A stretch of DNA of 32,153 nucleotides, taken from positions 1 through 32,153 of IMG/VR virus record IMGVR_UViG_3300006928_000041, one strand, 5' to 3'. Position numbers and translations under genes: made by a program. Positions within the stretch are counted from its first letter, which is position 1. Each line of letters opens with the position of its first letter. Source of the DNA: a virus. This document shows positions 1-32,153 of this stretch, one piece after another. The notes beneath the pieces were generated by a model, which was not told the DNA's origin, searched no databases, and saw only the letters and a program-made list of their open reading frames with translations.

Positions 1-1236
1 AAAGAATGTTTAGACCGAATTAAAGGTAGAAGAAATTATAAAATTCTTCAATCATCTACTCCTGTAAAGGAATTGTCAGGAATTTGGTCTGAATATCAAG
101 ATGGAGATAGAAGGCGTTTTTATGTTCCTTGCCCTCATTGCGAAAACAAATTTTTTTATAGGCTGTTTAATAAGGAAGATAAGTTAAATCTTAAATGGGA
201 TGAAAATGCTGTCACTGAAGAAGGTGTTGATTTTGATTTAGTAAAATCAAGCACCTTTTATGTATGTGAAGAATGCGGGGCAGAATTAAATGATTTAGAC
301 AAATATCATTCTATCAGGAAAGGAGAATGGGTTGCTGGCAATTCAAAAGCAGAATCTTCTAACAGATCATATCATCTCAATTCCTTTTATTCTCCACAGA
401 TTACCTTTGGAAGAATAGCTATTGAATATCTTAAATCTAAAAAAAACGTAGAGTCAGAAATGGCTTTCTATAATGGTTGGCTTGCTGAACCTTACAGAGA
501 ATTTGAAAATACAGCTTCAGATATTAAGAAAATTAAAGAATTAGAATCTGATTATGAAAAAGGAGATTTAAAGGGAGAATTTAGATTTATTTCAGTTGAT
601 GTTCAACGTGCTAATTATTTCTATGTGATCCGTGGGTTTGATTCTGATGGAAAATCATACTTAATAGAAAATGGAATCGCATTTAATTTTGATGAATTAA
701 ATGAATTAGCAAAAGCATATAAATGCACTCAAGGAATAGTAGATACAGGTTATAGAACTCAAGAAATGTACCAAGAAATCTATGCGTCTATGCCCTTTTG
801 GTTTGGAGCAAAAGGTATAGATAATATGACCACTTCTTATAAAATCTCGCAACTTGATCCTTTCTATCATGACCAAAGAAGAGGTAAGCGTAGAATTAAT
901 TTGATAAACATTAATAAGGAAGTTTGGCAGCAAGAAATGCTTAAAAAAAGGTCAGGCCAAACATTAGATTGGTTTCTATATAAAAATTTAGATTCTGAAT
1001 ATATAAAGCAAATCCTTTCAACTGATTACAGGGAAGAAGTAAACAGGAAGGGACAAAGTAAGCTACAGTGGGTAGTAGCACCTCACAAACAGGATCACTT
1101 TTGGGATTGTGAAACTTATATTCTTTGTTTAGCTCATATTTTTGGTTTAGGTGCAGGGCTTATAAGAAGGAAAAAGAAAGAAGTGAAAAAAGCTTCTAAA
1201 AAGAAAACTGAAACTGAACCAAGTATTTGGGACTAA
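1..1236 (+). CDS. terL: Phage terminase large subunit, GpA-type (5' partial)
   Basis: The terminase large subunit cuts concatemeric DNA and drives it into the prohead. The reading frame is open from base 1, so the gene continues off the left edge. The N-terminal ATPase part with the Walker motifs is missing, leaving 411 residues. Visible GpA-family landmarks are a STP tripeptide near residue 20, a zinc-ribbon-like pair CPHC (44-47) and CEEC (89-92), and an N-G-W-L-A-x-P segment just before the nuclease domain. The nuclease domain has an acidic residue in SVDVQ (D200), a second in VDTGY (D248) and a late WDCE. The TTG at 73 is not a start, because matching sequence lies upstream of it. The C-terminus is a lysine-rich tail. 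It is first in a head operon and the next gene begins 3 nt after the stop. The family call is secure from motif order; the exact packaging type (cos or pac) cannot be read. Confidence 0.93.
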   Translation, partial: KECLDRIKGRRNYKILQSSTPVKELSGIWSEYQDGDRRRFYVPCPHCENKFFYRLFNKEDKLNLKWDENAVTEEGVDFDLVKSSTFYVCEECGAELNDLDKYHSIRKGEWVAGNSKAESSNRSYHLNSFYSPQITFGRIAIEYLKSKKNVESEMAFYNGWLAEPYREFENTASDIKKIKELESDYEKGDLKGEFRFISVDVQRANYFYVIRGFDSDGKSYLIENGIAFNFDELNELAKAYKCTQGIVDTGYRTQEMYQEIYASMPFWFGAKGIDNMTTSYKISQLDPFYHDQRRGKRRINLININKEVWQQEMLKKRSGQTLDWFLYKNLDSEYIKQILSTDYREEVNRKGQSKLQWVVAPHKQDHFWDCETYILCLAHIFGLGAGLIRRKKKEVKKASKKKTETEPSIWD

Positions 1237-1239
1237 ATT

Positions 1240-2073
1240 ATGCCTATACCCTTATTATTAGTAAGACAAGCGTTATTTAAGCATTTCACACAGAGTGGGA
1301 AAACTAAAGCTGTAGCTGGAGTTGAGGTAAATGGCTTTCAAAAGGCTATCCAAGCATTACAGAAAAATTGGAAAGGTAAAAATTGCCCTAAAAAAATGGA
1401 TAAAGTTAAGGCTGGCATGGCTGGAATGGTTTTAGCCAGAATAGCAAACAATATAGGTGTTACTTCTCCTAAAGGTCAATTTAAGAAAACAATTAAACAG
1501 GGTCAGAAACATATCCAAAGAAAATTTAAATGGAGACCAATTAAACAAGGCTTTAAAGGAACAGGTCCATTGCCTAGAGGAATCCCTGCGCCATCTTATA
1601 AACACGCCCTAAAAGCTATTAAAGTTAATGGCTATTGGCATTATTATGATAGGGCCTATATTACTCAGAAAAGAGGGCAGCTTGCTATAGCTGAAAAAGC
1701 ATTAGATAAAAGGAAAAAAGTAGCTTTAAGAAGAGTTGCTTCAAGTAAATCTGGATTTTTTGGGGTAGCATTAAAGCTTAAATTGCCTGTAGGTCATTTT
1801 CACGAAAGAACCCAATTAAGGCTTGCTTGGCAATCAACTGGAGCAAAATTTCAAAGATTAACTAGAGGTGTAGAAATAAAAGATGAAAAGAGAAAAGGTT
1901 ATTTAATAAGAAGCACATCGAGAAATATGCTTAACCCTCATGTAAGAGGCTTAAAGCAAGTTAACGCTGCAATTAAAGGGTCAGGCACAACTATTAGAAA
2001 ATTAATTAAAGAAGGTTATGCTGATTCAATGGAAGAAATAACAGGATTCCTATTTAAATCTGTTAAAAAATGA
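1240..2073 (+). CDS. Basic protein of unknown function in the head module
   Basis: I do not recognise this 277-residue protein. It is very rich in lysine and arginine along its length and has no membrane segment or signal peptide. An N-terminal stretch (about residues 25-75: a G-x-x-K-A-I-x-A-L-x-K pattern, then an Ala/Met-rich helix) faintly recalls small tail-completion proteins of the lambda Z / HK97 gp10 kind, but the position between terminase and portal is wrong for those and the resemblance is weak. It starts 3 nt after terL stops, and its own stop overlaps the epimerase start (ATGA). It is therefore co-translated with both. Nucleic-acid binding or a structural role would fit the charge; neither is shown. 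Confidence 0.7.
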   Translation: MPIPLLLVRQALFKHFTQSGKTKAVAGVEVNGFQKAIQALQKNWKGKNCPKKMDKVKAGMAGMVLARIANNIGVTSPKGQFKKTIKQGQKHIQRKFKWRPIKQGFKGTGPLPRGIPAPSYKHALKAIKVNGYWHYYDRAYITQKRGQLAIAEKALDKRKKVALRRVASSKSGFFGVALKLKLPVGHFHERTQLRLAWQSTGAKFQRLTRGVEIKDEKRKGYLIRSTSRNMLNPHVRGLKQVNAAIKGSGTTIRKLIKEGYADSMEEITGFLFKSVKK

Positions 2074-2969
2074 GCAATATTTTAGTTACAGGTGGTGCAG
2101 GATTTATTGGTAGCCATTTAGTAGATCGCCTAATATCAGAAGGTCACAAGGTTATTTGTGTAGATAATAAATCAGCGGTTTCTAATCATATTTTCTTTGA
2201 GAATAGAAAGGCAGAAAACCTTTGCTTTGATATTTGTAGCTCAGAATATTTAAATCTTATTTTTGAAAAATACAAATTTGATTATGTATATCATTTAGCT
2301 GCTCAGTCTAGGATACAGATTTCATTACATGATCCTTTAAAAACATCTAGAACCAACTATATAGGAACGCATAATCTATTAGAATTATCTAAAAAATATT
2401 CTGTTAAGAATTTTATTTTTAGTTCTACCTCGTCAATTTACGGAAAAACACAAACAGCAGGGCCATTGCATGAAACAAATAGGTCAGATTGTTTAACTCC
2501 ATATTCTGTAAGCAAATTAGCCAGTGAGAATCTATGCAAAGTTTATGCTCAATTAGGTTTGCCTACTGTTTCTTTGAGGTATTTTAATGTTTATGGAGAT
2601 AGACAGCCTTTGAGAGGCGAATACGCTACAGTTATAGGGCTTTTTCTAAAGCAAAAAGCTGAAGGAGAAAATTTAACTGTTGTAGGTGATGGAAAACAGA
2701 CAAGAGATTTCACTCATGTCAGTGATGTAATAAATGCCAATATTGCTGCAAAAAATTGTCCCGAGGATTACAGAGGAGCCGTTTTTAATATTGGGTATGG
2801 TAAATCATACCCGATTATTGAAGTGGCAAAAACGATTTCTGACAAGATTTTGCACACTCCTATCAGATTTGGCGAAGCTAGGCATACTTTAGCTGATATT
2901 TCATTAGCCAAGAAAGTATTAGCATATAAACCTGAAACGAATCTCATGGATTATTTAGAAAAAAAGTAA
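2070..2969 (+). CDS. NAD-dependent sugar-nucleotide epimerase/dehydratase (extended SDR)
   Basis: This 299-residue protein is an extended short-chain dehydrogenase that acts on UDP- or dTDP-sugars with bound NAD. It has the Rossmann motif G8-x-x-G11-x-x-G14 at the N-terminus, HLAAQ (75-79), an SST segment at 118-120, the catalytic Y145-x-x-x-K149, and RDFTHVSDV (212-220) typical of UDP-glucose 4-epimerase and UDP-glucuronate epimerase relatives. The length is slightly short for GalE (about 330), with a compact C-terminus. The substrate cannot be set from sequence. Translation is coupled to the preceding gene by a 4-nt ATGA overlap. It is a metabolic gene inside a head operon. A UDP-glucose-dehydrogenase-like gene at 21763, a glycosyltransferase at 15105 and a sulfotransferase at 16168 suggest a shared sugar-modification role, which is inference. 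Confidence 0.92.
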   Translation: MSNILVTGGAGFIGSHLVDRLISEGHKVICVDNKSAVSNHIFFENRKAENLCFDICSSEYLNLIFEKYKFDYVYHLAAQSRIQISLHDPLKTSRTNYIGTHNLLELSKKYSVKNFIFSSTSSIYGKTQTAGPLHETNRSDCLTPYSVSKLASENLCKVYAQLGLPTVSLRYFNVYGDRQPLRGEYATVIGLFLKQKAEGENLTVVGDGKQTRDFTHVSDVINANIAAKNCPEDYRGAVFNIGYGKSYPIIEVAKTISDKILHTPIRFGEARHTLADISLAKKVLAYKPETNLMDYLEKK

Positions 2970-2988
2970 AAAAAAATAGCTTTTTTTG

Positions 2989-3022
2989 TTTACAGGTAAG
3001 CGAGAGTGGTTAGTATCTACTC
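2989..3022 (+). promoter_or_regulatory. Early-type promoter P1 in front of the head-module cassette
   Basis: It has TTTACA (2989-2994), a 16-nt spacer, TAGTAT (3011-3016), then 6 nt to the ATG at 3023. A run of seven T and a G precede the -35. The block just after the -35 (GGTAAGC) matches the other eight copies of this promoter, which all lie in the early region. The predicted transcription start coincides with the start codon. Confidence 0.75.
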
Positions 3023-3349
3023 ATGATTAATAACACTGACATGACAAACCAAATCCAAAACCTAACCGACCTCACCGAGATGGAACAAATCACCATAAAG
3101 GGAATCGCCTTAAATGAATATCAGCCTAATGGAAAACAACCCAAGCTTCTCAAGGATGGTTCTGTTGACCATACTCCTGTTTATACTGATGACCTAAATG
3201 AAATCATCAATTCTTTTGAAAATCGCAAGAGCTTATCTGGCTGTGTAAGTTCTTTGGTTAAAAAAGGATTAGTTTGGGCCGATGGCGATTGCATCGGATT
3301 CACCGAAAATGGTGAAAAATTAATTCTTGATCTGTGTTACTCAAACTAA
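3023..3349 (+). CDS. Small winged-helix-like protein in an independent transcription unit (moron candidate)
   Basis: This is a 108-residue protein of unknown function. Its C-terminal half (about 68-105) has the look of a winged helix: a helix with S-L-S-G-C-V-S-S-L, then K-K-G-L-V, a short hairpin and an x-F-T-E-N-G-E-K turn. The start at 3023 is chosen because it sits 6 nt behind P1's -10; an ATG at 3041 is an alternative and would give a 6-nt shift in residue numbering. The gene has its own early promoter and a strong intrinsic terminator right after it, while the genes on both sides are late structural genes. This is the classical layout of a phage moron. Codon use is less AT-skewed (more C-ending codons) than the epimerase before it and resembles the early genes. 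It may regulate or alter the host; no function is shown. Confidence 0.8.
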   Translation: MINNTDMTNQIQNLTDLTEMEQITIKGIALNEYQPNGKQPKLLKDGSVDHTPVYTDDLNEIINSFENRKSLSGCVSSLVKKGLVWADGDCIGFTENGEKLILDLCYSN

Positions 3350-3364
3350 TAAATCTAAAAACCA

Positions 3365-3386
3365 AGGGGCTTCGGCCCCTTTTTTT
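3365..3386 (+). terminator. Intrinsic terminator of the head-module cassette
   Basis: A 6-bp stem AGGGGC/GCCCCT closed by a TTCG tetraloop is followed by six T. It ends the transcript from P1 before the gpW-like gene. Late transcripts entering from terL would also have to pass it, which suggests antitermination or a separate late promoter downstream. Confidence 0.9.
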
Positions 3387-3415
3387 AGCGAAGTGGGACA
3401 AAATACTATAGGTAG

Positions 3416-3655
3416 ATGGCAGCAAATATATCAGTAGCAGATTTAACTACTCTGCGAGATAATCTAGTGACAGCGTACCAGACGTTGACCACAAACCCTA
3501 CGAAAAGCTATCAGCTTTCTGATAGAATGTTCACTTATGAGGATCGTGCTGAGATTTGGTCTGAAATCAACAGATTAACTCGCTTAATCTGTTTGCAGAC
3601 AAGTTCAACTAAAGCTTTAGGGTCGAATAGGTTAGATTTACAACAGTGGTCTTAA
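3416..3655 (+). CDS. gpW-like head-completion protein
   Basis: This 79-residue protein sits directly before the portal gene, exactly where lambda W lies between A and B. Lambda gpW is a small helical protein that joins the head after packaging so the tail connector can bind. Here an N-terminal helix (V-A-D-L-T-T-L-R-D-N-L) and a second helix (R-A-E-I-W-S-E-I-N-R-L) flank a short strand pair, as in gpW (68 residues). Position and predicted shape support the call more than residue identity does. No Shine-Dalgarno motif is seen; the sequence GGTAG is adjacent to the ATG. The portal ATG follows 1 nt after the stop, so the two are co-translated. Confidence 0.65.
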   Translation: MAANISVADLTTLRDNLVTAYQTLTTNPTKSYQLSDRMFTYEDRAEIWSEINRLTRLICLQTSSTKALGSNRLDLQQWS

Positions 3656-3656
3656 T

Positions 3657-5108
3657 ATGAATCTGTTTCAAAGAGCTAAAACAGCATTACAAATAGCCTT
3701 TGGCTATGATGCCATCTTAAATACTCGCTCAAGAAAAATTAGGGGTCTTGAGCCGATTCGGTCCGAAGAGATAGAAATTCAAGGATATGATCGTGAAAGG
3801 CTTATTAGCACATTGCTTAATTTCAAGCGAAATGATCCTGTAGTAAAAGCTATTTCTAGGCTAAGAAAAACAGATGTTGTTGGTTCTGGAATTTTACCTC
3901 AACCTGCTACTGGAAATGAGGATTTAGATAAGCAGATTAGTGATTTATGGCATAAATGGAGCGAATATCCTGAAATAACAAGGCAAATGGATTTCTGTGA
4001 GCTTCAACAGGAGGTCATAGATTCAACTCTTACCTTTGGCGATATTGGAGTTGTTTTTACAAAAGGTGGTTATTTACAGGTTATTGAGGGTGATAGAATT
4101 AGTAGCAGCACCTATGTTTCTTCTGAGGCTTCTAATAATAAAAATGGCGTAATTGTAGGGAAAAAAGGCCAACCTGTTTTTTATGAAATCGCAGACAGGA
4201 TCAATGGAGCATTAACTAATTTCACTCAAGTTCCTGCTAAAAGTTTTTGCCTCTTTTATAAGAGGATGAGGCCAAATCAATATAGAGGAGTTCCAGAATT
4301 AGCTCCCTGTGTGAATTCATTGCAGGATATTAAAGAATATGAATCAATAGAAATGATTTCCGCAAAGGTTTCAGCCAGTTTATCTGCTGTAATTAAGCGA
4401 AATGATAGTGTCCAATTTGAATTAGCAAATAGGCTTGAAGAAAATTTGCAAGATGAAGTTGGTAGGTTAGAAAGATTTGAAGCTGGCAAATTCCATTATT
4501 TAGAGCCGAATGAGGATATTCAGACAATTTCAAGTTCAGGCAGACCTAACGTGGATGGAATTGATTTCTGTATGTATCACCTCAGAAAAGTTGGGGCTGC
4601 TGTAGGAATTCCTGTAGAGATGATAATGTCAACTATTGGAGAATCTTCATTCAGTGCCTCACAGGGTTTGATTTTACAATATCAAGCTGCAATAGAAGAA
4701 AATCAAAGGCGTTTAGTATATTTTCTTAATAAAATTTACAAATGGAAATTAGGCTTATGGATTTCTGAAGGAAAAATAAACATCCCAGCGGATGTAGATG
4801 TGACAAGAGTAAGGTGGCAAAAACCTGCTTTTCGTTGGGTAAATAAAGCTGCTCAAGTTAGGGCAGATTCAACTTATGTATCTATGGGAGCGCAATCTTT
4901 AGATGATATTGCTTCACAATTTGGGAGTACGGCTTCAAGTGTTTTAGAGCAAAAGGCTAAAAATATTGTAACAGCTAAAGAATTAGCTGAAAAATATGAT
5001 ATAAGTGATTGGCGCGAATTATTTAATCCTTCAGGAAGTGTTAGCCAAAGCGCAAATTACCTTGATCTTTTAGATATGGATAATGGAGAAATTAAAAATG
5101 ACAGCTAG
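3657..5108 (+). CDS. Portal protein, lambda gpB family
   Basis: The portal forms the dodecameric ring at the head vertex through which DNA enters and leaves, and docks the terminase. This 483-residue protein has the family's usual length. It shows the N-terminal pattern N-D-P-x-V-x-x-A-x-x-x-L-R-x-x-x-V-G-x-G (about 58-78), the segment F-x-E-L-Q-Q-x-x-x-x-S-x-x-x-x-G-D (about 114-130), GVPELAPC, and late GESSFSASQG and W-x-x-P-A-F-R-W motifs typical of lambda-type portals (PF05136). It follows the gpW-like gene by 1 nt and its last codons overlap the next ATG (5098). Family membership is clear. Confidence 0.93.
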   Translation: MNLFQRAKTALQIAFGYDAILNTRSRKIRGLEPIRSEEIEIQGYDRERLISTLLNFKRNDPVVKAISRLRKTDVVGSGILPQPATGNEDLDKQISDLWHKWSEYPEITRQMDFCELQQEVIDSTLTFGDIGVVFTKGGYLQVIEGDRISSSTYVSSEASNNKNGVIVGKKGQPVFYEIADRINGALTNFTQVPAKSFCLFYKRMRPNQYRGVPELAPCVNSLQDIKEYESIEMISAKVSASLSAVIKRNDSVQFELANRLEENLQDEVGRLERFEAGKFHYLEPNEDIQTISSSGRPNVDGIDFCMYHLRKVGAAVGIPVEMIMSTIGESSFSASQGLILQYQAAIEENQRRLVYFLNKIYKWKLGLWISEGKINIPADVDVTRVRWQKPAFRWVNKAAQVRADSTYVSMGAQSLDDIASQFGSTASSVLEQKAKNIVTAKELAEKYDISDWRELFNPSGSVSQSANYLDLLDMDNGEIKNDS

Positions 5109-5262
5109 ATTACAAAGATATTTAGACCAAAAGACAGAAGCTAATTTTCTTAAATTAAGCACTTCTGAGCAACAGCAATTAGAAAACGAAGGTGAAGCTA
5201 TCCCAATGAAACCAGTTAAAAAGGAAAAGCAAAAACCTGAAAGCCCTAAAAAATCAGATTAA
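5098..5262 (+). CDS. Small charged protein between portal and protease
   Basis: This 54-residue, lysine- and glutamine-rich protein is of unknown function. It overlaps the portal stop by 11 nt and its TAA shares an A with the next start (TAATG), so it is translationally coupled on both sides. GGAG about 10 nt upstream of the ATG serves as a ribosome site. The N-terminus (T-A-R-L-Q-R-Y-L-D-Q-K) and the segment L-S-T-S-E-Q-Q-Q-L look helical; the last third is Lys/Pro-rich and probably unstructured. Its place matches small portal-adjacent genes of other phages, for which no general role is known to me. Confidence 0.75.
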   Translation: MTARLQRYLDQKTEANFLKLSTSEQQQLENEGEAIPMKPVKKEKQKPESPKKSD

Positions 5263-6758
5263 TGCCACCTTTTGTTCCAACTGACGCAATGGCTTCTGAG
5301 GCTAGGCGTGGAATTGCTTGGAAAAAAGAGCATGGAAGAGGTGGCACTCGTGTTGGGGCTGTAAGAGCAAGGCAAATAGCTAATAAATCAAATTTATCCC
5401 TTTCTGTCGTAAAAAGAATGCACAGTTTCTTTTCTCGCCATGAAAAAGCAAGCAAGGGTGCAGAAGGATTCCGCCGAGGAGAAAAAGGCTATCCATCAAA
5501 TGGCAGAATTGCTTGGGCGTTATGGGGAGGAGATGCAGGGCAGAAATGGGCAAAACGAATTAGAGATAAGGAGGCAAAAAAAATGTCAGAAGGAAAAAAT
5601 AGGTTAACTTTTGAAGCATCAATTCAAAATGTAGATCGTGAGAGCGGAGTTTTACGCGATATAGTTATAATTGAAGCAGGGGAAGCAAAAGGGCATAGAA
5701 TGATGGTAACAAATCGCTCTATAGCTACTGCATCTTCCATTCTAAGCGATGAAATCATCCCTGCTTACATAACACACAGGGACGCCTTTAAAGACCGCTT
5801 ACTGAATGAAATAGGAGCATTTGAGGGATTTTATCGTGATGGTGAGAAAATTCGCGCTCAAAAATTTGAAGCATTTAATAGCTGGAAAGAAGATGAGCCA
5901 GAAAAATATGATAGGCTTTTTGATTTAGCTGAAAAAATGCCTAATTCTTTTGGAATTTCTATAGTTTTTGAAGGTAATTTGTTGTGGGAAACAGAAGAAG
6001 GTGATGAGGAATTCAATGGCTTTAGTTCCAAACCTGAAAATGCTTTCTATGATCTACCTACAATCATTCCGACTGAGATTTCTAGTGCTGATTTTGTAGA
6101 TAGTCCAGCAGCTACGAATTCTTTGTTTAGCGAAAATTGGGACAAACCTACATATAATATGAAAGAAAAAGATATGGAATTAAGCGAATCAGCTTCTGCC
6201 GAAAAAGAAAGGCGTGAAGCAGAGGAAAATCAACAACAAGCAAAACCAGAAGTTGCTGAAGAAAAACCTGCTAAAAAAGTAAAGAAAAGCAAGGAATTCT
6301 CTGAAGAGGCTGTTCTGGAACCTGAAGTAGAAACTGAAGAAGCTGTAGTGGAGGAAGTTAAAGCTGTGGCGGAAGAAGTTGAAACTGAGGAACCTGTTGC
6401 CGAAGAGGTTGACTCTGAGGAGATTGAAGAAGAAGAAGAGGAGGATTCTGAAGAAGAGGAAGAAAAACCCTCGGAAGAAGAAGTTTCTTTATCTGAAAAA
6501 ATGAACATTCAATTTGAATTGATTGAAGGTCAAGAGAAGAAAATTGCTGAATTAGAGCGCACTATCAGTGCCTTGAAATCAATTTTTGGCGGTGAGGAGC
6601 CTATCGGTGAAGGTGATAATGCTGCACCGATTAGCAAATCTGAGTTAAAAAAGCAACTGATTGAAAAGCATTTAAGCGAAAATCCTGAAAATGATCGCTT
6701 TACTGCTCATATTGAAGTTGCGAAAGAAAACAAAGAACTGTTTGGACTTAAACAATAG
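5262..6758 (+). CDS. Prohead protease/scaffold fusion with an N-terminal phage head domain
   Basis: This 498-residue protein occupies the lambda C/Nu3 position and appears to combine three parts. Residues 1-105 form a basic domain with G-R-G-G-T-R-V-G, A-R-x-I-A-N, R-M-H-S-F-F-x-R-H and I-A-W-A-L-W-G-G-D-A-G motifs, seen in many phage head-gene proteins. Residues 113-300 look like a capsid maturation protease: K-G-H-R-M, a conserved I-T-H-R, and the closing D-F-V-D-S-P-A-A-T-x-S-L-F-S segment common to such proteases. Residues 305-410 are an acidic Glu-rich linker; 415-440 are a coiled coil; a charged helical C-terminus follows, as in scaffolds that bind the capsid protein. A perfect ribosome site before residue M108 suggests a second, shorter product. 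The catalytic residues are not certain from sequence alone. Confidence 0.8.
   Translation: MPPFVPTDAMASEARRGIAWKKEHGRGGTRVGAVRARQIANKSNLSLSVVKRMHSFFSRHEKASKGAEGFRRGEKGYPSNGRIAWALWGGDAGQKWAKRIRDKEAKKMSEGKNRLTFEASIQNVDRESGVLRDIVIIEAGEAKGHRMMVTNRSIATASSILSDEIIPAYITHRDAFKDRLLNEIGAFEGFYRDGEKIRAQKFEAFNSWKEDEPEKYDRLFDLAEKMPNSFGISIVFEGNLLWETEEGDEEFNGFSSKPENAFYDLPTIIPTEISSADFVDSPAATNSLFSENWDKPTYNMKEKDMELSESASAEKERREAEENQQQAKPEVAEEKPAKKVKKSKEFSEEAVLEPEVETEEAVVEEVKAVAEEVETEEPVAEEVDSEEIEEEEEEDSEEEEEKPSEEEVSLSEKMNIQFELIEGQEKKIAELERTISALKSIFGGEEPIGEGDNAAPISKSELKKQLIEKHLSENPENDRFTAHIEVAKENKELFGLKQ
5568..5585 (+). promoter_or_regulatory. Internal ribosome-binding site and alternative start inside the protease gene
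   Basis: AAGGAGG at 5568-5574 is followed by 8 nt and ATG at 5583, in frame with the long protein (residue M108). It is the best Shine-Dalgarno match in the head region and far better than that of the annotated start. Initiation here would give a 391-residue protease/scaffold without the N-terminal domain. Confidence 0.65.
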
Positions 6759-6766
6759 GAAAAAAA

Positions 6767-7135
6767 ATGGGAGATACTACATTTAATAATAGTAGTCGTA
6801 CTTTCCAAGCAACTGCTGTGGCAATCGCAGCATATTCCTTGGTAAAGGTGGATAGTAATGGGCAAATTAGCGTAGCAGGTGATAATAACACTGACGCTGT
6901 TTGTGGAGTTACATTGGAAGATATTGCTGCCAGTGGTTATGGTGCTGTAAAGCTGCTTAATGCCTCTGGAAGCGTAGAAGTTCTAGCTGGTGGAGACACT
7001 ATCGCTGTTGGAGCGATTGTTTACACTGACGGAAGTGGAAAAGTTGGAACTGATTCCTCTAATCATAAAATTGGATATGCAATGACCGCATCTGCCGCTG
7101 ATGGAGATGTGATCGAAGTTGTTGTTTACTATTAA
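6767..7135 (+). CDS. Capsid decoration protein (lambda gpD position, DUF2190-like)
   Basis: This 122-residue, mostly beta-strand protein rich in Gly, Ala, Val and Thr lies between the protease and the major capsid gene, where lambda D encodes the trimeric head-stabilising protein. The pattern of short alternating strands (A-A-Y-S-L-V-K-V-D, C-G-V-T-L-E-D, G-A-V-K-L, G-A-I-V-Y-T-D-G-S-G-K-V, I-G-Y-A-M) resembles the DUF2190 capsid-cement family. AGGA lies upstream of the ATG, and the gene follows the protease by 8 nt. The role is inferred from place and fold pattern. Confidence 0.78.
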   Translation: MGDTTFNNSSRTFQATAVAIAAYSLVKVDSNGQISVAGDNNTDAVCGVTLEDIAASGYGAVKLLNASGSVEVLAGGDTIAVGAIVYTDGSGKVGTDSSNHKIGYAMTASAADGDVIEVVVYY

Positions 7136-7153
7136 TACAAGGAGATATAAAGA

Positions 7154-8083
7154 ATGAGTTATTTTATTTCTAGTTCTGCTACATTTCAGCCTGTAGTTGC
7201 TGAAGCTTTAAACGAAGTGCAGGATCAACAATTTGTTGGTTCTCAAATTCTTCCTCTTTTAGCTACTGGCACTAAAGCAGGTGAATATGTTGTGGTGAAA
7301 GCAAATCAGTTTGATAATGATATTAGCAAGCCCCGTGCTGCTGGTGCTAATTTTGCTAACACCTCATCTGAGATTGAATCTGCTACTTATACTTGCCAAG
7401 AGTATGGTGTGGAGCAATCTTTAGATGATTTATCTATTGCTGAGATCGAGTCTGACGCGCAATTTGATATTGTTGCTGCTGCTTCTCGCAATATCGCTCG
7501 CAACCTTATGGTTGGTCATGAGCTTCGTGTTGCAAATGCAATTAGTGGTGCTTCTTTTAACAGCACAGCCGCTACTGCTGCGTTCAGCAATGCCTCTGGT
7601 GCTACACCAATCAACGATGTGAATAATGCTGTTCAGCGTCTTAACGCGAATGGAATTTTCACGGGAATTCAACTCATCATTGAATCTAGTCTCTATCAAG
7701 AGATGGTTCAAACTGATGATATGCGTTCTTTGATTAACGGCAGCGGAGCTTTGAGCTTTGGCCAAGATCAAGTTGCTAGAGTTCTTGGTGTTGATGGAAT
7801 CATTATTTGTAACAGTCGTTACAATGCAGCTAAAAAGGGCCAATCTGCTTCACGCACTAAGATTTGGTCTGACAGCGACTTTTATGTCGGTGCAGTTGCA
7901 AGTGGCCCTCTGAGCAATAATGGAATTGGTCGCACCTTGTTTTATACAGGCCGACAAAGTGGGGCATTCGTCGCCGAAACATTCCGCACTGAGCAGCCCC
8001 CTGCTAATGTGGTTCGCGTTCGGATGATGACTGATGAGTTAATCTGCAACACGCTTGCTGCAGAGAAAATCACAGGAGCCTAG
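7154..8083 (+). CDS. Major capsid protein
   Basis: This 309-residue protein is the shell subunit, judged by its position after protease and decoration genes and by its HK97-fold-like composition. The N-terminus is Q-P-V-V-A-E-A-L-N, followed by Q-F-V-G-S-Q-I-L-P-L, the opening seen in lambda gpE-type and related capsid proteins (preparing a long E-loop). The central part has an Ala-rich spine helix region and the C-terminal third has V-A-R-V-L-G-V-D-G-I-I-I. No propeptide is obvious, consistent with a separate scaffold in the upstream protein. AAGGAG sits about 9 nt before the ATG, stronger than most genes here, as expected for the most abundant product. A perfect 11-bp hairpin lies immediately downstream. 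Confidence 0.88.
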   Translation: MSYFISSSATFQPVVAEALNEVQDQQFVGSQILPLLATGTKAGEYVVVKANQFDNDISKPRAAGANFANTSSEIESATYTCQEYGVEQSLDDLSIAEIESDAQFDIVAAASRNIARNLMVGHELRVANAISGASFNSTAATAAFSNASGATPINDVNNAVQRLNANGIFTGIQLIIESSLYQEMVQTDDMRSLINGSGALSFGQDQVARVLGVDGIIICNSRYNAAKKGQSASRTKIWSDSDFYVGAVASGPLSNNGIGRTLFYTGRQSGAFVAETFRTEQPPANVVRVRMMTDELICNTLAAEKITGA

Positions 8084-8099
8084 TTGGGTGGAGAACAAA

Positions 8100-8127
8100 G
8101 GGGAGTAGCCAATTTGGGCTACTCCCC
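8100..8127 (+). other. Perfect 11-bp hairpin after the capsid gene
   Basis: GGGGAGTAGCC (8100-8110), loop AATTTG, GGCTACTCCCC (8117-8127). No T-run follows (CTATTTAAA instead), so it is not a canonical intrinsic terminator. It may protect the capsid mRNA 3' end, mark a processing site or slow polymerase so that capsid transcript exceeds tail transcript. Confidence 0.75.
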
Positions 8128-8136
8128 CTATTTAAA

Positions 8137-8475
8137 ATGGCATCAATTACAAATAGCCAGCTTTCTTTAGATATGAATCACGCCATTAATGATTTTGGCG
8201 AGACTCTTACTGTCATTTTGCCTACTGCCCAATCTGGAACCACTTTTTCTGCTACAAGAACAGGAAGCACACTAGCTTTTGTTGTAACAGATACAGGTAG
8301 GCAAGTTGAAGTTGATGCTACTTTTTTTATTAATCTAGTTGGCCTTTCTACCTACCCAGAAAAGGGTTGGGTTTTCAGCATAGGCACTGATGAATATAAA
8401 GTTATGGAAATCAAAAAAGACCCATCTCATTCATCATTAAGATTAGATTGTGTTGATAGGAGCGCATCAGACTAA
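8137..8475 (+). CDS. Putative head-tail connector (stopper/neck) protein
   Basis: This 112-residue beta-rich protein is the first gene after the capsid. The pattern G-E-T-L-T-V-I-L-P near the N-terminus and the segment G-W-V-F-S-I-G-T-D-E-Y-K-V in the last third resemble lambda FII-like and HK97-type head-closure proteins, in which a small barrel binds under the portal. No motif settles it. It begins 9 nt after the hairpin and its stop overlaps the next start (TAATG). The role is assigned mainly from gene order. Confidence 0.6.
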   Translation: MASITNSQLSLDMNHAINDFGETLTVILPTAQSGTTFSATRTGSTLAFVVTDTGRQVEVDATFFINLVGLSTYPEKGWVFSIGTDEYKVMEIKKDPSHSSLRLDCVDRSASD

Positions 8476-9230
8476 TGGCTGCTTCTAAATTATGGCAATG
8501 CTTTGATTTTGAAACAGCGTTAGAAAAAGCTGCTGTTGCAAATATAACAACTGCTTTCGCGGATAATTTATCAGATTTTTCAGTAGTTAGAACTTTAAGC
8601 GAATCTGAATTAACTACTCCAAGAGTAGAATGCAAATTTGAGCTAGGAGCATCTAATGAAATAGCTGCCACAAGAGGAGGAGGTTCTTCTCCTAGCACAT
8701 TTGATTTCAAAAATTACACAGGCACATTTAACATAACAATCATAACTGATAATGCTCAAAAACAAGCAAATCATGCAGAAGCAAGGGCTACTTGCAGAAC
8801 AGCTTTAGCATTATCTTCCTCTATTTTTGATTCTACTCCTCAAACTGGAACGCCTCAACTGACAGGCACAGTAACAGCAGCAACATCAAGCCCAACAAAT
8901 AATTGTATAGCTTCAGGTGCAGCATTCACCAGTGAAATAGCAGTAGGTGATACAATAAAATTTGTATCAAGTGCAGGAACAGAAACCAATACAGTTGCAA
9001 CTGTTACCTCAGATACTCAACTGCTATTAACAAATAATTTTGAATTTAATCAACTCGGAGCAAATATGTTTCGAGTTCAATCTTATGAGTATGGGCCAGC
9101 ATTAAATTTATTTACAGTAAATCATATTAGCCCAGATCAAACATCTTTTGATACTGATGGAGATTTTAATGTAAGTGTTCTTTCGTATTCTTTGATTTTA
9201 GCAATTAGAGAAGATGCGTGGCCCAGTTAA
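8475..9230 (+). CDS. Putative tail-terminator/tail-completion protein with an inserted beta domain
   Basis: This 251-residue protein is coupled to the preceding gene by TAATG. The outer parts (1-125 and 190-251) hold a plausible tail-completion fold: an N-terminal helix W-Q-C-F-D-F-E-T-A-L-E-K, strands around V-E-C-K-F-E-L-G, and a closing strand Y-S-L-I-L-A-I-R-E. Between them, about residues 127-190, lies a separate beta segment, L-T-G-T-V-T then F-T-S-E-I-A-V-G-D-T-I-K-F then T-V-A-T-V-T-S-D-T-Q-L, a small module common in phage tail and fibre proteins. Position between connector and tube supports a neck or tail-end role. The function is not proven. Confidence 0.6.
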   Translation: MAASKLWQCFDFETALEKAAVANITTAFADNLSDFSVVRTLSESELTTPRVECKFELGASNEIAATRGGGSSPSTFDFKNYTGTFNITIITDNAQKQANHAEARATCRTALALSSSIFDSTPQTGTPQLTGTVTAATSSPTNNCIASGAAFTSEIAVGDTIKFVSSAGTETNTVATVTSDTQLLLTNNFEFNQLGANMFRVQSYEYGPALNLFTVNHISPDQTSFDTDGDFNVSVLSYSLILAIREDAWPS

Positions 9231-9280
9231 AATGGGACAAATAACTAAAAGTATAACGAACTAAACAAAAGGAAAAATAA

Positions 9281-9634
9281 ATGGCTATTACATCAGATGG
9301 CACACAAAGTTTCGGGATTGAAGTATCTCCTGTAACTATTAACTCTGTTACTTATGTGGCAGAAGATATGAACTTCACCTACGCGGGAAATCGTGTAGAT
9401 ATTAATGACGCAAATGGAGAACCACTAGGTTCAACTACTGTTCCGCAACGTGTAGAATTTTCTGCAACACTCCAATACGCAACTTCATCTACTGCTAATC
9501 CTCAGATCGGACATGAAATGGTATTAGCTGCTGGGCGAAATCAATTAACTTTTGTTTTAACAGAAGTTGGCGATGCTCAAACACAAGGAGACTATGCTAA
9601 ATGCTCTGTTTCTGGATACGAAAAAATTAATTAA
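9281..9634 (+). CDS. Putative major tail tube protein
   Basis: This 117-residue beta-strand protein precedes the assembly chaperone and tape measure, the usual place of the tube gene. The pattern V-A-E-D-M-N-F-T, A-N-G-E-P-L-G, V-P-Q-R-V-E-F-S-A-T-L-Q and F-V-L-T-E-V-G suits a tube fold, and the length is short but possible for a siphovirus tube subunit. AAAAGGA about 8 nt upstream of the ATG is a good ribosome site, consistent with high expression. A 50-nt gap before it holds a GGGACAAA motif also found before other late genes. The alternative is another structural protein of the tail end. Confidence 0.65.
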   Translation: MAITSDGTQSFGIEVSPVTINSVTYVAEDMNFTYAGNRVDINDANGEPLGSTTVPQRVEFSATLQYATSSTANPQIGHEMVLAAGRNQLTFVLTEVGDAQTQGDYAKCSVSGYEKIN

Positions 9635-9641
9635 TAGTTAG

Positions 9642-10247
9642 ATGAACGCACAAGAGCTATGGGCTGAATATCAGCCAAAGCTCGAAGCTGCTAAAGAGCA
9701 AGATAGAAAAGATTCTCAGGAAGTATTTTTAGATGCACCTGAAAAAGTTGGCAGCATTTGGCTTTGTCCTTTAAGTATTAAAAAATACTTAATGCTAGAT
9801 GCTATTTCGCATCCGTTTCTTAACAAAGGCGAATTAACAGAAGAAGACATTTATACTTTTTGTTGGGTTCTATCTGTAGATTTTACAGAAAAAAATCCTC
9901 AAGCGTATAAAAATTTTAAAGAAAGTCTCCGCATGGACAATGCGGAGGCTTTTCTTATTGATGTTAGACTGTTTTTTGAGAATCAATTAAATTTTTCTGA
10001 TTCAGATTCTAAATCTACATCTCAAAATTCAGATTGGGTTGGGATAATTATTGATCTTTTAGCATCTGAATATAATTGGAGTGAAGATCAAATTTTGAAT
10101 TTACCTATAAAGAGAGCATTAACTTACAGTAAACATATTGCTCATAGAAAAGCGGGAGCAGTTTTGAATTGGCAGAGAAATGCTGATAGAGTTAAAGCAG
10201 AATTCATGGAAGAAATGTCCAAGTTAGAAGGCAATAAAGATGAGTAA
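9642..10247 (+). CDS. Putative tail assembly chaperone
   Basis: This 201-residue protein lies between the tube and tape-measure genes, the position of the lambda G/GT chaperones that coat the tape measure during tail assembly. The C-terminal part (about 132-170: W-V-G-I-I-I-D-L-L-A-S-E-Y-N-W, then I-L-N-L-P-I-K-R-A) matches the common chaperone pattern of Trp followed by a hydrophobic-Pro helix. It ends 8 nt inside the tape-measure gene. I looked for the usual -1 frameshift extension and found none: the -1 frame stops at once after the one plausible slip site. A hairpin with a short T-run lies inside the gene at 9927-9954. Confidence 0.6.
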   Translation: MNAQELWAEYQPKLEAAKEQDRKDSQEVFLDAPEKVGSIWLCPLSIKKYLMLDAISHPFLNKGELTEEDIYTFCWVLSVDFTEKNPQAYKNFKESLRMDNAEAFLIDVRLFFENQLNFSDSDSKSTSQNSDWVGIIIDLLASEYNWSEDQILNLPIKRALTYSKHIAHRKAGAVLNWQRNADRVKAEFMEEMSKLEGNKDE

Positions 10248-12570
10248 ATTTTCAATGACAGCTTTTTTAGGTCTGGACTCAGAAGGCCTAAAGAAAGGAT
10301 TAGAAAAAACTAAATTAGGCGCATTGTTAGGGGCAAAAGGTATTGCCGCAGCTATTGGGCTTGCTACTGCTGCGTTTGCTGCTCTAGCTGCTGCTGTAGC
10401 TGTTGCTGTAGCTGCCACAGCAAAATTTGCCTCCGCATCTGTAAAAGAATTTGCTGTGTTTGAAAAGGGAATGGCAGAAGTTTTTACTCTTTTACCTGAT
10501 ACAAGCAAAAAAGCATTCAATTCTATGCGGCAAGATGTTTTGAAATTGTCAGCAGAGTTAGGAGTTCTTCCAGAAGAAATGATTCCCTCTTTATACAACG
10601 CATTATCAGCAGGAATTCCAAAAGAGAATGTAATGGATTTTTTAGCTACTGCTACAAAGGCTGCAAAAGCAGGTGTTGCTACAACAGAAGAAGCTGTAGG
10701 GGCTTTAACTACTGTTTTAAATGGTTATAAACTTCCAGCAGAAAAAGCAGGAGAAGTTTCTGATGCACTTTTCACAACTATTAAAAATGGTGTAACAACA
10801 ATGCCAGAGCTTGCTGCAAATATAGGAAAAGTTACTCCTATTGCAGCGTCTTTAGGGATTAAATTTGATGATGTTGCTGCTGCTTTTGCAGAAATGACAA
10901 AGGCAATGGGACCAAATAAATCAGCAGAAACAGGTACAGCATTAAAAGCATTATTCGCAGATTTAGGAAAAGCAGGTTCTAAAGCAGCAGATAATTTTGA
11001 AAGGATTTCTGGAAAATCTTTTCCTGCTTTTATTAAAGCAGGAGGAAATATAAATCAGGCATTACAAATGATGGCTAAAGATGCCGAGCTAAATAATAAA
11101 AGACTGTCTGATTTATTTAGAGGTGTTGAGGCTGGAAATGCGGCTTTAATTTTAGCTGCTGATGGAGGTAAAGGTTTAGCTGGGCAAATGGCTGAAATGG
11201 GAAAAAAAGCAGGAGCCACAGATGCAGCATACAAAAAGATGACTGGAACATTAGATTTTGTTAAACAACAATTTATGGCAATGTTGAGTGCTGGAATGAT
11301 AAGAGCAGGAGAGGCATTTGCTAATGCGCTTCGTGCTGCTGGCCCTGCATTGATTACATTAGGGAAAGCATTTGCAAATTTAGATTGGAGCAGATTAGGA
11401 AATGCCATGATAAGTTTAGGTAAAGCTGTTGCTCCTGCTTTGGAAGAACTTGCTGTTGAGTTAGGCCATTTAATGCAAGCAATAGCTGACACAACAGGTC
11501 ATGCAGATAAATCAGAAAGTGTTTTAGTAACAATGGTTAATGCACTTACAGATATAGCAAAATTAGCACAGATAATAGTTAAAACCGTTGATGTGTTAGT
11601 AGGTCTTTTAGACCTTGCAAGAGACCCTTTGAAGAAAATGAATGAAGATATAGATCAAATGAATTTTCTTGGAAGATTATTATTTGAACCATTTGATACA
11701 CTTAAAGGAATTATTGACGAAATTGCAAACGTTTCGTTAGCGGCAATGAGAGGAGATTTAAAATCATTTTTAGAGATGATTAGAAAAATGATGTTTGATC
11801 TTGCAAATGTTATGGCAGATATTCCTCTTATTGGAGACAAAGCTGCTTCTGGTTTACGAAAAGCTGCTAGTTCATTATCACCAATATTAAATGCAAGCCA
11901 AAAAGCAATGAATGAAGCTACTGATCCAGAACATATAAAAATGATGGAGAAGTTAGGTTTTACTAAAAATAATGATACGTTTACAAAAGATGGTAGAAAG
12001 AAAGGAAACGGATTTTTTGGCTTTTTAGATGGGTTTAAGAAACAAAAAGAAAAATTAGATAATACAGTTAAAAGTTTAGAAGAATTAGGAGTAAGCACTC
12101 CAACAATGTCAGAAGAAGCGAAGGGAGAGATTCTTAAACGCAAGCATAAACAAAAAGAATTTTTCTTCGATATGTTAAAGCTTGTTGGTGGGCCAGATGA
12201 AGAAACGCATAAATTTTTAAGAGGCAGATTAAACACGCAGCAGAAAAGAGTGTTTGATCTAAAAATACTGGAAATGTATAAAAAAGGTATAGCATTAAAT
12301 AACGAAAAATTTAGGAATCAAATGGCAGGAATTATGGGAACAGAAGCTGTTCCTGCGGTAAAAATATCTCCTACCAAAATAGGAAAACCTGTTCAGGGTT
12401 TGCAAGTTCGCCATGTTCCTACGTCAGCTATTGCTAGGCCAACTGCAACAATATCTTCTAATGAAATGCTGAAAAAAATGAACACTTTTTATGGAGTTAT
12501 TTTTAAAGATATGCAAAAGAGTTTGCGCTCAATAGATAGAACTTTAAAAGGTAAATTTGTTAATCAATAG
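10240..12570 (+). CDS. Tail tape measure protein
   Basis: The tape measure sets tail length and is ejected ahead of DNA. This protein of 776 residues is the longest in the window. After a basic start it has an Ala-rich hydrophobic segment (about 28-65), then the conserved tape-measure core (about 70-330): long helices with M-A-E-V, L-S-A-E-L-G-V-L-P-E-E, A-T-K-A-A-K-A-G-V-A-T-T-E-E-A, L-G-I-K-F-D-D-V-A-A-A-F-A-E-M-T-K and F-R-G-V-E-A-G-N-A-A-L. The rest is helical with further hydrophobic stretches and a lysine-rich end. At about 0.15 nm per residue this predicts a tail near 115 nm, which fits a siphovirus. The start overlaps the chaperone by 8 nt. Confidence 0.93.
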   Translation: MSKFSMTAFLGLDSEGLKKGLEKTKLGALLGAKGIAAAIGLATAAFAALAAAVAVAVAATAKFASASVKEFAVFEKGMAEVFTLLPDTSKKAFNSMRQDVLKLSAELGVLPEEMIPSLYNALSAGIPKENVMDFLATATKAAKAGVATTEEAVGALTTVLNGYKLPAEKAGEVSDALFTTIKNGVTTMPELAANIGKVTPIAASLGIKFDDVAAAFAEMTKAMGPNKSAETGTALKALFADLGKAGSKAADNFERISGKSFPAFIKAGGNINQALQMMAKDAELNNKRLSDLFRGVEAGNAALILAADGGKGLAGQMAEMGKKAGATDAAYKKMTGTLDFVKQQFMAMLSAGMIRAGEAFANALRAAGPALITLGKAFANLDWSRLGNAMISLGKAVAPALEELAVELGHLMQAIADTTGHADKSESVLVTMVNALTDIAKLAQIIVKTVDVLVGLLDLARDPLKKMNEDIDQMNFLGRLLFEPFDTLKGIIDEIANVSLAAMRGDLKSFLEMIRKMMFDLANVMADIPLIGDKAASGLRKAASSLSPILNASQKAMNEATDPEHIKMMEKLGFTKNNDTFTKDGRKKGNGFFGFLDGFKKQKEKLDNTVKSLEELGVSTPTMSEEAKGEILKRKHKQKEFFFDMLKLVGGPDEETHKFLRGRLNTQQKRVFDLKILEMYKKGIALNNEKFRNQMAGIMGTEAVPAVKISPTKIGKPVQGLQVRHVPTSAIARPTATISSNEMLKKMNTFYGVIFKDMQKSLRSIDRTLKGKFVNQ

Positions 12571-12578
12571 GATTTATT

Positions 12579-13220
12579 ATGCCAAGAAATGATGACGCAC
12601 CAAATACAGGATGGCAGACTGCTGTAGAAATAAGTTCTGTTCCTAGATTCAAATATCCATTTCAGGGTTTAGGAGATACGAGTGGCTATATAGTCGAAAG
12701 AGATTATGTGCAAAATGGAGATTATTTTTCTCCTTTAGCTTTAGATACAGCAGATGCAACTTATACTTCTGCATTTCTATTTGAAGAAACACAGCCTAAT
12801 GCAATAGGGAATGGTCTTGTAGAATGGACAAGAAAATATGGAACTGTTCCAAGCACATTTAGCTATAACACTTCTGAATCATATTCTTTCATAGGATATT
12901 ATGACAGCTATGATACAAATTCATCTTATAGGGATTCATACCCCACTCCTGCAATACTTAAAGTTACAAATTATTTTATAAAATCTACAGATATTGAAAC
13001 AGATTTTCCATTTGTTGCAGATGATTTTAATTTTGTTTCTGTAAATAGTAGAGGCGAAAAAATAAATTATGTAGATGGCACATCTTCCCCAACTATTTCT
13101 GCATATCAGGCATTAGTCAGCGGAGAAACATATATAAATGTGCGTGATTCATTAATCACAAGAGCGTATGGAGCAGGTAATATTTACAGAAAACAAAGAT
13201 TTCTTACGAAAGCAGAATAA
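12579..13220 (+). CDS. Putative distal tail / tail-tip protein
   Basis: This 213-residue protein is rich in Tyr, Ser, Asp and Thr and is probably all beta. It directly follows the tape measure, where siphoviruses place the distal tail protein. I recognise no motif. The middle (residues 100-125) is unusually rich in Tyr and Ser. AGGA lies about 8 nt before the ATG, and the TAA overlaps the fibre start (TAATG). A tip or baseplate role follows from position alone. It and the next gene are the only candidates for the whole tail tip. Confidence 0.55.
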   Translation: MPRNDDAPNTGWQTAVEISSVPRFKYPFQGLGDTSGYIVERDYVQNGDYFSPLALDTADATYTSAFLFEETQPNAIGNGLVEWTRKYGTVPSTFSYNTSESYSFIGYYDSYDTNSSYRDSYPTPAILKVTNYFIKSTDIETDFPFVADDFNFVSVNSRGEKINYVDGTSSPTISAYQALVSGETYINVRDSLITRAYGAGNIYRKQRFLTKAE

Positions 13221-15115
13221 TGCCTATTAAAAATACAACAGGAATAGCTTCTCAACGTAATGAGATTTACAGGTTTGCAGGAGGTTTTTTGCCTCATACA
13301 ACTCCTACTTTATTAGATAGTTCAGAAGCAATTCGTGTTAGAGATTTCATTGAAAATATTGTTTTCAGATCAATGTTTAATCTTAATACAGGTTCTCCTG
13401 CTCAGAATAATTTTCAAATAGATTTTACTGACCCTTCTGCTGTTAATTTTAAATTAGATTTACAGACTGATCTAATATATGACACTGAACCTACCCTTTC
13501 TAATGATTTAGAATTAAATGGAAATGATATAAGATTTAGAGAATTCTCTAGGTTAAGACAGTGGAGAGATAGAGGATTTCAATTTCATCCACAAAATTTT
13601 GTAGGAGATACTCCAGATGATTTATTAGTAATTCTAAAATTATTTGTTTGGGATTCTGATACACCTTATCATATTGGATTTAAAACTCCTAGTGCCTCCA
13701 ACCTTTCTGGCAGTAGCTCTTTAGACGCTGACAATGGCCTTGTGTGGACTTTACCACATGAGGATGGGACATCTGGTCAGGTGATTCAAACAGACGGCAG
13801 CAGGGTGCTTTCTTTTGTTGATGGAGGTAGTGGTCAAAACTTTGGTATTATTGCTGTAGCTGGTCAGACTGATGTTGAAGCAGATCAAAGCAAGGATACT
13901 CTTACTTTAGTTGCTGGCACAGGTATCAGTTTAACAACTGATGCTTCTGCTGATTCTGTCACAATTACAAATACAGATTATGGTGGTGGAGCTTTAACTG
14001 TTAAGGAGCAGGATGGAACTCCTACCGTAAACAATGTTACTACGATTAAATTTAATAATGGCAGCGTTACAGATGACGGCAGCGGAGTTGTTTCTGTTTC
14101 TAATGGTGGCCCTAATGTTGGTGATGGAACAGTAACAGTAACTTCTCCTTCCTCTCTAAGATTTTCAAATGATTGCGTAACAGAATCGCCAACAGGTGTT
14201 GCAAGAATTAAAACGGGAAGGCCAATTGATCTCCAAAAAACGGGCAACGGGGTTATCGTTGGAACATCTGTCAGCACCGAGACAGCTTCGGGGGTTGGTG
14301 AAGAAAATTATCAATTCATTGCTGCGGATGGAATGAAGCTTTCGGCACTCGGGTTCGGCGCAATAAAAACTCAACTTCAGCTTGAAGTATTAACTACGGA
14401 GGTTGAAACAGACACTAACACTTTTAATTTTCGGTGCGGAGATCAACTTGCATTCAAAGGAGGTAACGGGATTTCAACGTCGTACACGGTGGCGTCCTAT
14501 CCTTACTGGGTGAATTTCGATATTAGCGACGATGTAATGCAAAGTATCAATTCCATTGCAGCGGTTGGAAATAATTTCGATCTACTTGAAGGAGAAGGAA
14601 TCACCCTAACTGGCGGCACTGCTGAAATTACTATTGATGCAAATGTTGCGGATATTCAAGGCGGGACAAATATATCTGTCTCGCAAGATGGCACCACGTT
14701 CACAATCGACAACGACAAGAGCGCAATAGTTAAAAGCGTAGACCCTGACCCTGACACATACGTTGCAGTTTATTGTGATGAATCTCCAGAAGTTAGATTC
14801 AATGATATTTTAACTATAGAAAATATAACTGAGTATGAATTTGAAACGAAGTTATGTAAGGAGTACGTCCATAGTTGTGAAGAAAAATCAATCAAAGTTG
14901 TGGGCCACGCTGCGAGTGATCCCTGTCTGGTTGGCTTTAATATTGTTGGCGATACTGTCGTGTGCAAATTCAGCACAATAACTGAATTACCTAAATTTGT
15001 TAACCTGCATCTATCAGGAATTAGAAAAGGCAGGGCAGGGAAAAGGCATGAGCGTAAGAGCTTGAAACAAGCTGTTCAGAATAATAGTTTCTGGGGCGCA
15101 GCTTATGAAAAATAG
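13220..15115 (+). CDS. Tail fibre / receptor-binding protein
   Basis: This 631-residue protein shows the repetitive beta-structure of tail fibres. The N-terminal 160 residues likely attach to the tail. After that come fibre-type segments such as G-T-S-G-Q-V-I-Q-T-D-G, L-T-L-V-A-G-T-G-I-S-L-T-T-D and I-K-F-N-N-G-S-V-T-D-D-G-S-G-V-V-S-V-S, which recur in phage fibres. The last 130 residues contain five cysteines and a basic linker before F-W-G-A-A-Y-E-K. DNA from about 14210 to 14770 is visibly richer in G and C than either side, which suggests an exchanged receptor-binding part. The gene ends overlapping the glycosyltransferase start by 11 nt. The fibre call is strong; the receptor is unknown. 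Confidence 0.82.
   Translation: MPIKNTTGIASQRNEIYRFAGGFLPHTTPTLLDSSEAIRVRDFIENIVFRSMFNLNTGSPAQNNFQIDFTDPSAVNFKLDLQTDLIYDTEPTLSNDLELNGNDIRFREFSRLRQWRDRGFQFHPQNFVGDTPDDLLVILKLFVWDSDTPYHIGFKTPSASNLSGSSSLDADNGLVWTLPHEDGTSGQVIQTDGSRVLSFVDGGSGQNFGIIAVAGQTDVEADQSKDTLTLVAGTGISLTTDASADSVTITNTDYGGGALTVKEQDGTPTVNNVTTIKFNNGSVTDDGSGVVSVSNGGPNVGDGTVTVTSPSSLRFSNDCVTESPTGVARIKTGRPIDLQKTGNGVIVGTSVSTETASGVGEENYQFIAADGMKLSALGFGAIKTQLQLEVLTTEVETDTNTFNFRCGDQLAFKGGNGISTSYTVASYPYWVNFDISDDVMQSINSIAAVGNNFDLLEGEGITLTGGTAEITIDANVADIQGGTNISVSQDGTTFTIDNDKSAIVKSVDPDPDTYVAVYCDESPEVRFNDILTIENITEYEFETKLCKEYVHSCEEKSIKVVGHAASDPCLVGFNIVGDTVVCKFSTITELPKFVNLHLSGIRKGRAGKRHERKSLKQAVQNNSFWGAAYEK
15102..15114 (+). repeat. 13-bp direct repeat, left copy (CTTATGAAAAATA)
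   Basis: An identical copy lies at 16165-16177. Each contains the start codon of the following gene and the last codons (Tyr-Glu-Lys) of the preceding one. The glycosyltransferase gene is exactly the segment between them. Confidence 0.8.
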
Positions 15116-16178
15116 AGATTTATTTGTAGTTTCTCTTGGCAATTTGCCTAACACTTACGACTCTTTAGATAAAAAATTCCCTGCACTTGATCCGCAAGGC
15201 AAAGGATTTATTTTTATTGGTGAATCTGAATCTGTTAAGCAAGCAGGTTTCTGGGCGAAAGATAGAAACCAAGAATGGATTGGTTTTGATCTTATTGATG
15301 GTATTGATACCGCATTAAAAGTTGCAAACTCATTTGAGTATAAAGGTTTCTCTCCTTCTGTAATCTATCTTGGAAATTTAAAGAAAAAATCTAAACCAAT
15401 AAAATCATTCTCTGTTATCGTTACAAAAGAATGTATGCGTGAAGCAGCTATTCTTTTATATTCGTTAAGAGTATTTCATTCAGAACCTGTTTTCATAATT
15501 TGCGATGATGAATCGAAAAAATATCTAAAACAATTTGATTTTAAAGATATTAATTTTAGAACAGAAGCAAACCAATCTGACCTTAAAAAAGCAGATGAAT
15601 TATGTTCAGATGTAGATATAAGAAATACTTACCATAGAAGAGATTGTATTCTTCTGAAAATGGATGTTTGGAAATGGGCAATAGATGAATGCGGTGATAG
15701 CCTATTTTTAGATGCTGATATTCTTTGCGTTTCAAATTTGAATGGAAGCAATACAGGAGATTTAACTCTTTCTCCTCATTATCATGCTGGGCCAAAATTA
15801 GATACTGCTAGAGATTTTGGAATCTTTAACGCAGGTTATCTATGGTCTAACAAAATTGAAGTACCAGATTATTGGAGAGAAATCTATTTAGAAGGCTCTA
15901 ATTTTTATGAGCAAGAATGTATGTATAAATTAGTTAGCAAATTTAAAACAGATTTCTTTTCTCAGTCTCACAATATTGGTTTTTGGAGATTTCCTGATTG
16001 TGATATAACTTCTGTTAGAAGTTGGCACGTTCATCTTACTGAAGATTTATTTGAAAATGCAAACGATGGGCTTCAGAGAAAATACAGAGAACATTCTCAA
16101 TTAGTATTAGATTGGTGCAGTCAACATGGTAGATTAGATATATGTGACTTTGTAGAAAAAATTACTTATGAAAAATAA
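15105..16178 (+). CDS. Glycosyltransferase with DxD motif
   Basis: This 357-residue protein appears to be a nucleotide-sugar glycosyltransferase. The second half has a GT-A-type core: strand F-S-V-I-V-T (102-107), F-L-D-A-D-I-L (201-207) with the metal-binding D203-x-D205, and F-N-A-G-Y-L-W-S-N (241-249), which is the N-A-G motif of GT8-like enzymes. The first 95 residues form a separate region of unknown role. Donor and acceptor cannot be read. Its place, coupled to the fibre gene by an 11-nt overlap and followed by a sulfotransferase with the same kind of overlap, points to modification of the fibre, another virion protein, or host surface glycan. The gene lies exactly between two copies of a 13-bp direct repeat (15102-15114 and 16165-16177). 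Confidence 0.82.
   Translation: MKNRDLFVVSLGNLPNTYDSLDKKFPALDPQGKGFIFIGESESVKQAGFWAKDRNQEWIGFDLIDGIDTALKVANSFEYKGFSPSVIYLGNLKKKSKPIKSFSVIVTKECMREAAILLYSLRVFHSEPVFIICDDESKKYLKQFDFKDINFRTEANQSDLKKADELCSDVDIRNTYHRRDCILLKMDVWKWAIDECGDSLFLDADILCVSNLNGSNTGDLTLSPHYHAGPKLDTARDFGIFNAGYLWSNKIEVPDYWREIYLEGSNFYEQECMYKLVSKFKTDFFSQSHNIGFWRFPDCDITSVRSWHVHLTEDLFENANDGLQRKYREHSQLVLDWCSQHGRLDICDFVEKITYEK
16165..16177 (+). repeat. 13-bp direct repeat, right copy (CTTATGAAAAATA)
   Basis: It matches 15102-15114 base for base. It makes the sulfotransferase start with MKN and the glycosyltransferase end with YEK, as at the fibre/glycosyltransferase junction. Confidence 0.8.
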
Positions 16179-16839
16179 AGTTTTATTCTGTCATTACGGA
16201 AAAACAGGTGGAACATTCATAATGGATACTGTTAGAAAAGATTTAAGGCATTCAGGTTTTCAATTTTTTCAACACGTTGGGATGCCTTTTTACTCAGAAG
16301 ATAATTTAAAATCTATAGCAAATTCAAAATCAGAAAAAATTTTTGTTCATCAGCAACATCTATGGATTTCAAAATCTATTTTAGAATATTACAATGAAAG
16401 AAACTTTTTTAGTTTTATGTTTCTGCGGCATCCTGTTGATTTGATTTGCTCTTTGTTTTTTTGGGGGCATAGAGTTTTAAGAGAAACTTCGAAGAATCCA
16501 TTTGGAGAACATTTTGATTTAGCAAACATGACATTAAACGATTACTTCAAATTTATTCTTGATGGAAATGAATCAGGCTTATGGATTATTCCTGAATGGA
16601 TTTCTTCAGTGAATTATGTCTCGGAGTTCAGCGAAGAAAATGCTATTATTTTTATGGATAAGTATTTAGGCTACAAACCTAATCAAAATTCATTAGCAAA
16701 AATAAATGCTTCTGGAAATAAGGGTTTCAAATTTTATTTAAAGGAAAAGACACTCAGCTTGAATTTGGTGGAAAATTTATTTAATCATAAAGAAATTAAA
16801 AAATATTCTAAATATTTAGAGTTGGGACAACCTGTGTAA
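16168..16839 (+). CDS. Sulfotransferase-like protein (carbohydrate type)
   Basis: This 223-residue protein carries both PAPS-binding signatures of the carbohydrate sulfotransferase family. The 5'-phosphosulfate loop is H-Y-G-K12-T-G-G-T near the N-terminus, comparable with the PKTGGT loop of sulfotransferase family 2. The 3'-phosphate motif is F-L-R87-H-P-V-D-L-I-C-S95-L-F. Such enzymes move sulfate from PAPS to a hydroxyl or amino group on sugars. The host would have to supply PAPS. It is slightly short for the family (250-350), so substrate loops may be reduced. It overlaps the glycosyltransferase by 11 nt, so the two are coupled and probably act on the same glycan. I am fairly sure of the family and have no direct evidence for the acceptor. 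Confidence 0.82.
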   Translation: MKNKVLFCHYGKTGGTFIMDTVRKDLRHSGFQFFQHVGMPFYSEDNLKSIANSKSEKIFVHQQHLWISKSILEYYNERNFFSFMFLRHPVDLICSLFFWGHRVLRETSKNPFGEHFDLANMTLNDYFKFILDGNESGLWIIPEWISSVNYVSEFSEENAIIFMDKYLGYKPNQNSLAKINASGNKGFKFYLKEKTLSLNLVENLFNHKEIKKYSKYLELGQPV

Positions 16840-16856
16840 AGTAAAGGGCGATTGAT

Positions 16857-17069
16857 ATGGATTTAAATAGTTTTTTATCAGCTTTTTTTGGAATAGCTGT
16901 AGCAGTTGGTGGTTTCTTTTTCAGAAGAATTCAATCTACTATAGATGATTTAGCTAGAAGATTAACTCATACAGAGATAAAATTAGCTAGACAAGAAGAG
17001 CAAACATCTAATTTAATAACTCGACTAGACCGGATTGAAGAAAAAATAGATAAACTATTGGAAGAATGA
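16857..17069 (+). CDS. Small membrane protein with coiled coil (lysis cassette candidate)
   Basis: This 70-residue protein has an N-terminal transmembrane segment (about 5-22), then R-R and a long charged coiled coil with heptad leucines and isoleucines (27-69). Its topology resembles accessory holin or XhlA-type proteins, though in those the membrane segment is usually C-terminal. It opens a run of five or six overlapping small membrane-protein genes after the tail module, the usual place of lysis genes. The stop overlaps the next start (ATGA). The role is inferred from topology and context. Confidence 0.7.
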   Translation: MDLNSFLSAFFGIAVAVGGFFFRRIQSTIDDLARRLTHTEIKLARQEEQTSNLITRLDRIEEKIDKLLEE

Positions 17070-17236
17070 ATTTAGATGTTTTAAGCTTTGCTATAGGTCT
17101 TATATTTGGAGTCGTTTTTACCTGTATATTAATAGTTCAGTATGCTATGGTTCAGGCAAGAAATGAATTCTTTAAGAAATACTACGAAATATTAGAACAA
17201 GATTATGAGCGAGAAAAAGACGAAAGCACTGACTAA
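17066..17236 (+). CDS. Small single-span membrane protein
   Basis: This 56-residue protein has one clear transmembrane segment (about 5-28: A-I-G-L-I-F-G-V-V-F-T-C-I-L-I-V) followed by a charged helix ending K-D-E-S-T-D. It overlaps the gene before by 4 nt and the holin candidate after it by 32 nt. Topology would suit an inner-membrane spanin or a pinholin-type accessory, but at 56 residues it is short for a spanin. No motif identifies it. Confidence 0.65.
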   Translation: MNLDVLSFAIGLIFGVVFTCILIVQYAMVQARNEFFKKYYEILEQDYEREKDESTD

Positions 17237-17438
17237 AGGATTTCTGACAAGCGAATTTACATTTGCTGTCATATCAAGCATTCTTACTATCGCCATTATT
17301 GGAGGATGGATTGACCCTGATAATGGAACTAATTTCTATGATAAAATTGCAGCTATTATTGGAATGGCTTTAACTTCTGTTGGCTATACCTATGGAAGAA
17401 GTTCTATCAAAAAGGAAGTAATAAAAGCAGAGGATTAG
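17205..17438 (+). CDS. Holin-like protein with two membrane spans
   Basis: This 77-residue protein has a basic N-terminus, a first transmembrane segment (about 16-35), a short D-P-D-N-G-T-N loop, a second segment (about 45-63) and a charged C-terminal tail. Two spans, small size and basic/acidic ends match class II-type holins, which make the timed hole in the inner membrane. The preface L-T-S-E-F-T-F resembles the K-S-x-x-F-W start of several phage holin families. It is nested among other small membrane proteins. No experimental family name can be given. Confidence 0.68.
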   Translation: MSEKKTKALTKGFLTSEFTFAVISSILTIAIIGGWIDPDNGTNFYDKIAAIIGMALTSVGYTYGRSSIKKEVIKAED

Positions 17439-17439
17439 G

Positions 17440-17589
17440 ATGCAAATTCTGGTCAGCTTTTTTAAGGCTCTGCTTGAACATTTAACAAAATTAATCCAAA
17501 GAGATAAAGTAGCGAGTGATGCAGATACTCCTAAAGATATTAAGCGTAGGTGGGATGATCATGTTAGGGACAGCTTGCGGAACGACTAG
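17440..17589 (+). CDS. Small charged lysis-cassette protein overlapping the lipoprotein gene
   Basis: This 49-residue protein has an amphipathic first 20 residues (I-L-V-S-F-F-K-A-L-L-E-H-L-T-K-L-I) and a strongly charged rest with D-A-D, K-R-R-W-D-D and R-D-S-L-R. The pattern 'hydrophobic helix, then D-A-D, then charged R-x-x-x-R-x-S-L-R' is one I associate with small phage proteins next to holins, of unknown function. It starts 1 nt after the holin-like stop and runs 71 nt into the lipoprotein gene in another frame, an arrangement reminiscent of overlapping Rz/Rz1 spanin genes. It has no clear membrane span, so a spanin call is not safe. Confidence 0.6.
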   Translation: MQILVSFFKALLEHLTKLIQRDKVASDADTPKDIKRRWDDHVRDSLRND

Positions 17590-17743
17590 GGTGGTTTTTG
17601 TAGATACGCAAGCAGATTTAGTTAGGTTGGGGCCAGATGTAAAAGGAACAGTTTATGTCAGCAAAGATGGTCAGTGGATTAAATCCAAAAATAAAGTTCA
17701 TTTGCCTGAAGGCTGGATAGCAGGGCCATTACCTAAAAATTAA
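17519..17743 (+). CDS. Small lipoprotein, outer-membrane spanin candidate
   Basis: This 74-residue protein begins with an N-terminal hydrophobic signal sequence (about 1-17) ending in L-G-T-A-C. The cysteine at residue 20 is the expected lipidation site, though Gly at -3 makes the lipobox imperfect. The mature part is short with V-V-F-V-D-T-Q-A-D, V-R-L-G-P-D-V-K-G and L-P-E-G-W-I-A-G-P-L-P, a conserved-looking phage pattern. A small lipoprotein whose gene overlaps another small lysis gene fits an o-spanin (Rz1-like), implying a host with an outer membrane. A GTG one codon upstream is a possible start too. The remaining doubt is that mature spanins are usually proline-rich, which this is only near the end. 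Confidence 0.68.
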   Translation: MQILLKILSVGGMIMLGTACGTTRVVFVDTQADLVRLGPDVKGTVYVSKDGQWIKSKNKVHLPEGWIAGPLPKN

Positions 17744-17747
17744 AAAC

Positions 17748-17852
17748 ATGAAATATCTAATCTATTTTTTCTTTTCGTTAGTTCCCATAGCTTTTCTATC
17801 TGTAATCATTGCTATTAATATCATTCTTTGGAGAATGGTATTTAATGGCTAA
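17748..17852 (+). CDS. Very small membrane peptide
   Basis: This 34-residue peptide is nearly all one hydrophobic segment with aromatic ends (Y-L-I-Y-F-F-F to I-I-L-W-R). It starts 4 nt after the lipoprotein stop and overlaps the phosphoesterase start by 8 nt, so it may mainly couple translation. It could also be a holin accessory. Evidence for expression is only spacing and composition. Confidence 0.45.
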   Translation: MKYLIYFFFSLVPIAFLSVIIAINIILWRMVFNG

Positions 17853-18606
17853 TTCAGGATGGAAAAAATTTGTTGCTGTAGGTGATAATCATGGTGCTTT
17901 AGGTTGTAAAAAATCTTTAAGAGCATTAATAAAATTTTGCGATCAATGGAAACCTGATCTCAAGATTCATCTAGGTGATTGTTTCGATTTCGCAGGTTTA
18001 CGTTCTGGCATATCATCAGATGATAGTGCTGCTGCTGATGATTTATCTGAAGATTTCTTTTATGGATTTCAATTTCTTACAGAGTTTGAACCTGATGTTT
18101 ATTTATTAGGCAATCATGAAGATAGGCTTTGGAGAATTGCAGGAAGTCATTCTAATGGGATGATGAGATTAGCTGCTGATAATTGCATAGATAGAATTAA
18201 AACATACTGCAAAAAATTAAAAACAAAACTAATTCCATATCATGCAGAAACAGGTTTGCATTCAGAAGCAAATGGAAATCTAATTTTCCTACATGGCTAT
18301 TCAGCAAATGCAAACGCAGTAAAAGAACACGCTACACATTATGCTGCTATGGGTGGAAGTGTGATAATGGGGCATCTTCATAGAGTAGAAATTCAAACAG
18401 GAAAAAGGCAAGGAGGAAGCCACGGATATTCAGCAGGTTGCATGGCAGATTTTTCTAAAATGGATTATGCAAAAAATAGATTAGCAACTGCTGGTTGGGA
18501 AAATGCTTTTGCATTTGGAGTTTATAAGGGCGAATCTGTAAATGTTTGGATAGCTAGAAAATGTGGAACTAAATGGCTGCTGCCAACAGGAATGGAGGAA
18601 TTTTAA
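17845..18606 (+). CDS. Calcineurin-like metallophosphoesterase
   Basis: This 253-residue protein carries the full set of metal ligands of the family in order: D14-x-H16-G, G44-D45-x-F-D, G89-N90-H91-E92-D93, H150-G and G176-H177-x-H179. It is therefore expected to be an active two-metal phosphodiesterase or phosphatase. Phage members act on nucleic acids, nucleotides or other phosphoesters and the target here is not readable. The start at 17845 (MANSGW) is preferred to upstream non-ATG starts because it is the first ATG in frame and overlaps the previous stop by 8 nt. It lies at the end of the late region, between lysis-type genes and a DNA-binding protein. Its stop overlaps the next ATG (TAATG). 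Confidence 0.92.
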   Translation: MANSGWKKFVAVGDNHGALGCKKSLRALIKFCDQWKPDLKIHLGDCFDFAGLRSGISSDDSAAADDLSEDFFYGFQFLTEFEPDVYLLGNHEDRLWRIAGSHSNGMMRLAADNCIDRIKTYCKKLKTKLIPYHAETGLHSEANGNLIFLHGYSANANAVKEHATHYAAMGGSVIMGHLHRVEIQTGKRQGGSHGYSAGCMADFSKMDYAKNRLATAGWENAFAFGVYKGESVNVWIARKCGTKWLLPTGMEEF

Positions 18607-18842
18607 TGGATAAAAAAACAGCAAGAGAAATAGCAGAAAAACTTTTATCTATTAATGAATCGGAGAAAGTCCCAGAAGGCTGGTTCACAGTTAGAGATTT
18701 AGCAAAAATAAAAGATGTATCATATTCTCATGCAGGAAGAATTTGCAGGGAATTATCAGCAGATGATAAATTGGAAACTCGTAAATTTAAAATCAATACA
18801 CCTAGAGGATTTTACCCAATTCAGCACTATAAATTCCCATGA
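18606..18842 (+). CDS. Small winged-helix DNA-binding protein
   Basis: This is a 78-residue protein with an N-terminal helix (T-A-R-E-I-A-E-K-L-L) followed by a winged-helix pattern: W-F-T-V-R-D-L-A-K, then S-Y-S-H-A-G-R-I-C-R-E-L as the recognition helix, then K-L-E-T-R-K-F and F-Y-P-I-Q-H-Y as the wing strands. The start at 18606 is chosen because GGAGG sits 8 nt upstream. It closes the late operon just before a terminator and the early region, so it could act on the adjacent promoters. That regulatory idea is inference. Confidence 0.75.
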   Translation: MDKKTAREIAEKLLSINESEKVPEGWFTVRDLAKIKDVSYSHAGRICRELSADDKLETRKFKINTPRGFYPIQHYKFP

Positions 18843-18906
18843 GTATACAATTTTCTTTAAATCAGTGAAAACATGAAAAAACACTGAAATTGCTTGCCCT
18901 GAGAAT

Positions 18907-18930
18907 CGCCTGTAAGGCGTTTTCTTTTTT
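18907..18930 (+). terminator. Intrinsic terminator closing the late operon
   Basis: CGCCT-GTA-AGGCG stem with T-rich tail TTTTCTTTTTT. It lies 64 nt after the winged-helix gene. Confidence 0.75.
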
Positions 18931-19095
18931 CCCGAATATGTTTATATGCCCTTTTGAAAACTAAAGGGGAGCGATTTCTCGCTCCCCCCTAACACTGATA
19001 ACTAATAACTAACATCTAACCCAAGATGTGGTTAGAATCTAAATTCAGACTCCAAATCTGTCAAAATTTTTTTTTCATTTTTTCTATCTTTTTTG
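18931..19095 (+). other. Late/early boundary with strong hairpins, no gene
   Basis: The gap between genes is 288 nt. After the terminator it holds a perfect 9-bp hairpin at 18966-18987 (GGGGAGCGA, loop TTTC, TCGCTCCCC), which is followed by a T-run only on the minus strand. Next comes a TAACTAA-rich stretch, a second small hairpin CATCT/AGATG near 19014-19029, and a weak CAGA/TCTG hairpin followed by nine T near 19050-19078 that could also terminate. A regulatory or origin role is possible; nothing proves it. Confidence 0.6.
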
Positions 19096-19130
19096 TTTAC
19101 AGCCTAGCCGATAAGGTATAGATTCTATCT
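19096..19130 (+). promoter_or_regulatory. Early promoter P2
   Basis: TTTACA (19096-19101), 17-nt spacer, TAGATT (19119-19124), 6 nt, ATG at 19131. Preceded by CTATCTTTTTTG, shared with P3 and P4. The post -35 block is GCCTAGCC. Confidence 0.85.
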
Positions 19131-19430
19131 ATGCTTAACGGCACTAATAACACTGAACAAAAAAAACTGACAATGACCGCAACCAACGAAATATTCACTT
19201 ACAACTCAAGCACAATACAGAATAACGGAACAACTTTCCTTAATCCTAAAGCTGCAACCTTCGAGATTGTATACAAGGCAGATGGGCTAGAGGGTCAATT
19301 CGTAGCCAAAGGGGAGAACGAAGAAATTGTTCGCCAAGATGCGATGGAACTGTTCTCCAAAAAGGGTTTCAAAAACATTGAAATCAGTGTCACCGAATTC
19401 CTTCTTCCAGAAGAATTTTATATCGCCTAA
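19131..19430 (+). CDS. Small early protein with MLNGTN start
   Basis: This 99-residue early protein is not recognised. The first 14 codons come from the block ATGCTTAACGGCACTAAT shared with four other early units. A second ATG at 19173 begins M-T-A-T-N-E and may be the ancestral start, giving 85 residues. The C-terminal half (V-Y-K-A-D-G-L-E-G-Q-F-V-A-K-G, then a helix, then I-E-I-S-V-T-E) looks like a small alpha/beta fold. The start ATG is only 6 nt from the -10 of P2, so the transcript is expected to be leaderless. No Shine-Dalgarno motif precedes either start. Confidence 0.72.
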   Translation: MLNGTNNTEQKKLTMTATNEIFTYNSSTIQNNGTTFLNPKAATFEIVYKADGLEGQFVAKGENEEIVRQDAMELFSKKGFKNIEISVTEFLLPEEFYIA

Positions 19431-19469
19431 TAAATAATTAAAAAACTAACACTGAACCTAAAAACTAAA

Positions 19470-19841
19470 ATGAAAATAGAAATCACATACGAACAACTTA
19501 ACTGGCTACGTCAAGCGATGAGCGATTCACTTTTAAACAGCTTGTTGAAAGAAGAAAATAAAAATATGCCGCATCGCCTCCAACAAGACATTTGCGTTGA
19601 AATAGAAAAACTTCAAAAGGATATTTCAAACTGCACACCTGAAGATTCCTACGAGCCAAGGGAATACAGCCTCAGTTCTCAGGTCTCCGCTATACACAAC
19701 CTCCGCGATCACATTGATGACGAGCTTTGGAAGGAGTACGACAAGCATATGCAAAGCCATCCGTTCCCTGATACTTATCACGCTACGTTTGAAGAAGTGC
19801 AAAACAAGGAAGCAACACGCGAACGCCGCCTAAAACTCTAA
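19470..19841 (+). CDS. Hypothetical early protein
   Basis: This 123-residue protein of unknown function is mostly helical and charged, with an N-terminal Y-E-Q-L-N-W-L-R-Q-A-M helix and no membrane segment or cysteine cluster. Codons end in C or G more often than in nearby genes. It is second in the P2 unit. The leader reads ACTAACACTGAAC...AAA before the ATG with no Shine-Dalgarno motif. A hairpin lies 14 nt after the stop. Confidence 0.72.
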   Translation: MKIEITYEQLNWLRQAMSDSLLNSLLKEENKNMPHRLQQDICVEIEKLQKDISNCTPEDSYEPREYSLSSQVSAIHNLRDHIDDELWKEYDKHMQSHPFPDTYHATFEEVQNKEATRERRLKL

Positions 19842-19855
19842 CTGATAAAAACTGC

Positions 19856-19873
19856 GGGGAGGGAAACCTCCCC
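19856..19873 (+). other. GGGGAGG/CCTCCCC hairpin between early genes
   Basis: A 7-bp stem with GAAA loop, the same stem-loop as the terminator at 20583 but followed by CCAAAAA rather than T. On the minus strand it is followed by GCAGTTTTT, so it could stop antisense transcription. It may also stabilise the upstream mRNA. Confidence 0.65.
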
Positions 19874-19893
19874 CCAAAAAACTAACCTAACTA

Positions 19894-20283
19894 ATGAAGA
19901 TGAAAAAACAAACAATATACAGAGAAAAGCTACAAGAAAAATCTGACAGGCTTTTAAGAGAAAAAATCTTTGAAGAGGTAGAAATATTTTTCACAAAAAT
20001 GGGAACTGGTAAAAGACACGCTGTTGATAAATCACTAATCAATGCTGTTAATAAAAAAATCCATGAGGTTTTAGATCAGCCAAGCTTCATTGAATTAGAA
20101 AGTAAAAGGAGCAAAATAGTAGATGATATGCTTGTTCATGATAATTATTCTCCAGAGATGGAATTGCTTGTAGATGAATTAAAGGAAACGCATACACGAT
20201 TATTCTTTTGGCTTTCAAAAGAGGAACAAAGAGAATTCTGCATAAAGCAAACTGAACTTGAAGAGGAAAAATATTCTTCTTAA
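19894..20283 (+). CDS. Hypothetical helical early protein
   Basis: This 129-residue, highly charged and largely helical protein (many E-K and R-E runs) is not recognised. The ATG at 19900 is an equally good start. The leader is ACTAACCTAACTA with no Shine-Dalgarno motif. It ends just before P3 and is more AT-rich than the gene before it. Confidence 0.7.
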   Translation: MKMKKQTIYREKLQEKSDRLLREKIFEEVEIFFTKMGTGKRHAVDKSLINAVNKKIHEVLDQPSFIELESKRSKIVDDMLVHDNYSPEMELLVDELKETHTRLFFWLSKEEQREFCIKQTELEEEKYSS

Positions 20284-20301
20284 AAAAATCTATCTTTTTT
20301 G

Positions 20302-20336
20302 TTTACACGCTAACGGTTTGTGATTATATTCCTATT
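20302..20336 (+). promoter_or_regulatory. Early promoter P3
   Basis: TTTACA (20302-20307), 17-nt spacer, TATATT (20325-20330), 6 nt, ATG at 20337. The post -35 block is CGCTAACGGTT. Upstream CTATCTTTTTTG matches P2 and P4. Confidence 0.88.
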
Positions 20337-20573
20337 ATGCTTAACGGCACTAACACTGAACTAAAAAACGAAATGACACCTGAACAATACAAAAAAGAAA
20401 TCGACAGCCTATTATTTCAAATTTCTGAAATGCAAAAAGTTGTTGATAAATTTGAGGCTGGCTTAATTCCTTACTATGAAAATATTAAAGCAACTAAACA
20501 CGTTCTAAAAAATAAAAGGAATCGTGTTAAAATGTTGGTATTTGTTTTCAATAACCATAAAGCAAATGCCTAA
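20337..20573 (+). CDS. Small coiled-coil early protein with MLNGTN start
   Basis: This 78-residue protein starts with the shared MLNGTN block. The rest, from a second ATG at 20373 (M-T-P-E-Q-Y-K-K-E), is one long amphipathic helix pair: I-D-S-L-L-F-Q-I-S-E-M-Q-K-V-V-D-K-F, then a Pro-Tyr turn, then a basic helix. It is alone between P3 and an intrinsic terminator, so it is a single-gene unit. No function is recognised. Confidence 0.72.
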   Translation: MLNGTNTELKNEMTPEQYKKEIDSLLFQISEMQKVVDKFEAGLIPYYENIKATKHVLKNKRNRVKMLVFVFNNHKANA

Positions 20574-20582
20574 ATAAAATCG

Positions 20583-20605
20583 GGGGAGGGAAACCTCCCC
20601 TTTTT
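20583..20605 (+). terminator. Intrinsic terminator after the P3 unit
   Basis: GGGGAGG-GAAA-CCTCCCC followed by five T. The T-rich stretch runs almost directly into P4. Confidence 0.88.
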
Positions 20606-20619
20606 ATCTATCTTTTTTG

Positions 20620-20653
20620 TTTACAGAGTAAGAACTTATTTTAAATTAATCTC
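20620..20653 (+). promoter_or_regulatory. Early promoter P4
   Basis: TTTACA (20620-20625), 16-nt spacer, TAAATT (20642-20647), 6 nt, ATG at 20654. The post -35 block is GAGTAAG. Here the ATG begins a 10-codon leader ORF, not the main gene. Confidence 0.8.
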
Positions 20654-20686
20654 ATGCTTAACGGCATCAATAAAAACACTAACTAA
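20654..20686 (+). other. Ten-codon leader ORF (MLNGINKNTN) before the DUF932 gene
   Basis: This is the shared ATGCTTAACGGCA block, but a TAA follows after 10 codons. The DUF932 start lies 8 nt after this stop. It shows that the block can exist as a 5' leader separate from the protein-coding body. It may be a translated leader that delivers ribosomes to the next start. Confidence 0.6.
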
Positions 20687-20694
20687 CTAATACA

Positions 20695-21681
20695 ATGCAT
20701 AATATCCAAGAACGCGACATCCAAACAGGCTTAAACCAAGCATGGCACGGCCTGACAAACGTAGTAGATACTGTAACCAAAGAAAATTCAGGCATCATGT
20801 ATGACCTAAATTTTAATCGGCTCACTTATACTGCTCCTGATGAAACAGTAATTGAAACCGACAGCTACCAAATCAGTGCTGCTGATGATAATTTGCCGAT
20901 TGGCAAACCTGTTTCTAAAAAATACCAACCATTCAGCAATGAACAAATTTGGGATATGCTGGATGAAGCCTTAAAAGGAACTCATCATGTAATTCAATCT
21001 ATTGGAACTGTAGCTGATCGTTCATTAGGATTTGTTTCAGTAAAAATTGCTGATTCTTTTAATGCTGCTGGTCGTGAACATGATCCATTTCTAAATATCG
21101 GTTGGGGGCATGGCGGTACACTCGGTGTTATCGGAAAAACAGGAATCACCTGCGTTGTTTGCGAAAACACTTTCAACGCTGCGATGGCAGAAAAATCTGA
21201 CTTCAAGGTAAAATTAAAGCACACTCGCAATGCTAATCTGATGGATTTAACTGACGCGATTGAAGCACACATCGGCGTAACTGCTGAGTTTCAAATGGCA
21301 CTTGAACACATGGGCCAAATTAAATGCCAATCACATAATGCACAACGGATGTACCTCGGCCATTTGCTTGAAAATAAAGCTGATAAAAAGGTATCAAGCC
21401 GAACTGTAAATGTGATGAACAGAATGACCGAACTCTACCGAGAAGGTAAAGGCAACTCTGGTGAAACTATGGCTGATTGTTTCAACGGCTTAACCGATTA
21501 TTATACTCATGAATCTGCTGGCGGTTTGGAAAATACCCGCAAGCAATTTGAAAGTTCCGAATTCGGTTCTGGGAGCCAAAACAAATCTCGCTTTTTTAAA
21601 AATATCCAAAAGGATCATGGCGAAGAACTCCTAGCCATTGGAAACAAATACTGGGAGGATGCCATGCTGGTATCTAATTAA
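20695..21681 (+). CDS. DUF932 phage/plasmid protein
   Basis: This 328-residue protein belongs to the DUF932 family of phage and plasmid proteins. Marks are Q-A-W-H-G-L-T near residue 16, the central G-H-G-G-T-L-G-V-I-G-K-T-G-I-T-C-V-V-C-E-N-T pattern and the later D-Y-Y-T-H-E-S-A-G-G-L-E-N segment. No biochemical activity is established for the family that I can rely on. It is the largest early gene, alone between P4 and a strong terminator, and has codons richer in C and G than neighbours, consistent with high expression. The start is preceded by ACTAACTAATACA with no Shine-Dalgarno motif. Confidence 0.87.
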   Translation: MHNIQERDIQTGLNQAWHGLTNVVDTVTKENSGIMYDLNFNRLTYTAPDETVIETDSYQISAADDNLPIGKPVSKKYQPFSNEQIWDMLDEALKGTHHVIQSIGTVADRSLGFVSVKIADSFNAAGREHDPFLNIGWGHGGTLGVIGKTGITCVVCENTFNAAMAEKSDFKVKLKHTRNANLMDLTDAIEAHIGVTAEFQMALEHMGQIKCQSHNAQRMYLGHLLENKADKKVSSRTVNVMNRMTELYREGKGNSGETMADCFNGLTDYYTHESAGGLENTRKQFESSEFGSGSQNKSRFFKNIQKDHGEELLAIGNKYWEDAMLVSN

Positions 21682-21696
21682 AAACCCACCTCCTCG

Positions 21697-21726
21697 GGAG
21701 GGGCAGAAATGCCCCTCCTTTTTTTT
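21697..21726 (+). terminator. Strong intrinsic terminator fused to promoter P9
   Basis: GGAGGGGCA-GAAA-TGCCCCTCC followed by eight T. The T-run continues directly into the G-TTTACA of the next promoter. A competing hairpin, CCTCC (689-693 of this kilobase, i.e. 21689-21693) with GGAGG (21697-21701), would block the terminator stem. Confidence 0.9.
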
Positions 21727-21727
21727 G

Positions 21728-21762
21728 TTTACATTTTGCTCCTCCAAATTAAAGTCCAAACA
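21728..21762 (+). promoter_or_regulatory. Early promoter P9 (divergent member)
   Basis: TTTACA (21728-21733), 16-nt spacer, TAAAGT (21750-21755), 7 nt, ATG at 21763. It lacks the TAACC-type block after the -35 and the MLNGTN start. It supports 21763, not 21709, as the gene's start. Confidence 0.65.
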
Positions 21763-22605
21763 ATGGGAAATGCACTGAAGCTAGGAATAGTGGGAAATGG
21801 TTTTGTTGGAAACGCTACGTCTGGCTTGTCCTGCAAGAAAAATTCTGTTTTTATCTATGATCGTGTAGATTACAAATCGCATCCTCATAATTGCACAATG
21901 GATGATATTAGGTCTTGTGATTTAATATTTATTTGTTTGCCAACTCCAATGAATAAAGAGGGTGATTGCCATACAGATTTTATCTCACAAGCTATCGCTG
22001 ATTTTTCAACTGAAGAAAAAGCTAAAACATTTATACGCTCCACAACTCCAGTTGGCTTTTGCAAGGAATTAGGCGTAAATCATTTTCCTGAATTTCTAAC
22101 TGAAGCAAATGCTTCTGTAGATTTTATCGAAACAGATACATGGGTATTGGGAATTGATAACACCAATTTAGAAATTTATTCGTCAATTAAAGCTGCGCTT
22201 ACAAATGCTAAAGAAGCTAATGCAATTAAAAGTGATAATGTTTTTCTAACTCAATCAAATACATCTGAATTTATAAAGTTAGCTCGAAACAGTGTTTTAG
22301 CAACCAAAGTAAGCTTGTTCAATGAGCTTTACAAAATCGCTGAAGGAAAACACATCGGATGGAATGAAGCCTTAAATGGTATTTTAATAGATGATAGAAT
22401 AACATCCAGCCATACAAAGGTTCCTTGTAATGGGAATTTTGGTTTTGGTGGAACTTGTTTTCCTAAAGATATTTCTAACCTAATTAATTGCGCTAAAAAA
22501 TCTGATGTTGAAACATTCATTTTAGACGCTGCACAGGAAAGAAATAATAAGCTGGATAGGCCACTAAAAGATTGGGCCTTTGATATAAACCGTAGTGTGA
22601 TCTGA
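21763..22605 (+). CDS. UDP-glucose/GDP-mannose 6-dehydrogenase-like enzyme, short form
   Basis: This 280-residue protein belongs to the NAD-dependent family that oxidises UDP-glucose to UDP-glucuronate (or related sugars). It has the Rossmann G11-x-G13-x-x-G16, C-L-P-T-P-M (58-63), R-S-T-T-P-V-G (92-98), P-E-F-L-T-E (109-114), the Lys/Asn/Glu helix around K182-N187, and the catalytic cysteine motif G-F-G-G-T-C232-F-P-K235-D236. All catalytic residues I can check are present. It ends shortly after the central domain, so the third, C-terminal UDP-binding domain of the usual 390-440-residue enzymes is missing. The start at 21763 is set by promoter P9, and the upstream extension is hydrophobic and unlike the family. 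It is the only gene of its unit. Confidence 0.88.
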   Translation: MGNALKLGIVGNGFVGNATSGLSCKKNSVFIYDRVDYKSHPHNCTMDDIRSCDLIFICLPTPMNKEGDCHTDFISQAIADFSTEEKAKTFIRSTTPVGFCKELGVNHFPEFLTEANASVDFIETDTWVLGIDNTNLEIYSSIKAALTNAKEANAIKSDNVFLTQSNTSEFIKLARNSVLATKVSLFNELYKIAEGKHIGWNEALNGILIDDRITSSHTKVPCNGNFGFGGTCFPKDISNLINCAKKSDVETFILDAAQERNNKLDRPLKDWAFDINRSVI

Positions 22606-22680
22606 TTCTGCTAGAAACAGTACGCCTAGCTTCGTTTGTGAGCGTTCTTCTTAGCTCTCGAATATAAACATACCCCTGAG

Positions 22681-22702
22681 ATAACGTATGCCTATGCGTT
22701 AT
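22681..22702 (+). other. Hairpin in the gap after the sugar dehydrogenase
   Basis: A 9-bp stem with one G-T pair: ATAACGTAT, loop GCCT, ATGCGTTAT. A run of eight T begins only about 12 nt later, so it is a weak terminator candidate. The rest of the 162-nt gap holds no gene that I can support. Confidence 0.55.
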
Positions 22703-22732
22703 TCTACATACCTATTTTTTTTACTTTTTTTG

Positions 22733-22767
22733 TTTACAGGTAAGCCGTTTATGAATATATTCTATCT
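22733..22767 (+). promoter_or_regulatory. Early promoter P5
   Basis: TTTACA (22733-22738), 17-nt spacer, TATATT (22756-22761), 6 nt, ATG at 22768. The post -35 block is GGTAAGCCGTTTAT. Upstream is T-rich. Confidence 0.88.
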
Positions 22768-23001
22768 ATGCTAAACGGCACAAACAAAATCGAAAAACAA
22801 ATCGGCCTGAAACAAGGTAAAGATAAATTTGGTTGCAAGCAAACCGAACAACGCGCCAAACAAAATTTGGCTAAACTCAAAATGGCTAACGAGGTACTTG
22901 CTTTTTTGGAAACCAAATTAGGTGATAAGGCTGCTGGAGCAATGGATAATTTCCTTATTCAATACTCCATTGAAAATCTACACAAAACACTAATCAAATA
23001 A
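22768..23001 (+). CDS. Small basic early protein with MLNGTN start
   Basis: This 77-residue, lysine-rich, helical protein is of unknown function. The start block reads ATGCTAAACGGCACAAAC, a diverged copy that keeps MLNGTN. No second ATG lies close behind it, so here the block is probably truly part of the protein. It is followed after 5 nt by the next gene, in the same P5 unit. Confidence 0.7.
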   Translation: MLNGTNKIEKQIGLKQGKDKFGCKQTEQRAKQNLAKLKMANEVLAFLETKLGDKAAGAMDNFLIQYSIENLHKTLIK

Positions 23002-23006
23002 CTGAC

Positions 23007-23444
23007 ATGAAAACTAACACTGAAGTAACACTACTCACCATTGATAAAACGAATCCTAAAATTCAGGCAATTTGTAAAAATTACAATGATCGGATTGCTC
23101 GATATTTAGAACCTAAAACCAATATTTCTGATCCGAAATTTCGCAGAAAATCTGAAAAGTGGTTTGCAGAACAGGCCGATAAACTATGCGACCAACTTTA
23201 TGATATTTTGCTTTTAATACAGGAAACAACCACTGAATCAGGTGAACCTATTCTTAATTATGTGGATGATAGTGGCCATGTAAAATATGATTGCGAGCTT
23301 TGCACTATTGGAATTCCTATCTCCGCAACAAAGGAACAGGGAACTGGTTTCTGGTGCAAAGAACACTTTAAAACCGATGATGGTAAAATTAAAGAATTCA
23401 TGACCGAAGGTGATATGTCGGCCAAACTAATTCGTCAGTGTTAG
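23007..23444 (+). CDS. Early protein with a C-terminal zinc-finger-like motif
   Basis: This is a 145-residue protein of unknown function. Residues about 25-75 are helical and charged. Near 95-120 it has C-E-L-C and, 19 residues on, W-C-K-E-H-F, a C-x2-C...C-x2-H spacing that could hold zinc. The leader is AACTGAC with no Shine-Dalgarno motif. A large terminator hairpin follows 9 nt after the stop. Confidence 0.75.
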   Translation: MKTNTEVTLLTIDKTNPKIQAICKNYNDRIARYLEPKTNISDPKFRRKSEKWFAEQADKLCDQLYDILLLIQETTTESGEPILNYVDDSGHVKYDCELCTIGIPISATKEQGTGFWCKEHFKTDDGKIKEFMTEGDMSAKLIRQC

Positions 23445-23453
23445 TAAAACAAT

Positions 23454-23497
23454 CCCTGCTGCCCTCAAAGTCAGGTGAGGGTAGCAGGGGCCTTTTT
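23454..23497 (+). terminator. Long-stem intrinsic terminator
   Basis: CCCTGCT-G-CCCTCA pairs with TGAGGG-T-AGCAGGG across an 8-nt loop, giving a stem of about 14 pairs with one mismatch, then GCCTTTTT. No new promoter of the P family follows, so the genes at 23518 and 24107 need readthrough or another promoter. Confidence 0.85.
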
Positions 23498-23517
23498 AAT
23501 CTTAACGGAGAACAAAA

Positions 23518-24138
23518 ATGATTTATAAAAATACCACTAATCTAAATGATAAACTAATTCATAAGATGATTGCGTTCGCTTGCACACGCTGGCGGCAATT
23601 AACATCAGGCGATTTCAATAGAATTCCTAAATCACTTCATAATAAGTTTTTTAAGAAGCACATTCGTGAATTTACTATCACCAACAGAGAGGAAAATTAT
23701 TCAGGAGTGCATTATTACCTTGGTACAAATATAGGGTCAGAAATTAAATGTAGAATCGGAAAAAAATATAGGGGCAAATGGATTCAATTTGGAATCTGCA
23801 ATGAAAAGCCTGAAGATTATATTAAAAGAAATTTTCTTAATTATGAACGCGAGGTAATTGCAATGCACGTTATTGCTCATGAGGTTGGGCATGGATGTAT
23901 TCATCACAATGAATGCCATTCAAATAGAAAACCCAGTAGGCATTATGGAAAATCTAAAGGAGGAGATGAGGAATATATTGACCGAATTGCAGAAAAAATC
24001 ACACAGGAATTTTATGAACAGGGCCGACACCCATACATATCTGAATCTAACTTAAAGAAAATACTATCACTAAAACTAAATATAAACAGATTGAAAGATA
24101 CTAATAATGATTGGAAAGAATACAAAAACCAAGGATGA
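23518..24138 (+). CDS. Zinc metalloprotease-like protein (HExGH)
   Basis: This 206-residue protein has the zinc-protease helix A-H121-E122-V-G-H125, with histidines at 129-130 and an acidic segment G-G-D-E-E-Y further on. Upstream strands (F-T-I-T, H-Y-Y-L-G, W-I-Q-F-G-I) precede the helix, as in small SprT-like or metallopeptidase folds. The C-terminal 40 residues are basic. GGAG about 8 nt before the ATG is a good ribosome site. A phage protease in an early region could act on host proteins or stay inactive as a DNA-associated protein. The target is unknown. It overlaps the next gene by 32 nt. Confidence 0.78.
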   Translation: MIYKNTTNLNDKLIHKMIAFACTRWRQLTSGDFNRIPKSLHNKFFKKHIREFTITNREENYSGVHYYLGTNIGSEIKCRIGKKYRGKWIQFGICNEKPEDYIKRNFLNYEREVIAMHVIAHEVGHGCIHHNECHSNRKPSRHYGKSKGGDEEYIDRIAEKITQEFYEQGRHPYISESNLKKILSLKLNINRLKDTNNDWKEYKNQG

Positions 24139-24364
24139 AATAGATATTAAAAAGCTATTTGCTAATACTGTGGATGATAACATTCTTATGTTAAGAGAAT
24201 TAGAAACAGACCAAGATTCAAATGAAAGAAAAATTGAATCCTATAAAAAGGGCATAAAGGAAATGGAATTGAAGTTGTATGCATATAATAAAATTAAATC
24301 CATTATTGAAAATAAAATTACCACTGTAGAAAGTGTTATCCATATACAGGAGAATCAACCATAA
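24107..24364 (+). CDS. Small coiled-coil protein
   Basis: This 85-residue, highly charged, mostly helical protein has heptad-like Leu/Ile spacing from about 25 to 75. No function is recognised. It overlaps the metalloprotease gene by 32 nt, so it is co-translated. No Shine-Dalgarno motif is clear. Confidence 0.65.
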   Translation: MIGKNTKTKDEIDIKKLFANTVDDNILMLRELETDQDSNERKIESYKKGIKEMELKLYAYNKIKSIIENKITTVESVIHIQENQP

Positions 24365-24467
24365 ACTCGGTGCGTAGTTTAACGTCTAAGCGTACTTTAG
24401 AATATTGGTATATGATTACATACCCCATATACAGCCTGAAAAAAGTTTCATTTTTCTTATTTTATTG

Positions 24468-24502
24468 TTTACAGGCTAACACCTAACGTGTAAGGTTTCA
24501 CC
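24468..24502 (+). promoter_or_regulatory. Early promoter P6
   Basis: TTTACA (24468-24473), 17-nt spacer, TAAGGT (24491-24496), 6 nt, ATG at 24503. The post -35 block is GGCTAACACC. Upstream GAAAAAAGTTTCATTTT resembles P7 and P8. The 138-nt gap before the gene otherwise holds no gene I can support. Confidence 0.75.
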
Positions 24503-24673
24503 ATGATAACTGATTGCAACAAACAAATCACAAAGAAAACCCAACGGGGCGAAAAAATCACTTACACCAAACACTTCATGTTTGGAAAAACTGACCGATT
24601 GACCTCAGTGGTAGTTGCAAATAACGGAAAAGAAATTCTTTTGGATACAGGTGATTCAATCCGATTTGCTTAA
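24503..24673 (+). CDS. 56-residue early protein placed by its promoter
   Basis: This short reading frame starts 6 nt after the -10 of P6, the same spacing as in the other units, which is the main evidence that it is a gene. The protein begins M-I-T-D-C-N-K-Q, has a basic first half and a beta-like second half (L-T-S-V-V-V-A-N-N-G-K-E-I-L-L). Its function is unknown. It ends 22 nt before the next gene. Confidence 0.68.
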   Translation: MITDCNKQITKKTQRGEKITYTKHFMFGKTDRLTSVVVANNGKEILLDTGDSIRFA

Positions 24674-24695
24674 TTTTCTAACCTTAATAAATGCT

Positions 24696-25070
24696 ATGAA
24701 CTACGGCGAATTACGAAAACGATTTCAAATTAGAAAATTTGATGAGCAAATTTCTGAAATCAAAAAATTGCCAAATGCTAAATACTTTTTAGATAACGGA
24801 TGGGGAGCGTGGGCTTCTTATTCTTATGCAGAAGAGGGATTAGTAAAATGCAGAAAGAGCGGCAAACATTTTAGGCTGACAGGTTATATTGGCAAAATAA
24901 TTTTTAAATCTGGAAAAGAAATAGATGAAAAGCGATATAAAATCGGGCCTGAAATTGATTATGTTCAATATATCAGAGATGTTTTAAATGTTAAAATCAA
25001 AGCAGGAATTCTTCCTGCTGATTATGATATTGAAAACTATGTTCAAACCTCACCAAGCATGAATTATTAA
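24696..25070 (+). CDS. Hypothetical early protein
   Basis: This is a 124-residue protein with an N-terminal helix (Y-G-E-L-R-K-R-F) and a central G-W-G-A-W-A-S-Y-S-Y-A-E-E-G stretch with many aromatics, then strands with basic residues. No family is recognised. The start at 24696 is preferred; an upstream in-frame extension lies inside the previous gene and has a different, hydrophobic composition. It is second in the P6 unit. Confidence 0.72.
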   Translation: MNYGELRKRFQIRKFDEQISEIKKLPNAKYFLDNGWGAWASYSYAEEGLVKCRKSGKHFRLTGYIGKIIFKSGKEIDEKRYKIGPEIDYVQYIRDVLNVKIKAGILPADYDIENYVQTSPSMNY

Positions 25071-25094
25071 AATGAAAAAAGTTGCATTTTATGG

Positions 25095-25132
25095 TTTACA
25101 GCCTAGCCATTAACCTGTATAAACTAACCAAC
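25095..25132 (+). promoter_or_regulatory. Early promoter P7
   Basis: TTTACA (25095-25100), 17-nt spacer, TATAAA (25118-25123), then 9 nt to ATG at 25133, so a leader of about 3 nt. The post -35 block GCCTAGCC equals that of P2. Upstream GAAAAAAGTTGCATTTTAT is also found in front of P8. Confidence 0.85.
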
Positions 25133-25378
25133 ATGACTGCTAATAACCGAATCCAATATATCAAATCTAATCCAACACATATTTGCGTTGATTCAACTTA
25201 TTTTTCATTGACCCGTAACTATGCTTGTCCAAAAGCACGGTTCCAAATCAAGGGTTGCCTCGATATTGTGCAGTTCGATAAACAGAAATATTCTATCAAG
25301 CAGCAAATGCTCATCACGCTCGCTGAAAATTTTCACAACGCTTTTAACCTGTTCGTACTCAAAGGAGATTCAAAATGA
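25133..25378 (+). CDS. Hypothetical early protein
   Basis: This 81-residue protein of unknown function has a beta-like first half with two cysteines (C-V-D-S-T-Y-F and A-C-P-K-A-R-F) and a helical second half (Q-M-L-I-T-L-A-E-N-F). The start at 25133 is fixed by P7; upstream extension would place codons in the promoter. It overlaps the next gene by 4 nt. Confidence 0.72.
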   Translation: MTANNRIQYIKSNPTHICVDSTYFSLTRNYACPKARFQIKGCLDIVQFDKQKYSIKQQMLITLAENFHNAFNLFVLKGDSK

Positions 25379-25872
25379 ATATATTTATTTTAGATGATGA
25401 CCCTAAACAGGCTGCAGAGTGGTTATGCGATAAGCATATTTGCAAAATGATTGTCGAATCTGCACAAATGCTTTGTTCAGCCTATCCAGAAAAATATAAA
25501 GCACCCTACAAGGCAACATACATAAATCATCCTTGCACAAAGTGGACTCGTTCATCCCGCATGAATTTTAACTGGCTGTTAGATCACGCTTTCACATTGT
25601 GCGATGAATACACAAAACGCTACGGTAAAATCCACAAATCAGCACAGGTAATAGATTGGTGCTGGATGAAATCAAATAAACTTACCTTTCCTGCATACGA
25701 ACAAACTCCGTTTATAAAAGCTATGCCAGATGGATATAAAGTAGATTGCCCGATTACCTCTTATCGCAATTATTATAATCATGAAAAATCCCGTTTCGCA
25801 AAATGGGAACGTGGCAACAAAAATATTCCCTTCTGGTACAAGAACAAATATCAACCTGAACTAACTAAATAA
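25375..25872 (+). CDS. Conserved phage protein of the 'MNIF-x-LD-x-DP' type
   Basis: This 165-residue protein matches a pattern I associate with a widespread uncharacterised phage family: M-N-I-F-I-L-D-D-D-P, C-D-K-H-I-C-K-M-I-V-E-S-A-Q-M-L, N-H-P-C-T-K-W, then L-C-D-E-Y-T-K-R-Y-G-K and A-M-P-D-G-Y-K-V-D, S-Y-R-N-Y-Y. Conserved His, Cys, Asp and Lys suggest an enzyme. It has no membrane segment. I do not assign a reaction; relatives are sometimes named after pyrimidine-dimer glycosylases, which I cannot confirm here. AAAGGAG upstream is a strong ribosome site. Confidence 0.75.
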   Translation: MNIFILDDDPKQAAEWLCDKHICKMIVESAQMLCSAYPEKYKAPYKATYINHPCTKWTRSSRMNFNWLLDHAFTLCDEYTKRYGKIHKSAQVIDWCWMKSNKLTFPAYEQTPFIKAMPDGYKVDCPITSYRNYYNHEKSRFAKWERGNKNIPFWYKNKYQPELTK

Positions 25873-25874
25873 CT

Positions 25875-26075
25875 ATGAATCATTATCTCGTAATATTAAA
25901 TAACGGTGCTGAAGTCGAAGTGTTTGCTCCAAATTGGATGGTCGCTCCTGCTTACGCAATTAAGGAATACAGAGAAAAGAACCCTGATGCTCCTGATAAT
26001 TTGGGAATGACAGATATTAAGGCAGTAAATGCTGACGATATGGTAACGTGGGGAAAATCAGATAAGAAATTATAG
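25875..26075 (+). CDS. Small early protein
   Basis: This 66-residue protein begins with a strand pair (Y-L-V-I-L-N-N-G-A-E-V-E-V-F-A-P) and ends with a charged helix. The W-M-V-A-P-A-Y-A-I-K-E-Y-R-E core looks like a small alpha/beta unit. It starts 2 nt after the preceding stop. The function is unknown. Confidence 0.65.
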   Translation: MNHYLVILNNGAEVEVFAPNWMVAPAYAIKEYREKNPDAPDNLGMTDIKAVNADDMVTWGKSDKKL

Positions 26076-26078
26076 CTC

Positions 26079-26270
26079 ATGGATTACATAAGCGACCATA
26101 TTGAATACAAAAAAATGTGTGAAAAATATGGCGAGAAAGCTATATGGCAAGAACCAAATCACGCAAACGCTCAAGGCTATATAGAAGGTGATCGAAAAAT
26201 AACTCTAAAAGATTATCCAAAAAGGTTAAGGAATTATGGCAGAAGAAAATCAAATAAAGAAAATGGCTGA
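26079..26270 (+). CDS. Small basic early protein
   Basis: This 63-residue protein of unknown function has a basic C-terminus (P-K-R-L-R-N-Y-G-R-R-K). It starts 3 nt after the previous stop and overlaps the next frame by 35 nt. No Shine-Dalgarno motif is clear. Confidence 0.55.
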   Translation: MDYISDHIEYKKMCEKYGEKAIWQEPNHANAQGYIEGDRKITLKDYPKRLRNYGRRKSNKENG

Positions 26271-26415
26271 ATCATCTTCATTCGGAAGATTCCTAGCTAA
26301 CAAAAGCAACAAGGATAGAATCTGGTGCAGAAGTGATCTTGGTAGCAGAGCAGCAAGGCGAGCATCAGAACAAGCCCATAAGAGGGAACTGAAAAGGGCC
26401 ATGAAAAAAAAGTGA
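26236..26415 (+). CDS. Small arginine-rich protein
   Basis: This 59-residue protein has a basic C-terminal half (R-A-A-R-R-A-S-E-Q-A-H-K-R-E-L-K-R). A frame-overlap of 35 nt with the previous gene and a stop just before P8 fit the dense packing here. It is likely nucleic-acid binding by charge. No family is recognised. Confidence 0.6.
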   Translation: MAEENQIKKMAESSSFGRFLANKSNKDRIWCRSDLGSRAARRASEQAHKRELKRAMKKK

Positions 26416-26434
26416 AAAAAGTTGCATTTTATTG

Positions 26435-26469
26435 TTTACAGGTTAACCGTTTACCTATATATTCCTATT
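26435..26469 (+). promoter_or_regulatory. Early promoter P8
   Basis: TTTACA (26435-26440), 17-nt spacer, TATATT (26458-26463), 6 nt, ATG at 26470. The post -35 block is GGTTAACCGTTTA, a near palindrome. It is the last P-type promoter in the window and may transcribe through the recombination genes to the right edge, since no terminator is seen after it. Confidence 0.88.
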
Positions 26470-26667
26470 ATGCTTAACGGCACTAATAACACTGAAAACA
26501 AAATGTACTCGATCATAATTACTTGGGATAACACTGACCCTTATGTTTACGGCCCGTATGCTACCGAAGATGAAGCAAAGGACGCCCTGCAAAAAATTGA
26601 AGATAAATGGGACGATTGGGACTGGCGTCACCAAACAGGCCGTAACATTCAAAAAATGGAGAAATAA
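26470..26667 (+). CDS. Small acidic early protein with MLNGTN start
   Basis: This 65-residue protein begins with the shared MLNGTN block. A second ATG at 26503 starts M-Y-S-I-I-I-T-W-D-N and gives 54 residues. The body is Asp/Trp-rich (D-K-W-D-D-W-D-W-R) with a helix A-T-E-D-E-A-K-D-A-L-Q-K-I. The function is unknown. Transcription from P8 is expected to start at the first ATG. Confidence 0.7.
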   Translation: MLNGTNNTENKMYSIIITWDNTDPYVYGPYATEDEAKDALQKIEDKWDDWDWRHQTGRNIQKMEK

Positions 26668-26668
26668 G

Positions 26669-26911
26669 ATGAGCGGATTTAAAACAGCCATAATGTGTCA
26701 TTCACGACCTGCCCAAAGGTGGTTGCACATATGCCCACACTGTAATGACCATATTGGAGATATAGACGGGGTAAGTGTTCATGATGTTGAAAAATGCGCT
26801 TTGCTGAGAGCGAACAAAGAGGAATTATCAAAAAAGGAATATTTAGATGTGCTACACGCATATGACCCGATGGCAGAAATGAAGAAACTTAAAAATAAAA
26901 AGTTGAAATGA
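26669..26911 (+). CDS. Small protein with a zinc-finger-like N-terminus
   Basis: This 80-residue protein has C-P-H-C-N-D-H near residue 26 and a C-A-L-L later, possible zinc ligands together with nearby His. The last third is lysine-rich. The start at 26669 follows the previous stop by 1 nt; longer upstream extension would lie within the preceding gene. It overlaps the hydrolase start by 4 nt. Confidence 0.65.
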   Translation: MSGFKTAIMCHSRPAQRWLHICPHCNDHIGDIDGVSVHDVEKCALLRANKEELSKKEYLDVLHAYDPMAEMKKLKNKKLK

Positions 26912-27348
26912 AAAAAATAATTCTAACCCTACTGTTATCTACAGTTTGCCTAACTGCGGAAGATACTTTTGAAACCGAACTGGTAGCGGCAGTAATCATT
27001 CTTGAGGCTGGAGGCGAAGGAATGGAAGGATGTGAAGCAGTTTGGGAGGTGATTCATAACAGAAAAAAAACCAATCCAAGATGGCCTGATACTTATTTAG
27101 GAGTTATAATTCAACCTTGGCAATTTTCCTGCCTGAATACTTATAAAGATAGATACCATATTCCAATAGCAAAAGCTAAAAAGCATCCTCTATATAAACA
27201 GGTTAGGGATATGATTATCTATTTGCCAAAAACAAATCACACAAAAAACGCAAATCACTATTGCACTTTACCGACTGAAAATAAATGGACAAGAAAATAT
27301 AAGGTGATCGCCACAGTTAGAAATCATAAATTCTATAAATTCAACTAA
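26908..27348 (+). CDS. Exported cell-wall hydrolase (SleB-like endolysin)
   Basis: This 146-residue protein has a Sec-type signal peptide (M-K-K, hydrophobic 4-16, C-L-T-A at the end) and then the SleB/hydrolase-2 core: L-V-A-A-V-I-I-L-E33-A-G-G-E-G, with the likely catalytic glutamate, and A-V-W-E-V-I-H-N-R shortly after. The C-terminal half has H-Y-C and W-T-R-K-Y segments. Members cleave peptidoglycan (glycosidase or transglycosylase type). A signal peptide lets it leave the cytoplasm without a holin. Its position in the early region, about 9 kb from the membrane-protein cluster, is unusual. It overlaps the gene before it by 4 nt and touches the next (TAATG). Confidence 0.85.
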   Translation: MKKIILTLLLSTVCLTAEDTFETELVAAVIILEAGGEGMEGCEAVWEVIHNRKKTNPRWPDTYLGVIIQPWQFSCLNTYKDRYHIPIAKAKKHPLYKQVRDMIIYLPKTNHTKNANHYCTLPTENKWTRKYKVIATVRNHKFYKFN

Positions 27349-27647
27349 TGAACTCCTACGAAAAATGGAATAAATATCATAAAGAAAATCCTCATGTTTA
27401 TGAGGAATTTTGTGAAAAAGCTAAATACGCATTCAGAAAAGGTCTGAGGAGGTATTCAGCCAGAACCATAATTGAAACAATCAGATGGAAAACATCTATA
27501 AGCACAACCTCAAAAGATTTTAAGATTTCAAATTGCTACAGCCCATTTTATGCAAGGTTGTTTGCAAAAGATTTTCCACAGCTAAAGGAAATATTCAACT
27601 ATTCACAATCACAAGCAGATAAATACTTCGATGAATCCAGCAGTTAA
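27348..27647 (+). CDS. Conserved small phage protein
   Basis: This 99-residue protein follows a pattern that is common in phages: N-P-H-V-Y-E-E-F near the start, then R-x-x-A-R-T-I-I-E-T-I-R-W, then F-K-I-S-N-C-Y-S-P-F-Y-A-R-L-F. Relatives are uncharacterised to my knowledge. The surface is basic and it may bind nucleic acid. The start shares an A with the hydrolase stop; the end overlaps the next gene by 17 nt. Confidence 0.75.
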   Translation: MNSYEKWNKYHKENPHVYEEFCEKAKYAFRKGLRRYSARTIIETIRWKTSISTTSKDFKISNCYSPFYARLFAKDFPQLKEIFNYSQSQADKYFDESSS

Positions 27648-27807
27648 AAAATATATGTCCGAACTTGGCAAGAAAAGGGCTAAACAAATCACCAGCAAGG
27701 AACGCTCACAATGGGCTAAAAAAGCATGGGAAAAGATTCCTAAAAAGGAACGTAGCAAAATTATGAGTGAACGAGCAAAGAAAGCATGGGGAAAAAGGAA
27801 AAAGTAA
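27631..27807 (+). CDS. Small lysine-rich repeat-like protein
   Basis: This 58-residue protein contains a repeated pattern, K-E-R-S-Q-W-A-K-K-A-W-E-K and K-E-R-S-K-I-M-S-E-R-A-K-K-A-W, so about 20 residues occur twice in similar form. It is highly basic and likely DNA- or RNA-binding. It overlaps both neighbours by about 20 nt. Confidence 0.65.
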   Translation: MNPAVKKYMSELGKKRAKQITSKERSQWAKKAWEKIPKKERSKIMSERAKKAWGKRKK

Positions 27808-27986
27808 AATTTAAAACAGGGGACGCAAACCCTCTTCAGGCATCTTCAGCCGACCTCCTTGGGTTTGCGTCTACCTGTTCCTTATGTGGCAATCCAACAA
27901 AAGGTGCAAGCCTATGTTACAAATGCAAAACAGAATTTTTGAAACTGAAGGATCAGGTGAAGAGAACTCGTATAAAGAATTTATAG
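27786..27986 (+). CDS. Small zinc-ribbon protein
   Basis: This 66-residue protein has C-S-L-C (31-34) and C-Y-K-C (44-47), a classic four-cysteine zinc ribbon. The basic C-terminus ends R-T-R-I-K. It overlaps the gene on each side. The role is unknown; nucleic-acid binding is likely. Confidence 0.65.
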   Translation: MGKKEKVKFKTGDANPLQASSADLLGFASTCSLCGNPTKGASLCYKCKTEFLKLKDQVKRTRIKNL

Positions 27987-28126
27987 AAGATTTTGGTTTT
28001 TTAATTGATTGCAAAATTGATCTGGAAAAACCAAATGCAAACAAAGAAGCAAAGATAATTTTTACCTTCATATCATATACTGAATATATGCAAATGGAGG
28101 AAAACATAAAACCAGAAAATAACTAA
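27914..28126 (+). CDS. Small acidic protein overlapping the zinc-ribbon gene
   Basis: This 70-residue frame begins M-L-Q-M-Q-N-R and is acidic at its start and end, with a central F-G-F-L-I-D-C-K-I-D-L-E and later I-I-F-T-F-I-S-Y. It overlaps the zinc-ribbon gene by 73 nt in another frame and its stop touches the recT start (TAATG), which favours a real gene ahead of recT. A start at 27884 is possible. Confidence 0.55.
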   Translation: MLQMQNRIFETEGSGEENSYKEFIEDFGFLIDCKIDLEKPNANKEAKIIFTFISYTEYMQMEENIKPENN

Positions 28127-28875
28127 TGAAACAGGAAATAGCTAACCAAAAACAAGAGATCAGAGAACTTTTAGAATCTGAAAAATTTCAGGAGGAAATT
28201 GCAAAGGCAATGCCTAAATTTTGCGATCCAGTAAGATTTTTAAGAATAGCTACCACAGCTTTTAACCAGCAGCCTAAATTATATGGTTGCACAAAAATGT
28301 CGCTGTTTCAATGTATGCTTGATCTTAGCTCTGTAGGATTAGAACCAGATGGGCGTCACGCATATTTGATTCCATTTAAAGATCAATGCACTTTGCAAAT
28401 TGGCTATAAAGGCTTACTTGCAATGCTCCGCAGAAATGGTGTTTCAATGGATGCAAAACTTGTTCATGAGAATGACAGTTTCCTCGTTGAAGAAGATGAT
28501 GGTCAAGGCAATACAAAGGTTAGCCATTCAGTAGCCTATGGAAAACCAAGGGGAGAAATGATTTGCGTATATACAAGGGCCACATGGGTTGAATCAGGCA
28601 CAAATTTTCTTTCATACGAATTTATGACCCGTGAAGAAATTGATTACATCCGTAGCCTCTCACAGGCAAAAAATGGTACTGCATGGCAAAACCACTATGG
28701 AGAAATGGCTCGTAAAACTGTAATCAAACGCCACGCAAAAAGGCTCCCATTAAGTTCTGAAGTTGAACACGTTATCAACAGTGAACATGACAATCCTGAT
28801 TTTTCTAAATCAATTAAAAAGGATGAAACCTTGTTTGAAACTAAACCTGCTGAAGTAACTGAACAAGATGCCTAA
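28126..28875 (+). CDS. recT: RecT-family single-strand annealing protein
   Basis: This 249-residue protein is a RecT/Redbeta-type recombinase that anneals complementary ssDNA and works with a 5'-3' exonuclease. Family landmarks are C-T-K-M-S-L-F-Q-C-M-L-D-L-S-S-V-G-L-E-P-D-G-R-H-A-Y-L-I-P-F (about 55-84), L-Q-I-G-Y-K-G-L (about 89-96), and the late W-Q-N-H-Y-G-E-M-A-R-K-T-V-I-K-R (about 188-203). Length is normal. The HNH gene separates it from the PD-(D/E)XK nuclease that would be its exonuclease partner. The stop overlaps the small zinc protein by 8 nt. Confidence 0.95.
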   Translation: MKQEIANQKQEIRELLESEKFQEEIAKAMPKFCDPVRFLRIATTAFNQQPKLYGCTKMSLFQCMLDLSSVGLEPDGRHAYLIPFKDQCTLQIGYKGLLAMLRRNGVSMDAKLVHENDSFLVEEDDGQGNTKVSHSVAYGKPRGEMICVYTRATWVESGTNFLSYEFMTREEIDYIRSLSQAKNGTAWQNHYGEMARKTVIKRHAKRLPLSSEVEHVINSEHDNPDFSKSIKKDETLFETKPAEVTEQDA

Positions 28876-29014
28876 TTTTGATTTTTGCGATTGGGAAATA
28901 AATGATCCTCCATTGTGTTTTGATTGCCACGCATTTGGCAGAACAGAAGAATGGAATGAAAAAATTGGCTGGCACTGTAAAGTATGCAATGGAGAAAAAG
29001 AAATCGAGCAATAG
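28868..29014 (+). CDS. Small zinc-ribbon protein after recT
   Basis: This 48-residue protein has C-F-D-C-H (17-21) and C-K-V-C (37-40), a four-cysteine ribbon with acidic ends. It starts within the last codons of recT (8-nt overlap), so it is translationally coupled. A possible recombination accessory by position. Confidence 0.6.
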   Translation: MPNFDFCDWEINDPPLCFDCHAFGRTEEWNEKIGWHCKVCNGEKEIEQ

Positions 29015-29022
29015 GTTTCTAA

Positions 29023-29799
29023 ATGAAAAAAATAAAATGCTTTGATTGTAATAAGGAACTTTTTGCCCACGGTGCTACAAAAAGGTGCATTGAATGCAAT
29101 AAAGAACATATTAGAAAAAGAGACAGGGAGAGATATAAAAGAATGAAGGCTGACCCTGTTAGATTAAGAAAGAAGCGCGAATATCAAAGATGTTGGCAAC
29201 AAAAGGAAGAACAAATCCAGAAAAGGATTATTTACTATGAAGAATTAGAAAATGACCCTATTAGAAATAGGCAAAGGTTAGATTATTTAAAGGAATATAG
29301 AGAAAAAAATAAAGTAAAGGCTCAGAAATATGGAAAAAAATATAGAAAAGGAAATAAGCAAAAATTAAAAATTTATCGTAAAGAATATGCTAATTCTGAA
29401 AATGGAAAATCAGTAATAAAAAAATATTTTGAAACTAACAAAGATAAAATTAAAGAAACAAAACAAAGATACAGAAATAAAAATCAACACCTTTTTACTG
29501 AGCGAGAAAATAAACGAAATGCAATTAAAAAAAGCGCGATACTTTCAACTACAAATTTTAATAAAATAAAAAAAATATATGAACAAGCAAAGCAAATGGA
29601 AAATGAAGCAGGAATAAAATACCACGTTGACCATATTATCCCATTAGCAATAGGTGGTGCACATCATCAAGATAACTTACGCATAATTCCCTCAAAGGAT
29701 AATATATCAAAGGGGAAAAAATATGATCCAACACTAGGTGGTAAATGGGCAAATAACAATAAGGCAAGATATACAAAAAAGAAGTTAGGAATAAGATGA
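29023..29799 (+). CDS. HNH endonuclease with N-terminal zinc ribbon (likely homing)
   Basis: This 258-residue protein has C-F-D-C and C-I-E-C near the N-terminus (residues 6-27), then about 150 residues of Lys/Arg/Tyr-rich helices with repeated K-x-Y-x-K and R-E-Y patterns, and a C-terminal HNH motif: H201-V-D203-H204-I-I-P-L, H214-H215-x-D-N218-L and K-D-N227. The ribbon-helix-HNH order and freestanding insertion between two recombination genes fit a phage homing endonuclease. The DNA is markedly richer in A than recT or the nuclease gene, which agrees with separate ancestry. It overlaps the next gene by 4 nt. Confidence 0.88.
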   Translation: MKKIKCFDCNKELFAHGATKRCIECNKEHIRKRDRERYKRMKADPVRLRKKREYQRCWQQKEEQIQKRIIYYEELENDPIRNRQRLDYLKEYREKNKVKAQKYGKKYRKGNKQKLKIYRKEYANSENGKSVIKKYFETNKDKIKETKQRYRNKNQHLFTERENKRNAIKKSAILSTTNFNKIKKIYEQAKQMENEAGIKYHVDHIIPLAIGGAHHQDNLRIIPSKDNISKGKKYDPTLGGKWANNNKARYTKKKLGIR

Positions 29800-30875
29800 A
29801 AGACGAAAGAAAAGGTTTACCCTCCTTGTCATCCTTGCACAGGCTAATTAATTGCCCCCCGTCCTTTAAAGAAAGCCAGAAACTACCTCAACCGCCTAGT
29901 TCGCCTGAAGCTACCTTTGGAACAGAATGCCATGCAGCAATGGAAACAGGCAATGATGACAGCTTGACTGATGAACAGAAAATGGCTGTTGAAAAAGCTA
30001 GGGATTTGGAAACTACCTTAATTATGGATTTGATTCCTGAAGATGCAAAACTAGCTGAAATAAAAGAAGAAAGGCTTTGGGGCTTTAATAAAAGAATAAG
30101 CGGAAAAACAGACCGCATAATTTTCTGGAATCAATACGCACTCATTATTGATTATAAATTTGGCAGAAATTCAACTGGTCATGTAAAAGATAATGAACAG
30201 CTAAAAGGTTATGCTGTTCTTTTAAAGGAAAACTATCCTGAGTTAATTGCAATCGACATTGCTACAATTCAACCATTGGTAGATTTTGATAATAGACTAT
30301 CTCATCATACCATAGAAAAGGATGAGCTTTTACTTTTTGCTAAAGAAATTGAAAATGCTTTAGATCATATAGAAAAGGATACAGGTAAAAAAAATCCTAG
30401 CCTAAAATCATGCGAATATTGCAATGCAAAAACTATATGTGATGAAGCCCAGCAATCGGCTTTAATTGTCCAGAGCTTTGATCCTAAAGCGTTAACAGTC
30501 TCCAATATAAAGGAATATTTAGATTTAGCAACATTGGCAGAGAAAGCGTTATCAGCGCGAGTAAAAGAAATAAAATCAAAAGCTGTTGAATTATTAGATG
30601 AAAACCCTGATGCGATTGAAAACTATAAACTCATAGAAGGCAGGAAACTCAGGTCAGTTAACAATACTGAGGAAGCATTTACTAGATTGGCTTCTGGCGG
30701 ATTGATAGATAAAGATGGAATGATGAAATCTGTCTCAATCAAATTGCCTGAATTAGAAAAAGCTGTAGCTGAACATTTATCCTGTAGCAGAATGGCAGCA
30801 AAAGATTTAGTTAAAGTTAAGCTTGATTCATTAATAACTGAAAAACAATCTGCACCATTTGTAAAAAGAAAATGA
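29796..30875 (+). CDS. PD-(D/E)XK nuclease with probable Fe-S cluster (RecB/Cas4-like)
   Basis: This 359-residue protein is a RecB-family nuclease of the DUF2800/PDDEXK_1 kind and is the likely exonuclease partner of RecT. The active site is G-T-E44-x-H46, D106 in G-K-T-D-R, and D119-Y-K121. Four cysteines, C20 and C206-x2-C209-x5-C215, have the spacing of the Fe-S 'staple' in Cas4 and AddB nucleases. The C-terminal third (about 225-359) is a helical extension with a coiled coil (I-K-S-K-A-V-E-L-L-D). It overlaps both neighbours by 4 nt. The nuclease call is secure; the cluster is inferred from spacing. Confidence 0.9.
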   Translation: MKDERKGLPSLSSLHRLINCPPSFKESQKLPQPPSSPEATFGTECHAAMETGNDDSLTDEQKMAVEKARDLETTLIMDLIPEDAKLAEIKEERLWGFNKRISGKTDRIIFWNQYALIIDYKFGRNSTGHVKDNEQLKGYAVLLKENYPELIAIDIATIQPLVDFDNRLSHHTIEKDELLLFAKEIENALDHIEKDTGKKNPSLKSCEYCNAKTICDEAQQSALIVQSFDPKALTVSNIKEYLDLATLAEKALSARVKEIKSKAVELLDENPDAIENYKLIEGRKLRSVNNTEEAFTRLASGGLIDKDGMMKSVSIKLPELEKAVAEHLSCSRMAAKDLVKVKLDSLITEKQSAPFVKRK

Positions 30876-31339
30876 ATCATCCTAAAGTTTATTATCGCAT
30901 TGCAGTTTTAGGCAAAATAAAGGCACAGCCAAGACCACACGCAGCACGGCGAGGCAATTTTGTGACCATATACAATCCAAAAACTGCTGATGCATGGAAG
31001 CAATCTGTTCGATCTTTTTTTAAAGTAAGTAAAGATTTGAAGGAATTAGAAACATTAAATGAACCTTTATCTGTCAGATTAAATTTCTATTTTAAAAGAC
31101 CTAAATCACATTTCAATGTAAAGAGAGAATTAAGAAAAGGCCAAAGCAAGGCTCACATTCAGAAACCTGATATAGATAATTTAGTTAAAGCTGTTCTTGA
31201 TGCCATTGTAGATGAGGGAATAATGAAAGATGACAAATTAATTACTGAATTATATGCGACTAAAAAATGGGTTAATGAAGAATCTGTAAGCGAAATCGGA
31301 AGATTAGAGCGATGCGAGATAGAGATAAAGTCGAATTAG
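30872..31339 (+). CDS. rusA: RusA-family Holliday junction resolvase
   Basis: This 155-residue protein is a RusA-type endonuclease that cuts branched DNA made by recombination or replication. It has the signature K98-P-D-I-D-N103-L-V-K-A-V-L-D110 and the later D120-D121-K, the acidic active-site residues. The N-terminal strand G-K-I-K-A-Q-P-R-P is also typical. Length is slightly over that of E. coli RusA (120). It overlaps the nuclease by 4 nt and the next small gene by 28 nt. Confidence 0.93.
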   Translation: MNHPKVYYRIAVLGKIKAQPRPHAARRGNFVTIYNPKTADAWKQSVRSFFKVSKDLKELETLNEPLSVRLNFYFKRPKSHFNVKRELRKGQSKAHIQKPDIDNLVKAVLDAIVDEGIMKDDKLITELYATKKWVNEESVSEIGRLERCEIEIKSN

Positions 31340-31485
31340 AATATTTAATCTATGAACGGCTGGGAATTTTGTTTTCTGATAAACCAGTTGATGATAAGGA
31401 TATCCAACTGGCAGTAAAACAAGCCAAACAAATACTAAAAAGAAAAATAAAATGCAGCAACAGTACGAACCAGAAGATAACGTAA
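31312..31485 (+). CDS. Small hypothetical protein after rusA
   Basis: This 57-residue charged helical frame (D-K-V-E-L-E-Y-L-I-Y-E-R-L-G, then V-K-Q-A-K-Q-I-L-K-R-K) overlaps rusA by 28 nt and the SSB-like gene by 34 nt. It fills what would be a 112-nt gap in a tightly packed operon, which is the main reason to call it. No family is recognised. Confidence 0.5.
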   Translation: MRDRDKVELEYLIYERLGILFSDKPVDDKDIQLAVKQAKQILKRKIKCSNSTNQKIT

Positions 31486-31814
31486 TAATCGTTAAAGTCC
31501 CTAAAGCCTATTATGAAAAGGATGGCACTGAACGGGAAAAAACTCCAACCGATCCTGATAAAAAGGGTGGTGCTACTATTGATGGAAAAGAATATTGGGC
31601 ATCAGCTTGGGAAAGCGTTTCTAAAAAGGGAGAAGCTTATACAAAGATAAAACTTACTCCAAAACAAGATTCACAAGGTGTTCAATATAAGAAAACAGAT
31701 AAAATGCCTGTAGGAAATCTTTCTGAAGCTGTTCAGAATGAGGTTCAAAAACTTGATGAACAGGAAAAAAAGCCTAAACAACAATGGGCAGAAGATGATG
31801 ACGTTCCATTCTAA
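31452..31814 (+). CDS. Single-stranded DNA-binding-like protein
   Basis: This 120-residue protein ends in E-D-D-D-V-P-F, the acidic tip by which bacterial SSB recruits partners (consensus D-D-D-I-P-F). The middle has strand patterns with aromatics (Y-W-A-S-A-W-E-S-V and Y-T-K-I-K-L-T-P-K) suited to an OB-like or related ssDNA-binding fold, shorter than normal SSB. It sits between resolvase and replication protein. A ssDNA-binding role is likely, the fold less certain. Confidence 0.72.
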   Translation: MQQQYEPEDNVIIVKVPKAYYEKDGTEREKTPTDPDKKGGATIDGKEYWASAWESVSKKGEAYTKIKLTPKQDSQGVQYKKTDKMPVGNLSEAVQNEVQKLDEQEKKPKQQWAEDDDVPF

Positions 31815-31839
31815 AAAATGACCCTACCCCATACACAGC

Positions 31840-32153
31840 ATGGCCAAAGACCCTTATTTTCCATTCTATCCAAATGATTTTCTAACAGGTACAGCACTCA
31901 TGGATGCAGCCGAAACTGGCGCATACATTCGTTTACTTTGCCACAGTTGGGAATCTGATGGATTGCCAAATGATCCTAAAATGCTTAAACGCCTTGCAGG
32001 ATGCCCGAAATCAAAACTTGAAAAAGTTTTACAGAAATTTGAAGTTTTTTCTGATGAAAAATTAAGAAATATTAAGCAAGAAGCTGTCAGAGAAAAGTTG
32101 CAAAAATATAGAAAACGCCAAGCCGAAAATGCAGCAAAAAGGTGGAAAAAAGG
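31840..32153 (+). CDS. DUF1376 replication protein (3' partial)
   Basis: The first 104 residues are present; the gene runs off the right edge. The N-terminal pattern D-P-Y-F-P-F-Y-P-N-D-F-L, then A-E-T-G-A-Y-I-R-L-L-C-H-S-W and L-P-N-D-P-K-M-L-K-R-L-A-G, is DUF1376, found at the start of phage replication-initiation proteins. The later part is basic and helical (E-K-L-Q-K-Y-R-K-R-Q). Whether a primase or helicase-loader domain follows cannot be seen. The ATG at 31840 is the start that keeps the family's opening. Confidence 0.88.
   Translation, partial: MAKDPYFPFYPNDFLTGTALMDAAETGAYIRLLCHSWESDGLPNDPKMLKRLAGCPKSKLEKVLQKFEVFSDEKLRNIKQEAVREKLQKYRKRQAENAAKRWKK

Follow-up and report, generated by a model that had tools for sequence, protein, structure and literature searches.

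Leaderless mRNAs are known from phages and bacteria, including lambda cI, mycobacteria and L. cremoris, and to our knowledge the phage cases mainly concern single genes or a few promoters. At sigma-70-type promoters, RNA synthesis begins about 7 nt downstream of the -10 element. Morons are phage genes that carry a promoter and a terminator of their own. In L. cremoris, leaders are either shorter than 5 nt or about 40 nt long, and no leader falls between 4 and 14 nt (PMC10986495); in E. coli, leaderless translation is enhanced by CA repeats that follow the AUG (PMC9031893). Leaders of phage AR9 range from 26 to 491 nt (PMC5312081), and short leaders are thus no rule for phages. MazF-type stress ribosomes as a reason for the use of leaderless mRNAs are disputed (PMC9031893).

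The window analyzed here is a whole stretch of 32,153 nt from an uncultivated marine phage (IMG/VR record IMGVR_UViG_3300006928_000041). This phage and its relatives carry one promoter-start codon module, hereafter the cassette, in up to a dozen copies per genome. The nine window sites are probably copies of one portable leaderless expression cassette, with predicted leaders of 0-3 nt and once about 5 nt, and judged from sequence many messages of these phages are expected to have their 5' end at or very close to the start codon.

Anatomy of the repeated cassette

All nine sites described in the initial annotation were found at their coordinates (2989, 19096, 20302, 20620, 21728, 22733, 24468, 25095, and 26435), and the shared -10-to-ATG spacing claimed there was confirmed: seven sites have 6 nt (2989, 19096, 20302, 20620, 22733, 24468, and 26435), one has 7 nt (21728) and one has 9 nt (25095). 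The TATATT-like -10 reported for the whole set holds as TANNNT at eight sites but not at 25095, which has TATAAA. At 20620, the ATG (20654) is not the start of the gene: it begins an ORF of 10 codons, and the start of the DUF932 gene lies 41 nt further on at 20695. The cassettes and associated features are as follows.

2989..3025, plus strand: cassette 1, TTTACA-N16-TAGTAT-N6-ATG; starts a 108-aa ORF (3023-3349)
3365..3386, plus strand: intrinsic terminator AGGGGC-TTCG-GCCCCT-T7, read directly; closes the 2989 unit
18606..18842, plus strand: 78-aa predicted winged-helix protein, just upstream of the cassette block
19096..19133, plus strand: cassette 2, TTTACA-N17-TAGATT-N6-ATG; ATG 19131, MLNGTNNTE...; second in-frame ATG 19173
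20302..20339, plus strand: cassette 3, TTTACA-N17-TATATT-N6-ATG; ATG 20337, MLNGTNTE...; second in-frame ATG 20373
20582..20606, plus strand: terminator, 8-pair stem and T tract, just upstream of cassette 4
20620..20686, plus strand: cassette 4, TTTACA-N16-TAAATT-N6-ATG; ATG 20654, ORF MLNGINKNTN and stop; 8 nt to the DUF932 start
21696..21726, plus strand: terminator, 10-pair stem and T tract, just upstream of cassette 5
21728..21765, plus strand: cassette 5, TTTACA-N16-TAAAGT-N7-ATG; ATG 21763, UDP-glucose dehydrogenase-like, start consistent with the Rossmann N-terminus MGNALKLGIVGNGFVG
22733..22770, plus strand: cassette 6, TTTACA-N17-TATATT-N6-ATG; ATG 22768, MLNGTNKIEKQ...; no further ATG in the next 30-plus codons
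24468..24505, plus strand: cassette 7, TTTACA-N17-TAAGGT-N6-ATG; ATG 24503
25095..25135, plus strand: cassette 8, TTTACA-N17-TATAAA-N9-ATG; ATG 25133
26435..26472, plus strand: cassette 9, TTTACA-GGTTAACCGTTTACCTA-TATATT-N6-ATG; ATG 26470, MLNGTNNTE...; second in-frame ATG 26503

The pattern TTTACA-N16/17-TANNNT-N6/7-ATG occurs eight times in the window, against a mean of 0.047 and a maximum of 1 in 300 dinucleotide shuffles, and all eight matches to TTTACA-N16/17-TANNNT on both strands carry an ATG 6-7 nt after the -10. Cassette copies within one genome are paralogous and therefore not independent trials. A generic sigma-70 scan of 18700-26700 revealed no enrichment (27 vs 28.2 in shuffles); the signal therefore lies in the extended motif and the ATG position, not in the hexamers. 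Across 84,980 bacterial and archaeal species the dyad promoter pattern described below had three matches, none with an ATG at the expected place, and a generic host promoter was rejected as the identity of the repeat.

Each copy is ordered as an A/T tract, the -35, a spacer with a dyad core, the -10, the ATG and C/A-rich codons. Most sites are embedded in a longer repeat of 53-88 bp, and a G precedes TTTACA in nine of nine. In all window copies and those of one relative (G013), the hexamers are of sigma-70 type, namely TTTACA or TTGACA and TANNNT (or TATAAA, CATYCT), 16-17 bp apart within the usual 16-18 bp. The placement of the -10, 6-9 nt before the ATG in the window, predicts transcription starts no more than about 5 nt from the start codon, as in leaderless mRNAs. 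The initial annotation was incomplete in that the spacer dyad and the first codons of the gene also belong to the repeat. The dyad core, ARCSGYTT, keeps a fixed register in the 16-17-bp spacer across three phage subgroups, and the -35 is TTTACA in the window and TTGACA in relatives. Unrelated genes share their first codons (MLNGTNNTE, MTTTNETK, and MNDSNKQ), which are C/A-rich, G-poor and weakly structured. A+C in codons 2-11 is 0.71 vs 0.56 in the window (p=0.001) and 0.85 vs 0.56 in G013 (p=3e-7), and the first 45 nt are less structured in both (-2.1 vs -4.3 kcal/mol and -0.5 vs -5.6 kcal/mol, respectively).

The dyad core was also considered as a general mark of leaderless-type viral promoters, with 31 stretches vs eight for a reversed-core control. 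Those outside this clade collapse to about 13 families, several of which have other promoters without the core, and this general claim was dropped.

Conservation in relatives and unit boundaries

Relatives whose terminases are only 47-55% identical have a version of the cassette themselves. The -10-to-ATG spacing, whose loss in related phages had been set beforehand as evidence against near-zero leaders, is kept: the ATG lies at 6 nt in 12 of 12 copies of the 35-kb genome G013, and at 7-12 nt, mostly 8-9 nt, in a third subgroup (G006, G008, G004, and G005), which corresponds to predicted leaders of 0-3 nt and once about 5 nt. In G004 and G005 the same gene stands behind different cassettes, with the junction at the ATG. 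The G013 -10 hexamers are weak (TAACTT, CATYCT), and one promoter copy, G006 24408, lacks an ATG where one would be expected. A motif model built without the ATG from distant relatives ranked five window sites at the top (scores of 13.2-18.4; shuffle maxima of 7.2-10.4), each with an ATG at 6 nt. The reverse, window-trained model recovered the G006 and G008 sites, and its separation of the G013 copies was marginal (13.8 vs shuffles up to 12.6).

G019 and G022, which are farther away by terminase (about 33%), have no cassettes, and the GC-rich G015 has one possible copy with an ATG at 8 nt. The exonuclease and DUF932, used to reach relatives, gave none or one copy. Comparison with annotated phages for a clue to the host gave no terminase match above 27% identity, and the portal and exonuclease match distant phages only.

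The units are bounded by terminators, whose stems end about 45-55 nt before ATGs 20654 and 21763, so that a longer leader hardly fits there. The unit 2989-3387, with its own terminator, is missing from the closest relative, L013, as an alignment gap, and G013 has a minus-strand cassette copy at the same terminase-portal locus. The cassette-driven units may be expressed early, but the earlier assignment of the whole set to early operons fails for the 2989 site, which lies in the terminase-portal region outside the early region. As far as sequence goes, near-zero leaders are upheld by the spacing in the window and its relatives, with the reservation that the 2989 unit is a late-region insert and that ATG 20654 is not its gene's own start.

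Start codons and competing explanations

The reported lack of Shine-Dalgarno (SD) motifs was borne out, with no SD word upstream of any of the nine ATGs, and the internal genes at 18606, 23518, and 25375 do have an SD-like GGAG as noted earlier. An SD-like word stands close to any candidate start in only 14 of 53 ORFs (0.12 per position expected by chance), and SD is therefore not a general rule in this phage.

The strongest competing explanation, though an unlikely one, is that transcription does start at the first ATG but this ATG is mostly a by-product, with the C/A-rich stretch serving as a 20-45-nt non-SD leader and the gene beginning at a second ATG. Such ATGs exist in five window units (3041, 19173, 20373, 20695, and 26503); in four of these genes the second ATG is in frame with A/C-rich sequence before it, and at 20620 the gene does not begin with the first ATG. 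The sequence ahead of 20373 and the leader of internal gene 19470 share 88% identity, and some cassettes may thus serve as ordinary A/C-rich leaders. A phage contig (G028, L097) has an ATG 6 nt downstream of TATAAT and, behind it, an SD with a second ATG. Against this, the second ATGs of the window lack an SD and, outside 20620, are in frame without a stop in four of four cases. No second ATG lies near 22768, 24503, 25133, or 21763, the last of which fits the Rossmann N-terminus of its product, and most of the 12 G013 copies and most G006 and G008 copies also lack one.

Less probable still is a phage-wide operator, a dispersed repressor or activator site at a regulated promoter, with closeness to the ATG a packing effect of very short intergenic space. 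The fixed register of the dyad in three subgroups and the tight packing of units behind terminators agree with this, as does a predicted winged-helix gene conserved directly upstream of the cassette block in G006 and G008. Its 78-aa product is a candidate dyad binder, although its fold match (best E of 0.02) falls short of significance. However, packing does not explain why first codons were copied along with the promoter, and the predicted leader is short even where intergenic space is ample (22605-22768).

An RNA element within longer transcripts from upstream starts might account for conservation on both sides of the hexamers and for potential pairing at 22733 between part of the spacer and the start region (CCGTTTA and TAAACGG), but is hardly credible given terminators no more than about 55 nt ahead of two ATGs, a 1-nt dyad centre that prevents an RNA hairpin from folding, a -35/-10 spacing of 16-17 in every copy, and a G013 copy that is a separate unit on the opposite strand.

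Proposed mechanism and comparison with known systems

Under the leaderless cassette reading, the module of about 90 bp comprises an A/T tract, a G and the -35, the dyad spacer, the -10, 6-9 nt, the ATG and C/A-rich codons. RNA polymerase with a sigma-70-type factor would most likely start on the A of the ATG or immediately upstream of it, yielding leaderless mRNAs or mRNAs with 0-3-nt leaders. Ribosomes would then initiate at the 5' AUG, with the C/A-rich first codons assisting. The dyad probably binds a single regulator common to all units. Duplication and recombination probably spread the cassette, giving unrelated genes a common promoter, start and N-terminal tag. More tentatively, it may be a self-contained gene-capture cassette, in which a terminator-flanked promoter, a single regulator site, a leaderless start and translation-enhancing codons travel together within about 90 bp. 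If so, any ORF joined in frame behind it would be expressed and placed under one regulon, and a dozen unrelated phage proteins would bear the same N-terminal tag.

A phage group with many units starting leaderless from one duplicated module would offer natural replicate constructs for leaderless efficiency (leader of 0 or 3 nt, CA-rich codons) and would reveal a route for acquiring and expressing new genes. Gene callers that rely on SD motifs may misplace starts in such phages.

The unit 2989-3387 is moron-like in its own predicted promoter and its terminator and in its sporadic presence. Unlike morons, most cassette copies are grouped in one non-structural block of units and have their first codons in common. 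In mycobacteriophage Cluster K, the SAS/ESAS repeats likewise stand beside many non-structural gene starts of different families, sometimes with an inverted repeat, but have the SD core AGGAG at the ribosome-binding-site position (PMC3203893). The cassette repeat has no AGGAG; it is promoter-like, with the -10 6-9 nt from the ATG, and continues through the ATG. The promoters PL1, PR2, and PL2 of mycobacteriophage Cluster O (Corndog) are also SigA-type and predicted to be leaderless, with +1 at the first codon base, and the genome also has a repeated dyad of 17 bp; however, only three such promoters have been described, the dyads are separate from them, and the first codons lie outside the repeat (PMC4351075). 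As in leaderless mRNAs described elsewhere (PMC9031893, PMC10986495), the cassettes combine a 5' AUG predicted to lie no farther than about 5 nt from the mRNA end with the absence of an SD and with CA-rich downstream codons. What would set these phages apart from known leaderless phage cases is the sharing of one leaderless cassette, with 5' ends predicted from sequence, by 9-12 units per genome.

Gene Content of the Virus Contig

The record is a 32,153-base IMG/VR virus contig that is incomplete at least on the left, where the contig end cuts off the large terminase gene. The samples behind the virus contigs of this study are presumably marine, judging from their IMG sample numbers. Recognized genes include:

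1-1236, GpA-type terminase
3657-5108, portal
7154-8083, major head protein
10240-12570, tape measure
26908-27348, cell-wall hydrolase
28126-28875, RecT
29796-30875, PD-(D/E)XK exonuclease
30872-31339, RusA-like resolvase

The terminase matched no annotated phage above 27% identity, and no integrase or repressor family was recognized among the window proteins searched. Small ORFs 3′ of the tail genes (17519-17743) look like candidate overlapping, spanin-like lysis genes. This 32-kb siphovirus contig also carries host-like sugar-nucleotide genes, an NAD epimerase (2070-2969, within an insert absent from the closest relative, L013) and a UDP-glucose dehydrogenase-like gene (21763-22605).

A Repeated Promoter-Start Cassette

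All nine sites at which the initial annotation placed a promoter directly ahead of an ATG are real at the sequence level. With both strands of the window counted, the pattern TTTACA-N16/17-TANNNT occurs eight times in all, always with an ATG 6 or 7 nt past the -10 (8/8), whereas 300 dinucleotide shuffles averaged 0.047 such sites with ATG and had at most 1; the ninth site has TATAAA as -10 and its ATG at 9 nt. A generic promoter scan was not enriched (27 vs 28.2 in shuffles), so hexamers by themselves are uninformative. The repeat extends beyond the promoter, with 88 nt common to four copies at 65-78% identity and parts shared by others. Its order is a T-rich or A/T-rich tract, G, TTTACA, a GGNTAACCG-like spacer, the -10, CYATYT, ATG, and CTTAACGGCACTAATAACACTGAA. 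Because it runs through the ATG and CTTAACGGCACTAATAACACTGAA, the first codons (MLNGTNNTE) have been copied between unrelated genes. This portable promoter-start cassette is a larger unit and a more interesting finding than the proposed leaderless starts.

Related virus contigs, a clade gathered by terminase searches, were scanned with a motif model containing no ATG. G013 (IMGVR_UViG_3300006923_000070; 35,380 bp, GC 0.485, terminase 47% identical to that of the window) has 12 copies of TTGACA-GCACAGCCGCTTTGCAC-(TAACTT or CATYCT)-N6-ATG or close variants, the ATG lying at 6 nt in 12/12 and the genes opening with MTTTNETK or near variants. G006, G008, G004, and G005 (GC about 0.52, terminases 52-55% identical) carry TTKACA-SGCAAGCSGCTTG-type spacers, the ATG mostly at 8-9 nt (7 once, 12 once), and gene openings that include MNDSNKQ and MNAANKT. 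The dyad core ARCSGYTT keeps the same spacer position in all three subgroups, with a 7-nt shift in three G006/G008 copies. In a strict held-out test, the relatives-trained model put five window sites on top (13.2-18.4 vs shuffle maxima of 7.2-10.4), with the ATG at 6 nt in 5/5. A common bacterial promoter is ruled out, since 84,980 species yielded three matches to the cassette pattern, none with the ATG in place.

Predicted Leaderless Starts and Their Exceptions

Transcription usually starts about 7 nt past the -10, so a 6-nt distance places +1 on the A of the ATG, and at 9 nt the leader is 3 nt long (ACA-ATG among the G006-type copies). The ATGs at 20654 and 21763 each have a terminator stem ending a short distance upstream, which leaves space for a core promoter and little else; the start at 21763 is independently checked by its protein, which opens MGNALKLGIVGNGFVG, a Rossmann N-terminus. 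The A+C share of codons 2-11 in cassette genes is 0.71 vs 0.56 in the window and 0.85 vs 0.56 in G013, and structure over the first 45 nt is weak. Both properties would be expected of a message translated efficiently without a leader. Known enhancers include CA repeats downstream of AUG (PMC9031893). Leaders in L. cremoris fall into two sizes, below 5 nt and near 40 nt, with the 4-14 nt class empty (PMC10986495), which places 0-3-nt leaders in the leaderless class. Sequence and comparative evidence thus favors the leaderless messages proposed initially, which are still unproven.

Several copies depart from this scheme. The ATG of site 20620 opens MLNGINKNTN*, and a DUF932 gene begins 8 nt past that stop. 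In-frame second ATGs occur at 3041, 19173, 20373, and 26503, and the sequence preceding 20373 matches the internal gene leader at 19470 with 88% identity; some cassettes may therefore yield two protein forms or serve as leaders. One G006 copy (24408-24488; L032 6408-6488) retains its -35 in full and the dyad in large part, with the expected ATG position empty; the gene there begins about 50 nt beyond that position and is preceded by a CCGCGAGGAACGCGG hairpin. In G028 (L097 3731-3768), TATAAT-ACACAC-ATG precedes AAAGGAG, after which comes a second ATG; in other phages an ATG at leaderless distance is thus not necessarily the start.

The contrast drawn initially with SD-led internal genes is weaker than held, because few genes anywhere in the window use an SD. 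Within the non-structural block, what precedes internal genes is not an SD but an A/C-rich, G-poor leader (ACTAACACTGAACCTAAAAACTAAA, AACCCTAAACAGCAAAAGACA) that resembles cassette first codons:

19445-19469, A/C-rich leader
20349-20373, A/C-rich leader
22997-23024, A/C-rich leader

Such leaders also precede internal genes of G006 (L032) and G013 (L064).

Mobility, Possible Regulation, and Known Systems

Unit 2989-3387 ends 3′ in AGGGGC-TTCG-GCCCCT-T7 and is missing in the closest relative, which has under 60 bp in place of window 2020-3393; at the same locus, the terminase-portal interval, G013 carries a cassette unit in the opposite orientation. Two cassettes precede two genes in G004, and in G005 the first cassette is fused at the ATG to the second gene, which suggests that cassettes have recombined with each other. 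Two window segments closely match relatives, 24737-25069 at 88% identity (G008) and 26076-26265 at 93% (G006). Both relatives have a GC of 0.51, much above the window, and their other shared DNA is only about 68% identical; the difference in identity indicates recent gene exchange between phages across the GC gap.

The dyad suggests that a common protein might bind the cassettes. A 78-aa protein (18606-18842), whose place ahead of the cassettes is conserved in both G006 and G008, has a winged-helix model (pLDDT 83.9; structural matches not significant, best E 0.02), and homologues are present in two more distant terminase relatives without cassettes (G019 and G022). This predicted winged-helix protein is a candidate regulator, as a lead only.

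Searches of open-licence papers turned up no phage group described as carrying a promoter-start cassette in duplicated form. Predicted leaderless promoters, three of them named, occur in Cluster O mycobacteriophages (PMC4351075); leaderless initiation is predicted there as here, whereas the copying of first codons seen with the cassettes is absent there. The start-associated sequences of Cluster K mycobacteriophages (PMC3203893) are likewise repeated at gene starts, and the SD core that they contain is particular to them.

Follow-up and report, generated by a model that had tools for sequence, protein, structure and literature searches.

Leaderless mRNAs, which carry an AUG at their 5' terminus, are exemplified by lambda cI and are common in mycobacteria. 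Phages also carry morons, cargo genes with their own promoter and terminator. In Deinococcus-Thermus, a -10 region that adjoins the open reading frame (ORF) gives a leaderless mRNA (PMC12340547), and leaderless translation increases when CA repeats lie 3' of the start codon (PMC9031893, citing Martin-Farmer and Janssen 1999). A uAUG at the 5' terminus binds 70S ribosomes and can either drive the cistron that follows or modulate it (PMC4965119). The start-associated sequences (SASs) of cluster K mycobacteriophages are 13-bp GGGATAGGAGCCC repeats with an AGGAG core, located 3-7 bp upstream of the start (PMC3203893).

We analyzed a marine phage DNA of 32,153 nt (the window), for which a preliminary description had reported five early genes opening with the same block, encoding MLNGTN or MLNGIN. 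A pattern scan with ATGCTTAACGGCACTAA, in which up to three mismatches were allowed, recovered exactly these five sites, all on the + strand and with no more than two mismatches each (exact at 19131, 20337 and 26470, two mismatches at 20654 and 22768). The chance expectation was 0.08, and no shuffle reached five copies. The full blocks are confined to the early region, and every copy forms the opening of the first ORF downstream of a promoter; the part common to all five is the first 17 bases from the start codon onward. Other details of that description were also reproduced: AACACTGAA follows at 19149, 20352 and 26488; the next in-frame ATG lies at +42 (19131), +36 (20337) and +33 (26470); and the downstream proteins have no similarity to one another. 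No homologues of the four small fused proteins were found among GenBank phages. The claim that silent positions are almost identical as well stands in part, since the four MLNGTN copies vary at positions 6, 15 and 18 only, and all of these are third codon positions.

A larger repeat contains the block as its downstream half; the preliminary description had overlooked the upstream part. The repeat starts some 48 nt before the ATG and has faded by about +33, and the promoter plus block copies (88 nt) are 65-78% identical on alignment. Each block copy lies 34-35 nt after TTTACA, within a T-tract/TTGTTTACA context, and 6 nt after a -10 hexamer. Among the 24 TTTACA motifs on the + strand, an ATG was found at +34/+35 in 8, versus 0-3 at the other offsets from 20 to 59. 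The pattern TTTACA-16/18-TANNNT-5/7-ATG matched eight times in the forward direction, with no match in reverse and none in a reversed-pattern control. The same promoter-ATG spacing was seen, without the full block, at 3023, 24503, 21763 and, loosely, 25133. The predicted -10 is 6-7 nt from the ATG at 3023, 19131, 20337, 20654, 21763, 22768, 24503 and 26470, and less strictly placed at 25133. In the four gap-free copies, identity was 100% at the -35, 92% at the -10 and 94% in the block (+1 to +17), versus 50-62% in the spacer and 26-30% beyond +33. A generic sigma-70 scan gave no excess of promoter-like matches (27, with 29.9 expected by chance), so that the case rests on the specific TTTACA-ATG spacing. 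Terminators separate several of the transcription units.

Predicted promoters, start blocks and associated elements in the window
Feature	Position	Strand	Remark
Promoter, spacer 16, 6 nt to ATG 3023; shortened block ATGATTAATAACACTGA	2989..3039	+	
Promoter TTTACA-17-TAGATT-6-ATG	19096..19133	+	Predicted leaderless start 19131
Start block ATGCTTAACGGCACTAATAACACTGA, in-frame fusion to 99-aa ORF	19131..19156	+	Second in-frame ATG 19173
ACTAACACTGAACCTAAAAACTAAAATG, the AACACTGA motif in untranslated leader before ATG 19470	19445..19472	+	
Promoter TTTACA-17-TATATT-6-ATG	20302..20339	+	Start 20337
Start block ATGCTTAACGGCACTAACACTGA, fused to 78-aa ORF	20337..20359	+	Second in-frame ATG 20373
Terminator-like hairpin and T-run closing the 20337 unit	20582..20605	+	T-run runs into next promoter
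Promoter TTTACA-16-TAAATT-6-ATG	20620..20656	+	Start 20654
Start block as unfused 10-codon leader ORF, MLNGINKNTN*	20654..20686	+	Before DUF932 gene
TTGTTTACA promoter, 35 nt from ATG 21763	21728..21765	+	UDP-sugar dehydrogenase family
Promoter TTTACA-17-TATATT-6-ATG	22733..22770	+	Start 22768
Start block ATGCTAAACGGCACAAAC, fused to 77-aa ORF	22768..22785	+	No second ATG nearby
Promoter TTTACA-17-TAAGGT-6-ATG, blockless	24468..24505	+	Gene 24503, CA-rich start
Related promoter 38 nt from ATG 25133, blockless	25095..25135	+	Predicted 5' leader ~3 nt
Promoter TTTACA-17-TATATT-6-ATG	26435..26472	+	Start 26470
Start block ATGCTTAACGGCACTAATAACACTGA, fused to 65-aa ORF	26470..26495	+	Second in-frame ATG 26503

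Because the ATG follows the -10 by 6 nt, transcription is predicted to start at its A (+1), which should leave the mRNA without a leader. This spacing strongly favors leaderless initiation, which the preliminary description had offered as one role of the block. Its picture of a transplanted 5' element survives in that the block is reused and fused to unrelated genes; the block is not free-standing, however, and corresponds to +1 to about +30 of a promoter-ATG cassette. No Shine-Dalgarno sequence was found upstream of 20654, 21763, 22768, 25133 or 26470. Weak matches at 3023, 19131, 20337 and 24503 sit in the promoter, upstream of the predicted +1, and would be unusable because a leaderless mRNA would not include promoter sequence.

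Taken together, these data suggest that the repeat is probably a portable cassette of promoter and leaderless start, with a 5' end that is rich in CA, poor in G and favorable to 70S initiation. The repeated cassette would drive short early transcription units. RNA polymerase would recognize the T-tract/TTGTTTACA as -35 and, 16-17 nt further on, a TATATT-like -10, and transcription would begin with the A of the ATG, six nt past the -10, to give a leaderless mRNA whose 5'-terminal AUG could be bound by 70S ribosomes without a Shine-Dalgarno sequence. The first ~17-27 nt (CTTAACGGCACTAA plus AACACTGA, CA-rich and G-poor) may act as a downstream translation enhancer. New genes would join the cassette by in-frame fusion, their own ATG usually being left 11-14 codons in.

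The base composition of the starts is consistent with such a role. Over the 30 nt that follow each of the nine starts, G is scarce and ACA/AAC/CAA are enriched (5.7 versus 2.2, p=0.001). AACACTGA occurs ten times on the + strand, versus about one expected on both strands, mostly close to starts and once inside an untranslated leader. It is also present at the internal genes 23007 and 19470 and is therefore not specific to leaderless starts, and some early genes with a high CA score do not lie behind a TTTACA-ATG promoter. Folding of the start regions was not significantly weaker than that of other genes (p=0.06). Nor is the block required, since 24503 and 25133 have the promoter without it and 21763 has neither the block, nor a CA-rich start, nor the GGNTAACC spacer.

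The differences among the MLNGTN copies argue against the enhancer view. All three are synonymous (p=0.022), which fits a constraint on the peptide better than one on RNA only. We therefore considered whether the leaderless promoter is coupled to an N-terminal tag, MLNGTN(N)TE, kept for a role at the protein level (localization, stability or binding of a phage or host partner), in which case the likeness of the DNA would come from shared descent and frame. Codon positions 1 and 2 are invariant in the four MLNGTN copies while three of five third positions vary, the sole missense change (T to I) is in the unfused copy at 20654, and AACACTGA is read in frame as NT(E/D) wherever it follows a start in coding sequence. 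The constant frame is weak evidence, however, because one of the alternative frames would give a TGA stop. Moreover, the 20654 peptide is joined to no protein, gene 3023 has just a shortened MINNTD, the AACACTGA at 19448 lies outside coding sequence, and non-preferred codons such as AAC and GGC are common to all five copies, and we regard a peptide tag as unlikely. The preliminary description had set against its own reading a conservation at the protein level only, with free silent sites and homologous downstream proteins; silent sites do show some freedom, whereas no homology links the downstream proteins.

We give a similarly small chance to recent duplication only, in which the copies are young or homogenized by recombination, not yet diverged, and selection acts on the promoter and ATG rather than on the block. 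The repeat runs without a break between the T-tract and about +32, a RecT recombinase is encoded by the phage, and one carrier, gene 3023, sits on a segment that is missing in a relative with 75% terminase identity. Nonetheless, spacer and discriminator are down to 50-62% identity beside a 94% block in the same copies, a pattern that would need selection or very local gene conversion.

It appears improbable that the block, or the GGNTAACC element of the spacer, serves a regulator as its DNA or RNA site, whether as an operator, for antitermination, or as a 5'-terminal mini-hairpin through which transcription or mRNA decay is controlled. The position relative to +1 is strict, terminators separate several units, and all five copies can fold a small 5' hairpin (UGCU/GGCA). 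The hairpin is weak, however (about -2 to -3 kcal/mol), and no stronger than in shuffled sequence (z from about -1 to 0.1); its stem is invariant and hence offers no covariation, it is missing at the promoters of 3023, 24503 and 25133, and there was no match in Rfam. With neither excess stability nor covariation, a role for the hairpin was rejected. Least credible is a homology patch that shuffles early gene cassettes by recombination and is no expression element, since, despite the unrelated cargo behind similar DNA, the RecT gene and the cassette-bearing insertion 2020-3393, identity peaks at the -35, the -10 and just past the ATG, as for expression signals, and short repeats 65-78% alike are poor recombination substrates.

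Returning to the leaderless promoter-start cassette, the carriers at 20654 and 3023 show further features. At 20654, the stop of the leader ORF lies 8 nt before the DUF932 start 20695, which is at +41 and out of frame and has no Shine-Dalgarno sequence. The ORF is short and ends near the next start, as a 5'-uAUG leader does, its 5' end being predicted; terminating ribosomes should be handed to the DUF932 start 8 nt on. Gene 3023 lies within a cargo insertion of about 1.3 kb (2020-3393) and has its own promoter (2989) and terminator (3364-3381), as expected of a moron, its absence being seen in one diverged relative, L018. The segment missing there also holds an epimerase gene.

Protein scans with DUF932, portal, RecT and terminase identified as relatives only the near-identical L006/L015/L017/L145, L016, L019 and one diverged fragment, L018 (terminase 75% identical), from which the early region is missing. 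The block was found only in the studied phage and one near-identical strain; exact and degenerate scans of other viruses otherwise gave only chance coding matches. Likewise, the spacer element GNNTARNC after TTGTTTACA gave, outside the near-identical strain, chance-like matches without a -10 or a real ORF. A scan of 84,980 bacterial and archaeal species genomes for the exact leaderless consensus returned 55 matches, one on each contig hit; about half lie inside a single coding sequence conserved in Bacteroidota, and an ORF of at least 60 aa is opened by only 11. No host lineage using this idiom emerged from these matches. A distinct phage contig of 230 kb (55% GC in a sample), on the other hand, has 18 promoters of matching geometry, with 0 in the control, indicating that the leaderless layout recurs; its 18 starts are not CA-rich.

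It is conceivable, though we put it forward tentatively, that one standardized leaderless cassette serves to express much of the early region in some phages. It would comprise an extended -35 TTGTTTACA, a -10, the ATG as +1 and, in this phage, a portable CA-rich block that unrelated genes acquire either through in-frame fusion or via coupling with a leader ORF of 10 codons. This would be a phage-specific, Shine-Dalgarno-independent system reused by distinct lineages. Gene callers would put such starts in the wrong place or overlook them. The cassette, if confirmed, would be a compact natural part that combines promoter and start, as well as a test case for the tuning of leaderless translation by codons 2-9, and it could show how phages make acquired genes instantly expressible, by insertion behind a standard leaderless start. 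The matching geometry in the 230-kb phage makes leaderless early expression testable as a general phage strategy.

Like known leaderless mRNAs, the predicted transcripts use no Shine-Dalgarno sequence and have AUG, predicted as +1, as the start in every case. The difference here is that leaderless status is predicted from sequence and that a single promoter-ATG cassette, shared coding sequence included, recurs before many unrelated early genes of one phage. Gene 3023 resembles a moron in having its own promoter and terminator in a segment missing from L018, but the other cassette copies form an array in the early region, whereas morons are single insertions among late genes. As in E. coli 5'-terminal uAUG/uORFs (PMC4965119), the main start is preceded at 20654 by a short ORF that is predicted to be leaderless; the main starts in the E. 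coli cases have a Shine-Dalgarno sequence, whereas 20695 has none and the coupling is putative. The -10 element beside the ORF is shared with Deinococcus-Thermus (PMC12340547); in this phage there are, in addition, a conserved extended -35 (TTGTTTACA) and a shared start block. Cluster K SASs, to which the preliminary description had likened the block, are an analogy only. Both are short oriented repeats that accompany the start codons of unrelated, non-structural genes within a single phage group, and the block does lie in a non-structural region in one orientation. The block differs in sequence, however, and contains no AGGAG; SASs are untranslated and lie upstream of the ATG with a Shine-Dalgarno core (PMC3203893), whereas the block is translated, starts at the ATG and stands behind its own promoter.

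A search of the window, a virus record of 32,153 bases, for ATGCTTAACGGCACTAA with up to three mismatches returned five sites, all on the + strand, against 0.08 expected from shuffles, and these are exactly the five positions of the preliminary description. Protein comparison likewise bore out its statement that the downstream proteins are unrelated: once the block was stripped, they showed no mutual similarity, and the four small block-fused proteins had no relatives among GenBank phages. The shared start block is thus a real repeat, but the ATG, from which it had been described, is not its beginning. The aligned copies span 88 nt and include a promoter; in order, they comprise a T-tract, TTGTTTACA, a spacer of 16-17 nt, a TATATT-like hexamer, the ATG and the block.

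The distance between promoter and ATG is constrained. TTTACA occurs 24 times on the + strand of the window, and in 8 of the 24 an ATG lies 34 or 35 nt downstream, whereas other offsets from 20 to 59 occur at most three times each. The pattern TTTACA-16/18-TANNNT-5/7-ATG was found eight times in the forward direction, never in reverse and never with a reversed control pattern. The ATG follows the -10 hexamer after 6 nt, the usual spacing to +1 for sigma-70, and mRNAs from these promoters are therefore predicted to begin with AUG. Most cassette-type starts lack a Shine-Dalgarno sequence, and the weak matches at 3023, 19131, 20337 and 24503 lie inside the promoter, 5' of the predicted +1. Wherever the full block occurs, its ORF is the one that directly follows such a promoter, never an internal gene. 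Terminator-like hairpins separate several units (20582, 21696 and 23453), and the T-runs of those at 20582 and 21696 run directly into the next TTGTTTACA. Leaderless expression from the cassette starts is a fairly secure prediction from the sequence.

Starts with the block or with the promoter-ATG geometry
Start	Strand	Feature	Product or note
19131	+	ORF fused to block	99 aa
20337	+	ORF fused to block	78 aa
20654	+	block as unfused 10-codon ORF	MLNGINKNTN*; stop 8 nt 5' of DUF932-gene ATG
22768	+	ORF fused to block	77 aa
26470	+	ORF fused to block	65 aa
3023		geometry without full block	
21763		geometry without full block	
24503		geometry without full block	
25133		geometry without full block	longer (38 nt)

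The start at 3023 reads ATGATTAATAACACTGACATG, in which the second half of the block is recognizable, and this gene has a promoter and terminator of its own. The segment 2020-3393, which carries it together with a sugar-epimerase gene, is absent from L018, a diverged relative fragment (terminase 75% identical) in which the flanking genes adjoin. The segment is a moron-like insertion, so that the cassette sits on cargo that is gained and lost. Of the 5 block-type fused genes (3023 included), 4 have a further ATG in frame within the first 15 codons, compared with 9 among 48 other genes (p=0.011), which fits the prefixing of genes that retained their own ATG. The feature is not random, and its best interpretation is a portable leaderless promoter-start cassette.

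The region 21763-22605 encodes a nucleotide-sugar dehydrogenase family protein (UDPG_MGDP_dh) behind a TTGTTTACA promoter, with a G-rich start and no block. Sugar-related genes also lie at 2070 (epimerase) and 16168 (sulfotransferase-like protein), which together suggest that the phage carries a group of genes for sugar modification.

What the block itself does is less secure than the prediction of leaderless expression. Among the four copies that align gap-free, identity was 100% in the -35, 50-62% in the spacer, 92% in the -10, 94% from +1 to +17, 56% from +18 to +32 and 26-30% beyond, indicating that the block was kept while the neighboring spacer drifted. The first 30 nt after nine predicted starts contain more C and less G than other starts, and ACA/AAC/CAA occurs 5.7 versus 2.2 times per start (p=0.001). 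Leaderless translation is raised by CA repeats 3' of the start (PMC9031893), and ACA motifs boost initiation in Salmonella (PMC3879156). The octamer AACACTGA has ten copies on the + strand, where about one would be expected for the two strands together; most are no more than 25 nt from a start, and one lies in the untranslated leader before 19470. Taken together, these observations favor an RNA-level role of the block in initiation.

Two serious rivals are retained. The block could be an N-terminal peptide tag: the four MLNGTN copies differ solely at positions 6, 15 and 18, all silently (probability 0.022 under random placement), which counts against an RNA-only role. Alternatively, the copies may be alike through recent duplication. 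Codon choice in the five copies agrees far above independent choice (product about 1e-5), but common descent explains this as well. A weak 5' hairpin, UGCU/GGCA, can form in all five copies, but it is no better than in shuffles, and its invariant stem gives no covariation support.

G-free, CTAAC/ACTAACTAA-rich stretches without Shine-Dalgarno sequences lie upstream of several early starts not directly behind a promoter (19445-19472, 19880-19899, 20672-20697 and 25856-25877). By contrast, AAGGAG-type sites are present at a number of structural genes, and translation in the early region may be initiated in another context.

In scans of the viral collection the block was found in no other virus except a near-identical strain. 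Across the genomes of 84,980 bacterial and archaeal species the exact consensus was rare and mostly coincidental, and it therefore does not stand out as a host idiom. In G002 (IMGVR_UViG_3300032770_000002), a 230-kb phage contig whose sampled stretch has about 55% GC and for which no relation to this phage was detected, TTTACA-16/18-TANNNT-5/7-ATG matches 18 times, against none in the control. Its promoters take the form TTTTTGTTTACA-16/17-TATATT-like-5/7-ATG (loci L021, L028, L044, L047 and L146-L162), with TTG preceding 16 of the 18 units and a T-tract in most, and share a spacer of their own, AAATnnnGGnnnTGTGG, unlike that of this phage. Each of the 18 opens an ORF of 60 codons or more, and their starts have no common block and are not CA-rich. 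The leaderless promoter geometry is therefore common to two phages and the block particular to one; G002 itself looks like an uncultured jumbo phage that uses leaderless expression on a large scale. Three more groups of related viral contigs (L024/L046/L048, L025/L029/L043 and L042/L050/L051) carry TTGTTTACA-17-TATATT-6-ATG before short ORFs, whose lengths in most members are 70, 89 and 106-109 aa, and their starts are predicted to be leaderless too.

The preliminary description had likened the block to the Start-Associated Sequences of cluster K mycobacteriophages, but it is not of that class, since those sequences are located 3-7 bp 5' of the ATG and include AGGAG (PMC3203893). A search of open-licence papers, in which absence is weak evidence, found no description of a promoter, ATG and coding block repeated as one cassette within a single phage before many genes unrelated to one another. 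The mechanism of the cassette works like that of known leaderless mRNAs, and the cassette has a parallel in the ORFs adjacent to a -10 element in Deinococcus-Thermus (PMC12340547). The short ORF at 20654 compares with the 5'-terminal uAUGs of E. coli, to which 70S ribosomes are known to bind and which sometimes, as with ptrB, control the next cistron (PMC4965119); we infer that it is coupled to the start of the DUF932 gene.
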